From positions 4,698,084 through 4,762,083 of the forward strand of contig NC_087072.1 of the NCBI RefSeq assembly GCF_026151205.1: 64,000 nucleotides of DNA, read 5' to 3'. This document shows, piece by piece, positions 1 to 64,000 of this stretch. The position numbers and the translations under genes are program-made. Under the pieces are notes generated by a model that saw only the letters and a list, made by a program, of their open reading frames with translations, did no database searches and was not told where the DNA came from. Position 1 is the stretch's first letter. Each line of letters begins with the position of its first letter. Source of the DNA: Bolinopsis microptera. Its lineage: Eukaryota; Ctenophora; Tentaculata; Lobata; Bolinopsidae.

Positions 1-864
1 AAAGCATTAATACCTCACTGCTACAAACAAATAAAACACAGAAGGCACAAAATGTATTAGTTCATTCTAGACGAAATATTTGATTTCTTAAACATTCTAA
101 TCACTAGCAGGAACCCGTCTAACCCTAAAGTGGTGTCAAGACTCGAGAGACTTAAATAATTATTACCTATTTAATTCGCGTTTTTGAAACCACTTGGGAA
201 TCCAAATTTTGGGCACTAAAATTCTTATTCCTTGGCCGATTGTTTATTTTTTCATGCTGATTTTTAAAGCATTAAAGCATTTGACCCAGTCACAAAAGTT
301 TCCGTTGTGGGGGGGGGGGGGGGGGGGGGGTGTAACCCAAAAAAAACCCAAAAAACCCAATCCCAGTATGACCTTTTTCAGGGTAGGAGTTGGGTTTTTT
401 TGGGTTTTTTACAAATTTTTCATTTGAAGGAAATAAAATCATGTAGGCACCTAGCAAAACAATTATCAGTACAACATCACTGTTGTGGTTCATCACTACA
501 ACATCACAATAGATATAATCGCTTAAATATCACCCAAAAGCAGTATTTTATTCACTGATGTGCTCAGAAGAAGTTGGCCATCCAGATATGATATCAGTCA
601 TATGTAATGCTCACTTCGATGGCCATGGTAAATTGAGTTAGTAGGGACGCAACTCACTGATGACCCCAACCCTGACCGCAACCGGTATGAGAGGAATAAA
701 GCCTTTCTTCTCACCTTCACGATCTCTGTTTCCGTTTTCCTGATCATCCGCTTAACGAGAATCCATGCTCTATCTCCAACTGAAAGAATCTTGCAGTTAC
801 CATCAGCTGCATGATCACATGTGATATTAAGTGATATCTTCGCTTGTTTATGGCCCTGGAGTCG

Positions 865-1738
865 CTAAAATCTTGACTGGGATGGCATTTGATCTCGCCC
901 TCCATTGAGGCAAACCTCAACAGCCGTATCATGATGCAGAGCATCACCATACACAGTTACTATTTTCGCCCATTCCTCTGATGAGTCAATATCCTCCACT
1001 TCCTCTTCTTCATCATCTGTTTCCGCTTCGTCACTCTCTGCTCCGTCAGAAGATGGTTGGAAAGCCTCTCCTTCAAAGCTACAGTGTTCTTGAAGGAGTT
1101 CTCTACCCCTTGAGACTCCCTTCTTCATAGCTTGTAACAATCTTGGAATTGAAGTATCTTTACCTCTAAATAGTTTCTCTGCTTTCGGATGCGGTATAAC
1201 AAGCTTGTTGCGAGAGTGGGCAACTGTTACAGGAATCAAATTTTTGCCGAGTGCATCAAGCTCGAGGGAACGGTTTGATTTGCCCATGCCAACCAACATA
1301 TCCTTAGAACACAGATTAGTTCTAATGCCTGCATGGAGGCCTATGCGCAGGAAAGCATAAAGTTTGCTCGCAGGCATCAGATGTAAACAGCCAGGGCATA
1401 AAGTGTTGATAACTGTTGTCAGCTGTTACACTGAGAATGTACAGCATCAGACCCTCGACTGTAATAATCGCATCATCAAAATTTTTACAAGTAGGCAGGT
1501 GGTCTTTCAATGGTTGTGTGAAGCTTAGGTGGCCCAAGGCGTCACCGCTGGATAGAAGCTGGGTGGAAGCCCTGGTCTGATGTGAGGCTCCCAGAACTTT
1601 GAAAAGGGGTATCCTGCTGGTGCCCTCTTCCAGACACTCATCGGACAGCATGATGAAAGCCACTACCTCCGCGTGGTGAAGACTGGATACTGGACAGGCA
1701 GGACGGTCGACGGGAGACATTGAGCCCCGGAAGTTCAA
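865..1738 (-). pseudogene. Degraded ORF pair of unknown family
   Basis: Two overlapping minus-strand frames (1738-1322 and 1377-865) appear to be one protein interrupted by a frameshift near 1330-1380. The downstream part ends in a strongly acidic stretch (DDEEEEVEDIDSSEEW). It lies wholly inside the G-capped insertion, so it may be a remnant of a transposon-encoded protein, but I do not recognise a family and see no catalytic motif. Treat it as broken and unassigned. Confidence 0.35.
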
Positions 1739-2429
1739 TAATTTGATCTGTTGACTCCTTAACTCTTGGTCTACAAGAGGCTTTGAGACTCGTAAATCTT
1801 TACTGTGTATTGCACAGTAGCTAAAGAGGTGTTGGCTGTTACCCTGTTCAACCTAGTCTACTATGACCCAGCTAGACTGGACCACACTCTGGTAGTCAGG
1901 ATACGGCTCCCTATGCCCGGGGTACCGGGTAACGAGGTAGTCAGGGGAAGGGTTAGTCCCCGCTAAAGTGTAGCTCTGTTTTCAATCTAACCTCCTTATG
2001 CTTTGGGATAAAATCGGAAAGTCCCACACTGGAGCAGGTGACGATTGGGTAAGGATTACAACTGATGCTGTTGGGTAGAAAAAGGAAGTGTCACATTTGT
2101 CTTGTATGGCATATGTTCGTGCAATTACATGCTCAAGATACCCAAGATATTATGGTGAGAGTTAAAGATGGCTATTGTTCAAGCGGATGCCCTTAACCTT
2201 TTAGTGGCGCAAGAATTAAGAACACAATCAAATGCCAATGTGCAGGGGACTGCACAGGATTGTGAGCCAACTGAAAAGTCAAGATGAAGTTTATCAACAG
2301 CTTAAGGGTTAAAGCCCCTTATTTTTCTAGTAGGAAGTGGTTGCCGGGGTAATTACGCTGATATTACAGAAGCTGATGACTCGGTCTCCACAACACGACA
2401 AACTATTTCTACAGAAAGTCAAACAAGAA

Positions 2430-3417
2430 AACATCAAAAAAATATGAACATCAATTGTATTGTATCATGTAAAAGGACTGCTAAGGTTAGCACATTTAAC
2501 ATAAGAACAGCCAGAGAACAGCACAAACGCATCGAACTTGAAGAACTATTTTCTCGAAGCAAGCTGCACATCCTTGCCCTGCAAGAATCGAACATCGGGT
2601 AGTGCATGCTGATTGCTGAGAATACCAGAATAGAAAAGATGAACAAAAGGATTCATCCAGTGATCTCATCTGCGTGGAGAAATGCAGCTGGCGCTTCACC
2701 ATGTCTCTTAATGGAAAGCCCAGGCTCACTGTCATCACATGCTACAGTCCTACAGAAGCCTCATCTGATGAGGAGGCAGGAAATCTCTTTTGTCTAAAAC
2801 CAAGCATCTTACAGTTAATTTAGTAGGAGAGGAGCCACACACAATAATTTTTAAGGACGGACATGCCTTAGAAGAAGTTGAGGATTTTAGTACAACGGAG
2901 CACGACTTTAGGTTACGCAAGGCCAAGGCATGGGCTGCCTACCACAAAATGTAGGCTATATGGAGGTCCAATTTGCGCCGAGATTTAAAGATCCGTCTGT
3001 TCAAGCTACGGTTGAATCAATCTTCCTGTATGGAACGAAAACGTGGACAATAACAGAATCTTTGAAGAAAAGAATAGACGGATGTTACAGTAGTCAGTAG
3101 AATGCTTCAGATGGCCCTAAACGTGGACTGGAGAGGACATCGCACCAACAAGGAGGTCTTTGGATCACTCCCAAGAGTTATTTCGAAGATACAGGCTAGA
3201 AGAATGAGGTTGGCTGGGCACATCCAGCGACATGATGACCTGGCAGCACACCAACTTCTCCTTTGGGAACCTAGGGAGGGGTAGACCACCGCTCACCTTC
3301 GTCGATAACCTAATAAGTGACACTGGACTCAAGAACACTGGGGAGATTAAGGAGCTTATGGCGGACAGAAAGCTTTGGAGACACATCATCGAGACTCGGA
3401 CTCTGAAGCCGCCTTAA
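2430..3417 (+). pseudogene. Non-LTR retrotransposon relic (endonuclease and RT tail)
   Basis: From about 2443 the translation resembles the start of an APE-type endonuclease (STFNIRTA, then LHILALQESNIG). From 2660 another frame continues with WRNAAGAS. From about 2950 to 3417 the frames match the C-terminal region of RTE-like LINE ORFs: FLYGTKTWT, then LQMALNVDWRGHRTNKEVFG, RRMRLAGHIQRHDD and GRGRPPLTFVDNL. Several frameshifts and the missing central reverse-transcriptase motifs show it is dead and internally deleted. The family assignment rests on pattern recognition only. Confidence 0.7.
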
Positions 3418-3634
3418 GTGAAGTAATTTAAGTCATGTGCTTTGACTTGCCCTTGACCTTCGTCATAGCCTCCTTCCATGACAGGAGAACACATTTGCCA
3501 CATTTGGCACATTTCCACTTTGTTCATTCATATGGATTATATCTCGATGAACGAGACATCCTGTTTGCTATCGTGATAACATACTATCAATATAAACACA
3601 CTTATATACTATGTAAACTATCTATTAAGTTAAG

Positions 3635-4881
3635 CTTAGTTGTAGTGATCGTACGGAACGTTCACTAAAAATAGTTTGTGAACGCGTTCGCTAAAAGATT
3701 TTAACGTTCGGAACATAAGGAACGTTAAACTTAATTGCTGTTATGAAATTAAAATGCCGGACATAGCCCAATTATCCGGCAAAGTACTAGCGTTTCCATT
3801 GCCAGGCCTTCAGGGCCTTGAGGTATGTTACAAATATTATTATGTTAGAGAGACTGAAGGGTTCCAAGGATACTTTGATTAAGACTTATATTGATCCAAC
3901 CCTTACTGAGTCTGTTAGCAAAAAGTAATGCATACAAGAATTTGTTTGAGTGCGCTAAAGATTTAGTGTTTGACCCCCATTTCTGGATAGAAGTCGACTA
4001 TTTATGCTCAATTCTCGAGCCGATAATAGTCTTGCTTAGATTTTCAGACAATAGTCTTAAGATTCCTGTTGGTTTCATCGGTGTAATTTATTACAAATAT
4101 TATCTGTTCACCTTGAAGTTAGCAAATTTTGCTTTCCGCAATAGAAACCATAAAAGTGATATGGTTAGTCTTGCCAACAAAAGGTGGCTCGAGCTCCATT
4201 CCCCCCTACATTCAGTAGGATTTTGTGTTCACCCGGCTTATCGGGGATATGATCAGCACACGAATCAGGATGTCTGGAAGGAGTTTCTAGATGTCATGGA
4301 CACGTGGTGTGACGGCGCAACAAAGAAGAAGATACTTTCGCAGTACACGTTCTACCGAGATAAAAGAGGCTTATTCTCTACTGACGCTGCCTCAAGTCTT
4401 AGCCAATATTCTGACGATGCAGTCTCTTGGTGGAGCAACTTCGGTTGCGAGGTACCCGAACTACAGAGTTTTGCAATGAAAGCGCTGTCGCAATCGACAT
4501 CAGCCTCACCCTGTGAGACGAATTGGAGCTTGTACGACTGGGTGATAAACAAAAAAAGAAACCGCCTCACAGTTGACAAGCAGCGAGACCTTATTTATGT
4601 TAACGCAAGTTTGCGTCTTATGAACAATTCACGAATTAAGGAGCAATAATTTCATTACTATTTGCTATACTAGTGACTTATTTTTATTCATTATTGTTGT
4701 TTATTTACTGTCTAATTCCGACAACATGGTTTTATCTCATTGTATCCATCTCAAGTTAAAAACTATCGGAAAAATTATCAAAATATCAAGACTAACGTTC
4801 ACTAACGTTCACAAACGTTCACTACAAAATGATTGGAACGTACGTTCAGTACGACTAAGTTCAGCGTTCACTACAACTAAG
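3635..4881 (+). mobile_element. hAT transposon, 1247 bp, with 8-bp TSD
   Basis: Inverted ends CTTAGTTGTAGTGA (3635-3648 and 4868-4881) are flanked by a perfect 8-bp duplication AAGTTAAG (3627-3634 and 4882-4889), the length typical of hAT elements. Both subterminal regions are crowded with AACGTTCAC-type motifs in both orientations (3655-3720 and 4795-4870), probably transposase-binding sites. The interior holds only the C-terminal part of a transposase. Whether the short length reflects internal deletion is inferred from the normal hAT size of several kb. Confidence 0.88.
3879..4649 (+). pseudogene. hAT transposase C-terminal fragment
   Basis: This open frame of about 255 codons has no ATG at its start and is closed upstream by TGA at 3876. 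It ends with the hAT dimerisation signature: DDAVSWWSNFG, then PELQSFAMKALSQSTSASPC, NWSLYDWVINKKRNRLT and DLIYVNASLRLM. The N-terminal BED finger and most of the catalytic region are absent, so the element cannot supply its own full transposase. It lies between the matched TIRs of the 1247-bp element. Confidence 0.82.
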
Positions 4882-5712
4882 AAGTTAAGACATGAGAACA
4901 ACACGTAGGTAAGACTCAGTGGGAAATAATTCTCATTCAATACAATTAATGAAATGGCTAGAATTTTGTTTAAATTTTGTTTAAAAAACCCAAAAAAACT
5001 CAAAAAAACCCAATCCCAGTATTACCTTTTCTTGGGTAAGAGTTGGGTTTTTTTGGGTTACACCCCCCCCCCCCCCCCGTTGTATATCTTTTACGGTTTT
5101 TGCGGAAAGTCGCGTTAAAGTTGATGCCGTGGTGGCAGTAAAATAGCACGGATCCATAATCCATAAACATGATATATATATCCATATACATGATATATAT
5201 ATAGAGAATTTACCGTCTTCGCAAAATTAAAAACCATATTCTGTGAATCTGTGTAAAACATCTCAGTTCACCATTTCCTAACAGCACTTTACCTGGGGAC
5301 CCCAGGCTATTATGTTAGAATATAGATTCTGAGCGCCGCCCAGTAAAACTGTGTGTCCCTTTGTCCAGGCGGGCCTAATCGTTCTTCATTATTGCACTCG
5401 GCAAATGTCAGCCTCTTCCACGAGAAATCGTAATATGTAATAGCTCGCGGGGTATAGGAGGGACGCTTACTGGAGGATCTCTGGAAGAGGCGATCAAAAT
5501 TGTCGACAGCCCAGTCCTGATCACATAATGGGCCGAATGTAGTGAATAGAATAATGCAGCTATATAGGAAACGATTAAAACTCACAAAGAATCTCTTGTG
5601 CGCTCCTTTACTTGCGCTATTTCCTAACAGTGACTAAATGACTATTTTGTTACTTATAGGGTTAGACGGGTTCTTGCTAGTAGATATAAACCCTGTGCGT
5701 TATACAGTATAC

Positions 5713-5990
5713 TTACCAGCAGAAACCCGTACAACCTTAAAGTGGTGTCAAGACTCAAAAGGCTAAAATAATTATTACTTATTTAATTCGCGTTTTTGAC
5801 ACCACTTGGGGGTCAAAATTTTGGGCACTAAAGTTCTTATTCCTGGGCGAATTTTTTATTTTTTCATGCTGATTTGAAGGCCATTAAAGCATTTGACCCA
5901 GTCAAAAAAGTTTCAGTTGTATATCTTTTACGGTTTTTGCAGAAAGTCGCGTTAAAGTTGATGCCATGGTGTCAGTAAAATGGCACGGAT
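5713..5990 (+). repeat. Second copy of the TA-flanked repeat
   Basis: It is collinear with 112-302 and then with 5079-5148, and includes AAAGTGGTGTCAAGACTC, TTTAATTCGCGTTTTTGA and GGTTTTTGCAGAAAGTCGCG. It shows the sequence as it was before the 4.8-kb insertion in the neighbouring copy. The right part is lost at about 5990. Confidence 0.8.
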
Positions 5991-5994
5991 ATAA

Positions 5995-6050
5995 CAGGAA
6001 TTAAACAGGAATTAAACAGGAATTAAACAGGAATTAAACAGGAATTAAAC
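5995..6050 (+). repeat. Five tandem copies of CAGGAATTAAA
   Basis: A perfect 11-bp unit repeated five times, directly abutting the broken end of the preceding repeat. Confidence 0.9.
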
Positions 6051-6376
6051 AAAATTGGATCAAACGGCAGATGCCGTGTCTGACCAATATAGGAATAGAA
6101 GGTTTAATATTCAAAACTACCCCAATGTAACAAATAACCAAACAAGGTGGTAAAAGTAGATAGCCACGTAAAAGAATATAGCACAGATAGCACAGTCGTA
6201 TGTACAGTCATATATATCGTCTCGCTTTATGTATAGTAAGATTCCAATCATTCCAATCACTGCTTTACTCTTTATCCGTGTGTAGCGGGCGTTATCAGAC
6301 AACTAGATAGTACTGAACGTTCACTTTTGTCTTTTTGTATTAGGAAGTTTGGAACAAGAGATATTGGAGTACTAAC

Positions 6377-6586
6377 CTCGGGGTCAACAGAGAACATGCC
6401 GTAATCGGGTGACAACAACTCCTTCATCAGGAGGAGAAAGAGCTCCTTCTTCACCCCACCTGCATCGTAACCCTCCTCTCCCTCAAATATAACTTTCAAG
6501 GGCTTCTTAAGGAGATAAGGTCTGCTCTCGTATTCTTGGATCTGCCGCAATGTGTCCAATATTAAGTGGTCTCTTCGCACTTTCAA
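6377..6586 (-). CDS. HERC4-like: HERC-like exon 14: start of the HECT domain
   Basis: Bounded by TTTTCAG at its 5' side and GTTAGT after position 6377; exactly 70 codons. It contains KPLKVIFEGEEGYDAGGVKK, the first conserved block of HECT domains, and the following LLLMKELLSPDYGMFSVDPE. The intron that follows is at least 6.3 kb and holds the nested transposons. Confidence 0.9.
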
Positions 6587-9500
6587 CTGAAAATAATCAA
6601 TTTATCAGACAACGTATTGACAAAAGTATACCCACAACAGTATTGCAGAAAATGGAGCGGCAGGCATTAGAATTATTCAATTCATAAAAAATGTTAAAAT
6701 TAAACGGTACCGAACATGTTTTCGCTAGGACCAACCTCTAAGAAAGGGTTGATACTAATCTGGCCCCTATTTAGGAACTGGTTAACAGCGATACTCTGCA
6801 CAGTTTTCATCATCTGCTGATTAGCATCTATCTTCAGTAGTTTCGCTTTGGCTTCAGCCGTGTACACAAACGGGTATTTACAAAATACCACCTGAAACAC
6901 AACTCTTGTCAATAAGCTAACATCATCTTTAGCTTTTGCTTTTGTACCACTTTTTAGGCCAGATATTGATAACCAGATATGAAAGAAAAGAACATTTTCT
7001 AGTGATAAGCAGAATTTTTCTCAATGAGACAAATTATCGGGAACCATGTTAACAAGTTAGTCAGATTAAATTCATGTCATTTACAATACTCTTCTTTAGA
7101 GGGAGTCCGCTTCATTATAACCTTATTGTGGTTAATGTTACAACGCTGGACAATCTTTAATTTTCATATAAATCTAAGAAATCTGACGAAGAATTTAACA
7201 TAGAACATATTCTATATAACATCGATTCCAGGACGCAGGTTGCTAATTGTATTCACTAGACGGTATATTCTAATTCAGACGAATTTTACTACTAAATCAA
7301 TCACAGCATATCAAATCTTACTTGACCATACTTCTACTTACTATCCATCACGTGACATTGTGACGGACCGTTCCATTGTGAACGTTTAGGAAAGATTCAA
7401 TAAAGTATATTAGATTTATCACCTGGCGGTAGATTATTTAAATAAAATGTGCGTTTATTTCAAAATCTGCGGCCAAATTTCAAATTAAACTTGACACTAT
7501 TGGACGTTTTGCTTCTTAAAGATGTTTTTAGCGTTCCTGCTTTTACTTGTTCCATATTCTGAACTGGTTTGCGGAAATGAAGATCCAGGAGGTGAGACAC
7601 TGGAGGGTAAAAATTGGAACAAGCTAGATAAAACTCTGTCTCTAATGAGGAGTCAGGTGAATTCTACTAACTTGTACGTTCAAGAAATCAGGATTTTTCT
7701 TCAATCTGTTACGACTAGGATGGATAGATTAGAACAAGCGTTGGAAAAGGTCGAACAAAGTGTTGCAGAAAAGATTTTAAAGCTAGAGGAAACAGTATTA
7801 GGGGTATTGGAAGCCATGGAAACAGCGAAGAAAAGTGGTGAATTGATACCAGCTGTTAAAGTAGAACAAAGCTCAACATTTCCCGGTCTCCCAGCGGGTC
7901 CTGAAAAAGCAGTTGACGGACACCTCGCAACTCAATCTCACACAACCTGCACCCTACCTGGACAGTGGTTCAGGTACCACTTCTCTCAGAGACGTGCTGT
8001 AGGGCAGATAAAGGTGGTGAATGGTAAAATAAACGTGCACAAGAACAGACTGAACGGAATGAGGGTGTATGTTATGGTAGACAATCTGAACAGGTTGCCA
8101 TGTAGGATAGACACAGTAGCAGTGCGGGAGGGAGACACGTTTCAAGCTCAGACTTACTACCTGGACTGCACTGGCAACACCGGCATCGGAGTAGAGTTTG
8201 TTCTGAATACCACTAATTGTTTGGAGTTTAGAGAAATAGCAGTTTATTCTCCATGAATGTTTTGTGATTGTTATGATTTTTGAATTGGAGATTAAAATGA
8301 TTGGTTTTATAGTATAGCCCCAGAATGCTACTGTAAAATATCTTCCGAAAAATTCTATCAATAATTTCATGGTCATATATTAAGCAGCTTAATCTGTTCT
8401 GAAAATTCTTAATGGACCAAAAAGGCAGGCTTACAAACTGTAGAGTCTGGCTGAAAATTGATGCTTGAGTGCTTGTCACAATTAACGAAGAATAAAAATC
8501 CTAATGAAGCATTTTAAACACAACATTAAACTTATGTGACATAACAAAGACAGCCAGAATATCACATACATTATACGCTACCTCGCGATGTTCTATCCAG
8601 TTCCTATAGTCCTCCTCCAGATCGAGTTGGTCCGTCAGTTCGTGGATGTAGAACGCGTTGTACGGCACGATCTCCTTGTTAGAATTCACTTCGTTCAGCA
8701 GGGCTAGAACTTTTAGACACTTCTCCATGTTTTCTGGAGGGGTTGGTATCTTTATAGTTCACAAATACAGCCAACAAGAAATACTGATTAATCATTCAAT
8801 ACTTTTTCAACATTTCATATCCTCTCAATTACGTTACATTTAACATAAGCTACAATCACACCCCCGTGGTAGGAATCTAAAGCCTTGTCAGAGGCTGATC
8901 AGTTATTGGTACCAATAATTCTGGCTTAACGAGGCGAATTGGCTGAGATCCACGGAAACATGATTAACAAGATACGAGAACTTAACCCTAACAAGGCTAC
9001 CGAGACTGGTTGTTAATAGGCCTTTTGTGCTAATTGAGAATATTTAGAATATATGGTTGCTTTAATCAACCTGAATCAACTACCAATAATTACCGGCCAC
9101 CGCTCTCAATAGAATATTTAAAAATTGCTCATATTCAACTTTGTAGATTATGATTTGGTTAATAAAGACGACAGGCGTTTAACTAAGATCAGGGACCCTG
9201 ATAACGTAATTTGAATTATCACAAATTCACAAGATTATGGATTAAAGATAAGGCGTGGCCGGTGGCGCCATTGAGGGTATGCCCATATTATCATAATTAA
9301 GTTATTATCTATATCAATACTCCACTGCACATGTTAGATCGACAAATTGAAAATATCGCATTTAAGATCCCTCTTTATTTTCAAACGTTTACAGAGAATA
9401 GGTTTGACTGGTTACAGTTCAAACATGACTTTCTGAAGGTTGTACTAAACTGTAAAACCTCGTCTGCCTTTTGATGAACAACGTGACAAGTATAGATTTT

Positions 9501-12500
9501 GAGGAGCACTTTAAATAAATTGTATTGAAATACGACTTTATGATCCTCAAAAGGATTATTATTTCTCACATATTATAATATTCCAGAGAAATTCCAAGAT
9601 GCATTATATATTGGTAGGCGTTTCACGATCAATCAGCATCCACTTTTGACCAATCAAGCCCCAGAATCACTGTAACGTGTCAAAAACATATGCCTCACCT
9701 TCCCACCATAATCACATCTATTGACTCGGCGTAAATAGTAAATTATCAAACTTGCAACGTTTAGTAAAGTTCTAACAGCCCCACTTCCGGTATTTGGTCT
9801 CAATTAAATATGTATACGTTCATTGAGGCAATTCTAATTATATCACTCTCAGTCCCTAGGGTACAATCATTTAGTGGGCGACAGATCGGAGCCTCACGAC
9901 TAACTTGCCCTGGCTTATCCGATGGGTTAGGCTTAACTTTAGTATTCGAATAATTCAACGAGTCAAAAATTATGGGTATCATGTGATCATCTCTCTGTCA
10001 CTAGCATTTGAACAGACTAAGGGGACTACGGTGACTAGAACTGTGATACGATCGTTGAGTGAGCGAGGGACCGGAGCCTCAAGGCAGAGGATTGGAGCCT
10101 TACAATCTCAGATCATATTATTCAGCATACAATTTTCATAATGACAAATGTCCTATCAAATGGTCTAGGGCAAAGATCAAACGTTAGTAGTATTTGAATA
10201 ATTCGACGATTAACAACGTGAATGGTGTCACGCGCCCATTATGACTCATTCTGACATTTAGGAATTCTATACTCAGTACTCACAGATACAAATTTGCTCC
10301 TCAACTTTTATCTAGATCAGATTATTCAGAAGGTAGATGGGCTCAGCTCTGGGGTGCCCTCTGTTGCTCCCTAACATTGTTGAATTATGACTTACATTAA
10401 TTGCTGTAAGCAGGAATGAACGCCACCCTGGACGCCTGCGCCTCCGAGTTGGTAATAATCTTCAGCAGCTTTCATACCGGCGTTTATCGTCAAGGGTTAG
10501 ATTTATTGAAGTGATCGCCATTTATCTGGTGCTCATCAGTCATCTGTCACAAAGTAGTCTTGATGACATGACGTGACAACATAAGAAATTACAATATTAT
10601 GTTCATCATCAACTTCATAGGATAAGGAAACGTTTCAGTGTCTCTTTAAAATTTCTTGGCATTAGCACCTAGCTAATAAACAAAAATTGAAACAAAGTTC
10701 TTATTTGATATTTGCTACAGAATTTGACAGTTTTATTCTTCTTTATAGCAATGTTAACCTTCCTATTGGTGTTCCAACTGTCTATACCTTCAGCATTTTC
10801 TGGTAAGTCAGAGGAGGTAATAGTTAGTTTTCCGTCCGAATTGTTTGTTTAATTTATTAGCTAAAAGCCCGTCCCATAATCTAGATTTACCATGCACATG
10901 GTGCCTCACTAGAGTCAGGAATTTATATCCGTCAATAAAATAATTTCCCAGTCGTGTACCAGATGACTGCCACAATAAGAGATTACAGTGAGTACGATGG
11001 AACTGTAGACGCGCAGTTTGTGAATATCGCAGGAACTCTCGGAGTAACAGAGGAGAAAAGGTGTTCCGCTGACTTTGATGTGTACGGTCAGGACGTCGTG
11101 TGCTCGATTGAGAGCGATGTTAAGATCGGGGACTACAAATGTGTATCTTGGAGAACTAGTGGTAATGATGGTTGGTCTCTTATGAAGGTTTGTGGTGATA
11201 TCTTAATCTTTTTCCTGTTATTCTATTGGATTTGGGTGGAATCTAAATGTAAACTGTAGAGTTAGCGACATATTAACCGCAGCGTGCTGTCGAAATTTAA
11301 CAGGGGGGGGGGGGGGGGGGGGGGGTGGGTGACATGTTCGCCTATGTCCTGTCCTCTTTTGATTCTATGAGACAATGGAAGTGTTTTTTGGGACATTAGC
11401 GGACATTGACGGACAAACATTATGAGAATATTTCGCACATGATTTTGACACAATATTTTCGGCTCATAATGATCAGGGTAGCATGAAACATGAACAAAAG
11501 TAGTTTCCAGAAAAACTTTTCCGAGCTTCCGAGCTCGTATTGCGAAGGGGAGGCCTGGCTTCCCAGATCACATCACAAAGGGGGAACCCTCGAGTCCAAA
11601 ATCGTATATCGAAGGGTTTAGTGTAGGTGCGGACTTCGAAAATTCGAAGTATGGCCCCCCCCCCCACCTATGTCCTGTCCTGTCCTGTCTCTTCTGGATT
11701 CTATGAGACAAGCGGGCATATAGACGGACGTGTCACCCTCCCTTTATTATTCAAGAGAACTTTCTAAGCTTCCTTTTCATTTATTTATAGATTACGTTGG
11801 ACGTTATAAATTATTATGTTGCACGTTATCAGTATGTATATAATTTAATATCTTAACTCGAACCTGAAATGAAGCAAGTTATTCTAAATATAGAATTTTC
11901 AGTTAAAGGTGAAAATAGAAAACCAGGAGATACACGTGGTGGTACCGCAAAATGGCCAGTTGAACGGCTTTATTAACATGAGGAACAAAGAAACAAGCTT
12001 ATTTTGCCTTGAAAGTAGGTTTCAAACCACTATCATTGAACTTATTTTGTAAATATACCTATTTATCAAAACCTGTACCTGCATTAGCATTTTAGAGGCT
12101 ACTTTACAGCTTTTCCAGTTTAGAATTTCATGAGTAACTATTGTTAAGAGCCTGACCTTATCATTTTCACAATCTAGGAGGGACATAAGTCTTTAAAGTT
12201 AAAAACGAAGAAAGAAAGCTTTAAGAATCAATAAATGTAACTTAAAACTTACTTCAATGATTTCACGCAGATACTGGTGTATGGACCACGCATCCTGATA
12301 AGTATCTATTTTCAACCTGCGGGAGCGAAGATATAGATGGATACAAAACTCTGGAGATCGCCAAGGCTGAGTTTTTTAAACAAACCGGTTAGTTAGTATT
12401 AACATGCAAGTATTTATTTTACACTGAAACTTATCCTAAAACCACTCAACAGCTCTGCAGCAGCCGGAAGTCCTGAAAACAATTCTACACTAACCCCAAT

Positions 12501-15500
12501 GATAATCACTTGGGGATCGTTAATATATCATCTATACTATAAACTTGACGAAATTTCCTCGGCAATAGCATAGAGCAGAACAAATTGACCAAAAATTGAC
12601 CTTGTTGAAAACAATTTCAGCTCGCAAATGGAGTTGAAAGCTTGCGATTCTTAGCAGGGTTATAGAAAAAGGATATGCATAGAATTAGAATTAGAATTTT
12701 GATTTAGGCATTATAATTTGTTCTGTTATTACGTCAGAAGTGAGGGAAAATATGTGTTAGAATAAAAGCACAACTTCAGGTAAGTTTTACTGCACCGTTG
12801 CTTAGCTACCTCAAATGATTGCACGTGCTTCAGCAAGCGTGCTACCTTATTATATTACGAATGTTATTTTAGAGTAAAAGAGGAGTGAAACACTGAACAC
12901 ATTGCTCATAATATTTGCCTCCCTAAAGCTAGCAAAGTCATATTGATAAATTGGGAGGAGAGGGACTTGAAATCCGGTGGTGTGCTAGAACCTTTGAGTG
13001 GTGATTTTGAAGTAGGATCCATCGTTCATGTCAGGTAACAACATCATTCAGTATAATTAAATCTCGCTCTATTTCTAAATCAAGTTTAAAAGTTTTTGTC
13101 TAAAAAAGTGTAAAACATAAAGAATAACAATTACAATAATATATACCATGTATATGGTATCGGGTGATTGTCAGATCAGATGGTGGTCCAAGAGAGACTG
13201 CTGGGGCACCTGACAGAAAACCGTATCGCAATGAAAGCCCCGAAACGGTGTCAGGTTTGTGACTGAAGATTCTGATCAAGCTCAGGGTTGAGTCTACACA
13301 GTGTCGCCACTTGCCGATGCCATTTGATGCGAGAAGACACTGATGTAAGTGGGAAGTTATGTCTAAGAAACAGCGTGTGGTTCGGGTGCCGGTTGAACGC
13401 ATGTAAAAGGGAGGGTATATCCGTATTTCGCTGCTAGTGATGCAGTCCTTGGCCCGGTAGCTAAGGCTTCCCCGTTTCTCGCTCATTTGTGCTCCGATGG
13501 GCTTGTGACCTCTGCGGGGGTCAAGTGCAGGATGAGGGACATGGCCGACCAGGAGAATGTTGTTTTTGGGAGATAGAGTAGGGTTGATTTGGTGTTGTGC
13601 CTTCGCAGTTTAACTGTATCTTTACTGTATTGACGTGGATCTTACTAGTATAAGCATTAAGCAATAATCTTACATTCAGGGCTGAGTTCAACCAAAATAG
13701 ACCTACAGAGATAAAGTTTCTAACACAAAATGATATTCCAGCCTACTTCATAACCGTGGATGTTGATGGGAAAACTGTTAACTACGGAAATGACCGGACT
13801 AAGGTATATCCTTGATGTAAATACTTGAGTTTACACCTGATATCTTGATTAGGTCGATGCGTTGTGCTTAATGTTAGATGTGTTTCTCAGTTTTCAGTTG
13901 GAACGGATATGATATGCATATATTGAGCTCCTTGATTTCCCTGATCTACCACACTAACTGCAAGGGTTAATTATAAACACTTTTAATTTTTTAAACAATG
14001 ATGTTCGAATGTTACACAAAATAATCCCAGTACAAAAAGACCTTAAAGAACCAATTATCACCTGGCGGAACCTACGAATACTACATTTATGTAACCAACG
14101 AAGGATATTCCGTGAACTTTAACGGGGAAATTCTAGAACCTACTCTTTTCGCTAAAACCGGTAAATTTTTGAACAGAAACTTTCAAAACTTAATTCGTAG
14201 AAAAAAAAAAGAAGAAAGATTTACAGTTACGGAAAATTTTAAAGACACCAGTCCAATAACGGAATACTATAAAATAATTATAACATTTTGTTAAATGTAA
14301 TAAAACGTAAACTAATGTTATTACGAAATCTGTCAATATCTCAGATTGGCAGTGTATGGATATAGACACGGACTACGGTGGATATGACATGAGTACCGTA
14401 TCTTCTACTGGACTAGGGGACTGTTACAAGAAGTGCAAAGATTTGGTCGGTTGTCAATCGTTCTTGATCATCTATAATGTTGGAAATGATGGCTTTGTTG
14501 AGAATGATGTCCAAAAACTGAATGATTGTTATTTGAAGAGTCGCAAATATGGTGCGGGAGCGACAGCTAAAGCGGGTCTAAAAGCAGTCAACATGGATTG
14601 CTTGATAGGTTTTATATGTTTTATTTGTGTTCTTTTCCTATGGAAACTGAAATTGACAACATTATCAATTATTGAACTAATAAATTATAAAATGATTTAA
14701 GTTGATTTTGTGCAATGTTGCTCATGCTTATAGAAGAAAACAAAATTGGCTAACAATCTGTATCATGTCCTTTGCAGATAATACGGATGTAACGAAACTG
14801 CAATGCGGAGGCGCTCTTTTCAACAAAGTTGAGGTGTTTTCTGGTAAAGGTAGGAGGTGTTGAAAGTTATGTTCGAGGTATGAAAGACATTGTTTGAGAC
14901 CTGTTCGAAATTTGACCGAATCGAAGCAGGATAGTCCGATTTCTATTTAGTCTCTTATAACATTAATCAGTAAACTTTGTAACACTTTTACCCTATCAGT
15001 TGCTCTATGCTCGCTCCCTTTTTTCAGTGTTAGATGCATAATGTGGAAAAATAGTAGAAGATCAGCTGCAGTTTTGATTTATGTGAAAGGTCCCAATTTG
15101 GTCAATTTTGTGTTTTTATTGCCAGGGAGATTTCGTCAAATTAAAAATATAGTATAACTATAGAAATAAGAAAGTGGTTTACAAAATATTTCTCAAAATT
15201 TTTTTGGAAAAAGGCTAGTTCGGAAAAATTTGGAAATCAAATGTTTTAAAATTCTAATATATTATAATACATTGATTCATTTTGCTGAGAAATCTGATTA
15301 AGGATTTGAAAAGTAGAACCACCGATAAGCTTGAAAAAAGACATTGTAATACCTGTATCAAAATTATTACTATATAAGATGCTTATTCAAACCTAAAATG
15401 CTCAAAAAATCATCATTTCATTACAGATTGTGGGGGTATCACGTTTCACAAGAAGCAGTACAGACTGCGTAAAGGAGCTGAACTTTTGGATAGTGAATTG

Positions 15501-18500
15501 TCCGATATAACGTGGACATTCAGTGAGTTTATATGTCATTTAAGACCTTTAACCATGATGCCAGTCAGCTAAGGCCTTGGAATTAAGCTAAGGGCTGTCA
15601 GTTTGAGTTGAAAAGTGATCATGTACTCGGACGTAACCGATAGCTCAATCTTTCTACGCAGGGAAATTTTAAAAACTTGGCCCGTCGGCCTTCATTTTAC
15701 AACATACTTACCAGCAATATCTATCAGGTTGTCCCGCTGGAGAAGGAAAGTCATCTGATGGAAAATGTGAAAGTTGCAGTGGGAATACTTACAGCGATCA
15801 GGGTACTGGATCATGTCAAGAGTGTACCGGCTGTACCGGTAAGTCCAAAACGAGACCGAGATAAGCAGGGGGGCAGGGGGCCGGGGGGGGGGGGGGGGGG
15901 TAGGGATGACATGTCCAACAATGTCCGCCTTTGTCCTGTCCTTGGTCTTGTCCCGAGTCAAAAAAATTACAAAGTTATCCTGGAAACAACTTTTGTTTAC
16001 TTTTCAGGTTACCCTGATCATAATGAGCCATAAATATTTTTTCTCATTGACTAATCATTCAATACCAATCCTGTAAATTATTCCTTAATCTGACAGTTTC
16101 ATGCGAGAGTCTTCCCTCAAACTGGAATGAAATGATGACAGAGACAGAGTTCCCTCTTCCGCCTGGGGATGAAGTGTCCCTGAAGTGTAGTCCCGGACAC
16201 ACTCTGACTGGAGACAGCACTGTCACATGTATAGAAGGAACAGATTTCTCATCCACTAACGCTCCCTCTTGTATAAAAGGTTTGAAGACATTGGCATGGT
16301 GCAATTATTGGTTTTTCTTCTATTCTTAAAATTTGAGATCATAATGAGCCATGAATATTTTTTCGAAGCCGACCATTTGATTCACGATTTTCGAATGTAG
16401 TTATTTCTATAAAAAATGCCACCATCTAATAGGTCTAGATCTTGTATCCAAGTACAATAGTCCTCGGCAGTATCCAGATAGCCTGACCCCTGTTCGTGAA
16501 CAGTTGTTCGTGAACAACTTATGACATGATGGTTACCAGATCATATGACTGCATAATAACAGTACACAGAAGTGACAGACCGCGTTTTCTGTCAGTCCCG
16601 TCAACTGTGATATCGTAATGCCAGCTAGTCCTTTTATACTCAAACATAACAGCAGTTGTAAAAAGGTCTTGAGAGTGAGCTTCTTTCCAGAGAGGACAAT
16701 AAGAAGTCTCGTGCATTCTCTAGGGAGCTGGAGGCCGTGGGTCCATTAATTTCGTTCAGTAGACAGAAGAGTACCATGTCAGGAATTGGAATAGTTGTTG
16801 TTGTTGTTGATGATGGCAACTGATAATGGCAAATTATGCTAGTCGTAACTAATTGCATTCAAGATACCATACATACCATTCAATTTCATAACATTTCATG
16901 ATTGATATGCGGTCATATGATCTGGTAACCAATCAACTGTTCGCGAACATTTTGCTGTCCACTTTTATCCGCTAATGTCCGCCTATGTCCGCCTATGTCC
17001 TGTCATGTCCTGTCCTTTTTGGATTCTATGAAACAAGCGGACATAGACGGACGTGTCACCCCCCCCCCCCCCCCTTTTTATACACTGATACAGCCATCAT
17101 CGTATCAATCTAATGAATGCTTCTACTGTTTCAGATTGTCCTCCTGCAACATACAAAGATGAAGAAACTACAGAATGCAAAGAATGTCCTCCAGGAACTT
17201 TCAATGGAGAGGCGGGGCTGAAAACTGAATGTTCTGCCTGTGAGCCTGGGGAATTCAGCCCTGAGGGTGCCACCTCTTGTACATTATCTTGTGTGATAGG
17301 AAATGAATTGAACACCGAAAAGAATGAATGTGGTGAGTAATCAAATACAGTAATTGAATGTTTTGGATTTTCTCAGTAATTTTTGCTGGTCTGCGTAAGA
17401 TAATATATAAAAACAATTAAATGTAACAAAAAAAAAGTGAAATAATAACGTAGTTCGTTATCTAAGATGTTTTCTATTAAAAATTAGTTCGACAATAGGG
17501 GGCTACGATGGTGCATGTCAATATTATCATCTTGAAACCTCTTCAGAGCCCTGTCCAGCAGGAAGCTATAAAGACAGTTCCATGACTGAGTGTAAACTAT
17601 GTCCTGACAACACTTACAGTGCAGCGAGTGTTGGGCTGTGTACACCATGTCCTCAAGGATCTCACGCTAGTAAAGATAATGCACGTTGTGGTAAATGTCT
17701 AGTCTTACTAACTAGTCTTACAGCTTACTATCAGCTAGTCTTACCGCTGAGTAGGGATGTAATTTGCTGATAACTTTCATTTTTTCGACCGCTTTATCGT
17801 AAATGACAAGTATAAACCAACTTACATCAAAGCTGAGGAGTGAGGGACTAATCATTCAATACCAATCCTGTTAATCATTCCTTAATCTGACAGTTTCATG
17901 CGAGAGTCTTCCCTCAAACTGGAATGAAATGATGACAGAGACAGACTTCCCTCTTCCGCCTGGGGATGAAGTGTCCCTGAAGTGTAGTCCCGGACACACT
18001 CTGACTGGAGACAGCACTGTCACATGTGTAGAAGGAACAGATTTCTCATCCACTAACGCTCCCTCTTGTATAAAAGGTTTGAAAACATTGGCATGGTGCA
18101 ATTATTGGTTTTTATTCTATTTTAAAAATTTGAGAGAAAGCATCAATTATTGCATATTATTGGTTTGATTATCCTTCCACAAAAATTAAGCAATTGTCTA
18201 ATGATCATGTTTGAACATTGTTCTTAAAATCCTCTTGCAGACGTATGCAGCCAACTGCCGAATATACAGAACCTACAAACGCTCACAGAGTTTCCAGTGT
18301 CCTATGATACCCCGGTGACAGTGCACTGTGACGCTGGGTACTCTTTAGAAGGTAGTGACGTCATCACTTGTATCAGAAATGATAACTACCGGTCTGTCCA
18401 TGGTCAACTTCCTTCGTGCGAAGAAAGTGAGTCAAATTTAATCTGGCAAAGAAAAATATTTTATCTTTGGATTTACATTCATCTGTTGTCGAACTGTAAT

Positions 18501-21500
18501 TCTGTGCAATTCTATCAGAAATAAAAATTATAGGTTAAAGGTAGAGCAAAATGTGATTAATTTAATTTGATAAAATGATGCACATTTTCATTAACTATAA
18601 TGGTTGTTGACTCTCAAACTATCAGAGTCCTGTTCTGGTTTACCTCCTCACATCTCACATCTGAAGACGGACACGCCTTTCCCCGTGAGTCACGGTACAG
18701 AAGTGTCAGTCAGTTGTTCAGAAGACAAAGAACTGAGGGGTGACGAAGTGATCACGTGTAACCAGGTTACAGACTTCCAGTTTCAGCAAAAACCTAAATG
18801 CAATGATGCCGGTATGTGTTAGATTGTTGCAACAACTTTTAGGAGAAAATCAGATGATTCTTTTTATTATGGTATTATTTTGATATTTTCTAAGTAACAA
18901 AATGCAGCAGAACACCAAATTTATACATTGAAATTGACAGGAACTTGTACGGAGTTGCCGATAGGAAGGCATTTGAAAACAGATTTAGTATTCCCGGTGA
19001 AGAAGGGAGCTGAAGTGTTCGTGAACTGTGTTGAGGTGTTCACACTCATTTCTGGAGACAGAATGATAACTTGCGTACAGGATGCTGACTACATCTCACA
19101 GAGGCAACTTCCCACTTGTATTATTGGTGGGTGAAATTTATGTCATTGTCATGCTTATTTTACCTGACGTCATATTTACTGATATCTAAATGGCTACGAA
19201 TGCAAATAAAAACATTTTAGTCCGCTTAAATTGGAGCTTTTCCCATAACAGTAGTTACTTCCAGATAAGTGTAGAGGACTACCAGACATCTTCAACTTAA
19301 AGACCAGCAACGCACTACCAGTGGACCACGGAGCAACAATAGAATTGGACTGTATCTCCGGATACAGTCTGTCAGGGAGCAACCTTATCACCTGCATCAA
19401 GGATGCGAACTGGGATTATGAGGACACTCCTAACTGTGTTTTAGGTGTTTTTATATCTAAATCAAGCAAATTTAATAATATTAAGTTTGATGATTATCTA
19501 TCATTAACAGAAGGCCAATAATATGGCATCCCTTTAGCCGAACAATGTTACCTAAACCTTTAACAGATTCTTCTAACTCGTTCACCCTCAGAAATGTGTA
19601 CAGAACTACCAACCTCTGTATCAGACATGACAACAACCAGCACATTCCCCGTGATAGTAGGAACTGTGGTGGAAGTGAACTGCAAGCCAGGTCACACTCT
19701 CGCCGGTGACAACACTATTATCTGTATTAAAGGCACTTCCTTCACCATCAAGCAACGACCAACTTGCACCATAGGTTTGTTTTCAGCTGAGACTTTCAAC
19801 CGTCGATCAGTTGCGCTCCTTATATGGGCTTATCGTGTTGCCATATAAGGGCAATTTAATTATTTAATGCCTTCTTTTTCAAGATAAAATGTTTTATTCC
19901 AGATTCACTCAGATACTTCCAAGATTATCAGCACTTGTCTTTAGTGCAATAACAAATATCAAGAAAACACTAACATTACAATATTTTCTAGAGTACTGCA
20001 CGGGGATGATGTTAGAGAACTACCTGTCAACTGACTCCACATTTCCAATAACGTACGGAACTGCTATTACAGTGGAGTGTGACTCTCAACACGTGATACA
20101 GGGTAGTAAAGTTATTATCTGTCAGAAAGGGATCCTCTACTCTCACCAGTCCTTCCGTCCTCGGTGTGTCAACCCAGGTAAACTTACTTGTTATATATTG
20201 ATTATATATTATTTATCCTACAAAAGAATTTATGTGATGAGTTACTTCAAACCTGTTTCTTAACAGTGTTACTAGCTTACTTTACAATATGTTACTGTAT
20301 ACCATATTATGTTAGTCAATGTTTGCCCAACATTCAAATGACAGTTATGTATTCCTAACATCCTGTGCAATCATATCAAATATTTCAGATTTCCACAAGT
20401 AAAACTTAATGTATCTTGTTATTATTGTCCAGTCTAGTTGTTCTTTACTTAATTGTACTGTTCAATAATCAATAACTTTCTCCCCTCAATAGCCAACGAA
20501 TGATATTTACCCTTAACGACAGATATAAAATAAAATACATTGAATCTAAGATAGTGGGATGGAAACTCTACTGTTCCGGGGGCAGTGCCTCCTATCAAGC
20601 AGATGGTTCTCTTTTTTTCCATCGTTTATTGGGCCCCAATCCCACCCACTATCGTGGATTTTCTAATGTTCCAACCATTTTTATTCTTTTAAGCTTAAAA
20701 GGAATATCTGTGGTTTCGTTATTGACTGCTAGCATAATATTTTCATGTAACATAATGATATAGCATATTACAATATTCCATAAATTTGATATAATAACAT
20801 TATTATATATTCATAGCTTCATAGCTTGCAGTTTGTACACTGAAACTAATGACTTACTTAACCGCTTATTATTTTCCACGGGGTCATGTAGTCGATTAAC
20901 TAAGCTTCTGTACACACTCCGCTTGAAGACTGATAGCAGGGCTTCAAAAAATGAGACTTCGTATCCTGACCACCTGATGTAAAATTAATGTAAAATCCGG
21001 ATTGGAGTATTGTTTATGAGTCGCATGGTTGCAATGTATTCTTGTGTAAAATTGTATAAATTAATGTAAGGTTTAACTTGTCAAATTATTGTTATTAAAA
21101 AATTTAAAATGTTTGAAATTTGAGATGTTCTAGGTACATATATTATATCTAGAACATTTCAAATTGTGAGTTTACCAGTTACGAAGTGCTTTTAAATGCT
21201 GCTCGGGAAGTTCAAGTAGAGCCTGTGAGAATTGAGGGACAAAGTCTTTGGGATAACATAAGGAAGGGAACTCTGGTAGTATACAGAACACCCGTAACTG
21301 CTCTTGCGTTACTATCTGAAAAGAGTTACTTACTAAGAGTTACCAAGTAAGAGTTACTATTTGCAAAGAGTAAGATTGCAAGATAGATGAAGTTAGTATC
21401 AGTAACGCTACAGTACTAGATCTAGCAGTTCAGAATGTCATAGTTACTTCAATATGTCCGGAATTTAAAAAATTCATATATCGAGCAAAATAATTAATAA

Positions 21501-24411
21501 TAAAATGTCACGTGAAAACCATAACCACTCACATCACTTGGGAGATGAGGTATAACATGGTGCTCCAACATCCCTGAAATAGCTTTGTGATACTCCGCGT
21601 GTTTTATAGTCCGTAGTTGTGCCATTGTCTTTCTCAGCCGTGTCATGTCAATGCCACTACCTTCGCCTAGCTTTGTTCTGACTTTGTGTGGCACGAATAG
21701 ACTGTTGATATTGGCTACGTTCCCAAACAGCTGAAAATATTTTAAATGTAAATTTAGATTGGGGCAAAACTAGGAAATGTCTTCGCCACAGAAACGTGAA
21801 GGTTATGAGGGTATGAAATTGCAAATTTGTTGTCATTTTATTTGACCATTTTACGACGTCTTGTCTGGCATTTTAATATCTGTAAGTCTGAAAATCGATG
21901 ACTCTAATGCAGCGCATACCTAATATGGAAATAAACTTATTAAAAGTAATGTATTTTAATGAAGTAATTAATCTTTAGTCTTAACTTACCCGAGTAATAT
22001 AGGTAACTAGTTGAGTAGGATCATTAAGTTCTTCTAAATCTGCTAAAGTAGATGCGAACTTTTCTTCTGATAAGTCACATGACCGTGTGTTACAAAACAA
22101 ACTCTTGTTCTGTTCTGTTGAGAAACAATTGTATTAATATGAAAACATATTTTCAGTGTTAAGTTGAGCATTTTGAGTTTGAAAACCACATGCGCAGAAC
22201 TATTTGCAGTTTCACAACAATAAATCTTTGACCACATGTGTAATGTTGGTTGGTCGTAGAGTCGTAGGGTAATACTCACTTGAAAATCTTGCAAATGTCT
22301 GTTCTCCACCACAATAAATATCTCCCAAGAAGAAATCAGCTGAAAACAAACAATCACTTTTAATCTACTCAATAAGACGAGATAAATTTCAATTAACTAA
22401 AGTCGCGATCAAAAATGTATTAATGAAAGAAGAGTAGAGTATATAAATTACCATCAGTCCAGATATCAGGGAAGAGAGTAGGGGTAGGAATGTTGTGAAC
22501 TACTCTCCCCACACCCAGCTGACCGGAGGAGCAGCTCCCCCACCCGTATAGCTTAGCTGTGACGTCATCAATCTCACGTGACAACGACATGGCTATCACG
22601 TGGTTATATCCAGAACTTATAGCATCTATCTGAAACAGCAGTGTTACAGTGGTTAAGTGTTTACCAAAGTTACGTACACTTCCTACAATATTACTGATCT
22701 TCGAAGTGAGTAGAAACTAGAAGGGATACAATAATATTACATGTTGGAATTAGTTGAGAAATATTGGCTTTCCAAGTTAAACATTCGATTACTAGATAGA
22801 TAGATGATAAGATCCCGAATTGAAAGCTCAAATTAAATTATATAGATACAGTAAATGCCGGTAAATGGTTCCTAAAATAGATGTTATAAAACATCTCTCT
22901 AACAAACCTTGTCACCCATAAGTTCCTGAACCTGTCTCGGAACTATCTGCTGGCTTGTATTGGCGTGTCCGAGTTGCCCATAATTACCATCACCCCACGT
23001 GAACACAGCTCCTTTAGCAGTGAGCACTGCTGTGTGGTGCTCTCCACAGCACACAGACACTATACAGTGACTCAACATAAGGTGCACTAAGCGCGGTGTG
23101 GGGCGACGCATCAGGTCACCCAGACCAAGCTGACCAAATGAGTTACTGCCCCAGATAAAGAGATGACCGGAGACGGTCAGCACGCCGTTGTGTCGCGCTC
23201 CTGCTGATATCTGGGGAGGAAGTGGCGTGTGAGCCACGAGGCTGTTAGGTATTAAAGGTTTTCAGGACCAACTTCCATAAAAGGAATTATCAAACGTACT
23301 AATACAAAATCAGTTGATAGATAGTGGACTATCACCAGAAAGAGAATGTACTGACTTGTATGATAGGAACTCCATCCAAAGCAGTAACTCTGCTCGGTGT
23401 ATAACAAAGCTTCTGTTCTGAGTTACAGCCAAGTTGCCCAAACGTGTTATCCCCCCAACTGAACACTTCTGCTCCTTCACATAACGCTAATGTGTGGCGA
23501 GCCCCGCATGAAACATGGATCACTTTTACACCTGATTGGTTTAATTCAGTTGAGTTTATCGTGTTCACAAGGTTACCTCACAGATGGTACTACCACATAA
23601 TGTTACTCAAATTTAGTAGGTAACATTAAAGTATCATAATATGTGAAAAGTAAAGTAACCTATGAGGGGTCTGAGTAAGGTTGGTTTCTGCACGAATTGT
23701 GGAGGAGGATGCCCACATTGGCCCTGAGAGTTGAAACCCCAGGAGCAGACTGCTCCTGAACTTGTTACTCCTACTGTGTGATCTTCACCACATGCAACTG
23801 ATTCTGTGAGAGATCATGTGATATATTTCAACAAAATCGGTAATGGCAGCATGTAGCATGTAACACATGGCCCGATCAAATCCTGTAGTTGCAGTCACGT
23901 GTCATTACTTCAACCTCCTTCTTGTCATTAACCACCACTTTTATAAATCTTAAAGGGCTAACAAAGCAGCAGGAATTTCAATATATTTACTTATAGTAAT
24001 TACTTATAGTAAAAATTTCTAAAGAAGAAACGATAGCAGGAGGTGTGTTATCTCCTGGTCTGCCGAGCACCTCAACTTGACCAGCTGTATAGAGCAGACC
24101 ATCTCTTGTTAGCACAACTGTACTCCTCTTACTGCCACAGATATTGCGCACATTATCTCCACTCACACCTGATGCAAAGGGAATGTAAACTGTGAAGTTA
24201 TATTAAGTCATCTCATGCATGGTAGTTATGGACGAAAGAAGGTACAGTATGAACTTTTCTTTAGTGAAAGCCAAAAGACTCTGTGATCCAAACTAAACTA
24301 GATTATATATGTACCTTTGATATTTAGATGATTTAACTCTAGCACACTCCCATTTCCAACTACTCCCAGTTGACCATCAGAAGCTCTACCACAGCACCAA
24401 ATGTTAGACAT
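6377..24411 (-). CDS. HERC4-like: HERC3/4-like E3 ubiquitin ligase, 14 exons seen, 3' end off window
   Basis: Minus-strand exons: 24411-24315 (starts at ATG), 24168-24004, 23803-23660, 23531-23356, 23210-22908, 22629-22452, 22339-22280, 22114-21990, 21730-21533, 21315-21176, 20973-20858, 8733-8582, 6891-6736 and 6586-6377. Reading phase is consistent at every junction, giving 740 codons. Exons 1-6 encode seven RCC1-type blades (GQLG or GQCG signatures, SCGARHTLAL, CCGEHHTAVL). Exons 7-13 match the linker of small HERC proteins (LRVFCILPEFP, NWW, FYIHEL, CKYPFVY). Exon 14 begins HECT (LKVRRDHL, GVKKELFLLLMKELLSPDYG). The catalytic-cysteine lobe is not in the window and should lie to the left. 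In known relatives RCC1 blades bind partners and HECT transfers ubiquitin. HERC3 versus HERC4 cannot be decided here. Introns 11 (12.1 kb) and 12 (1.7 kb) each contain another gene on the opposite strand. Confidence 0.9.
7522..8256 (+). CDS. Secreted coiled-coil protein with F-lectin/discoidin-like domain
   Basis: A single-exon ORF of 244 codons inside intron 12 of the antisense HERC-like gene. Residues 1-18 form a signal peptide (MFLAFLLLLVPYSELVCG). Residues about 45-105 form heptads consistent with a coiled coil that could trimerise the protein. Residues about 112-244 resemble a fucolectin (F-type) / F5/8C fold: PEKAVDGH, a cysteine in TTCTLPGQW, INVHKNRLNGMRVYVMVD, CRIDTV, then CTGNTGIGVEFVL and LEFREIAVYSP. 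In relatives this domain binds fucose or other glycans outside the cell; glycan binding here is inferred. An ATTAAA at 8290 could serve in polyadenylation. The ATG at 7522 is the first of the frame and directly starts the signal peptide. Confidence 0.75.
   Translation: MFLAFLLLLVPYSELVCGNEDPGGETLEGKNWNKLDKTLSLMRSQVNSTNLYVQEIRIFLQSVTTRMDRLEQALEKVEQSVAEKILKLEETVLGVLEAMETAKKSGELIPAVKVEQSSTFPGLPAGPEKAVDGHLATQSHTTCTLPGQWFRYHFSQRRAVGQIKVVNGKINVHKNRLNGMRVYVMVDNLNRLPCRIDTVAVREGDTFQAQTYYLDCTGNTGIGVEFVLNTTNCLEFREIAVYSP
8734..10750. other. HERC-like intron 11, upstream of the CCP-protein gene
   Basis: No gene seen. It probably contains the promoter of the plus-strand CCP-protein gene; I see no clear TATA box or other defined site. 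Weak direct similarity exists between about 9935-9975 and 10165-10210. Confidence 0.4.
10751..20503 (+). CDS. Secreted PLAT-like/FN3/PAN/Cys-rich/8xCCP mosaic protein
   Basis: Exons: 10751-10802, 10952-11194, 12271-12387, 12461-12518, 13680-13803, 14031-14160, 14345-14608, 14778-14843, 15427-15522, 15728-15838, 16097-16279, 17135-17332, 17547-17690, 17894-18076, 18241-18426, 18626-18811, 18941-19126, 19265-19444, 19592-19774, 19992-20177 and 20493-20503 (stop TGA). All junctions are in phase, giving 1,028 codons. Residues 1-17 are a signal peptide; 18-98 look like a PLAT-type beta sandwich (weak call); about 138-241 FN3; 242-329 PAN/apple (CMDIDTDYGGYD, CYKKCKDLVGCQSF); 384-420 and 482-595 ephrin-receptor-like Cys-rich repeats (CPPGTFNGEAG, CPAGSYKDSS); CCP/sushi modules at 421-481 and 596-1025. 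No membrane anchor is seen, so it is probably extracellular. Most exons from the PAN module onward are phase 1-1, which favours module shuffling. The whole gene lies in one intron of the antisense HERC-like gene. The function is unknown; adhesion or complement-like recognition is a guess from the domains. Confidence 0.82.
11303..11743. mobile_element. G-capped GGACA-family element, 440 bp
   Basis: The left end is 23 G (11303-11325) followed by TGACATGTTCGCCTATGTCC. The right end reads GACGGACGTGTCA and then CCCTCCC. The core CTGTCC..GATTCTATGAGACAA is present in the same orientation at both ends (11350 and 11680). It sits in intron 2 of the CCP-protein gene. No target duplication is obvious, and the right C run is short and interrupted, so this copy looks eroded. 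Confidence 0.65.
12519..13679. other. Intron with an unclassified repeat-like block
   Basis: This is an intron of the CCP-protein gene. At 13100-13560 there is a GC-richer block with an open minus-strand frame of 128 codons. I recognise no protein family in it and suspect an old repeat rather than a gene. The rest is AT-rich and featureless to me. Confidence 0.4.
15868..15960. mobile_element. Solo end of the GGACA G-capped family
   Basis: A G run (15883-15900) is followed by TAGGGATGACATGTCCAACA and CTTTGTCCTGTCC, matching the left ends of the family elsewhere. It begins 30 bp after the exon ending at 15838. No matching right end lies nearby. Confidence 0.55.
16040..16345 (+). repeat. CCP exon plus flanking intron, duplicate copy 1
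   Basis: About 300 bp around exon 16097-16279 is nearly identical to 17845-18135, including intron sequence on both sides (GACTAATCATTCAATACCAA upstream, GGCATGGTGCAATTATTGG downstream). Only two residues of the 61-residue CCP differ (E/D and I/V). Confidence 0.92.
16508..16947. mobile_element. Inverted-repeat element (MITE-like), about 440 bp
   Basis: GTTCGTGAACAACTTATGAC followed by GGTTACCAGATCATATGAC at 16508-16552 is mirrored by GTCATATGATCTGGTAACC and GTTCGCGAAC at 16911-16947. The interior has no coding signal. It lies in an intron of the CCP-protein gene. Confidence 0.7.
16975..17074. mobile_element. Solo right end of the GGACA G-capped family
   Basis: The block reads GTCCGCCTATGTCCGCC, then TTGGATTCTATGAAACAAGC, then GACGGACGTGTCA and 16 C (17059-17074), the same order as the right end of the 440-bp copy at 11303. 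It ends 60 bp before an exon. Confidence 0.65.
17845..18135 (+). repeat. CCP exon plus flanking intron, duplicate copy 2
   Basis: Partner of the block at 16040-16345, in the same orientation. Because the exon phases are symmetrical, the duplication added a CCP module without shifting the frame. Two Cys-rich exons lie between the copies. Confidence 0.92.
21118..21168. repeat. Short intronic hairpin
   Basis: TGAAAT..GTTCTAGGTA is mirrored by TATCTAGAACATTTCA with AT-rich sequence in the centre. It lies in HERC-like intron 10, just downstream of exon 10. Confidence 0.5.
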
Positions 24412-24457
24412 TTACCTGTTAAACATCTACTGTACACATTCTTAATAGAAGAGGATA

Positions 24458-25603
24458 GGGTAAAGCACATAATTTTGTCATTTTTGGCAATTTTCCGACT
24501 GCCTGATATAAACCATGGGTTTTAACCTCGTCTGAAATTCCGATTTAGATGAAACCTCCACCATGTTATAGTAGACAGTCTAGGCAAGTTCTAACACAAA
24601 AATGATTGAAATTGCTGGGGTTGAAGATGTTCAAAAAAATTATTTTGAAAAAATGACAAAATTAGGTGACTTTACTTAATTTTGTCACCCCGAACCTAAT
24701 TTTGTCACTTGAAGATTGTGCAAAAAGTAACCGTTTCTCGGTATTTTAGACTACCTGGATGCATCATTCGAGCGCTTTTTTACCAACATTGACCTCAAAA
24801 ATCCCAAAGATATGATGTTTTCATAGTTTTGTAGCTTGATGAAAAGATGACACTTTTTGGGTATCTAATCTTAGAAAATAGCCCCAAATGCCCCTGAAAC
24901 CACTGGCAACTTAAAAAACGATTGGTTCTAGGCCTAGGTTGAAATTTTCATGTCTGTAGATAGATCACTTGCTTAGTAATTTCATCAAATATTTTGTTAG
25001 TCATTGTAGATTGAAAAAATCAGATTATCCACCTAATATTTCTCGGCGAAAATATGCTATTATAAGTGTTATAAGTGCCTTATACATATCCTATGGGCAA
25101 AAAAACTTCAGAATAGTTGTATAAGGCCATTTTCAACACAATCTGTGATTTACAAGAAATTTAAGAAAGGTCGATTTTTTTGACAAAATTAGGTACTTTT
25201 GGCAAAATCGAACCTAATTTTGTCACCCTCTGTAACTTGAACAATAATTGCGCTAGAGACTTGAAAATTTGTACGTATACTTCTGCTGTAGAAGATATTT
25301 GAAATATGCAATGGCATGAAGCTAGCTCAATTACTTTTGAAATAGCAATAAATCAAAATTTTGAAAATTCCTTAAGAAAACCTTAAGGATCTCATTTATT
25401 TTTCGGGTTAACAGTTTCGCCTTCATTTTTGACACAGATGCAAAAGAGCTAGAAACTTAAACTTTGTACGAGCAGTTTCAGCAAAGTCTAAGCTTTCTTT
25501 TTATACACAATCCTTTTCTTTCAAGCTGAAATTCCGAGCCGAGGCAGTTTTTCAGAGCAAAATGACAAAATTAGGTACCCTGACAAAATTATGTGCCTTA
25601 CCC
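24458..25603. mobile_element. TA-flanked non-autonomous transposon, 1146 bp
   Basis: Inverted ends GGGTAARGCACATAATTTTG at 24458-24480 and 25581-25603, each bordered by TA. There is no ORF. The terminal word AATTTTGTCA recurs inside in both orientations (about 24650, 24680, 24707, 25183, 25213 and 25565), usually as CCTAATTTTGTCA. The TA duplication fits Tc1/mariner-type integration, but no transposase is present to prove it. It lies just upstream of the HERC-like start codon. Confidence 0.75.
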
Positions 25604-26109
25604 TATTGGTTATTGGTAGAATATTTAATGTGTTAACATTTTTAAAGACTTTTAAAACATTTCAAAAAGCAAAATGATTCCTTACAGTTATAAAATCTTG
25701 TATGATATGAATAATAGGTTGCATAACGGATCTTATTTGTTTTAATTTCAATCTACATTTATTTTTGAAAGCTAAATATCCTTCAATTACAACAGATTAC
25801 AGTAAAACACAAATTCAAGAAAATCAATTCATTTATTTTCAAGAAATAATACAGCACAATAAAGAGATTTAATCTAAATCAGGGAAGGTCACTGCAACAA
25901 TACAAACAAAACTTTTTAGTTTAATCCAGGAAGTTAATAGTTATCAAAAATTTTCCAGTGCATACAGTAAAACCCTAATTTTCAGGGATTTCTAATAAAA
26001 ATCATGGTACAAAAATCCAAGAAAATCAGGGCTCCCGGTTTATAGGGGCACGGTAACTAGTGGCCGGGTATAACTGGTTATCAAAGCAATCTACAGTCAT
26101 TATTCATCC

Positions 26110-26742
26110 TTAAAACTTGAGGTTTTGAGCAATGAAATACAAGTAAGCCCCACAAGTACCCATTGAAACCAAAGACATAATCATGCTGAAACCATGGCTA
26201 ATTTGGAAGTTTGTTAACAGCTTCTTGTCATCATCAGTAGCTTTATCACTATCCTTCAATGGGCTCATCTGTCCAATTTCATCTTCCAGCCCCAGTAGGT
26301 TCTCTCGAGCGTGAATTTTAAACATCAGCTGAGTAGTGGCAGGAATGAAGTACAGTGAGTTTGCCAGATTTCCCAAAAGACCACAAGCCAGCATAAGTCC
26401 CTCCCATTTATCACAAATTAGTGACAGACCCTCAGTGGGCCCAATCTCATTCAACTGGAGATATGTCACCAGGGCCAGCAGCGAACAAGACGTGTTGAGC
26501 ATAGCGTATTTAGGGAACAATTTTGATTGTACTCTACCAAATGTGCGCCTCTTGAGAGCTCTGAACATTGTAAGTCCTGCAATGGATCCCACCCAAAATT
26601 GGGTTCCAAATGAAACACTGCATGAGCCAACATTCATAAACTTGATGATCCCACTGGGCACGTAAGGAAGTACTGTGGGCATAACAGCTGTTCCTGCACA
26701 AGTGAGTAACACCATGCCACCAGACGAAGTCAATAAATCCAT
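26110..26742 (-). CDS. TMEM205-like: TMEM205-like membrane protein, copy 1
   Basis: An intronless ORF of 210 codons, start ATG at 26742 (an in-frame upstream extension lacks a matching start in the paralogue). The hallmark RRTFGRVQSKLFPKYAML corresponds to the FGLVQSKLFP block of the TMEM205/DUF4149 family. FIPATTQLMFKIHARENLLG fits the family's TT-containing third block. Hydrophobic stretches at about residues 5-25, 30-50, 75-95, 110-130 and 185-205 suggest four or more membrane segments. In vertebrates TMEM205 is a small membrane protein linked to vesicle traffic; the role here is unknown. Its closest relative is the tandem copy 450 bp away. Confidence 0.8.
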   Translation of the reverse strand: MDLLTSSGGMVLLTCAGTAVMPTVLPYVPSGIIKFMNVGSCSVSFGTQFWVGSIAGLTMFRALKRRTFGRVQSKLFPKYAMLNTSCSLLALVTYLQLNEIGPTEGLSLICDKWEGLMLACGLLGNLANSLYFIPATTQLMFKIHARENLLGLEDEIGQMSPLKDSDKATDDDKKLLTNFQISHGFSMIMSLVSMGTCGAYLYFIAQNLKF

Positions 26743-26850
26743 GTTTGTGGGATCTGTGTGATAAAGACTGATTAACTTTTTTTCCTCTAAAAATACCAAA
26801 TGTATAAAATAATGTATATTTATATTGTGTGGCAACTAGTACTATATTCT

Positions 26851-27120
26851 AAAGTCAAAAAGTGTTAATATTCCAGCAATAGAATCCTCAGAAAAGTTAT
26901 TAATCACAAAAGCTATCTTATAAAGAAAAAAAAGCAAAGTAAAATTTATAAAGTCAAAAAGTGTTAATATTCCAGCAATACAATCATCAGAACAGTTATT
27001 TATCAAAAAAAATATCTTATTAAGTAAAAAAAGTAAAGTAAAATTTATAAAGTCAAAAAGTGTTAATATTCCAGCAATACAATCATTAAAGTAAAAAAAA
27101 GTAAAGTTAAATTTATGACA
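26851..27120 (+). repeat. Three tandem copies of a ~99-bp unit between the TMEM205-like genes
   Basis: Copies start at 26851, 26950 and 27049 with AAAGTCAAAAAGTGTTAATA, and the second half is rich in A. The third copy is truncated. The array lies in the 445-bp gap between the two paralogues, upstream of copy 1. Confidence 0.88.
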
Positions 27121-27187
27121 TCACATCATCTACAAAATATCATCAGGCAAATCAACATTTAACAATGATGGCACTCATTGTTCATCA

Positions 27188-27820
27188 TCAAAACTTAAGG
27201 TTTTGAGCAATGAAATACAAGTAAGCCCCACAAGTACCAATCGAAATCAAAGACAGAATCATGGTGCAAACATGACTTATTCGAAAAAATTTTAACAGCT
27301 TTTTGTCATCATCAGTAGCTTTATCACTACTGTTCAAGGGGCTTTTCTTTCCTATTTCCTGTTCCAGCCCAAGTAGGTTCTCTCGAGCGTAAATTTTAAA
27401 CATCAGCTGGGTTGTGGCAGGTATGAAGTACAGTGAGTTTGCCAGATTTCCCAAAAGACCACATATCAGCATAAGTCCCTCCCATTTTTCACAAATTCGT
27501 GACACACCCTCAGTGAGTTCAATTTCATTCAACTGTAGATAGGTCACCAGGGCCAGTAGCGAGCAAGAGGTGTTGAGCATGGCATATTTAGGGAACAATT
27601 TTGATTGTACTCTACCAAAAATTTGCCTCTCAAGAACCTTCCTCATGGTCAGTCCTGCAATGGAGCCAACCCAAAACTGGGCTCCAAATGAAACACTGCA
27701 TGAGCCAACATTTATAAACTTGATGATGTCAGTGGGCACATAGGGAAGTATTGAGGGCATAACAGCTGTTCCTGTACAAGCGAGTAACACCATGCCACCT
27801 GACGAAGTCAATAGATCCAT
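27188..27820 (-). CDS. TMEM205-like: TMEM205-like membrane protein, copy 2
   Basis: An intronless ORF of exactly the same length (210 codons) as the neighbouring copy, and clearly its paralogue: MDLLTSSGGMVLL, RQIFGRVQSKLFPKYAML and FIPATTQLMFKIYARENLLG. The two copies share membrane segments, the C-terminal YLYFIAQNLKF and part of the 5' leader (GATCTGTGTGAT). Differences cluster in the loop after TMs 1-2 and near the C terminus, suggesting both have been kept under constraint. The lack of introns could mean an ancestral retrocopy followed by tandem duplication; that is inferred. Confidence 0.8.
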   Translation of the reverse strand: MDLLTSSGGMVLLACTGTAVMPSILPYVPTDIIKFINVGSCSVSFGAQFWVGSIAGLTMRKVLERQIFGRVQSKLFPKYAMLNTSCSLLALVTYLQLNEIELTEGVSRICEKWEGLMLICGLLGNLANSLYFIPATTQLMFKIYARENLLGLEQEIGKKSPLNSSDKATDDDKKLLKFFRISHVCTMILSLISIGTCGAYLYFIAQNLKF

Positions 27821-28725
27821 GATTTTGGGATCTGTGTGATCATATAGATATCACTGGTTAGAAACTTATATAAGACTGGTTAGATTGCTTTCTTTTTAAG
27901 ATATCATGAGTATGTGTGATCTTTGTATCATAACAACAAGTATTATATTCAGAGCAGAAAAGGTCATTAAACAATATAAACATTCAATTAAATCAAGTGA
28001 TGCAATTGGCAGAGCACAATACTTAGGTAACGGGAATGGTCCATTGTTACCAATATTGTTGAACTTGAAACAAACAAGTGTTATATTCTAAACTCAAAAA
28101 TACATTATGCAAGCTATCTAATGTCTGTTGAAGTCCGGCACTTTAAGCATACTTATAAAAAGTATTTACACAATTAATATACACAAATAATTCCAGCAAT
28201 GGTCCTTGTCCAGCTATAAGGTTAGGGGCCATCAACTACGGACGTCCGGCAAATAGGGAGGGGTGGTTTTGAAAATTCAGACACACCCGGACAGGGGGAA
28301 GGGGTGGTCTGAAAATCTGCAATTTTGGCGGACGTCCTAATCAAAAAAACAATACTAAGCATCAGTGCCAAATAAAAAATTAATTGTAGCGCTATGATCA
28401 GTGGCGTAACGAAAGGCCCTGCTGACCCCGCTGACCGCTGTGCAGGGGGGCGCCGTCTTAGGGAGGCGCCAAATCGTCTTTTGAATGTGAGACAATTTCG
28501 AAAACTTGACTAAAATACTAGCAAAACTGCGCGTTTTGCTCTAGAGACACACTTTTTTAAAAATTTTACCGGCGTATTCTTTAAAATCTGAACCAGACTG
28601 AGTGAATTACGACCTCCATCGCCCTGAAAAAAGTGCGAATGCTCATTGGATGTTAAAGCGCACGTGACTTGCATTCACGTGATCGTTCAGAACCAATTAC
28701 AGCCGCGCAAAAGATCACGTGCACG
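27821..28725. other. Intergenic, with relics of TIR elements
   Basis: No gene is seen. At 28240-28342, GGACGTCCG occurs near both ends of a G-rich block. At 28399 CAGTGGCGTAACG resembles a hAT terminal sequence and is followed by GGCGCC-rich DNA. Both are low-confidence remnants. Confidence 0.35.
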
Positions 28726-28845
28726 CTTGTCATACGTTGTATGACCCGCCGCGCACGAAGTGCGCGGCTCCCCCTGTAGCGTCGAAGACGCTACAGGGGT
28801 AGCGTCTATAGTGAAGCGACCGTGGGGGTCACCACGTGATACAAG
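28726..28845. mobile_element. 120-bp CG-rich hairpin element with 6-bp TSD
   Basis: It begins CTTGTCATACGT and ends ACGTGATACAAG (imperfect TIR). It is flanked by the perfect duplication TGCACG (28720-28725 and 28846-28851). The interior is a series of hairpins: CATACGTTGTATG, GCGCACGAAGTGCGC and CTGTAGCGTCGAAGACGCTACAG. No coding capacity. Two related copies lie at 30508 and 30528. Confidence 0.85.
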
Positions 28846-28924
28846 TGCACGCCAACTACCAATCAGAAAGAAGTGACGTATTTACTGGGCCACGCTCAGC
28901 CTGTCATTCCGCCGAATCTCTATT

Positions 28925-29130
28925 GTGTTAATGTTTATGAACATAATAGCCTGAGGTCCCCAGGAAATGACGTATGCGCTACAAAAGCCACGCGCTGAGT
29001 TAGATTGTAAAATCTGATCATTTGATTGTCAAATCGCATAAACAGCGCCTATGTGCGCGTTTTAGAGGGTTCAATTACGCCAGGCTATGTTTATAAACAT
29101 AATAGCCTGGGGTCCCCAGGTAAGCTAATT
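28925..29130. repeat. Two copies of AACATAATAGCCTGRGGTCCCCAGG
   Basis: The motif ending CTGRGGTCCCCAGG occurs at about 28940-28964 and 29096-29122 and, inverted, at 5290-5318 inside the first transposon. It ends in the palindrome CCTGGGGACCCCAGG (or a one-base variant), so it is probably a terminal or subterminal hairpin of another repeat family. Confidence 0.6.
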
Positions 29131-29269
29131 TAAAACATTTCCCAAAGTTTCAAGTTCATTGCTCAAAATTTGGCTGAGTTATGACTATTTCAAAATCTAT
29201 CGGATACGTGATCCGAGCACTCAGTCAGTGATCTTTGTACTCATTCAGTGATCTCGTTACCCAATCTGT

Positions 29270-30160
29270 TGCTCTATCCAGAGCCCTTGCGCTTGCAGTA
29301 GCGCGCGCCCGCCTCACGGCGGTAAAAGGGCTCTAGCCATCAACCCACCCAACGATTTTGGCACCACTCTACAGTGGTGCCAAAATTACCCGCGCTTTTG
29401 TCCTCATATGCGACGTGTGTAGCTTTTCAAACATGAGGTGTCGTACGTCACCTCAAGATCGGGTGACAGGGGGCTGACCATGCCCGAACCTAATTGATCA
29501 TTGATTGGGTCTGAGGTCACGTGATTATGAGCCTATGAGATCACGTGACTATTACGTCACCAGACCTTGTCCTCCGTTTCCCGCTCATTGGACCAGGTGA
29601 GCTTGCATGCTTGTGAATGTAGGTGTAAGTACAGCTGTACTGTAGTTTATACCTAATTAACCCCTATACACTGTCACTATGCACTATAGAAACCGGAAAA
29701 GTGGTTACTGCATACTGGAGGGAAAAGTGCCAAGACTACCTGCGCTATATAGACGCTGTTGTCAGCACTGCGCACGCGCGCACGAACCTTCCCATCGGGG
29801 TTCGTGGATAGGTGCTTTTCTTGACTTGTGAAACAAGCGCGCCCGAAGTGGCGCGAAAGCACATGGTTAGGTGAACCCAATCTGATCAAGAGTAAGTCGT
29901 TAGCGTTGCTCTAACCAGAGCCCTAGCTCTTGCTTGCAGTAGCGCGCGACCGCCGAAACAAGCGCGTCACGCAGTACGCGTATACACATGGCTATGTGAA
30001 GCGTAAGCGTGTATTAATGAGGTTCATTAGGCTTTACCAAACATAATGGGGAGATGACGACCTGATCATCATTGATTTGCTCTAACCAGAGCCCTCTCGC
30101 TTGCAGTAGCGCGCGACCGCCGTAGGCGTCACGCAGTACGCGTAGGCACATGGCTATCTT
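29270..30160. repeat. CG-rich repeat family (CCAGAGCCCT..GCAGTAGCGCG)
   Basis: Copies begin at about 29278, 29913 and 30085, with a fourth at 34565. They share TAACCAGAGCCCT, CTTGCAGTAGCGCG, GACCGCCG, GCGTCACGCAGTACGC and CACATGGCTA. The 29278 copy folds as AGAGCCCTT with AAGGGCTCT. Their CG density contrasts sharply with the AT-rich surroundings. The family is unassigned; I found no convincing tRNA-like A and B boxes, so I do not call it a SINE. Confidence 0.65.
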
Positions 30161-30507
30161 AAATCATAGATTGGATAGCGATAATGACTTTGCTTGACAG
30201 GGAAACACAAATTTTTAGGATGAATCAATAAATGAAATCAACTGTACTATTTTATTATGTTGTATTTGATTCACAATGTCAATCCTTCGCAGCTCGGTGA
30301 GGTACAATGGTGCATCTCGCCGATCTACCGAAGTGGTTGCGAGAAGAATTATTTGATGCGCGGCGCGACCCAGTAGTGCATCGCGCTACAAATGTTGAGT
30401 ATAATTTTACAGATGAAATGATCCCAGGGGGGACTCCCAACCCATCGCTTCGGCGCACCTTTCACAAGCAAGAGCCACTTTGGTCTACTTGCTGTGAGGT
30501 GTCTCAG

Positions 30508-30712
30508 CTTGTCATACGTTGTATGACCTTGTATCACGTGGTGACCCCCACTGTCGCTTCGACGATACAGGGGGAGCCGCGCACTTCGTGCGCGGCGGGT
30601 CATACAACGTATGACAAGTATGACCCTCCACGCACGAGTGCGCGGCTCCCCCTGTATCGTCAAATCAGGACGACATAGTGAAACGACCGTGAGGGTCGCA
30701 ACGTGATACAAG
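30508..30712. mobile_element. Hairpin element with nested copy, 6-bp TSD
   Basis: CTTGTCATACG..GATACAAG, flanked by TCTCAG (30502-30507 and 30713-30718). It is the same family as 28726-28845, split by a second, inverted copy at 30528-30618. Confidence 0.85.
30528..30618. mobile_element. Nested inverted hairpin element with its own 6-bp TSD
   Basis: CTTGTATCACGTGG..GTATGACAAG, reversed relative to its host copy and flanked by TATGAC (30522-30527 and 30619-30624). It contains GCGCACTTCGTGCGC. Confidence 0.85.
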
Positions 30713-30849
30713 TCTCAGCTACATGGGTTGGGGTCCCCCATTAAAAAAGAAATGAAATCAACTAATCAAAATTCTAACACAAAGCAATTCAATAAGTTCC
30801 CCAGATGCAATCACCTTGTGGCATTGTAGGTTTACAACCTACCAGGATG

Positions 30850-31171
30850 CGCGCCAACCATATTAAAGTATATTAAAGTATATCCCCGGGTCAAAATCGG
30901 AAAAAATCCTACATTTTAATATACTTTAATATACCTACAATTAGAAGATTTATATTCTTCGTTAAGATTTACATGATGAACTATATTTTTCACTCAGATT
31001 CGCAAGATAAGCCTGTTTTAGGACGAGTACATGAATTTCCATCCAGATTGGTCAAAAATTGGCTGAGCTATGACATATGAGCTTTAAAAAATATACCCAT
31101 ATTTGGGCATACGCTTTTGCCCAAATTCGCTTTTACCCTAATTCGATGAAATTTCAATACTTTTTAATGAG
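30850..31171. repeat. Left part of an AT-rich G-capped family copy, cut by a LINE
   Basis: Near-identical to 58799-59117: it starts CCAACCATATTAAAGTATAT and runs to AATGAGACTAACTCT, where the intact copy continues with ATGTGAAAGATATAAC. Here the sequence switches to LINE code at about 31172. The matching right part resumes at 33868. Confidence 0.8.
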
Positions 31172-31646
31172 ACTAACTCTTGAATCGATACAAAAAAGAG
31201 GTATCAAGTGGATCCTTAATGATATTTACTTGAGCCTTAGGGACAAAAAAAGGTATTTCATAGCGTGTAAGGAACTAAATATCCTTCCACTCTCGGTAAG
31301 GTTTGATTACAAGGATATATTATATTTTCATAATATTTTTTATGACATGTCAGTTGTGACATTTCCACCTTACTTACGACGTTTCATGGGAAGTAGGTTA
31401 AGGCGATCACATCTAGACGATCTCAGTATGATTAGTGACATTTCTCCTCAAGTTCCACAAAACCTTACGTCAAGCCAGACCAGATGTTCAGGCATATCTA
31501 AGTCTTACTTTAACAGAGCACACATTCTTTGGAATAAACTCCCTTATGAATTAAGGGAAATCTCAAGGCCATCCGTGTTTAAAACCCATTTAATTAAGTA
31601 CCTCTGGACAGTTCTAAACGACCATATAACATCCTCTGACAGTTAA
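31172..31646 (+). pseudogene. 5'-truncated LINE, C-terminal end of ORF2
   Basis: The ORF reads LESIQKRGIKWILND at its start and YFNRAHILWNKLPYELREIS then VFKTHLIKYL near its end, the usual C-terminal tail of jockey/CR1-type LINE proteins after the RT domain. It begins abruptly at the repeat breakpoint, as expected for 5' truncation during target-primed integration. The 25-30 codons in frame before 31172 belong to the interrupted repeat, not to the LINE. Confidence 0.7.
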
Positions 31647-32580
31647 ACAATTTACCTTAATGTAACTATATTGTCTAAATATAAATTGATATGAAGTATA
31701 ATTAATAAAATATGTTAAATAAAGTGTGTTTATAATTATGATTTATGGTACATTGTTATTTATTATATTTATATTTTAGGCTGTAACCTTATTAGTTCAA
31801 TGGAATAAACCTAGCATGCCTTGGTTGCAGCATCGCTTCACTTATAGGTGCATTTAGGGCCCGATGTAATTGCTATGATCAGTTTACTGGTCAACTGGTG
31901 TTTCGGTGTCCCTTATTTTGTTTACACTCGGTCACTTGTCAAGGCATGTAAGGTCATTCGGCGATATTTTTCTTTGAAATAAAATGATGTATTTGTGTAA
32001 CAATTTGAAAGTTTATTGATTAAAAAAAATGTAAAAGATAGGGGGGGCACAGTGGGGCTCCATGCTGACATTAAGCAAAAAAAAGTCATGTCTCCAAAAT
32101 CACTTTAAACTAGTTTAATCTAATAGCCAGGTTGTTTCTGAGCTCAGATTTTGATTTTTGATTCTATCTCATTCCTGAGCAAAGTTACAGCCCTGTAAAG
32201 TCAGGCGCTGGGATATTTATAGATTTGGCAGTGAAAAATATTCTGAATGTGCATGTCCAGGCAAGATATCTTAACATCGTATTTTTATATTAACACTATT
32301 GGGATAGTCCCACATGAGTTTTCCTAGTAATGTCAAGCTCGTTGGTAGTCAATTTAAGCAAAATTGAGATCCTTTTGGCAAAAAATCGAGATTTTGTGAA
32401 CTTTTAGGGATAATGTTGATAAATTTGCCAAATTTCGAAGGTAAAATTGTCATTTGCTCTGATGTCAGGCTGCTGGAAAAGTTATGCCTCTATATGCCCC
32501 ATATCAACTATACTTTAAATGATACCTCAGAATGTCTATAAACACAAAATAATCGATTTGCTTCAGAACAATTCAGACTT
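31647..32580. other. Non-coding repeat-rich stretch
   Basis: No gene is seen. It contains polyadenylation-like AATAAA/TTAAATAAA near 31705-31720, a short G run at 32041, and AT-rich sequence with no recognised structure. Confidence 0.4.
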
Positions 32581-32584
32581 TTGG

Positions 32585-33173
32585 ATTAGATTAGATTAGA
32601 TTAAGAATAATGACATAAACATCATCACTAGTTTTAAACATTCTTTCTGATTTCCTCATTATCAGAACTGTGAACATTTCACAGCCTTCGTCATTAAAAA
32701 ACAAACAAATTCTATAAATAACATAATTGTCATAATTTATTTACATATAAAAAAGTTTAAAAAGTTAAAAACCGTTAATTTAAAATAAATAAATAAAAAC
32801 AAATTCATGAGATATTTATTCCCTTTCTCTTGGCAACACGAGGATTTTTATATAAATATTGGACTTGTTGCTTCTTCTTTTCGATATAATTTACACCCTC
32901 TATTTTTGCTAAAACTATATTTGACACTTCCCAAAAGTTGCCTGTGTCTACTAAATTATTAGTCTTTTTAAATTCTTCTAGATTAATTTTAAAATCAATA
33001 ACAGACACTGAATTTCTAACAAAAGATGGCAATTTATTCCAAAAGCTGATAACACGCTCTGATAAAAAATTATTAGACAAGGTTTTAATATTTCTATCAA
33101 TATTGTTATATTGGAGAAAAAAAAATTTTTTCGAGCCCAGCCTCACGCTATTTTGCTCACTTAAAAAGCTCAC
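32585..33173 (-). pseudogene. Antisense LINE tail with TAATC microsatellite 3' end
   Basis: The minus-strand ORF 33173-32805 contains FLSERVISFWNKLPSFVRNS and VIDFKINLEEF, the C-terminal signature of CR1/jockey-like LINE ORF2. Its transcript 3' end would be the (TAATC)n tract at 32585-32605, a common LINE tail. The rest of the RT is missing. Confidence 0.65.
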
Positions 33174-33740
33174 TGATAGACTAAAAACTGATATTTTTCA
33201 TTTATTTCATAGCTTTTTGGGGCACACTTCGATCTTTTATGCTAATACCAGCAAAGTTCAATAGGAATAAGCAATATTTGGATGGAAAAATAATGCGGAT
33301 GAGCCAAAAATAGCCAAAATCTGGCAATTTGAGCTCGGAAAATCCAGGGGCAACTCTGATTTCATAGGATTTTTCTTATGTTTTGGTCATATTGCATAGT
33401 TTTTCTGGTTCTCCTTTCTGAAATATCATTATTTACAATCACATCAGCATGATTGATGACCATTTCCATACGAAAAAGCAGAAAAATGGGACAGAAACCG
33501 CTTAAAATTCGATGAAATCTTAAAATTGCTAGTCAAAAAAGATGCTTTTTGTGTGACAGAAAGTGCCAAATTTTCAAAAAAAATGATTTTTTTGCCCAAA
33601 AAAGTAGTGAAAGTTGTCCTATTTCACTGAAATAAGTCATAATTGACGATTTAACCCAAATTGACACCACCAAGATGTGGCCAGAGGCATAAAAAGGCAA
33701 AAAACCCAAAAGTCATAATGCCCTATTAGATTGCCCCTGT

Positions 33741-34242
33741 GGGGGGGGGGGGGGGGGGGGGCAACCATATTAAAGTATATTAAAGTATATCCCCGGGTCA
33801 AAATCGGGAAAAATCCTACATTTTAATATACTTTAATATGGTTGGCCCCCGGCCCCCCCCCCCCCCCAGATATAACTCAGTGTTTGTTGAATACAGTGGA
33901 TACTAAGTAAAAAGACCTCCATGAACAAAATTGGGAAAATTGCACATAATATCTCGGTTCGGAATACTAGCCAAAATGACTTCATTAAAATTGAAATAAC
34001 TCCATCAGTTTTCAATATTTTTTCAAGAACTTTTTGGAATCGATTTAGAATTGCATTTCAAGCTTATTTTGAGCAACAATTTTTGATGTAGGCCTCCAAG
34101 GAGATAGGGATATATTAAAGTATATTGTAGGTATATTAAAGTATATTAAAGTATATCCCCGGGCCCGGGTCAAAATCGGGAAAAATCCTACATTTTAATA
34201 TACTTTAATATGGTTGCCCCCCCCCCCCCCCCCCCCCCCCCC
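33741..34242. mobile_element. AT-rich G-capped family: mini copy plus right part
   Basis: A run of 21 G (33741-33761) followed by CAACCATATTAAAGTATATT, the core CCCCGGGTCAAAATCGGGAA, its inverse end AATATGGTTG, and a C-rich run to 33867. Directly after it comes AGATATAACTCAGTG and the rest of the family to TTTAATATGGTTG plus 26 C (34217-34242). It is either a complete small copy abutting the right half of the element cut at 31171, or a rearranged single copy. No clear target duplication. Confidence 0.65.
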
Positions 34243-34339
34243 AACTTTGCATACTTTTTCCCCAAGTTTGATTGCAAATTGAGTGTTGTTGATGTCAATC
34301 CTTCACGGATGATGATTAATCACTCTACACTCGACTGTC

Positions 34340-34565
34340 ACGTGACTTTTTCACTCTCTTCAGCAGATATTGGTACTGAGACGTCTTATAGAGGGTGTCA
34401 AGAGTCAGAAACTGCCAGCTGTTCTGACATTTATAGACTTTAAGAAGGCTTTCGACAGTGTACATCGTGGGAAAATGCTCAAGATTCTAGAAGCTTACGG
34501 TATTCCAGTCAAAATCGTACACCTTATACGGCTCATGTACGAGAAGACAATGACCAAAGTCCAAA
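34340..34565 (+). pseudogene. Reverse transcriptase fragment
   Basis: The frame reads LRRLIEGVKSQKLPAVLTFI then DFKKAFDSVHRGKM and IPVKIVHLIRLMYE, which is the palm region of a non-LTR RT around the first catalytic aspartate (FIDFKKAFD). It is cut at 34565 by a copy of the CG-rich repeat. No intact ORF. Confidence 0.75.
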
Positions 34566-34689
34566 CTCTAACCAGAGCCCTCTTGCTTGCAGTAGCGCGA
34601 CCGCCGCTACAAGCGCGTCACGCAGTACGCACAGACACATATTGGCTTGTACTGGAGCCATATTTGAAAATTCATTGAGGGGGTGTCCT

Positions 34690-35170
34690 GCCAAAACATA
34701 GTGAATGTTGTAAAGGTATTTCAGCAGTGTCCTGTAAAATACACTGGTTTCCTATTTATGAGTCAATTTCGTTGATAAAACAGATCACATCCGTTATTAT
34801 GTTTTAGTTCAACAACAATTCTAGACTACAAGCCATGTCTTATGCTAGGATCTCATTCTTTAGAAAATGCTGAATAATTTTTACAAGAAGACATTTTCGT
34901 GGGATCGGCCTACAATTTGGGACCTCATGTATGCCCCTTGAAAGAAATGCACAAAACAAAAGGATCATTGAAGTGGAACATGGACTCGACCAATTGCACC
35001 AATAGTCCTATTAAAAACTGATGCATGGAATGGAAAGAGGAGCAATACCTACTTTGAGAAGCTAGCTGATAAACTGTTCAGAAAATCAGGTCAAATATAT
35101 GGTATCAGAAGAAGAGTAAGATTTGACCGATAAAGTAGTAGTGCAGTGAAAATATCAGATTTAGACATAA
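34690..35170 (+). pseudogene. Degenerate LINE tail
   Basis: Short in-frame similarities in changing frames (HWFPIYESISLIK-like, then RPTIWDLM-like) suggest the C-terminal end of another LINE, heavily mutated. Weak evidence. Confidence 0.35.
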
Positions 35171-35785
35171 ACTTAGAGTCTGTAAATTAAATCTATGCAC
35201 ATTACACGTCTGTAATTAACCGTGATTAATGGTTAAATTCCAAAAGATCAAAAACTTTCTCAGGATATCCCTTCATGTTCAGTACATCTACATCTACATT
35301 GTAGTGTGAATAATAAATACCTATTTACCCTCCGATTTCAAAATAGGTATTTATGTATATTTATGAGGTTCCCCCTACCATATTGTTTATATGTTTGGTT
35401 GCATTAACTAAGATATGATTGGTATCATGTCAATTGCTGTAGATAAATTCTATGATTGTTTACTGATTACTTCTAGATGTCAATGAAACAAGAAATTTAA
35501 TTTTAGCACATTTTACAGAATAAAAAGATGTAAAACAATTCATAAAATATAATGCCCATTTGGTGTATGACTTTTTGTCCTTGACTGCTAGTTTGGGTTT
35601 GGAAGGACAGGTAACTAACGGGGCAAGGAATGCGCGTGCTTAAAAGCTTTTGCACACACCGAAACGCTAGTTCAGTTAGGTTTTTAAAGACAAGGCTCAT
35701 ATTAGGACTAGAAGATGTATTATAATAAGTATAATTACACTCACAACTACTTTGTTTAGAAAGGTACACTTATGGTTTAAAAGAG

Positions 35786-36094
35786 ATGACGGAACACACG
35801 ATAAGGATAATAAAGAGGGGTGGAGCAGATGGAACAAAATACCCTGTAAATCAGAAAGAAATTACTTTTGGAACGTGAGTAACAAATCCAAACCTGTAAT
35901 TTTTTTCTTTGGGGGTTCACACAGAGTTTATACAATAGTTATCTGTTGCACTAACCATTCCTAATTTTTCAATGTAATAGAAATCTACTGACTTTACCTA
36001 AACAAAACTTTTCAGTGAGTCAACATGTGACATACGGGTGAAGATCCCAACAGTTGACAAAGTTCACACTCGTCTGGAGTTTGAACACAAACAG
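35786..36094 (+). CDS. MKI67-like: Ki-67-like exons 1-2: first half of the FHA domain
   Basis: Exon 1 (35786-35874) starts MTEHTIRIIKRGGADGTKY and ends in ITFG before GTGAGT. Exon 2 (36016-36094) continues ESTCDIRVKIPTVDKVHTRL and ends at KQ before GTATGT. The two give 56 codons. These exons are too short to stand out as ORFs, and the first overlaps a different, meaningless frame. The intron after exon 2 is 18.7 kb. Confidence 0.85.
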
Positions 36095-39000
36095 GTATGT
36101 TAGAAATGAGGTTATTATAATTTTTCATAATGTAAATTTTAGCTTAATATTTCGATTATCGGGGGGGGGGGGGGGGGGGGGGGGGGGGACAAAAGAGACA
36201 AGAGGGACAAAAGGGACAAAAAAAGATAATAGGGATAAAAAAGACAAAAAAGACGGGGCAAAAAGGACAAAATGGACAAAAAGACAGGGACAAAATGGAC
36301 AAAATGGACAAAATGGACAAAAAGGACAGGAACAAACGAAACAAATAGACAGGGACAAAATGGACAGCAAAGGGGGGGGGGGGGGGGGGGGGGGGGGGTG
36401 TCACGTCCGTCTATGTCCGCTTGTCTCATAGAATCCAAAAAGGACAGGACATAGGCGGACATAGGCGGACATAGACGGACATAGGCGGACATAGACGGAC
36501 ATAGGCGGACATAGGCGGACATTAATGGACACCTAAATTACTAAATAAAATGTTAAATTTTTGCTGTTATAGGGGGGATCATGTTTTTTGTCCGTTCGGT
36601 ACCCTATATTTTCAAAACGGACAAAAAATAGAGCGGACAAAAATGGACAAAAAACGGACAAAAATGGAAATAACATTTAGATGCTTCCTCCTCCTACTCT
36701 TCCTCCTCCTCCCCCTGGGTCTTCCTGATCTTCCTCAGTCCTCTTCCTCCTCCCCTCCTCAGTCCTCCTCCTACTCCTCCCTCGTCCTCAGTCCTCCTCA
36801 TCAGTCCTCAACAGTCCTTCTCCTCCTGGGTCCTCCTCCTCCTCCTGAGTCCTCCTCCTGGGTCCTCCTCCTGGGTCCTCCTCCTCCTCTTCATCCTCCT
36901 CCTCTTCCTCCTCAGTCCTCAGTCCTCCTCAGTCCTCCTCCTCAGTCCTCCCCCAGTCCCCCTCCTCCTCCTCCTATTCAGTCCTCCTCCTCCTCCTCCT
37001 TCTCAGTCCTCCTCAGTCCTCAGTCCTCCTCCTCCTCCTGAGTCCTCCTCCTCCTCCTCCTCCTCTTCCCTCTCAGTCATCCTCCTCAGCCATCCTCCTC
37101 AGTCCTCCTCAGTCCTCCTCCTCAGTCCTCCTCCTCCTGGGTCCTCCTCCTCTTCATCCTCCTCCTCTTCCTCCTCGGTCCTCAGTCCTCCTCCTCCTGG
37201 GTCCCCCTCCTCATCCTTCTCATCAGTCCTCCTCCTCCCCAGTCCTCTCCCAGTCCCCCTCCTTCTCCTCCTATTCAGTCCTCCTCCTCCTCCTCCTCCT
37301 CAGTTCTCCTCAGTCCTCCTTCTCATTTCTCCTAAGTCCTCCTCCTGAGTCCTCCTCCTGAGTCCTCCTCCTCTTCCTTATGAGTCCTCCTCCTGAGTCC
37401 TCCTCCTCCTCCCTCTCAGTCATCCTCCTCAGTCATCCTCCTCAGCCATCCTCCCCAGCCATCCTCCTCAGCCATCCTCCTCAGTACTCCTCAGTCCTCC
37501 TCCTTCTCAGTCATCGTCAGTCCTCCTCCTCAGTCCTCCTCCTCCTCCTCCTGGGTCTTCCTGATCCTCCCCAGTCCTCTTCCTCCTCCCCTCCCCAGTC
37601 CTCCTCCTACTCCTCCTCCTCGTCCTCAGTCCTCCTCATCAGTCCTCAACAGTTCTCCTCCTCCCCAGTCCTCCTCCTCCTGGGGCCTTTTCCTGGGTCC
37701 TCCTCTTGGGTCCTCCTCCTCCTGGGTCCTCCTCCTCCTGGGTCCTCCTTCTCCTCCTCAGTCCTTCTCCTCCCCCTCCTCAGTCCTCTTCCTCCTCTTC
37801 CTCCTCTTCCTCCCTCTCAGTCATCCTCCTCAGCCATCCTCCTACCCTCCTCCTCAGTCCTCCTCATTCTCAGTCCCCTCACTCAGTCCTCCTCCGTCCT
37901 CCTCCTCTTCCTCAGTCATCCTCCTCAGCTTCCTCCTCCAGTCCTCCTCAGTCCTCCTCTGGGTCTCTCCTCTGGGTCTCCGACTCCTTCATCCTCCTCC
38001 TCATTCCTCCTCTCAGTCCTCCTCTCTGGTCATCCTCACTCTCAGTCATCCTCCTCAGCCATTCCTTCCCAGCCTCCTCCTCGTACTCTATCAGTCTCCT
38101 CGTACTACTTCTCCTCAAAATGTTTGTCCTCTTATATTTCCACCAATGTCCCGCTAATGATCCACCATGTCCATCCAAGTCCGCCTTTGAGTCCCTCCGA
38201 GTCCGCCATGCCTCCGAGTCCGCCATATGTCCTCGTACCGTCTCGCCAATTCCCAAAAAACCGTCCCGTTGTCTCATAGAATCCAAAAAGGACAGGACCT
38301 AGGCGGATCATACGTCGTCCTCCCCCCCCCATCCTCCTCCTCCTGCCTCCTGGGTCTTCCTGATCCTCCCCAGTCCTCTTCCTCCTCCCCTCCCCAGTCC
38401 TCCTCCTACTCCTCCTCCTCGTCCTCAGTCCTCCTCATCAGTCCTCAACAGTTCTCCTCCTCCCCAGTCCTCCTCCTCCTGGGGCCTTTTCCTGGGTCCT
38501 CCTCTTGGGTCCTCCTCCTCCTGGGTCCTCCTCCTCCTGGGTCCTCCTTCTCCTCCTCAGTCCTTCTCCTCCCCCTCCTCAGTCCTCTTCCTCCTCTTCC
38601 TCCTCTTCCTCCCTCTCAGTCATCCTCCTCAGCCATCCTCCTCAGCCATCCTCCTCAGTCCTCCTCCTTCTCAGTCCTCCTCAGTCCTCCTCCTGAGTCC
38701 TCCTCCTCCTCAGTCATCCACCTCAGTTCTCCTCCTCCTCCTCCTAGGTCCTCCTTCTGGGTCCTCCTCCTCCTGGGTCTTCCTGATCCTTCTCCTCCCT
38801 CTCAGTCATCCTCCTCAGTCATCCTCCTCAGTCATCCTCCTCAGTCATCCTCCTCAGCCATCCTTCTCAGCCATCCTCCTCAGTACTCTTCAGTACTCTT
38901 CTGTACTCTTCAGTCCTCAAAATGTTTGTCCACTAATGTCCACCAATGTCCGCTAATGTCCACCAATGTCCATCCAAGTCCGCCAATGTCCGTCCGAGTC

Positions 39001-42000
39001 CGCCAATGTCCGTCCGAGTCCGCCAATGTCCATCCGTGTCCGCCAATGTCCCAAAAAACACGTCCGTTGTCTCATAGAATCCAAAAAGGACAGGACATAG
39101 GCGGACATAGACGGACATGACACCCCCCCCCCCCCCCAGTAAAGAAAATAAGGTCAATTATCCGTTGAAATGCAAAAAATAAGTTTAGGCACAGTTCCAG
39201 CAAGCTAATAAGTTGGGTAAATTCAGACAGAACAGTAAAGTCAATCTTGGTTATATATCAGCCTTAGTGTACTCACTGTTCAAGACAACTTGGTCTAGTC
39301 CGATATGCCTGCTCACTGATTCACATTTGACGTTTGAGCTGAACTTGCATTGCAAACAACACTCAAAAAGCAAGAGGGTACAGTGTTATGATATTAAAAG
39401 ATTATGACTTTTTTGATATCACCACTTGATTAATGGGATTAATGAAATATTGACTGAACCGTGTACACATTTATTTATGTGATGCCGTTGATGAATTCTG
39501 CTTATTTAAGTCCCTTCAGTGGTTTCAGTTGAGTCTAAGTACAGCAAAACACTGACGTGAAAATCTAAATTGTTGATGTCGAGTAGAATATATATATACA
39601 TTCTCTTCATTTGAGCTTGTCTAATTTTTTGTCTCATTTGTCCAAAATTTTTGTCCCTTTTGTCCCTTTTGTCCCTAGTATTGTCCATTTTGTCCCCAAA
39701 ACACTGTCCTTCACAAAAAAATGTAAAAAAAAGACAAAGACAAAATGGACAAAATGGACAGTGATACCCCCCCCCCCCCCCCATTATCCGATTGCACACT
39801 CATTCTTCTAGCTCTAAAACACGTTGTCGGAAAACAGCAGTCTATAAAGTGTTGTCCAATTAATGGTCAAGTCACTTCTAATTAAGCGATTCTTAAGTAT
39901 CAGAGCTTTCTTTTAGAAAAGTTTGTAATGACAAATGAAGGAGACTCACAACTTGTATATCCTAGAATTTATATATAGAAGAATATAGGAGTGGGATTTA
40001 TAGTCGGCTGTATGACATATGAACTGTTTATAAGATATGCGGCATCACTTGAAGTATGGCTTATGGCAATTTGGAAAATTGTCTTCTCTGAATGATTGTC
40101 ACGAGAGATGTTCTACAGTTTAGAGATTATTATTTGCTCACATAAGATCTACACAAGCTGAAGACAACTGTTTATAATATCTAATACAGCAAGGATCCCG
40201 TTTGAACAATATTATTTCAGCAATAAAACAGCACAATTTTAGTATCACAATTTACAATACAGCTCTTATACGTTATTGATCTAACATCATATAATGCTTT
40301 TCAAACAAGATTCAGAATTTTTAAAGTTTACCAGAGAATGAATATTATGTAATCTTAAGAGAGATCAGAATAAAAATCAGCGTTGATCCCCATTCCCCAA
40401 CCCTCTGTGTGTACTGAAAACATAATCTCTCATTTAAAAGCAATGCTATCAATACCAAATGATTCTAAAGATAATTTAGCAATCTCTGTCTGCGCATTCT
40501 TCTCTTATTCTAACTTTCACAGTTTCACAAAGCTGAATTGTTTGCGATTTTCTCTTAGTTGTCCTCTATCTTGATGTTAAAGATTTAGCGCCTGATCGTG
40601 ACTTGAATGAACACGATTCAACTGTGTTCTTATCTTTCTCTTTTTTGCACAAAGATAACGCTATGAATTTACCCCACAACTCTTTAATGTGTGCTTTCAT
40701 GTCCTTTTTCCTGTAGAAGTATACTACAGGGTTACATGCAGAGTTCAATGGAAGTAGGATGTGGTTTGAAACTTCTATTACTTCATCAGGAATTGCAAAA
40801 TAGCTTGTTAGAGAGTAACAGGGCATAATGAACTGAATAACAAATCCGATGTTACAAAGACAGTAGATAACTGATATTATCCCGACTGTCACTGTAGCTT
40901 TCTTTTTCCATGTCTCTGTCTTCAACTGCGACAGATACAACTTTCCTATGTTTAAAACATTTGCTAATACAATTATTACAAACAAGCTAGCTATTATCAA
41001 AAATTCTATATGAAAAACAACTCTAAAAACAATCAATAAGGCTGGAGTAGGTGCTCCTGCTTCATTAAAAATATCGTATAGAAAATATGGATAACCTGGT
41101 TCGCCAGTTAGCATTCGGATATAAAATGCTTGTAAAGCTGAAATGATCACACCATAAACTGTAATGGACACATAAACTGCACTCCAATTAATCACCTTTA
41201 GAGGAAGAAACATGTGTATCGCCCTTACAACTGCCAATAAACATGTCAGAAATCCAGTGGCGTAGACTGATATTCGACGAATAGCGGCAAAGGTATCAAA
41301 TAAGAATGGAACATAAAAGAACTCAAAAAGTAGCCGCAATGCAGACGAAACACTGACCAAAAGATCGAATATGTTCAAGGCAAGAAAGAGTTTAGTGTGA
41401 GCTTCAGTGTTTCTTGTTTGGTTGGTTGATTTTAACTTGGCGACGAAATAAGATAGGGATATGATGTTGGTTATTGTCCCGAAAATGGCTATCAATATAG
41501 CAACGTATTGTATAACTTGCTTTGATGTGTCGGCACTTGTTGATGTTGTCCAATATGAAGTTGATGATAACATATTTAACTGTTGATGGCGAGATGAACG
41601 AAGTTCTTCTAGTGCGCTAGATTCTTCCATGACCTGGCAAGAGTTGAATTATTGTTGTTGTCTTATATATTATCTAAATAGTACGTATTTAATCCTGATC
41701 ATAATTCATATTAATACAGCTATTTATTTACTAGGCACGGCAAACAGCATGAGCTATAAGATATTAGAATAAAATCTCCAGTTGCCATAATAACTTGCAT
41801 TCTCTCAGTAACAAACCTAGATGAGTAGATGCTTGACGCTAAGAAATTTGTAAAACTACCGGGTCAAATCGTCCAATGTTTTATTCGATTGTATCTATCA
41901 AACATAGAGATTACTCGGCTGAAATTTTACGTATTCAACCAATTAACGACCGCCGACTAGGCACCAAGAATCCTTGTTCTATAATATAGAATGATTAAAC

Positions 42001-45000
42001 TATAGAAACCCCAGAAAGAAACACATTTTAAAGATTATTACTAAATCTTGGTACAATCTAAGTGAAGATATCGGTCGTTTTAATTTAAATCGTTTTTAAA
42101 CGACCCTGGGGCCTGGGGCCTGGTTCAAATTGATAATCACTTAAAAGTAATTATCAATTTTGAACCAGGCCCCAGGGTCGTCGAATTAGTTAATAGTTGC
42201 TGAATAACAAATGACTCAGAACGATTATAGAACTGCTCTTATAGCAAAGCTACAAATTCGTAATAAAAACGCAGCGCTCAAAGCAATTGAACCAACCGTC
42301 CTTATCAATTGTCAAATAATGTCACGTGCATCGTCTAAATTCCACCACCTCGCCACTAATTGTTCCCTAATCAATAAAGAAAGAAAGGGAATGAAAGTAG
42401 CTTTATCTGACAGTAGCTTAACAATCCAATACAGTTTAATCAATGATCACCTTAACAAATTGATGAAAATTGTGTGAACTAATTTACTGTGCTGCCATTT
42501 CTGTACACCTTGTGTCCAACAAACACAGGGAGCAAGGATAATCACGTACTAGTCTGATCACGTGACCAGTAGCTTCTCTCTATTCTCGCTCTTATAAGTG
42601 AGCTTCTTACTTCAAACTAGATACTTTTAAAACAAGCTTCAAACTGGTCCCTATATCTGGACTAGAAACCTAAACAATAAGCACTAAGCAGGCTACAAAA
42701 CGGAATAATAACAATACACGACCCCCGGCCTGTCCTGAATGCTAATGGTGGCTAGTTGTCAGTTCGGCGTTAAACAACGTTACCATCATTACACTGCTGA
42801 ATTTGTTGGCTTCACTTTGGGTTCCTCCTACATTATTACTTCATGTGTCAATACTCAACATATTACTACATTTTCTGTAATTTAAAATATACATGACTAA
42901 TATACCTTAATTCCCAAAAATTTGGGCGACCAAAAATTTGAGCGGGCCTCTCGCCCAAATTTTTTGCAGACCAAATTAATTGCATAAATCTTTTCCGCCT
43001 GCTTAATTTTTTGCCAACCAAACTTTTGGCATTTGGCCTGTGGCCCTGAAATCTATAGAAAGATGGCTTTTTCTTCATATCCAAGTGAAAAAATATTTGA
43101 AATTTTAGTTTTCTAATCTGTCATTCATGGCGTGACCAAGTAGCAGGGGTCTGGGGGCGCAACCCCCAGTGTGGTCAAGGGGCGGAGCCCCTTGTCGGGG
43201 GGATAGGGGGCGAAGCCCCCCGGAAAAGTTATAAGGAAATTAGACAATTTTGACGCATTTTCCAGTACTTGAGGGACACGAATTTACGTTAGCAGCAACT
43301 AAAAGAAAAAGCAAATTAATGTAAGTAGTCCGAATTTAAGCTTGACAGTACATACACGGAATTCATCCATTGTTCGTGGTAACTGGCATGGTATTTAAAG
43401 ATAACACAATGTAGGGGGGGGGGGGGGGGCTACAGTGCAGTGGGGCTACAGAGCAGTGGGTGCGAAAACAAAACTGTATACCATAGCCGTCTGGTTTAAT
43501 GTTATGTTGAAGAATACATTTTCATGTTTTTGTAAACTTGTCCCCCAAATCCCAGGGGGGCAGCTGCCCCCCTGCCCCCCGGTGATGTAGCCCATGCGCA
43601 ACACACCTTTGTTTCTCCAAAGCTAAGCGTATGTGCCGCTTAGTTTGATAGATCATGATGTAAACCTTCTAATTTTCTTCCAAACCTTTCGACCATCTGG
43701 TGAGGCGTCATAATGATAGTTGTATGTGAAAGGGGTATGATAAGATATGCTGAGTGTAAGTAGACTAAACTATCTGATTGAGAGACTAAATATCACTATT
43801 ATATATCTATCATTTTGTACTGTGCCATCATCACTGTATTTTTTAGTAGTTACTGGGCAGATCGTAAATTTCATAATGTGAAACAACTCAGACTACCACC
43901 TACATGCTTAAAATTGGCAAATATCTAACTGAAATTTTAGTGGAAAATCTTTCATTTTTCGAAGAATTTGTGCCCAAATTTTCGGTCGCCCAAATGAGTT
44001 CAAATTTTCTGCCCAAATTTTTCGGGCTCAAATAAATTGTGCTCAATATAATGGCACACAAATTTTTGGGAACTAAGGTAGTAAGGTCGGTTACTGTTGC
44101 TCATTCTTCACCAGTGATGACATCATGGATTAAGAGTGGCTTTGTATAAGTTGAAGTTGTGTAATGTTAAAAAAGTAAGTTTCTGAAATAAGCGAAAACT
44201 GACAAAAATTTCAAACTTGTACGCTGTCAGTGTTGATTTATGCACATAGCAAGATAACGAAAAAAAGTTGTGACCATCCTTCTTTAATTTAGTTTAATTG
44301 AACCCATTGAAATTGCTATACCAAAGATCCTTTTACTCATTATAACTTATAAGAAGTAATGATATGAGAATCGAGAGTTAAGTCGAGCATAAAATTCTAC
44401 TGAAGAATAAAGTAACTGTAAAAGAACATTCTTTTTATAGCCTAAAAATCAAAATTATGCAATTTTTTGTTTGTCATGGTATTCGTAAGAAGTAATGATA
44501 TGACAATCTAGACTAAAATAAGTCAAGCATGATTCGTACGAAAGATCATTCTTTTAATGGTATAAAAATGAAAATCGTGCAATTTATGCTGGTTAATTGT
44601 CAAGATATTACTTATATAAGTAATGATATGAGTATCAAAAGTTAAAAGTCAAGTACGACTTCTGCTAAACGATAAAGTACAGGAGACCGACCATCCTCTT
44701 TATGGAGAAAATTATATAATTTCATAGATAGTTCATGCAACATTTTGCGATCAAGATATCATATTTCTTAAATATTTAGCTTGAGTATTTAAGCTTAAAT
44801 TACTATGTCTGAGCATTACTACGTCAAGTTACTACGGCAATTTCAGGAATAGATCGGCTTATATCATACTTAGTTTTGGTATCGAGTTTGCGTAATACTA
44901 AGAGAAGAAGATATGGTCATTGTTCATTTTGATCATCCTAACCACGACTACAAATCCAAAACTGCAGATACAGTTGATGACTGATATTATTGGAACTATT

Positions 45001-48000
45001 ATTGTTGCTTTTCTCTCTAACTGCCAATTAAATCACGACCTACACTACACTATTGAAACTAAGATGGCAACAGTAAAGAGTTACATGTACAGCACAGCTG
45101 AGGTGGTCTCCATTAAAACCAACTACCACTATTATGGGCTATAATCAACATGCGATGACTGCAGTGGTAGACCAGCTGTTTCTGAACAAAAGGTACACTT
45201 AAAGAGTAATAACAGAATAATAAGAAAATTAAGAAAGAGAGAGAAACACCGAGCGAAGCGTACTAAGAAACCACGTTGCTATTCTGAAGCTCACCTGCCT
45301 GAACGAGGTTACTAGCAATACATACGGGCACGTCGTGAAACAGAGTGGTCTATCTATCAAGATAGGGCAACGGATAAAAGAGAAGATATTACTGATAAAC
45401 TAATGTACCACTTCCACAAACAACTTTAAAACATGCACAGCACTCACAAACTAGACTGTAATATGATATCACTTTTGAGCTAGACAACAGTTCTCAGACC
45501 TCAGTTCTCCGACCTAAAGGGGGGGAGACACGGCCACTGAGCTGCAGCTTCGGTCAGCACTACCGTAGTGCTGACAACCAATGCAGCAAAATCATAATCT
45601 ATAATCCACTAGCAAAGCACTGTAGCTTAGGATGGAACATCTAACTCATAGTGCGCAGCCTGCTCAAACTCGTGATTGTAGATATAAGGAAAAACACTTA
45701 AATTTAATGAGAGAAATCCAAAGATGCACGTTTCCTTGTCTACAACAAACCAGCAAAATGACAAATCAGAGCTTTGAAAACTAATTGGCCAAATTTCTAG
45801 GCGAATGATTTACATCGTATAATTTACTGTTTGTGTTTACCGCAGTTAATATTTTGTCTTCGTTTGTTTCAGCTTACAGTTACGTCACTGACCGCATTTT
45901 TCAGTTAATGCTGCACTTTATATATTTTTTATTATGTTGATTATGTATTACAGCATTACTTAGAGTCAACTTGTCGCTGCCACGGATCAGGGTTGATCGT
46001 CATAATATATCATATATTTGTTTATCTAAGAGATCAGCTAAATTCAAGATCTGCAGTTTTATCCAGTGTCCCGCCTGTTATACCACCACCATCATAATTA
46101 CATCGTTACTAATACCAACTGTTCTCTTCTGTGCACAGAAAGTATTGTACCCTTTAAAAAAATGCCGTGTCAGACTCTAGTTAGGACCAGATGTTACTAG
46201 ATAATGCAAGCCATGTAATAAGGCAGAAAGTCATGCTGAAAATTACCGAAATTTTGAACGATACGATCAATAAATACAATACTGCAGAAAATTGTTATCA
46301 AAATCAAGACTTTTAAAATAATATATTAACTTATGTATTAATATATTAACAATATGAGTATTTTGTTAACATTCTCAGACAATTAAAACGAAGAGAGATA
46401 TATTAAAGCCATCCAAGCGTGACTAAGTATAGAAAAACAACTTGCTCGTATAAATGAACATGCCGTGCCCTACCCGGGCCGTGGCCGTTATAGATATAAT
46501 TCTAACTGCTCAGCTATACTACCAGCTTTTCATATTTAAATTTTATAGGTAAATACGACATTGATCCTTCAAAAATGACGTAAAATTATGGGCATCATGC
46601 GTGGAGAGATTATGGTAGACTGGAGCTAATAAAGTGATGAGCAGACACGCGTTAAAAAAAGAAATTACGGAGGAGAAAAGTAAAAATGAAAATTATAGAA
46701 AGAAAAATAAGTCTGGTGACGTGAACATAGATAAATGAAGTGAGAAAATTTATTTACACTCCGCCCATATCAACAATCCACATGGTTAAAGGTACAGATA
46801 GACGGAATCAAGGCGGCTTTCCGATACGTGTCTCGCCAGAAAACTTAAAAGTAGAATAATTAAAAGACAAATATAGGTTGAAGTACACTTTGTTTAATTA
46901 CAAACAATCAAGGAAAACGACAGAGAAAATTGTTGAGTTTTAAAATGTTGAACTGAACACACAAAGATAACGACGAGTTTTCCCATCCAGTCCTAATACT
47001 GACTACTCAGCGAGAGAGTTCCTCAAGATAAACGAAAATATAAGAAAAGTAAATACAACACTGTTAACTGCTAATCGTACAATTTGAATCATCCAATAGA
47101 AAATTGGGTCAAATTGTTTAACTCTAGCTCAGCTCTGATTTGTCACATAAAGTTGGTTTGTTGTTGACAAGTCAACCACGCTTCTTTGAGTTTCTATCAA
47201 TAAGTGGGTTTTCCTTGTCAACAATCTCAAGTTTGAGGTTAAGAGGGCGGCTTATGGTTGGATTTTTCTCCTTGTATTGCATTCCTAATTTCCTAGCGGT
47301 TTATCACTGTAGGATTTTAAAGAAGGGTTCATCGAACGTGGAGCTCGGTGGTCGATATGTTCTCTGAAAAGGAAACACTAAACTGCTATCGATTTGTCAA
47401 ATTGGCATAAACGGGTGAGCGCATATTTTCCTGCTGATGTCAGAAACATTCCAGATATGAGTGTGATAATAAACTATGACCGTTATTCATATTCCTACAA
47501 ATTAAAGGAGCTCGTGCCTGACAAGCCTGATAAGCCTGACAAGCCTGACAAGCCATGCACTGGATCAAATCTAAACAAGGAACAAAGGCTTACACAAATA
47601 CAATAAACTAATGCAACTGCATATTATCACTATATCTATCTACTGATAGACTAGACGTCATGATACGTCATGGTACCTTAACTATACCTCTAGCCGTCTC
47701 AATCTAAGAGATACGGCAGAACCCCATCACTCACCAGGCTTTATTCGTCTCAAAATACCAGAGACCCTTAAGGAACAGCCATCTAAAATGTTGTAATTAT
47801 AATTTTGTACATACTATGGTGCTCCGTGACTGCAGTTGTATGCAGTTTAAGTGCACACCTTACTTTTTATTAACAAAATATTTGAATGAGCACCGCTATG
47901 CCTCATTCGCCCCGAATGGGACCAAGGTTATGAGACAAAAGCCTACACAAAACACTAACTTATACCACAAAAAATACGTTATCGGCATATTATCAATCTG

Positions 48001-51000
48001 TATATTACTGTGGTAGGCTGCACGTGGTACCAATAACACTGAACATATAAATAACTAGTCGGAGGAACCCATGCTTACAGCCAGAGCTAATGCTGTGAGT
48101 GCCCTTCGTGGCCTACACTTGTGGCTCAAAATACTAAAGACCCTAAAGTTTAAAGAAGTAGTGACCGGAAATATTTCCATAAAGTATTTGATGAACCATG
48201 ACTACAGTTGTAGAGCTGCAGTTATAGTGAACACGTAATAGAGGGTGTGAGGTGGTATGTAGGGTATGTATGACATAATGGTTGTGGTTGTAGTGGTCAT
48301 GCTAGATATTACAGCTGCACTCTGGCTTCACAACTACAGAAGTTATGTATGAAATGTGGGGTTCTCGCGAACCTATTTTATTGCCGTAAAATCTATTACC
48401 TGTTGCATAGACTCTCCAAATCGTTTATATAAATTTGATTTACAAATAATTCAAAGGCTCTTGAATTTGTCGACTTAGGACCTGCAGTATAATAGTATAA
48501 TTTTCTTGAACTTCTTGTATTTTTACTCCCAAAAGATATACCCTTTAATTAGAGTATTAAAGGCTACTGACAGAGCACGTTGCTTGATAACAATGTGTAA
48601 GAATTTTAAATTTTACCACAAATCATTGAAATTCCTGTTTTAGAACTGAATTTAGATATAATTGTCATATTATGATGTACATATCATTATGATTCATAGC
48701 TCAAAATTCTAACGTACATATTATGATTTTGAAAGAGTTCTACTGAAAATCGTGTTGCAACTTGCAGTTTGGTAGCATTTAGTGTTCGTCCACCAATAAG
48801 AATACACTGGCTGCCCTCTTTAAGATTATATTCTCCATCTCTGAAGTGCACAGATCTGCTTCGTTCTCAATCTTCTTCTTATTTCCTTCGACAAATAATG
48901 AAGATTCTGCTTTTGAAGTATATGAACCTGTTGCTGTGTTTTCTTTTTTGTTCCTGCATAAACACGATGTTATGAACTTGTTCCACAAGGTTCTAACATA
49001 AGATCTCATGTCCGCGTTTCTGATGAAATAAACAACAGGATTACAAGCAGAATTCAGCGGAAGGAGGATGTGGTTTACAATGTTTATAAGTTCATAAGGA
49101 ATGGACTGGTAACTTGCTACAGAGTACGCATCGTACGTGACCGTACCGACTACGATTACAAACCCAACATTGCAGACACAGTAGATTACTGATATTATTG
49201 CAACTGTTATTGTAGCTTTTCTTTTCCAGTTTGTTGTCCGCGGTGAGTGTGAAAGATTTAGCCTTCCAATGTTGATCATATTCGCTAATACAACTATTAT
49301 GAATAAACTTAATAGGATACAAAACTCAATATGGAAAATAACTGTAAAAAGTTTAACAAAAGCTGAATTCGGCCTAACACTCAAACTTTCTATATATTTT
49401 TGAAAAAACGATTCCCCAGAACTTAACAGTTGGTTAAGATAAAAAGATTGTAATATTAAGATGATAACCCCGAAAACAGCAATAGAAAGTTTAATTGCCC
49501 TCAAATTAATGACATGCCCAGGATATATTAAATGTATCGCCCTCAAAACTGCCAACAAACAGGTTAGAAACCCTGTCATTAACACCGATATCTTACAAAA
49601 CAGAGCCAAGGATTCTTGTACATAATAATCAGATCCCAGCAATTTGAGCCACATAAGTACGGACAAGGAGGCGCTTACTAACAGATCGAATATGTTCAGT
49701 ACTAGGAAAAGTAGGGTATGTCCTTCAGTATTTCTTGTCAGATGGACGGATCTGATTTTGCTAACAAAATAAGATAAGGACAGTATGTTTGTGAATATCC
49801 CCACTATCACTATCAGTATGCTGAATCCAGATATCACTTGCGCTGCTGTCTTGCCACTTGTTACCCAGGGCCAGGAACTCGACGAGTAGGGAACTGATGT
49901 TGTGGACATGTGCTGCAGTTTCTGGAACTGTTCCATTTCCTGTAAAGAGTTCAACATTGAGTTCAAAATTGAGTTCAAAATTGAGTTCAAAATTGAGTTC
50001 AAAATTGAGTTCAAAATTGAGTTTAAAGAGTTCAAATTGGGGTGGTCACACAATGTGATGGCCCTGTTAAAGCTTAACGAATCTCAATATAGGTCACATA
50101 GGTCACAAATTAGTTTTAAAACTTCAGTTCAACTGCATCGTCAAATACTTAGATCACATTTTAAACGTTCTGAGGTTAATCGATAATCGCCTAGGTTTCA
50201 ATCTTCATGAAGATTGATGACTATTGACTGATCATAACTACTGCAACTGATATAATGGCACATCACAATGCAAAATTGAAACGATTCAAATATACTATAA
50301 AACTGGCGAGGTGGCCGGAGTAGTGCTCATTTGTTTTGACGTATATTCAGACGTATTTGACAAAGCTCTCGTCAGCTACCAATCAAATTCTAATATCGCT
50401 AAGCAACGTACAATGGAAAATATATTATACATATGTTATATTAAACATGATGCAATCTAAATTATAAAATGCTGACGTATCGCATAATGCTTGATTTGAT
50501 GAGTAATGCTAAAAACTATCAAATGAGGAACCCGTTGACGAAATCTGGATAATAAGTCAAAAAGTTGCGCAAATAGTACTTCGAAATAATGAAATAACAG
50601 AGTGTATAGATTGATTAATTTCCAGCATAAAATTTTGGTCAGGATCAAAACGAGATTTTTTAATGAGTTAAAAAGATCACGATAGGACTGTAGATCATGA
50701 TAGAGCTATAGATTTCGTTTTCTAAATTGATAAACTGCACTTCAACAGTACACGCCAATGAACACAGCTCGATTACCGACAGGAATTTTAAATGCTCAAG
50801 CTGAAATCGTATAATTACTAAATATAAATGCATACATGTTTCATACGAGCAGAAAAGATATGTAAGCAAGCTGGAATTGATTTTATATATCCATTCCATT
50901 AATTTCGGTAGGGTCAAAGAGATTTTGAGCATAGTTTGAGTCATACGATGAAAATATAACTCTGGATAAGTCGCTAACAATAAATAAATAACGATAACCA

Positions 51001-54000
51001 ACTAACCGAGCCTGAGATGTGTACTAAGTAGATGAGGTAACATCTACTTCTGATGATACAGCTGTTTAGTGTCTATACGTAACGGCAGGTCAGCAGAATC
51101 ACCACAAAAGCAAAAGTAAGCGTAGTCTCACATTTATACAGCACCAATTGTGTAATATCTATTTATCGACTGACTAAGCTTGCGTCAGTAACCAATTAAA
51201 TTTAATATCGCTCAGATTTAGAAACAATATAAAATAAATATAATTTAAGGCACAATGCTCGGCTCGAAGTAATGAAATGAAATGAGGTATTTATATCCCG
51301 CTCATATGATTAACCAACAACACAAGGAAGGTGGTTAACCATGTCAAAGCGGCTACCTGTGAGTGATGTGACCAAGTATAACTCATCATAAGGCAAAGAC
51401 AAAATAAAAACATCTTTTATTGTAAACCACACTAAACTAAATAGAAGCAGAAACCATGACAATACATGTAGGTATAATTAAGGTACAATGACATAATAAA
51501 TAAAAAAGAGACAGATCCTAGAAAGGTAGAGATCAAGACATAAAATGGAGTGCGGCAAAAAATAAAAGCCAAGGTGTCTTGCAAAGTGAAGACAATGCAA
51601 ATGGAAAGAAAAACATAAAAACTGATTATATAAATGGTTTCTCAACATCAGCAGAAGAGTTCCATGCAACCAGTGCATGGCTTGAGAACAAATAAATTTG
51701 TAAAGTGACAACTAAAGATCAGGATGCCCACGCCATATAACTGATTATCTAAGACTTCGACGAAAAGTAGTCATGAAATACCAGAGAGTGCGATTGATTC
51801 CTTTCTATCACGTAAACGATCATGATAGCTTGAACGTACATCTCATCTTCTATTAGTAGAAAACTGTCATCATACAAGCTGACAAAGTGTAATCGAAAAC
51901 AAATGCATAGTGGACCAGGTGTATTGTAGGCGTAACACAGTCAAGCTGACGTTATGTCTTTATTTCTATAATTTCAGTTTAGTCAAATAAATCGAGAGTA
52001 TCATGTTTCTTAAATTACAGCCATGTGATCAATAGTCAAACCCTAATTACAATAGCCGAGCCTAAAATTTTTACTTTAGTACATAAACTATACGAAGATC
52101 ATTCTAATGATTCAGATTTCAGCCTGATCAGCTGATACGCCCCAAACTGTACCAGGTTAAAATGAATGCGGCATCTGTTGGGTAACTCCCCGTTGTCTAT
52201 ACACGCTATATACTACACAATCACACAATGATATTTTGGAGCAACGAGACAATATACTACACAAAGTGAACTTACAACAGGGCAACCCTCCCGGCGCCTG
52301 CGTCAGTTCAATCAAATGGCCATGCTACAGTAGATTAGTTGTATTGCATGGGAAATTGGGGTAAGTTGCGCAGGGTGGGCCAGAATTAACATAATGTCGA
52401 GATGTCAACATGTGAACGTATCTAGCTGCTAGAACTAGCCTACAATAGACAATATAACAAGTCTATTAGATGTGAACTGGCTTGCACGATGTAGTTATTG
52501 TGGTCACATCTGTACAAGTTTGACCTGTAAACCAGGTTATGCTAAGTGAGCCTTGTTACTAAGCTTTCTAATGCGTTGTCTTGTAATTTCCTTGTTAGAA
52601 AGTGGAGATGCAATAATAATACAGCGTTGAATTTCAAGTTAGTGGCTGTCACTGGTCATCATTAACTTAAAACAAAAGATGAACATGAAGTTAACTTCAG
52701 AATGTTTCACTTAAATTGTTACTTCAATACTCAAGAAGAGTTAACTAAATAAGAAGTAATGCTGGTAAATGTTGGGATTGTAAGAGTGAGCGATTAGAGT
52801 GAACAGCACACACGTACTAGAGGTTGGAGAGGGTTCTGGGATCATATAATAGAGTTACAACATTACAAGCTACTTGATCCACATACTTTAGTGCGATATT
52901 TACCCTAGTGTGACATGTACCCTAGTGCGACATGTACCCTAGTGCGATATTTACCCTAGTGTGACATGTACTCTAGTGTGACATGTACCCTAGTGCGATA
53001 TTTACCCTAGTGTGACATGTACTCTAGTGTGACATGTACCCTAGTGCGATATTTACCCTAGTGTGACATGTACTCTAGTGTGACATGTACCCTAGTGCGA
53101 TATTTACCCTAGTGTGACATGTACTCTAGTGTGACATGTACCCTAGTGCGATATTTACCCTAGTGTGACATGTACTCTAGTGTGACATGTACCCTAGTGC
53201 GATATTTACCCTAGTGTGACATGTACCCTAGTGCGATATTTACCCTAGTGTGACATTTACCCTAGTGCGACATGTACCCTAGTGCGATATTTACCCTAGT
53301 GTGACATGTACTCTAGTGTGACATGTACCCTAGTGCGATATTTACCCTAGTGTGACATTTACCCTAGTGCGACATGTACCCTAGTGCGATATTTACCCTA
53401 GTGCGACATGTACCCTAGTGCGATGTTTACCCTAGTGTGACATGTACCCTAGTGCGATGTTTACCCTAGTGTGACATGTACCCTAGTGCGAAAACCTCCA
53501 AGATCGACACTTTTACATCACGGTTATCCATATATTGTTGTATCTATAAGAACACGGTTACAATTGCAGTGCAGTAGGGAGTTTCATAGTACCTTACAAG
53601 ACATATTTATGGCGGCCTAATTTGCGACGACCGTAATTTTGGCGGTCCGAAAATATGGCGAAATTGAACAAAAATCGTCAAATTTCGGACGTCACAGAAA
53701 ATAAGGGTATTTTTCATCATTCTTTGTGACGGTAAGCAGTAAGGAAATTTCTGAAATTCGGTAAAATCATGTTCAAACTTAGTCTGTATTAAGACTGTAA
53801 GACTTTCATGTTAGCACATACATGTATTTTAATGCAAATTTAAACTGTATTGCTTGACATTCAATTCGTCATTGGTGTGGTGATAATTTGTCCCAAGATG
53901 CAAGAATTTATTTATTTATTTTACTTGATATTACTTTTTAGAAACAAAATAAAGCAGTGAAGGCACAGTCATTGAAATAAGCTAAAAGATAATGCGACGG

Positions 54001-57000
54001 ATTCTATTACGACGACCGAAATTTTGGTGGTCCGAAAATATGGCGAAATTTTCGGAAAACCGCCACATTTCCGTACGTTATAAATATGTCTTGTAAGGTA
54101 TTTCAAAATAAATATTCAAAGATGCTCTGCGATTGGACAATTAGTATGATTTGGAGCTTATGAATGGACAATCAGATGGCTACGTTGGAATGTAAAATCC
54201 TCTTCTACATAAAGTAAAACTCCTTTAGATGTTAAATATATTATATAACGTACTGCCACATAATTGGTCTAGAAGGATCACGATCACATGCTCTAACTGA
54301 TAATCATACCACCACTGCAGACGACTCATGACCGTAACCGGGGAGGGTTCAGAATTTACGTCAGAATTTTATGCTAAGGAGGTGGGGTTCGAAAACGGCC
54401 GTAATGTATGAAATTGCTGATCGAGGGGGTATGAAAATGACAACATATTCCTGACGAAATGGGTACTGTAGCTACCATCGCGGCGCCGGTCTATGGCAAA
54501 CTATGAATTCCTATTGGACGAAATCGGGTGTTTTTGGTGCCATATTGTTGAAAGCAACTCAATGGTTTCATTCACTAATTACCAACGGAATCTAATCTCC
54601 TAACAAAGTAGTTGCCTAATGAACAGGTTTCACAAAATATAACAGGTGTTATTTCTCATTCATTATTTATTATCAGTATTATTATATTAATATATTATTA
54701 TATTAGGTGTGATTAAGGCTAGTGGCATTAAAATTAAAATATTTCGCTATAGTCTTGTTAAATCATTCTATTTCAGGTAAAGTTATATAACTTGAGCGTG
54801 AAGAACCCAACCAGAGTGAACGGATCGCCGATAGCGGGGGAATGTTTGTTGCGGCACGGTGACGTGTTTACTATTATAGACAGAAGTTTCAGATATGAAT
54901 CTACTTTGGAGGGTCAACTTATTGCTGAAGCGGTACGAGGTTTTCATGTGTTTTTAATTAAGTACTAACCAACAAAAATGATAAATTCATAGGTAGCAGA
55001 AGTATATTATCACATTACTTGAATTGCTGGCATGGACGAGCAAGTCTTCACAGATACGCGGCTATTTCAAATTCTTTGCTCAACATTGCGTAACGCGCGA
55101 CGACTTTTATTTGATTCAAGACTATTTTGTAATGAATGGCAAAGTGTTTCGCGCCTAATTTAACAACAATTTTGTTTGTTTTTACCGCGCGACTTTAGAA
55201 TTTTTCTACTGTACCTCTCACTTCCTTGAGGTAGCGTTATTAGCAGGGGCTATCGATAATAGTTTTAAACTCACCCTGATTCAAAGTACGGGTAAACCGC
55301 CCCTAAAATGTCACCCACCCCTAAAACGCCACTCTTGATTGATTGGATCCCATCTTCTTAGAAAGTATCTTACCTAATCATTTGTAACTCCTAAACATAA
55401 AAAATATCAGTCAGACCCTGCCACATCCTGAAATTGAATCTAAATGATGCCATAAGGGCATTTTTTTCACTTTGTACGAATTTTTTACTTTTGAAAAAAA
55501 TCGCACAATTTTATAACTCTGTACATATGACTGGAGATATGGAAAGTTATACATTACTCAATATTACTACCCTCCCCTAAAATGTCACCTGGCCGCCCCC
55601 TAAAATGTAATTTTATCAGATTCTGGCTTTGAGACTACAAGCACCATAAAATGGAGGTACCAGCCTATTAAACATCATATTTAGCATCTAATGGTAATAT
55701 TGGAAAGCTTTGGCAGCTCAAGGAATTAGTTTTATTTTATTAATCGCAATAAACATCCCCTAAAATGTCTAATTATCCCCCCTAAAATGTCATTTTAACC
55801 TGATCAAATTACTCAGGCTTTTCCTAAGATGCAATGCATACTCACATTTCGTTAATAGTTGATGTTAATAATTAACAAGTGCCAAAACAAGAGCTATTAT
55901 CGCACACCATGCGAACAAAATACAAATTTGACATTTTAGGGGAGAAAAAAATGACATTTTAGGGGGCATATCATAGGTTTACCATAAACTAGTAAGTACC
56001 AAAAACCGTAGTTTTTGACATTCAATTTTGCTAAAAGCAGTCAAATCTAGTCTATAGAGAAGGTCAGATCGATTACTGGGTTGGCTTAGTTAACTACAGG
56101 TCACTAAAATTGCCAAAATGCAGGATGATGTTAAAAATCCCAAAAAAAGCAATTAAAACATGCAATTTGCACTAGGTTAAAATCACATTGAATCCATTTC
56201 TTTTGTGCCAATTGTTAGTTTATAACTAGATAATCCAACTACAGGTGTAAATTTTGTTGACTGAGTTACTGTTTTGCCGTAAGTTCTGGGTATTAAAAAA
56301 AAGTCCCCAAAATGTCACAAAAAGTAAATTGACTAAATTCCACCATTTTTTTTCAGCAGAGAGAGAAATTCTGGTCGACACCTCTCAGAAATAGGTTATA
56401 TTTGTCCCAGAAGTGATTAAAATTAATAATTGAGCAACATTCTGAGTGCTACACAACCTGTTTTAGCTGACGTTTAAGGGGTGGTGCACGTGACATTTTA
56501 GGGGGTGATTACGGTTTTGAGGTACTTCCTTTAGTGAGTGAATGTTTTCAAGTAGCTTAATGTTTTAATAAGACAAAACAAATAGTACTAGTGACAAAAG
56601 ATAAATCAGGCCTCTTGTACATTTTGTAATTATCACACATATAGAGTTGACATTTTAGGGGTGGTGTTTTAAAAGTGACTCCATTTCAACGTCAAAAAAA
56701 TTGTACCTGATTTTATTTTCAAATCTCCAAATCTTCCTGGCAGGCTAGAAAAAGGTTTAAATATTATTCCTAGACACTTCAGAACCCTGTAAATTTAGCC
56801 CTAACTCGGCAATCTGGGCCCAAAAAACAGGTGACGTTTTAGGGGCGGTTTACCCGTACCTCTTAGACTAAAATCTATATCTCACGGTCCCATATCTAAA
56901 GTTTTTATTCCAGCAGGAGAAAGAGAACGTTGAAGTGACTCCTCCACCGAAACCAAGGAAGAGTAAGATTATGTTTGGACCGGAGCTGACTCCAGAGGAG

Positions 57001-60000
57001 TTTGACAAGAAACTGCCAGTTATTAAACCTATTTCTAAAGGAAGGACGCCGCCCCGCCGAGGATCTACCGGTTTCTCGATACTCAAGGGAACTGGCAAAA
57101 CTAAGACTGCCGGCATTCTTTTTGAAGCTGATGAATCACCAGATAAGCTTACAGTTGTTGCTGAGATGCCTGTCACACCTGTTAAAGCCAATAACGACGA
57201 CTCTGACACTGTTCCTGTCATGAACTTAAACGAGAATGTTCGCGAGGAACGGAAGATTGAAACTGTTGAGGAGGATAAAGAAGATATTCCCTCTAGCGAA
57301 CCTCAGGAACCAGAAGTGGAACAAACTGAGTTGAGTGAAGAAGAGTGTGATTTGGAGAAAACGCAAAAAATTCCTTCAAACGATTACAGAAACTCTTCAG
57401 AACCTACCAACCTCAACAAATCAATGTCTGAGGAACCAGACACAACTCCTCGACTCTCACAAGGCAGCAGTGCCGCGTCCTCTGATAATATCGTAATCTA
57501 TGACTCTGAATCTGGGGAACCAGACACAAATTCTCGACTCTCACAAGGCAGCAGTGCCGCGTCTTCTGATAATATCGTAATCTATGACTCTGAATCTGGG
57601 GAACCAGACACAAATCCTCGACTCTCACAAGGCAGCAGTGCCGCGTCTTCTGATAATATCGTAATCTATGACTCTGAATCTGGGGAACCAGACACAAATC
57701 CTCGACTCTCACAAGGCAGCAGTGCCGCGTCTTCTGAAGATAATATCACAATCTATGACACTGAATCTGAGGCATCAAACACTAATAAAACTGATAAGGC
57801 AGATTCCGCGATCAAGCCTGAGCTAAACAATACTATTAATGATTTCTTAGCCAATAAAACCACTGATTCAGCCCCGATTGAAGACAATTTAGATGAAACT
57901 CAGAAATCAGAGATCATTCAACTTGAAACAAGCAACAGAGTGAGTGAGCCGGTGAAAACACCAGATGTTTCCATGCTGGACACATCCTCTCAGTCCGAGA
58001 TTATCAATCTCAACAAGTCTGCTTCTGATGGGGACGAAAACAAGGAAACCAAAGCTCGGTTACTCTCTGAAGGTAGCAGCTTAGTTTCAACGGAGTCGGA
58101 TGACAACATTGTGATTTATGATAGCACTCCAGAAAGTTCTCAACAACAATCTGATAAAACTGATTTAGTTGAGTCTGTAGTGACGGAGCCAGGGCTTAAC
58201 ACCACAATCGATGATTTCTTGAAAGATAACAAGACACCAGCCACAACTCCGGACACAACTCCGGCTCAGGAGAAAGCACCTGCTACTCGTAAGTCCACTA
58301 GGAAGAGTGTAAGGTTTGGACCGATGTTGTCACCACAAGAGTATGATAAGGACATGCCTGCTAACACTCCCATCAGACGAGGAGGTATGCCCGGGAGGTT
58401 CTCAGTTCCCAACCCTCAGCTGAGTGCAGGACGCACGCCACTTCGTAAAAGTGTTGCTGTGTGCAGTGGCACTCCAGTAGGCCAGCTCAAGCTGGACGAC
58501 AGTTTGGAGTCTTTGGGTGCGGACTCTCTGGGCTCACTTGATTCTGCTAATCAGGACAGTGAAACCAAGGCTAAGAAGGAGAGGAGGAAAACTATGACTC
58601 CAAAAGAGGTTAAAGCAAACATCGCATGGGCGGACCTTAGTCTGAACTCGGAGCAAACGAAAGCCCATGTCGACTCGCCTATTGTTACTCAGACTCCTAA
58701 ATCAATGCCTAAAGCTACCATTCCATTCGTTTTGGTAAGCAGAAATTTATTAGTGAGTAGGCTGTAGAATTCAGATGCGTGTAAATCATGGGGGGGGCCA
58801 ACCATATTAAAGTATATTAAAGTATATCCCCGGGTCAAAATCGGAAAAAATCCTACATTTTAATATACTTGAATATACCTACAATTAGAAGATTTATATT
58901 CTTCGTTAAGATTTACATGATGAAATATATTTTTCACTCAGATTCGCAAGATAAGCCTGTTTTAGGACTAGTACATGAATTTCCATCCAGATTGGTCAAA
59001 AATTGGCTGAGCTATGAGCTTTAAAAAATATGCCCATATTTGGGCATACGCTTTAGCCCAAATTCGCTTTTGCCCAAATTCGATAAAATTTCAATATTTT
59101 TTAATGAGACTAACTCTATGTGAAAGATATAACTCAGTGTTTGTTGAATATAGTGGATACTAAGTAAAAAGACCTCCATGAACAAAATTGGGAAAATTGC
59201 ACATAATATCTCGGTTCGGAATACTAGCCAAAATGACTTCATTAAAATTGAAATAACTCCATCAGTTTTCAATATTTTTTCAAGAACTTTTTGGAATCGA
59301 TTAAGAATTGCATTTCAAGCTTATTTTGGGTAACAATTTTCGATGTAGGCCTCCAAGGATAGGGATATATTAAAGTATATTGTAGGTATATTAAAGTATA
59401 TTAAAGTATATCCCCGGGTCAAAATCGGGAAAAATCCTACATTTTAATATACTTTAATATGGTTGGCCCCCCCCCCCCCCCCCAATCATGATATGTATTT
59501 GTTTTTTCAACTATTATTTATATTATCGTTCATTTTTATCTCCATGATGAAAGACATTTACATTATTTATTTTATTTCGATAACTTTTTCATGAATTTAT
59601 AATCTATTCAGGAAGAAGAAGAGTCAGTTGAATCCCCAATGCCAACGAAGCCCCGGTCCACGCCGAAAGAGACTGCATCAGGAAGCAAGGTCTTCGGTAA
59701 GCTGTCCACTTCAGCAAAAACTCCTGTATCCGCTAAAGTTCGGAACCCCGCCAAATGTAGAGCGTCTCCTCCAACTCCTGTTCCGTTCTTGTAAGTAACA
59801 GCTCTTTATTATTAGCGTAATATTCTTACGCAAACAACAAAATAATTTGATTATTGTGCGAAATCAAATATTATATTGCTGCTTAATTTCTCCTTACTGA
59901 GCTTGCAAATGAGAAAGTCAGAGAAAGGCCGATTTAGCACGAGCATGATATTTTATATTTGAACGTTTTTTGATGTCTTATATAATCACGATTGATTATC

Positions 60001-63000
60001 TAATTTACATTTGAAATTTGAGAAGTGTGGTGATATTACCGTCATTATCATGATTATGATATCGCCCCAATAGCTATTATGTTTGAGTTAGTAAGCCGCG
60101 ATTAAATTAACTGAGTGGAAACTTACATTCATTGGTGGGATTGTTAAGTATTATGGTATTAGTAATATTTATATATGTAATCTCTACTATGATCTATTTT
60201 TAAGCTTACATTTTCAGTGCGAAGGGCCTGCAGAAACCGCAGAGTTTACACACTGCCCTACAGAAGGCGGCTGGAAGGAAGGCAATGATTCAGCAATCTC
60301 AGGTTTGTGATTACCAACGTTGATAGGATTATAAATTTGTAATACTCATGAGTCATGATGACTTATAACTTATTAGTAATAATGAATTGATGTGGAAATG
60401 ATGTTCATATTAATTTAATCGATCAATTTGACAGTGAAAGGCTAAAAACAGCATTTTAAACAAACAAAACTACTACACAAACAAAGCGAGGCCGCTCAGA
60501 ACATTTCTTAATTTTTACTGTTTCTTTTTGCAGATCCCAAAACCGAAGACGCCTCTGAAGAGAAAATCAACATCTGCCACTTCTCCGGCAAAGGTTGCCA
60601 AGACTCCCCGAAAGTCAACCGGAAAGATTCCAAAAGACTCCTCAGAAGACTCGGTTGAGGAAATACGACAGAAAGTTCTGGAGAAGAAAAAAGAGATCCT
60701 TGAGAAGAGGAAATCTATCCAGCAGAAAAGAAAGAGTGTTGGACCAAAAACTTGGGCCACTGTTGCTTCCAAACTCACAAAATCTCCCTGGAAGGCTGTT
60801 CCCGCAGCAACTGTCGTCAAGTTGCCTCCTAAGACTCCTTTGAGAAAGCGAGCACTTAAAGCTATGGGCAAAACGAAGGTTGTGAGGAAGAACGAGCCGA
60901 AACCTCCCTTGAAAATCGGATCCAAACGTAAATCAACAGGTACGATAAAAATATTTTCGCTATTAAGGTCCGGTGAGCAACTTGATGGTAAGGGTTTAAA
61001 CTAATAGGCCTATTAGTTAAAACTTTTCAGTCAAAACTGATGACAGCGGGGTAACAGCACTCTAACAGCTGTTTTATTGCCCGCTAATAGACATAACCAA
61101 AAGCAAGTAAGCGCCGGCTATTAGCTGTCTATTAGAGGGCTGTTAAGATTTTCCCTAAATATTAAATGCTAGGCGAGCTGAGGTGGGAATTTAATCTAAT
61201 TTTCTTTGTCCACAGGAATGTTGAAACCTGTAACGAAGCCAGTGGTGAAACGGAAAAGTATTTCCACTAAAACTCCCGCAAAGAAAGCTCTACAGTCTAA
61301 GGTGGGTAATATTTCATGGGGGCCATACCAGAGTAAAAGTCCAAAGCACATGTGCTCTAACATGGATGTTACTGGTTTTCCCCGATCATATATATAGTAC
61401 AGCTAATTTCTGATTACCTGTTCCTGCCCTAACCAATCTGAGCATTTTCCCAGCCTAAACATTCTTTGTCGCCATTGATTTTATTCAAGTTCCCTTGCTG
61501 TATTATTTGATGAAAGTTTCAAATCAAATCATCTAACATAATATGCTGTATTTCAAATATTTCATTAGGGTGAGCAATTGAGTCATGAAATTGAATTTTT
61601 GAATTTTTATATCAAACTAAGTTTGGTCCAGTGTGAGAGCTAGAAATTTGGCTGAACTCCCTGACCCTCCTTAGACTCAGCGCCCAAATAAGTCTTGACA
61701 ATATTTTGAATTTTAAACCCAATATCTGACAACGTCATATTTCAGGTACCAGTCCCGGTGCCACAATCACCTTTGGCTGCAGTGGTGAACGCTCAGACAC
61801 TGGAAACACTTCTCAAAGCTCCAAAAGGATCTCCACAAGCTCAACTGATCACCAGTGCGATCATGAAGCAGTGCGAGGAAGTACTCCAGAACAGCTTCTC
61901 TGAGGACCCAACAGAGTCTAAAGAGGTTCCTCTGAAGAAGCTGGAGGAGGTACTGTGTGACGAGAACATGGAGATTAAGAAGAGTGTTGATGTCGAGGAG
62001 CTTGTTGAGATCTTTTCTGACGATTACCAGCCAGACTCTGTTGATCAGCTCTGTAAGATGATGGACCCCATTGTCATGATGCAGTACGAGAACGATCCGG
62101 ACTTTGAGTTTGGAAGCGTCAACAATATCATGAAGGAGACCGAGTCAGGCCCAGAGATTGATCCTGCCGCTTTGAGAAAACTGTTCAAAGCTACGAAGAA
62201 ACCCAAGAAGTCTGAGTGTCTGGATGCGGTCGCCATGATGAAACTGTTCGCTAATCCAAATCTGATTAAGGAGAAGCGGCAGTCTGCCATCATCGATGGT
62301 GAAGCACTTAACAGCCTGTTCGACGAGGCAGTGGAGACATGTGATGTGGAACAACTCTACAAAGCTCCGGACTCCGAGGGGAGGATTGTTACGGAGAAAG
62401 AAGCGACTACCTTTCTCAGACGATCTTCTCTGGCCCTCCGCAAAACTCTTCTTCCTGGTGACCTTAGTAGGCTGTTCACTGTAGAAAACTATTACACAGA
62501 TTCAGATGGTAGTGAGGATGAAGAACCCTTGCATTTAGATGAGACACTTCGAGAATTTGAAGAAGAAATTTACGAGAACATTGAAGAGAAGATGGAGGAC
62601 ACGAATGACGAGTCAGTAGAACTTAAGGAAAACATAAATGAAAAAATGAAAGAAATTGATGAGGAGATAGAGGAATCAGATGAGAAGGTAGGGGAAACTG
62701 AAGAAATAACGGACGAAACTGCTGACAAAGCTGTTGACGTCCTGAATGAATTTGACAATCAGGAACCTCAAGAAGCTTGCGATGAACTGCAAGAAGATAA
62801 CGCTACGCCAACTGGGGAGGATACTTTTGACGAACTTGTTGTTGCTGATGATTCTAACAAAGAAAACGAAGAGCCAATGGTGATTGAAGAAGAACCATCT
62901 GAAGAAGTACCCGAATCTTCAAAGAAAATCGAGAATATTGATACAGAGCCCGATAATCTTGTCATCTCTGATGGAGAAGAAAAATTAACTGATGTGATCA

Positions 63001-64000
63001 CAGATGACGCTGAGCCTACAGTTGATGAAGAGGCTCCACTTGAAATTGAAGAGGGAGTTGACGCTGAGAAGGTAGAAGACAGCGAGTCTGACGAAGAAAG
63101 CGATTCTGAGGAAGAAATGGGCGAGGAAGATCCAGAGTTACAACAGCAAGTTAACACTCTGTGTGCAGTCATCACCCCCATGGTCAGAAGACGCTGGTCC
63201 CAAAACAAGAGCTACGATTTCGGCGCTTTAAGCACTGTCCTGACGTTGGAGGATGACGACCAACATCCTGAGGTTGACCCCATTTCTATGAGAAAAATGT
63301 TCGGAATACCCAGAAAAATGACCTCTGCAAACGAGGAAATGGTCCTCGATCCTGTTTCTCTGATAAAGCTCTTCTTGAATCCCGATGTAACGAAGAAGAC
63401 CTCGGAGGAAGAGTTAGAACTTGATCCAATAGCGCTCCAGAATTTGTTTAGACTGCCCAAAGAACCAAAACAGGAGCAAGAGTCCGACCTGGACCCTGAA
63501 GCTCTGATAAATATGTTCCACTGTGAAGTTAAAGAAGAAGAGGTCACCAAACTTTACAAAACTCTAGAGGTGGAATCGGTGACAAAAGTGCTGGACAAGG
63601 CAAAGCGTACTAGCACATTGCCCGGTGACATATGCAAACTTTTCGTATCAGAAAATGTTCCTAATTCTCCTGGAGCCCCAAATGTAGATGAAGTCATTTC
63701 AAAGTTTGAGGAGGAAGTTAAAATTGAGCTTAGTAAGCCTACATCTAGACGAGGCGGAAGAAGGAAAAAACAAGAACCTGCTAATACAGAAAATGCAACA
63801 GCTATCAAACCAACGCGGGGTCGACGTGGGAGAAAACCAGCTGTTGAAAAAGATGGTGCTTTGGTGAAAGCTGAGGAAACTGTAGCTGTTACAGAAGATA
63901 TAGTGGTAGAGGTTGATCAACCTAAGCGCAGAGGTCGGAAAGCAGCCAAAGAAATAGTTAAACCTGAGGATATCTCCGTTCAGGTGCCAGCTATAGAACT
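35786..64000 (+). CDS. MKI67-like: Ki-67/RepoMan-like FHA protein with PP1-docking sites, 3' end off window
   Basis: Exons: 35786-35874 (ATG), 36016-36094, 54777-54932, 56914-58734, 59612-59790, 60218-60302, 60534-60939, 61216-61301 and 61746 to beyond 64000. All junctions are in phase, giving more than 1,718 codons. Residues about 1-95 form an FHA domain closely patterned on Ki-67 (IIKRGGADGTKYPV, CDIRVKIPTVDKVHTRLE, NPTRVNGSPIAGECLLRHGD, FTIIDRSFRYE). Residues 124-140 (KSKIMFGPELTPEEFD) and 572-585 (KSVRFGPMLSPQEYD) are RVxF-type PP1-docking sites followed by the KiR-like segment of Ki-67 and RepoMan. Exon 4 also has a 28-residue tandem repeat. Exons 5-8 encode basic, proline-rich chromatin-type sequence. 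Exon 9 is acidic with repeated DPxxLxKLF motifs and ends in AT-hook-like RGRRGRKP. In vertebrates Ki-67 coats mitotic chromosomes and recruits PP1; the same role here is inferred. The C-terminal LR region is outside the window. Confidence 0.88.
36372..39137. mobile_element. GGACA-family G-capped element filled with CT-rich satellite
   Basis: Left: 27 G then TGTCACGTCCGTCTATGTCC. Right: the inverse (GGACATAGACGGACATGACA) then 15 C (39123-39137). The core TTGTCTCATAGAATCCAAAA followed by AGGACAGGACATAGGCGG is in the same orientation at both ends (36422 and 39068) and also at 38268. The flanks AGCAAA (36366-36371) and AGTAAA (39138-39143) match in five of six bases, a possible 6-bp duplication. 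Confidence 0.7.
36680..38935 (+). repeat. CT-rich (TCCTCC) satellite with ~800-bp higher-order unit
   Basis: About 2.2 kb is almost pure pyrimidine on this strand, built of TCCTCCTC and CAGTCCTCCTCC words. A larger block beginning CCTGGGTCTTCCTGATC recurs at 36713, 37546 and 38346 (spacing 833 and 800 bp). The family core TCTCATAGAATCC at 38270 and 39070 has the same 800-bp offset. Long open frames across it are artefacts of composition. Confidence 0.92.
39783..40565. other. Intron 2 sequence, no gene seen
   Basis: AT-rich and featureless apart from the flanking repeats; 3'-flank of the antisense GPCR gene. Confidence 0.4.
40566..41630 (-). CDS. Divergent rhodopsin-like GPCR, copy 1
   Basis: An intronless ORF of 354 codons, antisense inside intron 2 of the Ki-67-like gene. 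Seven hydrophobic segments: about residues 38-62 (VIQYVAILIAIFG), 80-102, 115-137, 150-172, 200-225, 248-275 and 288-308. The seventh carries LNSACNPVVYF, a variant of the NPxxY motif. The third helix ends AVVRAIHMF, with the conserved arginine but not the full DRY. A basic C-terminal tail (KKKD, KKEKDK) fits G-protein coupling. The ligand is unknown. The closest relative visible is the second receptor 8 kb away, with a shared NTEAHT/NTEGHT loop and WKKKATVTVGIISVIYC. Confidence 0.85.
   Translation of the reverse strand: MEESSALEELRSSRHQQLNMLSSTSYWTTSTSADTSKQVIQYVAILIAIFGTITNIISLSYFVAKLKSTNQTRNTEAHTKLFLALNIFDLLVSVSSALRLLFEFFYVPFLFDTFAAIRRISVYATGFLTCLLAVVRAIHMFLPLKVINWSAVYVSITVYGVIISALQAFYIRMLTGEPGYPYFLYDIFNEAGAPTPALLIVFRVVFHIEFLIIASLFVIIVLANVLNIGKLYLSQLKTETWKKKATVTVGIISVIYCLCNIGFVIQFIMPCYSLTSYFAIPDEVIEVSNHILLPLNSACNPVVYFYRKKDMKAHIKELWGKFIALSLCKKEKDKNTVESCSFKSRSGAKSLTSR
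42100..42182. repeat. Foldback repeat with ~38-bp arms
   Basis: ACGACCCTGGGGCCTGG..TTCAAATTGATAATCACTT is mirrored by AAGTAATTATCAATTTTGAA and CCAGGCCCCAGGGTCGT. The left arm contains a 7-bp duplication (GGGGCCT) absent from the right arm. It probably forms a strong hairpin. Confidence 0.85.
42905..44078. mobile_element. TA-flanked non-autonomous transposon, 1174 bp
   Basis: Inverted ends CCTTARTTCCCAAAAATTTG, with TA at 42903-42904 and 44079-44080. The words CCCAAATTTT and CCAAAAATTT recur near both ends in both orientations. No ORF of note. Its interior contains a hairpin-rich GC block and a G run. Confidence 0.72.
43140..43225. repeat. Three consecutive GGGG-GCRA-CCCC hairpins
   Basis: GGGGGCGCAACCCCC, GGGGCGGAGCCCC and GGGGGCGAAGCCCCC follow one another. 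Similar cassettes are common in repeats of several invertebrates; the function is unknown. A 17-G run (43414-43430) followed by CTACAGTGCAG lies further inside the same transposon. Confidence 0.7.
44920..45035 (-). pseudogene. GPCR relic (sixth helix only)
   Basis: Read on the minus strand, the block gives NWQLERKATIIVPIISVINC followed by ICSFGFVVVV, matching NWKRKATITVAIISVIYC and VCNVGFVIVV of the receptor at 48779. The rest of the receptor is not recognisable around it, so it is a decayed third copy of the local family. Confidence 0.75.
45036..48778. other. Intron 2 sequence without a recognised gene
   Basis: Several short open frames exist but none shows family features. Small structures only: a perfect palindrome GTCAGCACTACCGTAGTGCTGAC core at 45553-45575 and a 9-bp tandem (GACAAGCCT) at 47518-47555. 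Confidence 0.45.
48779..49957 (-). CDS. Divergent rhodopsin-like GPCR, copy 2
   Basis: 393 codons from the first in-frame ATG at 49957 (MLNSLQEMEQ). The frame stays open upstream to 50053 without another ATG, so the repeat there is either 5' UTR or coding from an unseen upstream exon. Seven hydrophobic segments are present, with VLRAIHL at the end of helix 3, WKRKATITVAIISVIYCVCN in helix 6 and LNSACNPVVYFIRNADM in helix 7. The C-terminal tail is longer than in copy 1. Intronless and antisense within intron 2 of the Ki-67-like gene. Probably derived from the same ancestral gene as the receptor at 40566. Confidence 0.85.
   Translation of the reverse strand: MLNSLQEMEQFQKLQHMSTTSVPYSSSSWPWVTSGKTAAQVISGFSILIVIVGIFTNILSLSYFVSKIRSVHLTRNTEGHTLLFLVLNIFDLLVSASLSVLMWLKLLGSDYYVQESLALFCKISVLMTGFLTCLLAVLRAIHLIYPGHVINLRAIKLSIAVFGVIILILQSFYLNQLLSSGESFFQKYIESLSVRPNSAFVKLFTVIFHIEFCILLSLFIIVVLANMINIGRLNLSHSPRTTNWKRKATITVAIISVIYCVCNVGFVIVVGTVTYDAYSVASYQSIPYELINIVNHILLPLNSACNPVVYFIRNADMRSYVRTLWNKFITSCLCRNKKENTATGSYTSKAESSLFVEGNKKKIENEADLCTSEMENIILKRAASVFLLVDEH
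49953..50035. repeat. 12-bp tandem TTGAGTTCAAAA at the receptor 5' end
   Basis: About six units. In the receptor frame each reads LNSI, giving (LNSI)n just before the first ATG-encoded residues. Copy number could vary between individuals. Confidence 0.9.
50060..52880. other. Intron 2 sequence without a recognised gene
   Basis: AT-rich; no domain-bearing frame on either strand. Nothing further seen. Confidence 0.4.
52886..53491 (+). repeat. 17-bp minisatellite with a 51-bp higher-order unit
   Basis: Basic unit ACCCTAGTGYGAYATKT, about 35 copies. In the left two thirds, variants alternate in a fixed order (CGATATTT, TGACATGT-ac-T, TGACATGT), making a 51-bp super-unit repeated about six times; the right third is less regular. 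Confidence 0.93.
53592..54098. mobile_element. TA-flanked MITE, 507 bp
   Basis: Perfect 19-bp inverted ends CCTTACAAGACATATTTAT, with TA on each side (53590-53591 and 54099-54100). A second inner pair of related blocks, GGCGGTCCGAAAATATGGCG (53644) and GGTGGTCCGAAAATATGGCG (54027), is in direct orientation. No ORF. Confidence 0.85.
54777..54932 (+). CDS. MKI67-like: Ki-67-like exon 3: second half of the FHA domain
   Basis: 52 codons between TTTCAG and GTACGA, in phase 0 on both sides. It has the conserved NPTRVNG loop and RHGDVFTIIDRSFRYES, which fits the Ki-67 FHA pattern better than other FHA proteins I know. Confidence 0.9.
55289..56856. mobile_element. TA-flanked non-autonomous transposon, 1568 bp
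   Basis: Inverted ends start CGGGTAAACCGCCCCTAAAA and are bordered by TA (55287-55288 and 56857-56858). The motif CCCCTAAAATGTCA occurs in forward orientation in the left half (about 55303, 55571, 55600, 55757, 55780) and inverted in the right half (55932, 55953, 56490, 56650). No ORF. It lies in intron 3 of the Ki-67-like gene and ends 57 bp before exon 4. Confidence 0.82.
56914..58734 (+). CDS. MKI67-like: Ki-67-like exon 4: PP1 sites and SIM-like tandem repeat
   Basis: 607 codons, phase 0-0; the acceptor could equally be 3 bp downstream (CAGCAG). KIMF is at 56965-56976 and KSVRF at 58303-58317. Between them are four copies of an 84-bp unit (57427, 57511, 57595 and 57679), each encoding PDTNxRLSQGSSAASSDN followed by IVIYDSE. 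A degenerate fifth copy is near 58050-58135. The composition is acidic and serine-rich, predicted to be disordered. Confidence 0.9.
57427..57774 (+). repeat. Four tandem 84-bp coding repeats
   Basis: The unit starts TCTGRGGAACCAGACACAAM and is nearly identical between copies at the nucleotide level, so the expansion is recent. The last copy has a 3-bp insertion (GAA) and NITIYDTE in place of NIVIYDSE. Confidence 0.93.
58790..59483. mobile_element. AT-rich G-capped element, 694 bp, 6-bp TSD
   Basis: 8 G on the left (58790-58797), then CCAACCATATTAAAGTATAT; the inverse end plus 17 C on the right (59467-59483). Flanked by a perfect AATCAT (58784-58789 and 59484-59489). The block with CCCCGGGTCAAAATCGG and AAAAATCCTACATTTTAATA is in the same orientation near both ends. 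This is the reference copy for the family: it is uninterrupted. It sits 55 bp past the exon 4 donor of the Ki-67-like gene. Confidence 0.88.
61746..64000 (+). CDS. MKI67-like: Ki-67-like exon 9: acidic exon with DPxxLxKLF repeats, continues past the edge
   Basis: Open in one frame for 751 codons from the acceptor TTTCAG to the window edge, with no stop. Motifs of the form (L/V/I)DPxxLxxLFxxP: IDPAALRKLF, LDAVAMMKLF, IDGEALNSLF, VDPISMRKMF, LDPVSLIKLF, LDPIALQNLF and LDPEALINMF, plus LPGDLSRLF and LPGDICKLF. Between the two motif clusters is a long Glu/Asp stretch (about 62500-63130). The tail has SRRGGRRKK, RGRRGRKP and KRRGRKAAK, which look like DNA-binding AT hooks. Confidence 0.88.

What the first reader, a model, noticed from the sequence alone, without database searches (positions are those of the whole stretch)
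309..59483. A class of homopolymer-G-capped mobile elements with 6-bp target duplications
Three sequence-unrelated families share one architecture: an outermost G run (C run at the other end), a TIR of about 20 bp, then a hairpin-forming subterminal module whose asymmetric core has the same orientation at both ends. Family 1: 309-5077 (TSD CGTTGT). Family 2 (GGACA type): 36372-39137, 11303-11743 and solo ends at 15868 and 16975. Family 3 (AT-rich): 58790-59483 (TSD AATCAT), 33741-34242. A composite at 36161-39782 has ATTATC on both sides. The 6-bp duplication is consistent wherever ends look intact. I know of no described superfamily with G runs as its termini, although 6-bp duplications themselves are known from other groups such as Polintons. 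An autonomous partner is not in the window.
Basis: partly seen in the sequence, partly recalled or inferred. Interest (0 to 1): 0.9.

Follow-up and report, generated by a model that had tools for sequence, protein, structure and literature searches.

The report
Guanine-capped jumping DNA elements
Several unrelated families of apparently non-coding jumping DNA in what looks like an animal genome begin with a run of G and end with a run of C; two of them most often carry exactly eight G at an end and insert between two copies of a six-letter target, a kind of end we did not find described.

Summary
The window lies in a 264.65-Mb genome, probably an animal's. Families 1-3 are genome-wide repeats (50, 305 and 448 capped ends). 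Of 61 end pairs, 46 carry a 6-bp duplication if a flanking G or C may merge into the cap (mismatched flanks: 22 of 3420) and 4 an exact 7-bp one; 11 have neither. A paralogous empty site in the window puts the G/C runs inside the insert. Added here: caps of families 1 and 2 spike at exactly eight G (196 of 726 family-2 ends; 47 family-1 ends). Of 20 short-capped pairs, 17 have exact 6-bp and 2 exact 7-bp duplications. Longer caps look like later expansion (inferred). The ends are short terminal direct repeats with their own inverted arms, as in KolobokP but far shorter. No transposase was found; samples of hAT, MULE and Merlin genes showed no terminal caps.

The parts
309..5078 (.). Family-1 element; caps G22 (309-330) and C16 (5063-5078); interior with LINE-like pieces (by eye, no Pfam match) and a nested uncapped hAT insertion
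303..308 (+). Left target duplication CGTTGT of family-1 element (right copy 5078-5083, its C shared with the C run)
334..406 (+). Left terminal module of family-1 element (hairpin arms plus asymmetric core)
   Evidence: 89% identical, same orientation, to 4987-5059
4987..5059 (+). Right terminal module of family-1 element, same orientation as the left one
5766..5990 (+). Paralogous empty site of the family-1 insertion
   Evidence: joined flanks align without a gap at the junction
36161..39782 (.). Outer capped element (G28/C16), ATTATC at 36155-36160 and 39783-39788
36372..39137 (.). Family-2 element nested in the preceding one; caps G27/C15; flanks AGCAAA/AGTAAA
58790..59483 (.). Family-3 element; caps G8/C17; AATCAT at 58784-58789 and 59484-59489
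33741..34242 (.). Rearranged family-3 copy with an inner C15 run (33853-33867); no target duplication
11303..11742 (.). Family-2-like copy, G23 at left, decayed right cap CCCTCCC; no target duplication found
   Evidence: paired G23 with the inner C11 at 11655
15883..17074 (.). Family-2-like ends (G18 and C16); no target duplication seen by eye

Best explanation
These are non-autonomous DNA transposons moved in trans by an unidentified transposase that makes 6-bp (rarely 7-bp) staggered insertions. In families 1 and 2 a fresh insertion ends in exactly eight G at the left and eight C at the right, followed inward by an inverted arm and an asymmetric core. The arm-core-arm module is repeated in the same orientation at the other end, so each element is an interior between two short terminal direct repeats that have their own inverted arms. 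After insertion the eight-G cap is unstable and often grows to 12-58. Shown: genome-wide families, duplications, caps inside the insert, cap spike at eight, module orientation. Inferred: that eight is the length at insertion, trans mobilisation, DDE-type chemistry, later expansion, and that the enzyme cuts a fixed distance outside its binding site, so that any donor cap length gives eight.
For: Duplications: 46 of 61 pairs against 22 of 3420 mismatched pairings; in 20 short-capped pairs 17 exact 6-bp and 2 exact 7-bp, against 1 and 0 of 380. Empty sites: family 1 in the window; the 8-bp element in L064. Cap spike: family-2 ends with >=4, >=8, >=9 G are 726, 642, 446, so 196 have exactly eight; family 1 has 47 ends with exactly eight against 50 with >=12. 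Post-insertion change: two locus pairs that look like duplicated copies of one insertion (98.1% identical) differ in cap length, C18/C29 (G22 in both), and G15/G23 with C16/C21. Left and right cap lengths are uncorrelated (Spearman -0.08, n=61). Module orientation: the same in families 1, 2, 3 and three further capped elements. An uncapped hAT insertion inside the window's family-1 copy, with its own 8-bp duplication and empty sites in other family-1 copies, shows that not every transposon here has a cap.
Against: No own transposase was recognised in the capped copies examined, but only frames of 110 aa or more were looked at and not all were profile-scanned. Family 3 has only 7 ends with exactly eight G before CCAACC, so a fixed eight is not shown to be general. 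Cap length does not rise with divergence from the family in 15 family-1 copies, so expansion with time is not shown; that set was selected for one long cap. 11 of 61 pairs have neither a 6-bp nor a 7-bp duplication (two of them have an exact 5-bp match). The ten short-capped family-1 pairs were selected for eight G at both ends, so they test the duplication, not the cap length. Homopolymer lengths in an assembly can be wrong; one fetched stretch (L077) looks homopolymer-distorted.
Confidence: 0.68

Rival explanations
1. G caps are added without template (terminal transfer or tailing) to the 3' ends of the mobile DNA at each insertion, so their length is set anew each time.
For: Wide range of cap lengths (7-58), left and right lengths uncorrelated; caps on elements with 6-, 7-, 8-bp and TTAA duplications; no relation of cap length to divergence in 15 family-1 copies.
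Against: A sharp spike at exactly eight in families 1 and 2 is not expected of open-ended tailing; caps differ between apparent duplicates of one insertion.
Confidence: 0.12
2. Ordinary slippage of any short terminal G tract in a genome prone to G-run growth; the caps are not a property of the elements but of the host, and unrelated superfamilies that start with a few G all acquire them.
For: 12,681 runs of at least 16 G genome-wide, some in a minisatellite-like array (L069) and other places not recognised as element ends; caps on elements with several duplication types.
Against: The uncapped hAT, MULE and Merlin copies sampled are neutral, since they need not start with G.
Confidence: 0.17
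3. Assembly or sequencing artefact at element ends.
For: L077 looks homopolymer-distorted.
Against: Caps sit exactly between target copies in dozens of copies, with eight-G copies on both sides; A/T runs are not affected in the window.
Confidence: 0.03

Closest known systems
KolobokP (Kojima and Bao 2022, PMC9587614; part of the abstract and passages seen)
   Same: Interior flanked by two terminal direct repeats, each with its own short inverted repeats (composite-like); termini RR..YY, which GG..CC satisfies
   Different: KolobokP repeats are about 450 or 660 bp, Kolobok duplications are 4-bp TTAA, and it codes for a transposase and a His-Me nuclease; here modules of about 58-73 bp (families 1-3), 6-bp non-TTAA duplications, no such genes recognised
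IS3EU / GingerRoot (PMC10045372; passages seen)
   Same: 6-bp target duplications; TG..CA ends in some GingerRoot, and families 1-2 read TGT..ACA just inside the cap
   Different: Complete IS3EU end in TA..TA; here the outermost bases are G runs
Dada (PMC3706591; passages seen)
   Same: 6-7 bp duplications
   Different: Dada (with definable ends) has no terminal inverted repeats and sits in small-RNA genes; here arms are present and target sequences vary
Polinton/Maverick (duplication length from PMC10045372; ends recalled)
   Same: 6-bp duplications
   Different: Long inverted repeats and AG..CT ends (recalled); here short arms and G caps
CMITE of corals (PMC2872659; abstract and outline seen)
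   Same: Internal part better conserved than the ends, as seems so in the two TTAA capped elements in L056 and L068 (by eye)
   Different: Linked to piggyBac; no G caps mentioned in the abstract
Homopolymeric guanine tracts of C. elegans (PMC9071541; passages seen)
   Same: Long scattered G runs (such as G23) in an animal genome
   Different: Not linked to transposon ends in the passages seen

Membership tests
IS3EU / GingerRoot | TA..TA (or TG..CA) outermost bases | tested here: not met
   Outermost bases are a G run, eight or so in short-capped copies of families 1 and 2
IS3EU / GingerRoot | 6-bp duplication | tested here: met
IS3EU / GingerRoot | related transposase encoded | tested here: inconclusive
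   None recognised in capped copies fetched; the rve match in L012 belongs to a nested LTR element; genome not searched for this enzyme
Kolobok / KolobokP (families 1-3) | TTAA duplication | tested here: not met
   varied 6-bp sequences
Kolobok / KolobokP (families 1-3) | terminal direct repeats with own inverted repeats | tested here: met
   (much shorter modules)
Kolobok (capped elements in L056, L068) | TTAA duplication and RR..YY ends | tested here: met
   two elements only
Kolobok (capped elements in L056, L068) | Kolobok transposase | not tested
   coding part not searched
Dada | no terminal inverted repeats | tested here: not met
   inverted arms present
Dada | insertion in small-RNA genes | tested here: not met
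   target sequences varied among copies; no Rfam match in the window
hAT | 8-bp duplication | tested here: not met
   6-bp in families 1-3; the L064 element does have 8 bp
hAT | autonomous relatives with the same capped ends | tested here: inconclusive
   20 of 150 matches sampled about 0.8 kb downstream: no run of 7 or more in 18; L090 and L091 have C runs of 7-23 in a sequence that recurs in L071, L074 and L101, judged by eye not to be terminal caps, duplications not tested. The nested hAT insertion in the window is uncapped
MuDR/MULE | autonomous relatives with the same capped ends | tested here: inconclusive
   2 loci for 88 matches: L100 no run above 5; L101 has G10 and G7 in the same recurring sequence as L090/L091, not a recognisable cap pair
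Merlin (IS1595) | autonomous relatives with the same capped ends | tested here: inconclusive
   10 of 58 matches sampled about 0.9 kb downstream, no run above 6
Polinton/Maverick | AG..CT ends and long inverted repeats (recalled) | tested here: not met
   G-run ends and short arms
Polinton/Maverick | polymerase and capsid genes | not tested
   not searched
P element | P-type transposase with the same ends | not tested
   searches for PF21787 and PF21789 did not complete

The most novel reading that the evidence does not exclude
[quoted passage not shown] in this genome it, or a shared host repair step acting on G-tract ends, has marked several unrelated families, so that a good part of the 12,681 long G runs would be old transposon ends.
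Probability: 0.3. Interest if true: 0.82.

Novelty: new variant of a known kind. Interest (0 to 1): 0.62.

Why it matters
It offers a concrete source for long G/C runs in an animal genome: transposon ends that (as inferred) insert with eight G and later change in length. Such runs are linked to deletions in C. elegans when a helicase is missing (PMC9071541, passages). It also defines, with sharp ends and target copies, a group of elements whose enzyme is unknown and can be searched for by its G8 ends and 6-bp duplication, and it gives another case, beside KolobokP, of DNA transposons built from terminal direct repeats.

Tried and rejected
The 8.8-kb family-1 copy (L012) was hoped to be the autonomous form; its 1080-aa frame has reverse transcriptase, RNase H, protease and integrase matches and lies between direct repeats, a nested LTR retroelement. 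Family-1 frames look in part like LINE pieces by eye, but none of the 8 family-1 frames scanned has a Pfam match apart from the nested hAT fragment, and one 186-aa frame has no convincing PDB match. A family-3 copy, L059, holds an RNase H frame of a retroelement. hAT, MULE and Merlin genes were sampled for caps; no terminal cap was recognised, though L090, L091 and L101 have G/C runs in another recurring sequence. P-type families could not be searched because the machine was busy. A shared core motif between the modules of six elements was sought and not convincingly found (a few low scores, two pairs at 0.015 or below among 30 comparisons). Cap length against divergence: no relation in 15 family-1 copies; the other four of the 19 family-1 pairs dropped out because no aligned stretch of 800 bases was found. 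Rfam: no match in the window. Literature searches for G-run transposon ends and related terms listed nothing that I recognised as describing them; they cover open-licence PMC papers only, listings were read by title and abstract start, and Repbase or Dfam could not be consulted.

Rows dropped before counts: of 60 fetched family-1 to -3 stretches, 5 (L023, L024, L056, L058, L064) had no matching partner end inside and were left out of the 61 pairs (55 plus 6 from the window). In the null the left flanks of L042, L043, L062 and L063 were left out.
Full report
Setting. The window is G000:C1:4698084-4762083 of a 264,652,675-base genome in 232 contigs. Frames with a PP1_bind match and weak, below-cut-off 7tm and F5/8 type C matches fit an animal; no tool named the species.

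The observation. G/C run lengths in the window fall from 622 (length 3) to 1 (lengths 8 and 9), then 15 runs of 11-28 follow, while the longest A/T run is 10. 12 of the 15 are ends of claimed elements, two lie inside claimed elements and one (43414) is unassigned. The family-1 element 309-5078 interrupts a local repeat: its left flank joined to its right flank, one copy of the duplication removed, aligns without a gap at the junction to 5766-5990. So the G and C runs belong to the insert.

Genome-wide families. Family 1 (G12+TGTAACCC) has 50 ends. Family 2 (G12+TGTCAYGTCCG) has 305. Family 3 (G9+CAACCATATTAAAGTATATTAAAG, up to 2 mismatches, so eight G also pass) has 448. Controls with the pattern reversed gave 0 in each; the control gave 1 against 47.

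Target duplications. From 60 fetched stretches 55 held both ends; with 6 window pairs this gives 61. A G after the left copy or a C before the right copy cannot be told from the cap, so I allowed up to two of each. These pairs were chosen for at least one long cap. Twenty pairs with short caps were then fetched by their ends only: ten family-2 pairs with both caps under twelve and ten family-1 pairs with eight G at both ends. 17 have an exact 6-bp and 2 an exact 7-bp duplication, against 1 and 0 of 380 mismatched pairings. The one left (L114/L115) has a decayed cap, C5TCC, followed by AATAGT, which also ends its left flank (by eye).

The cap. Family-2 ends with at least 4, 8 and 9 G number 726, 642 and 446. 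So 196 have exactly eight, 84 have four to seven, and about 141 have nine to eleven, taking the 305 (a slightly looser pattern) as those with twelve or more. Family 1 has 47 ends with exactly eight beside 50 with at least twelve, and the partner ends of the seven family-1 copies selected at one end only measure 7, 7, 8, 8, 8, 8 and 9. I read eight as the length at insertion. Family 3 does not show this in the form tested: 7 ends with exactly eight before CCAACC. Longer caps range to 58. Two locus pairs that look like duplicated copies of one insertion (98.1% identical) differ in cap length: C18/C29 (G22 in both) in L042/L043, and G15/G23 with C16/C21 in L062/L063. Left and right caps are uncorrelated. 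Divergence does not predict cap length in 15 family-1 copies, so growth with age is inferred, not shown.

Architecture. Inside the caps each end carries an arm, an asymmetric core and an inner arm, and this module stands in the same orientation at both ends: 73 bp at 94.5% (L013), 58 bp at 96.6% (L039), 73 bp at 97.3% (L050), and likewise in three further capped elements, L064 (92 bp, 96.7%) and two in L072 (50 bp at 98%, 93 bp at 89%). The two TTAA elements, in contrast, match only as inverted repeats. The outermost bases form the inverted arms. Such an interior between direct repeats with their own inverted repeats is the plan of KolobokP (PMC9587614), there with repeats of about 450 or 660 bp in a TTAA superfamily.

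Not one duplication class. The L064 element sits in a family-3 copy and duplicates AATTGCAT (8 bp); the uninterrupted site stands in 10 other places of the fetched material and window. Two elements in L072, one inside the other, have 7-bp matches that become 8 if one G is merged. A 68-base insert, G32-12 bases-C24, in L070 is flanked by AGTATAT. Capped elements in L056 and L068 are flanked by TTAA and have inverted repeats over at least the 180 bp compared. In a small sample of G16 runs from C1:33,000-589,000 many runs were not recognisable element ends, for example a minisatellite-like array in L069 and a homopolymer-distorted stretch in L077. So a G cap marks several kinds of element, and not every G run is a cap.

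An uncapped neighbour. Inside the window's family-1 copy an insertion at 3635-4881, with a hAT dimerisation match, is flanked by AAGTTAAG (8 bp) and has no caps. It is absent from the 20 other family-1 stretches, whose sequence runs on across the site with one copy of the eight bases in most. So duplications of other length and uncapped ends are seen in the same genome by the same method.

The enzyme. None of the capped copies codes for a transposase of its own that I could recognise; I looked at frames of 110 aa or more and profile-scanned only some. The 1080-aa frame in L012 is a nested LTR element. Stretches downstream of 20 hAT matches (of 150), 10 Merlin matches (of 58), and two MULE loci (for 88 matches) show no terminal cap that I recognise, but L090, L091 (hAT) and L101 (MULE) do have runs of 7-23 in a recurring sequence whose ends were not worked out. 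P-type enzymes could not be searched.

Verdict. The elements are real, mobile in the past, and end in G tracts that belong to them. The best reading is non-autonomous DNA transposons with an eight-G terminus (families 1 and 2), a 6-bp duplication, paired terminal direct repeats and later change of cap length. They fit no superfamily tested here on its defining features; until the enzyme is found I rate them a new variant of a known kind.

Noticed in passing
L064:674-1986: G-capped element starting CCAATGG with an 8-bp duplication inside a family-3 copy; empty site present in 10 other places
   Followed up: yes
window 3635-4881: Uncapped hAT insertion inside the family-1 element, 8-bp duplication AAGTTAAG at 3627-3634 and 4882-4889, absent from 20 other family-1 stretches
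   Followed up: yes
L056:1128-2485 and L068:314-1686: Two TTAA-flanked G-capped elements with long inverted repeats whose subterminal parts look alike while the first ten or so bases after the cap differ (by eye)
   Followed up: partly
L070:105-172: Insert of 68 bases made of G32, 12 bases and C24, flanked by AGTATAT on both sides; possibly a remnant
   Followed up: no
L071, L074, L090, L091, L101: A recurring sequence rich in gattacgtaatcaac and short C/G runs (7-23), near hAT and MULE genes; its ends were not worked out
   Followed up: no
L012: LTR retroelement with a 1080-aa frame (reverse transcriptase, integrase) nested in a family-1 element
   Followed up: partly
L077 (G000:C1:585000-588900): Sequence that looks homopolymer-distorted, probably an assembly fault
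   Followed up: no
window 43414-43429: G16 run with no assigned element
   Followed up: no
window 40566-41648 and 48779-50083: Two frames that look related by eye; the first has a weak, below-cut-off 7tm_1 match, the second none
   Followed up: partly
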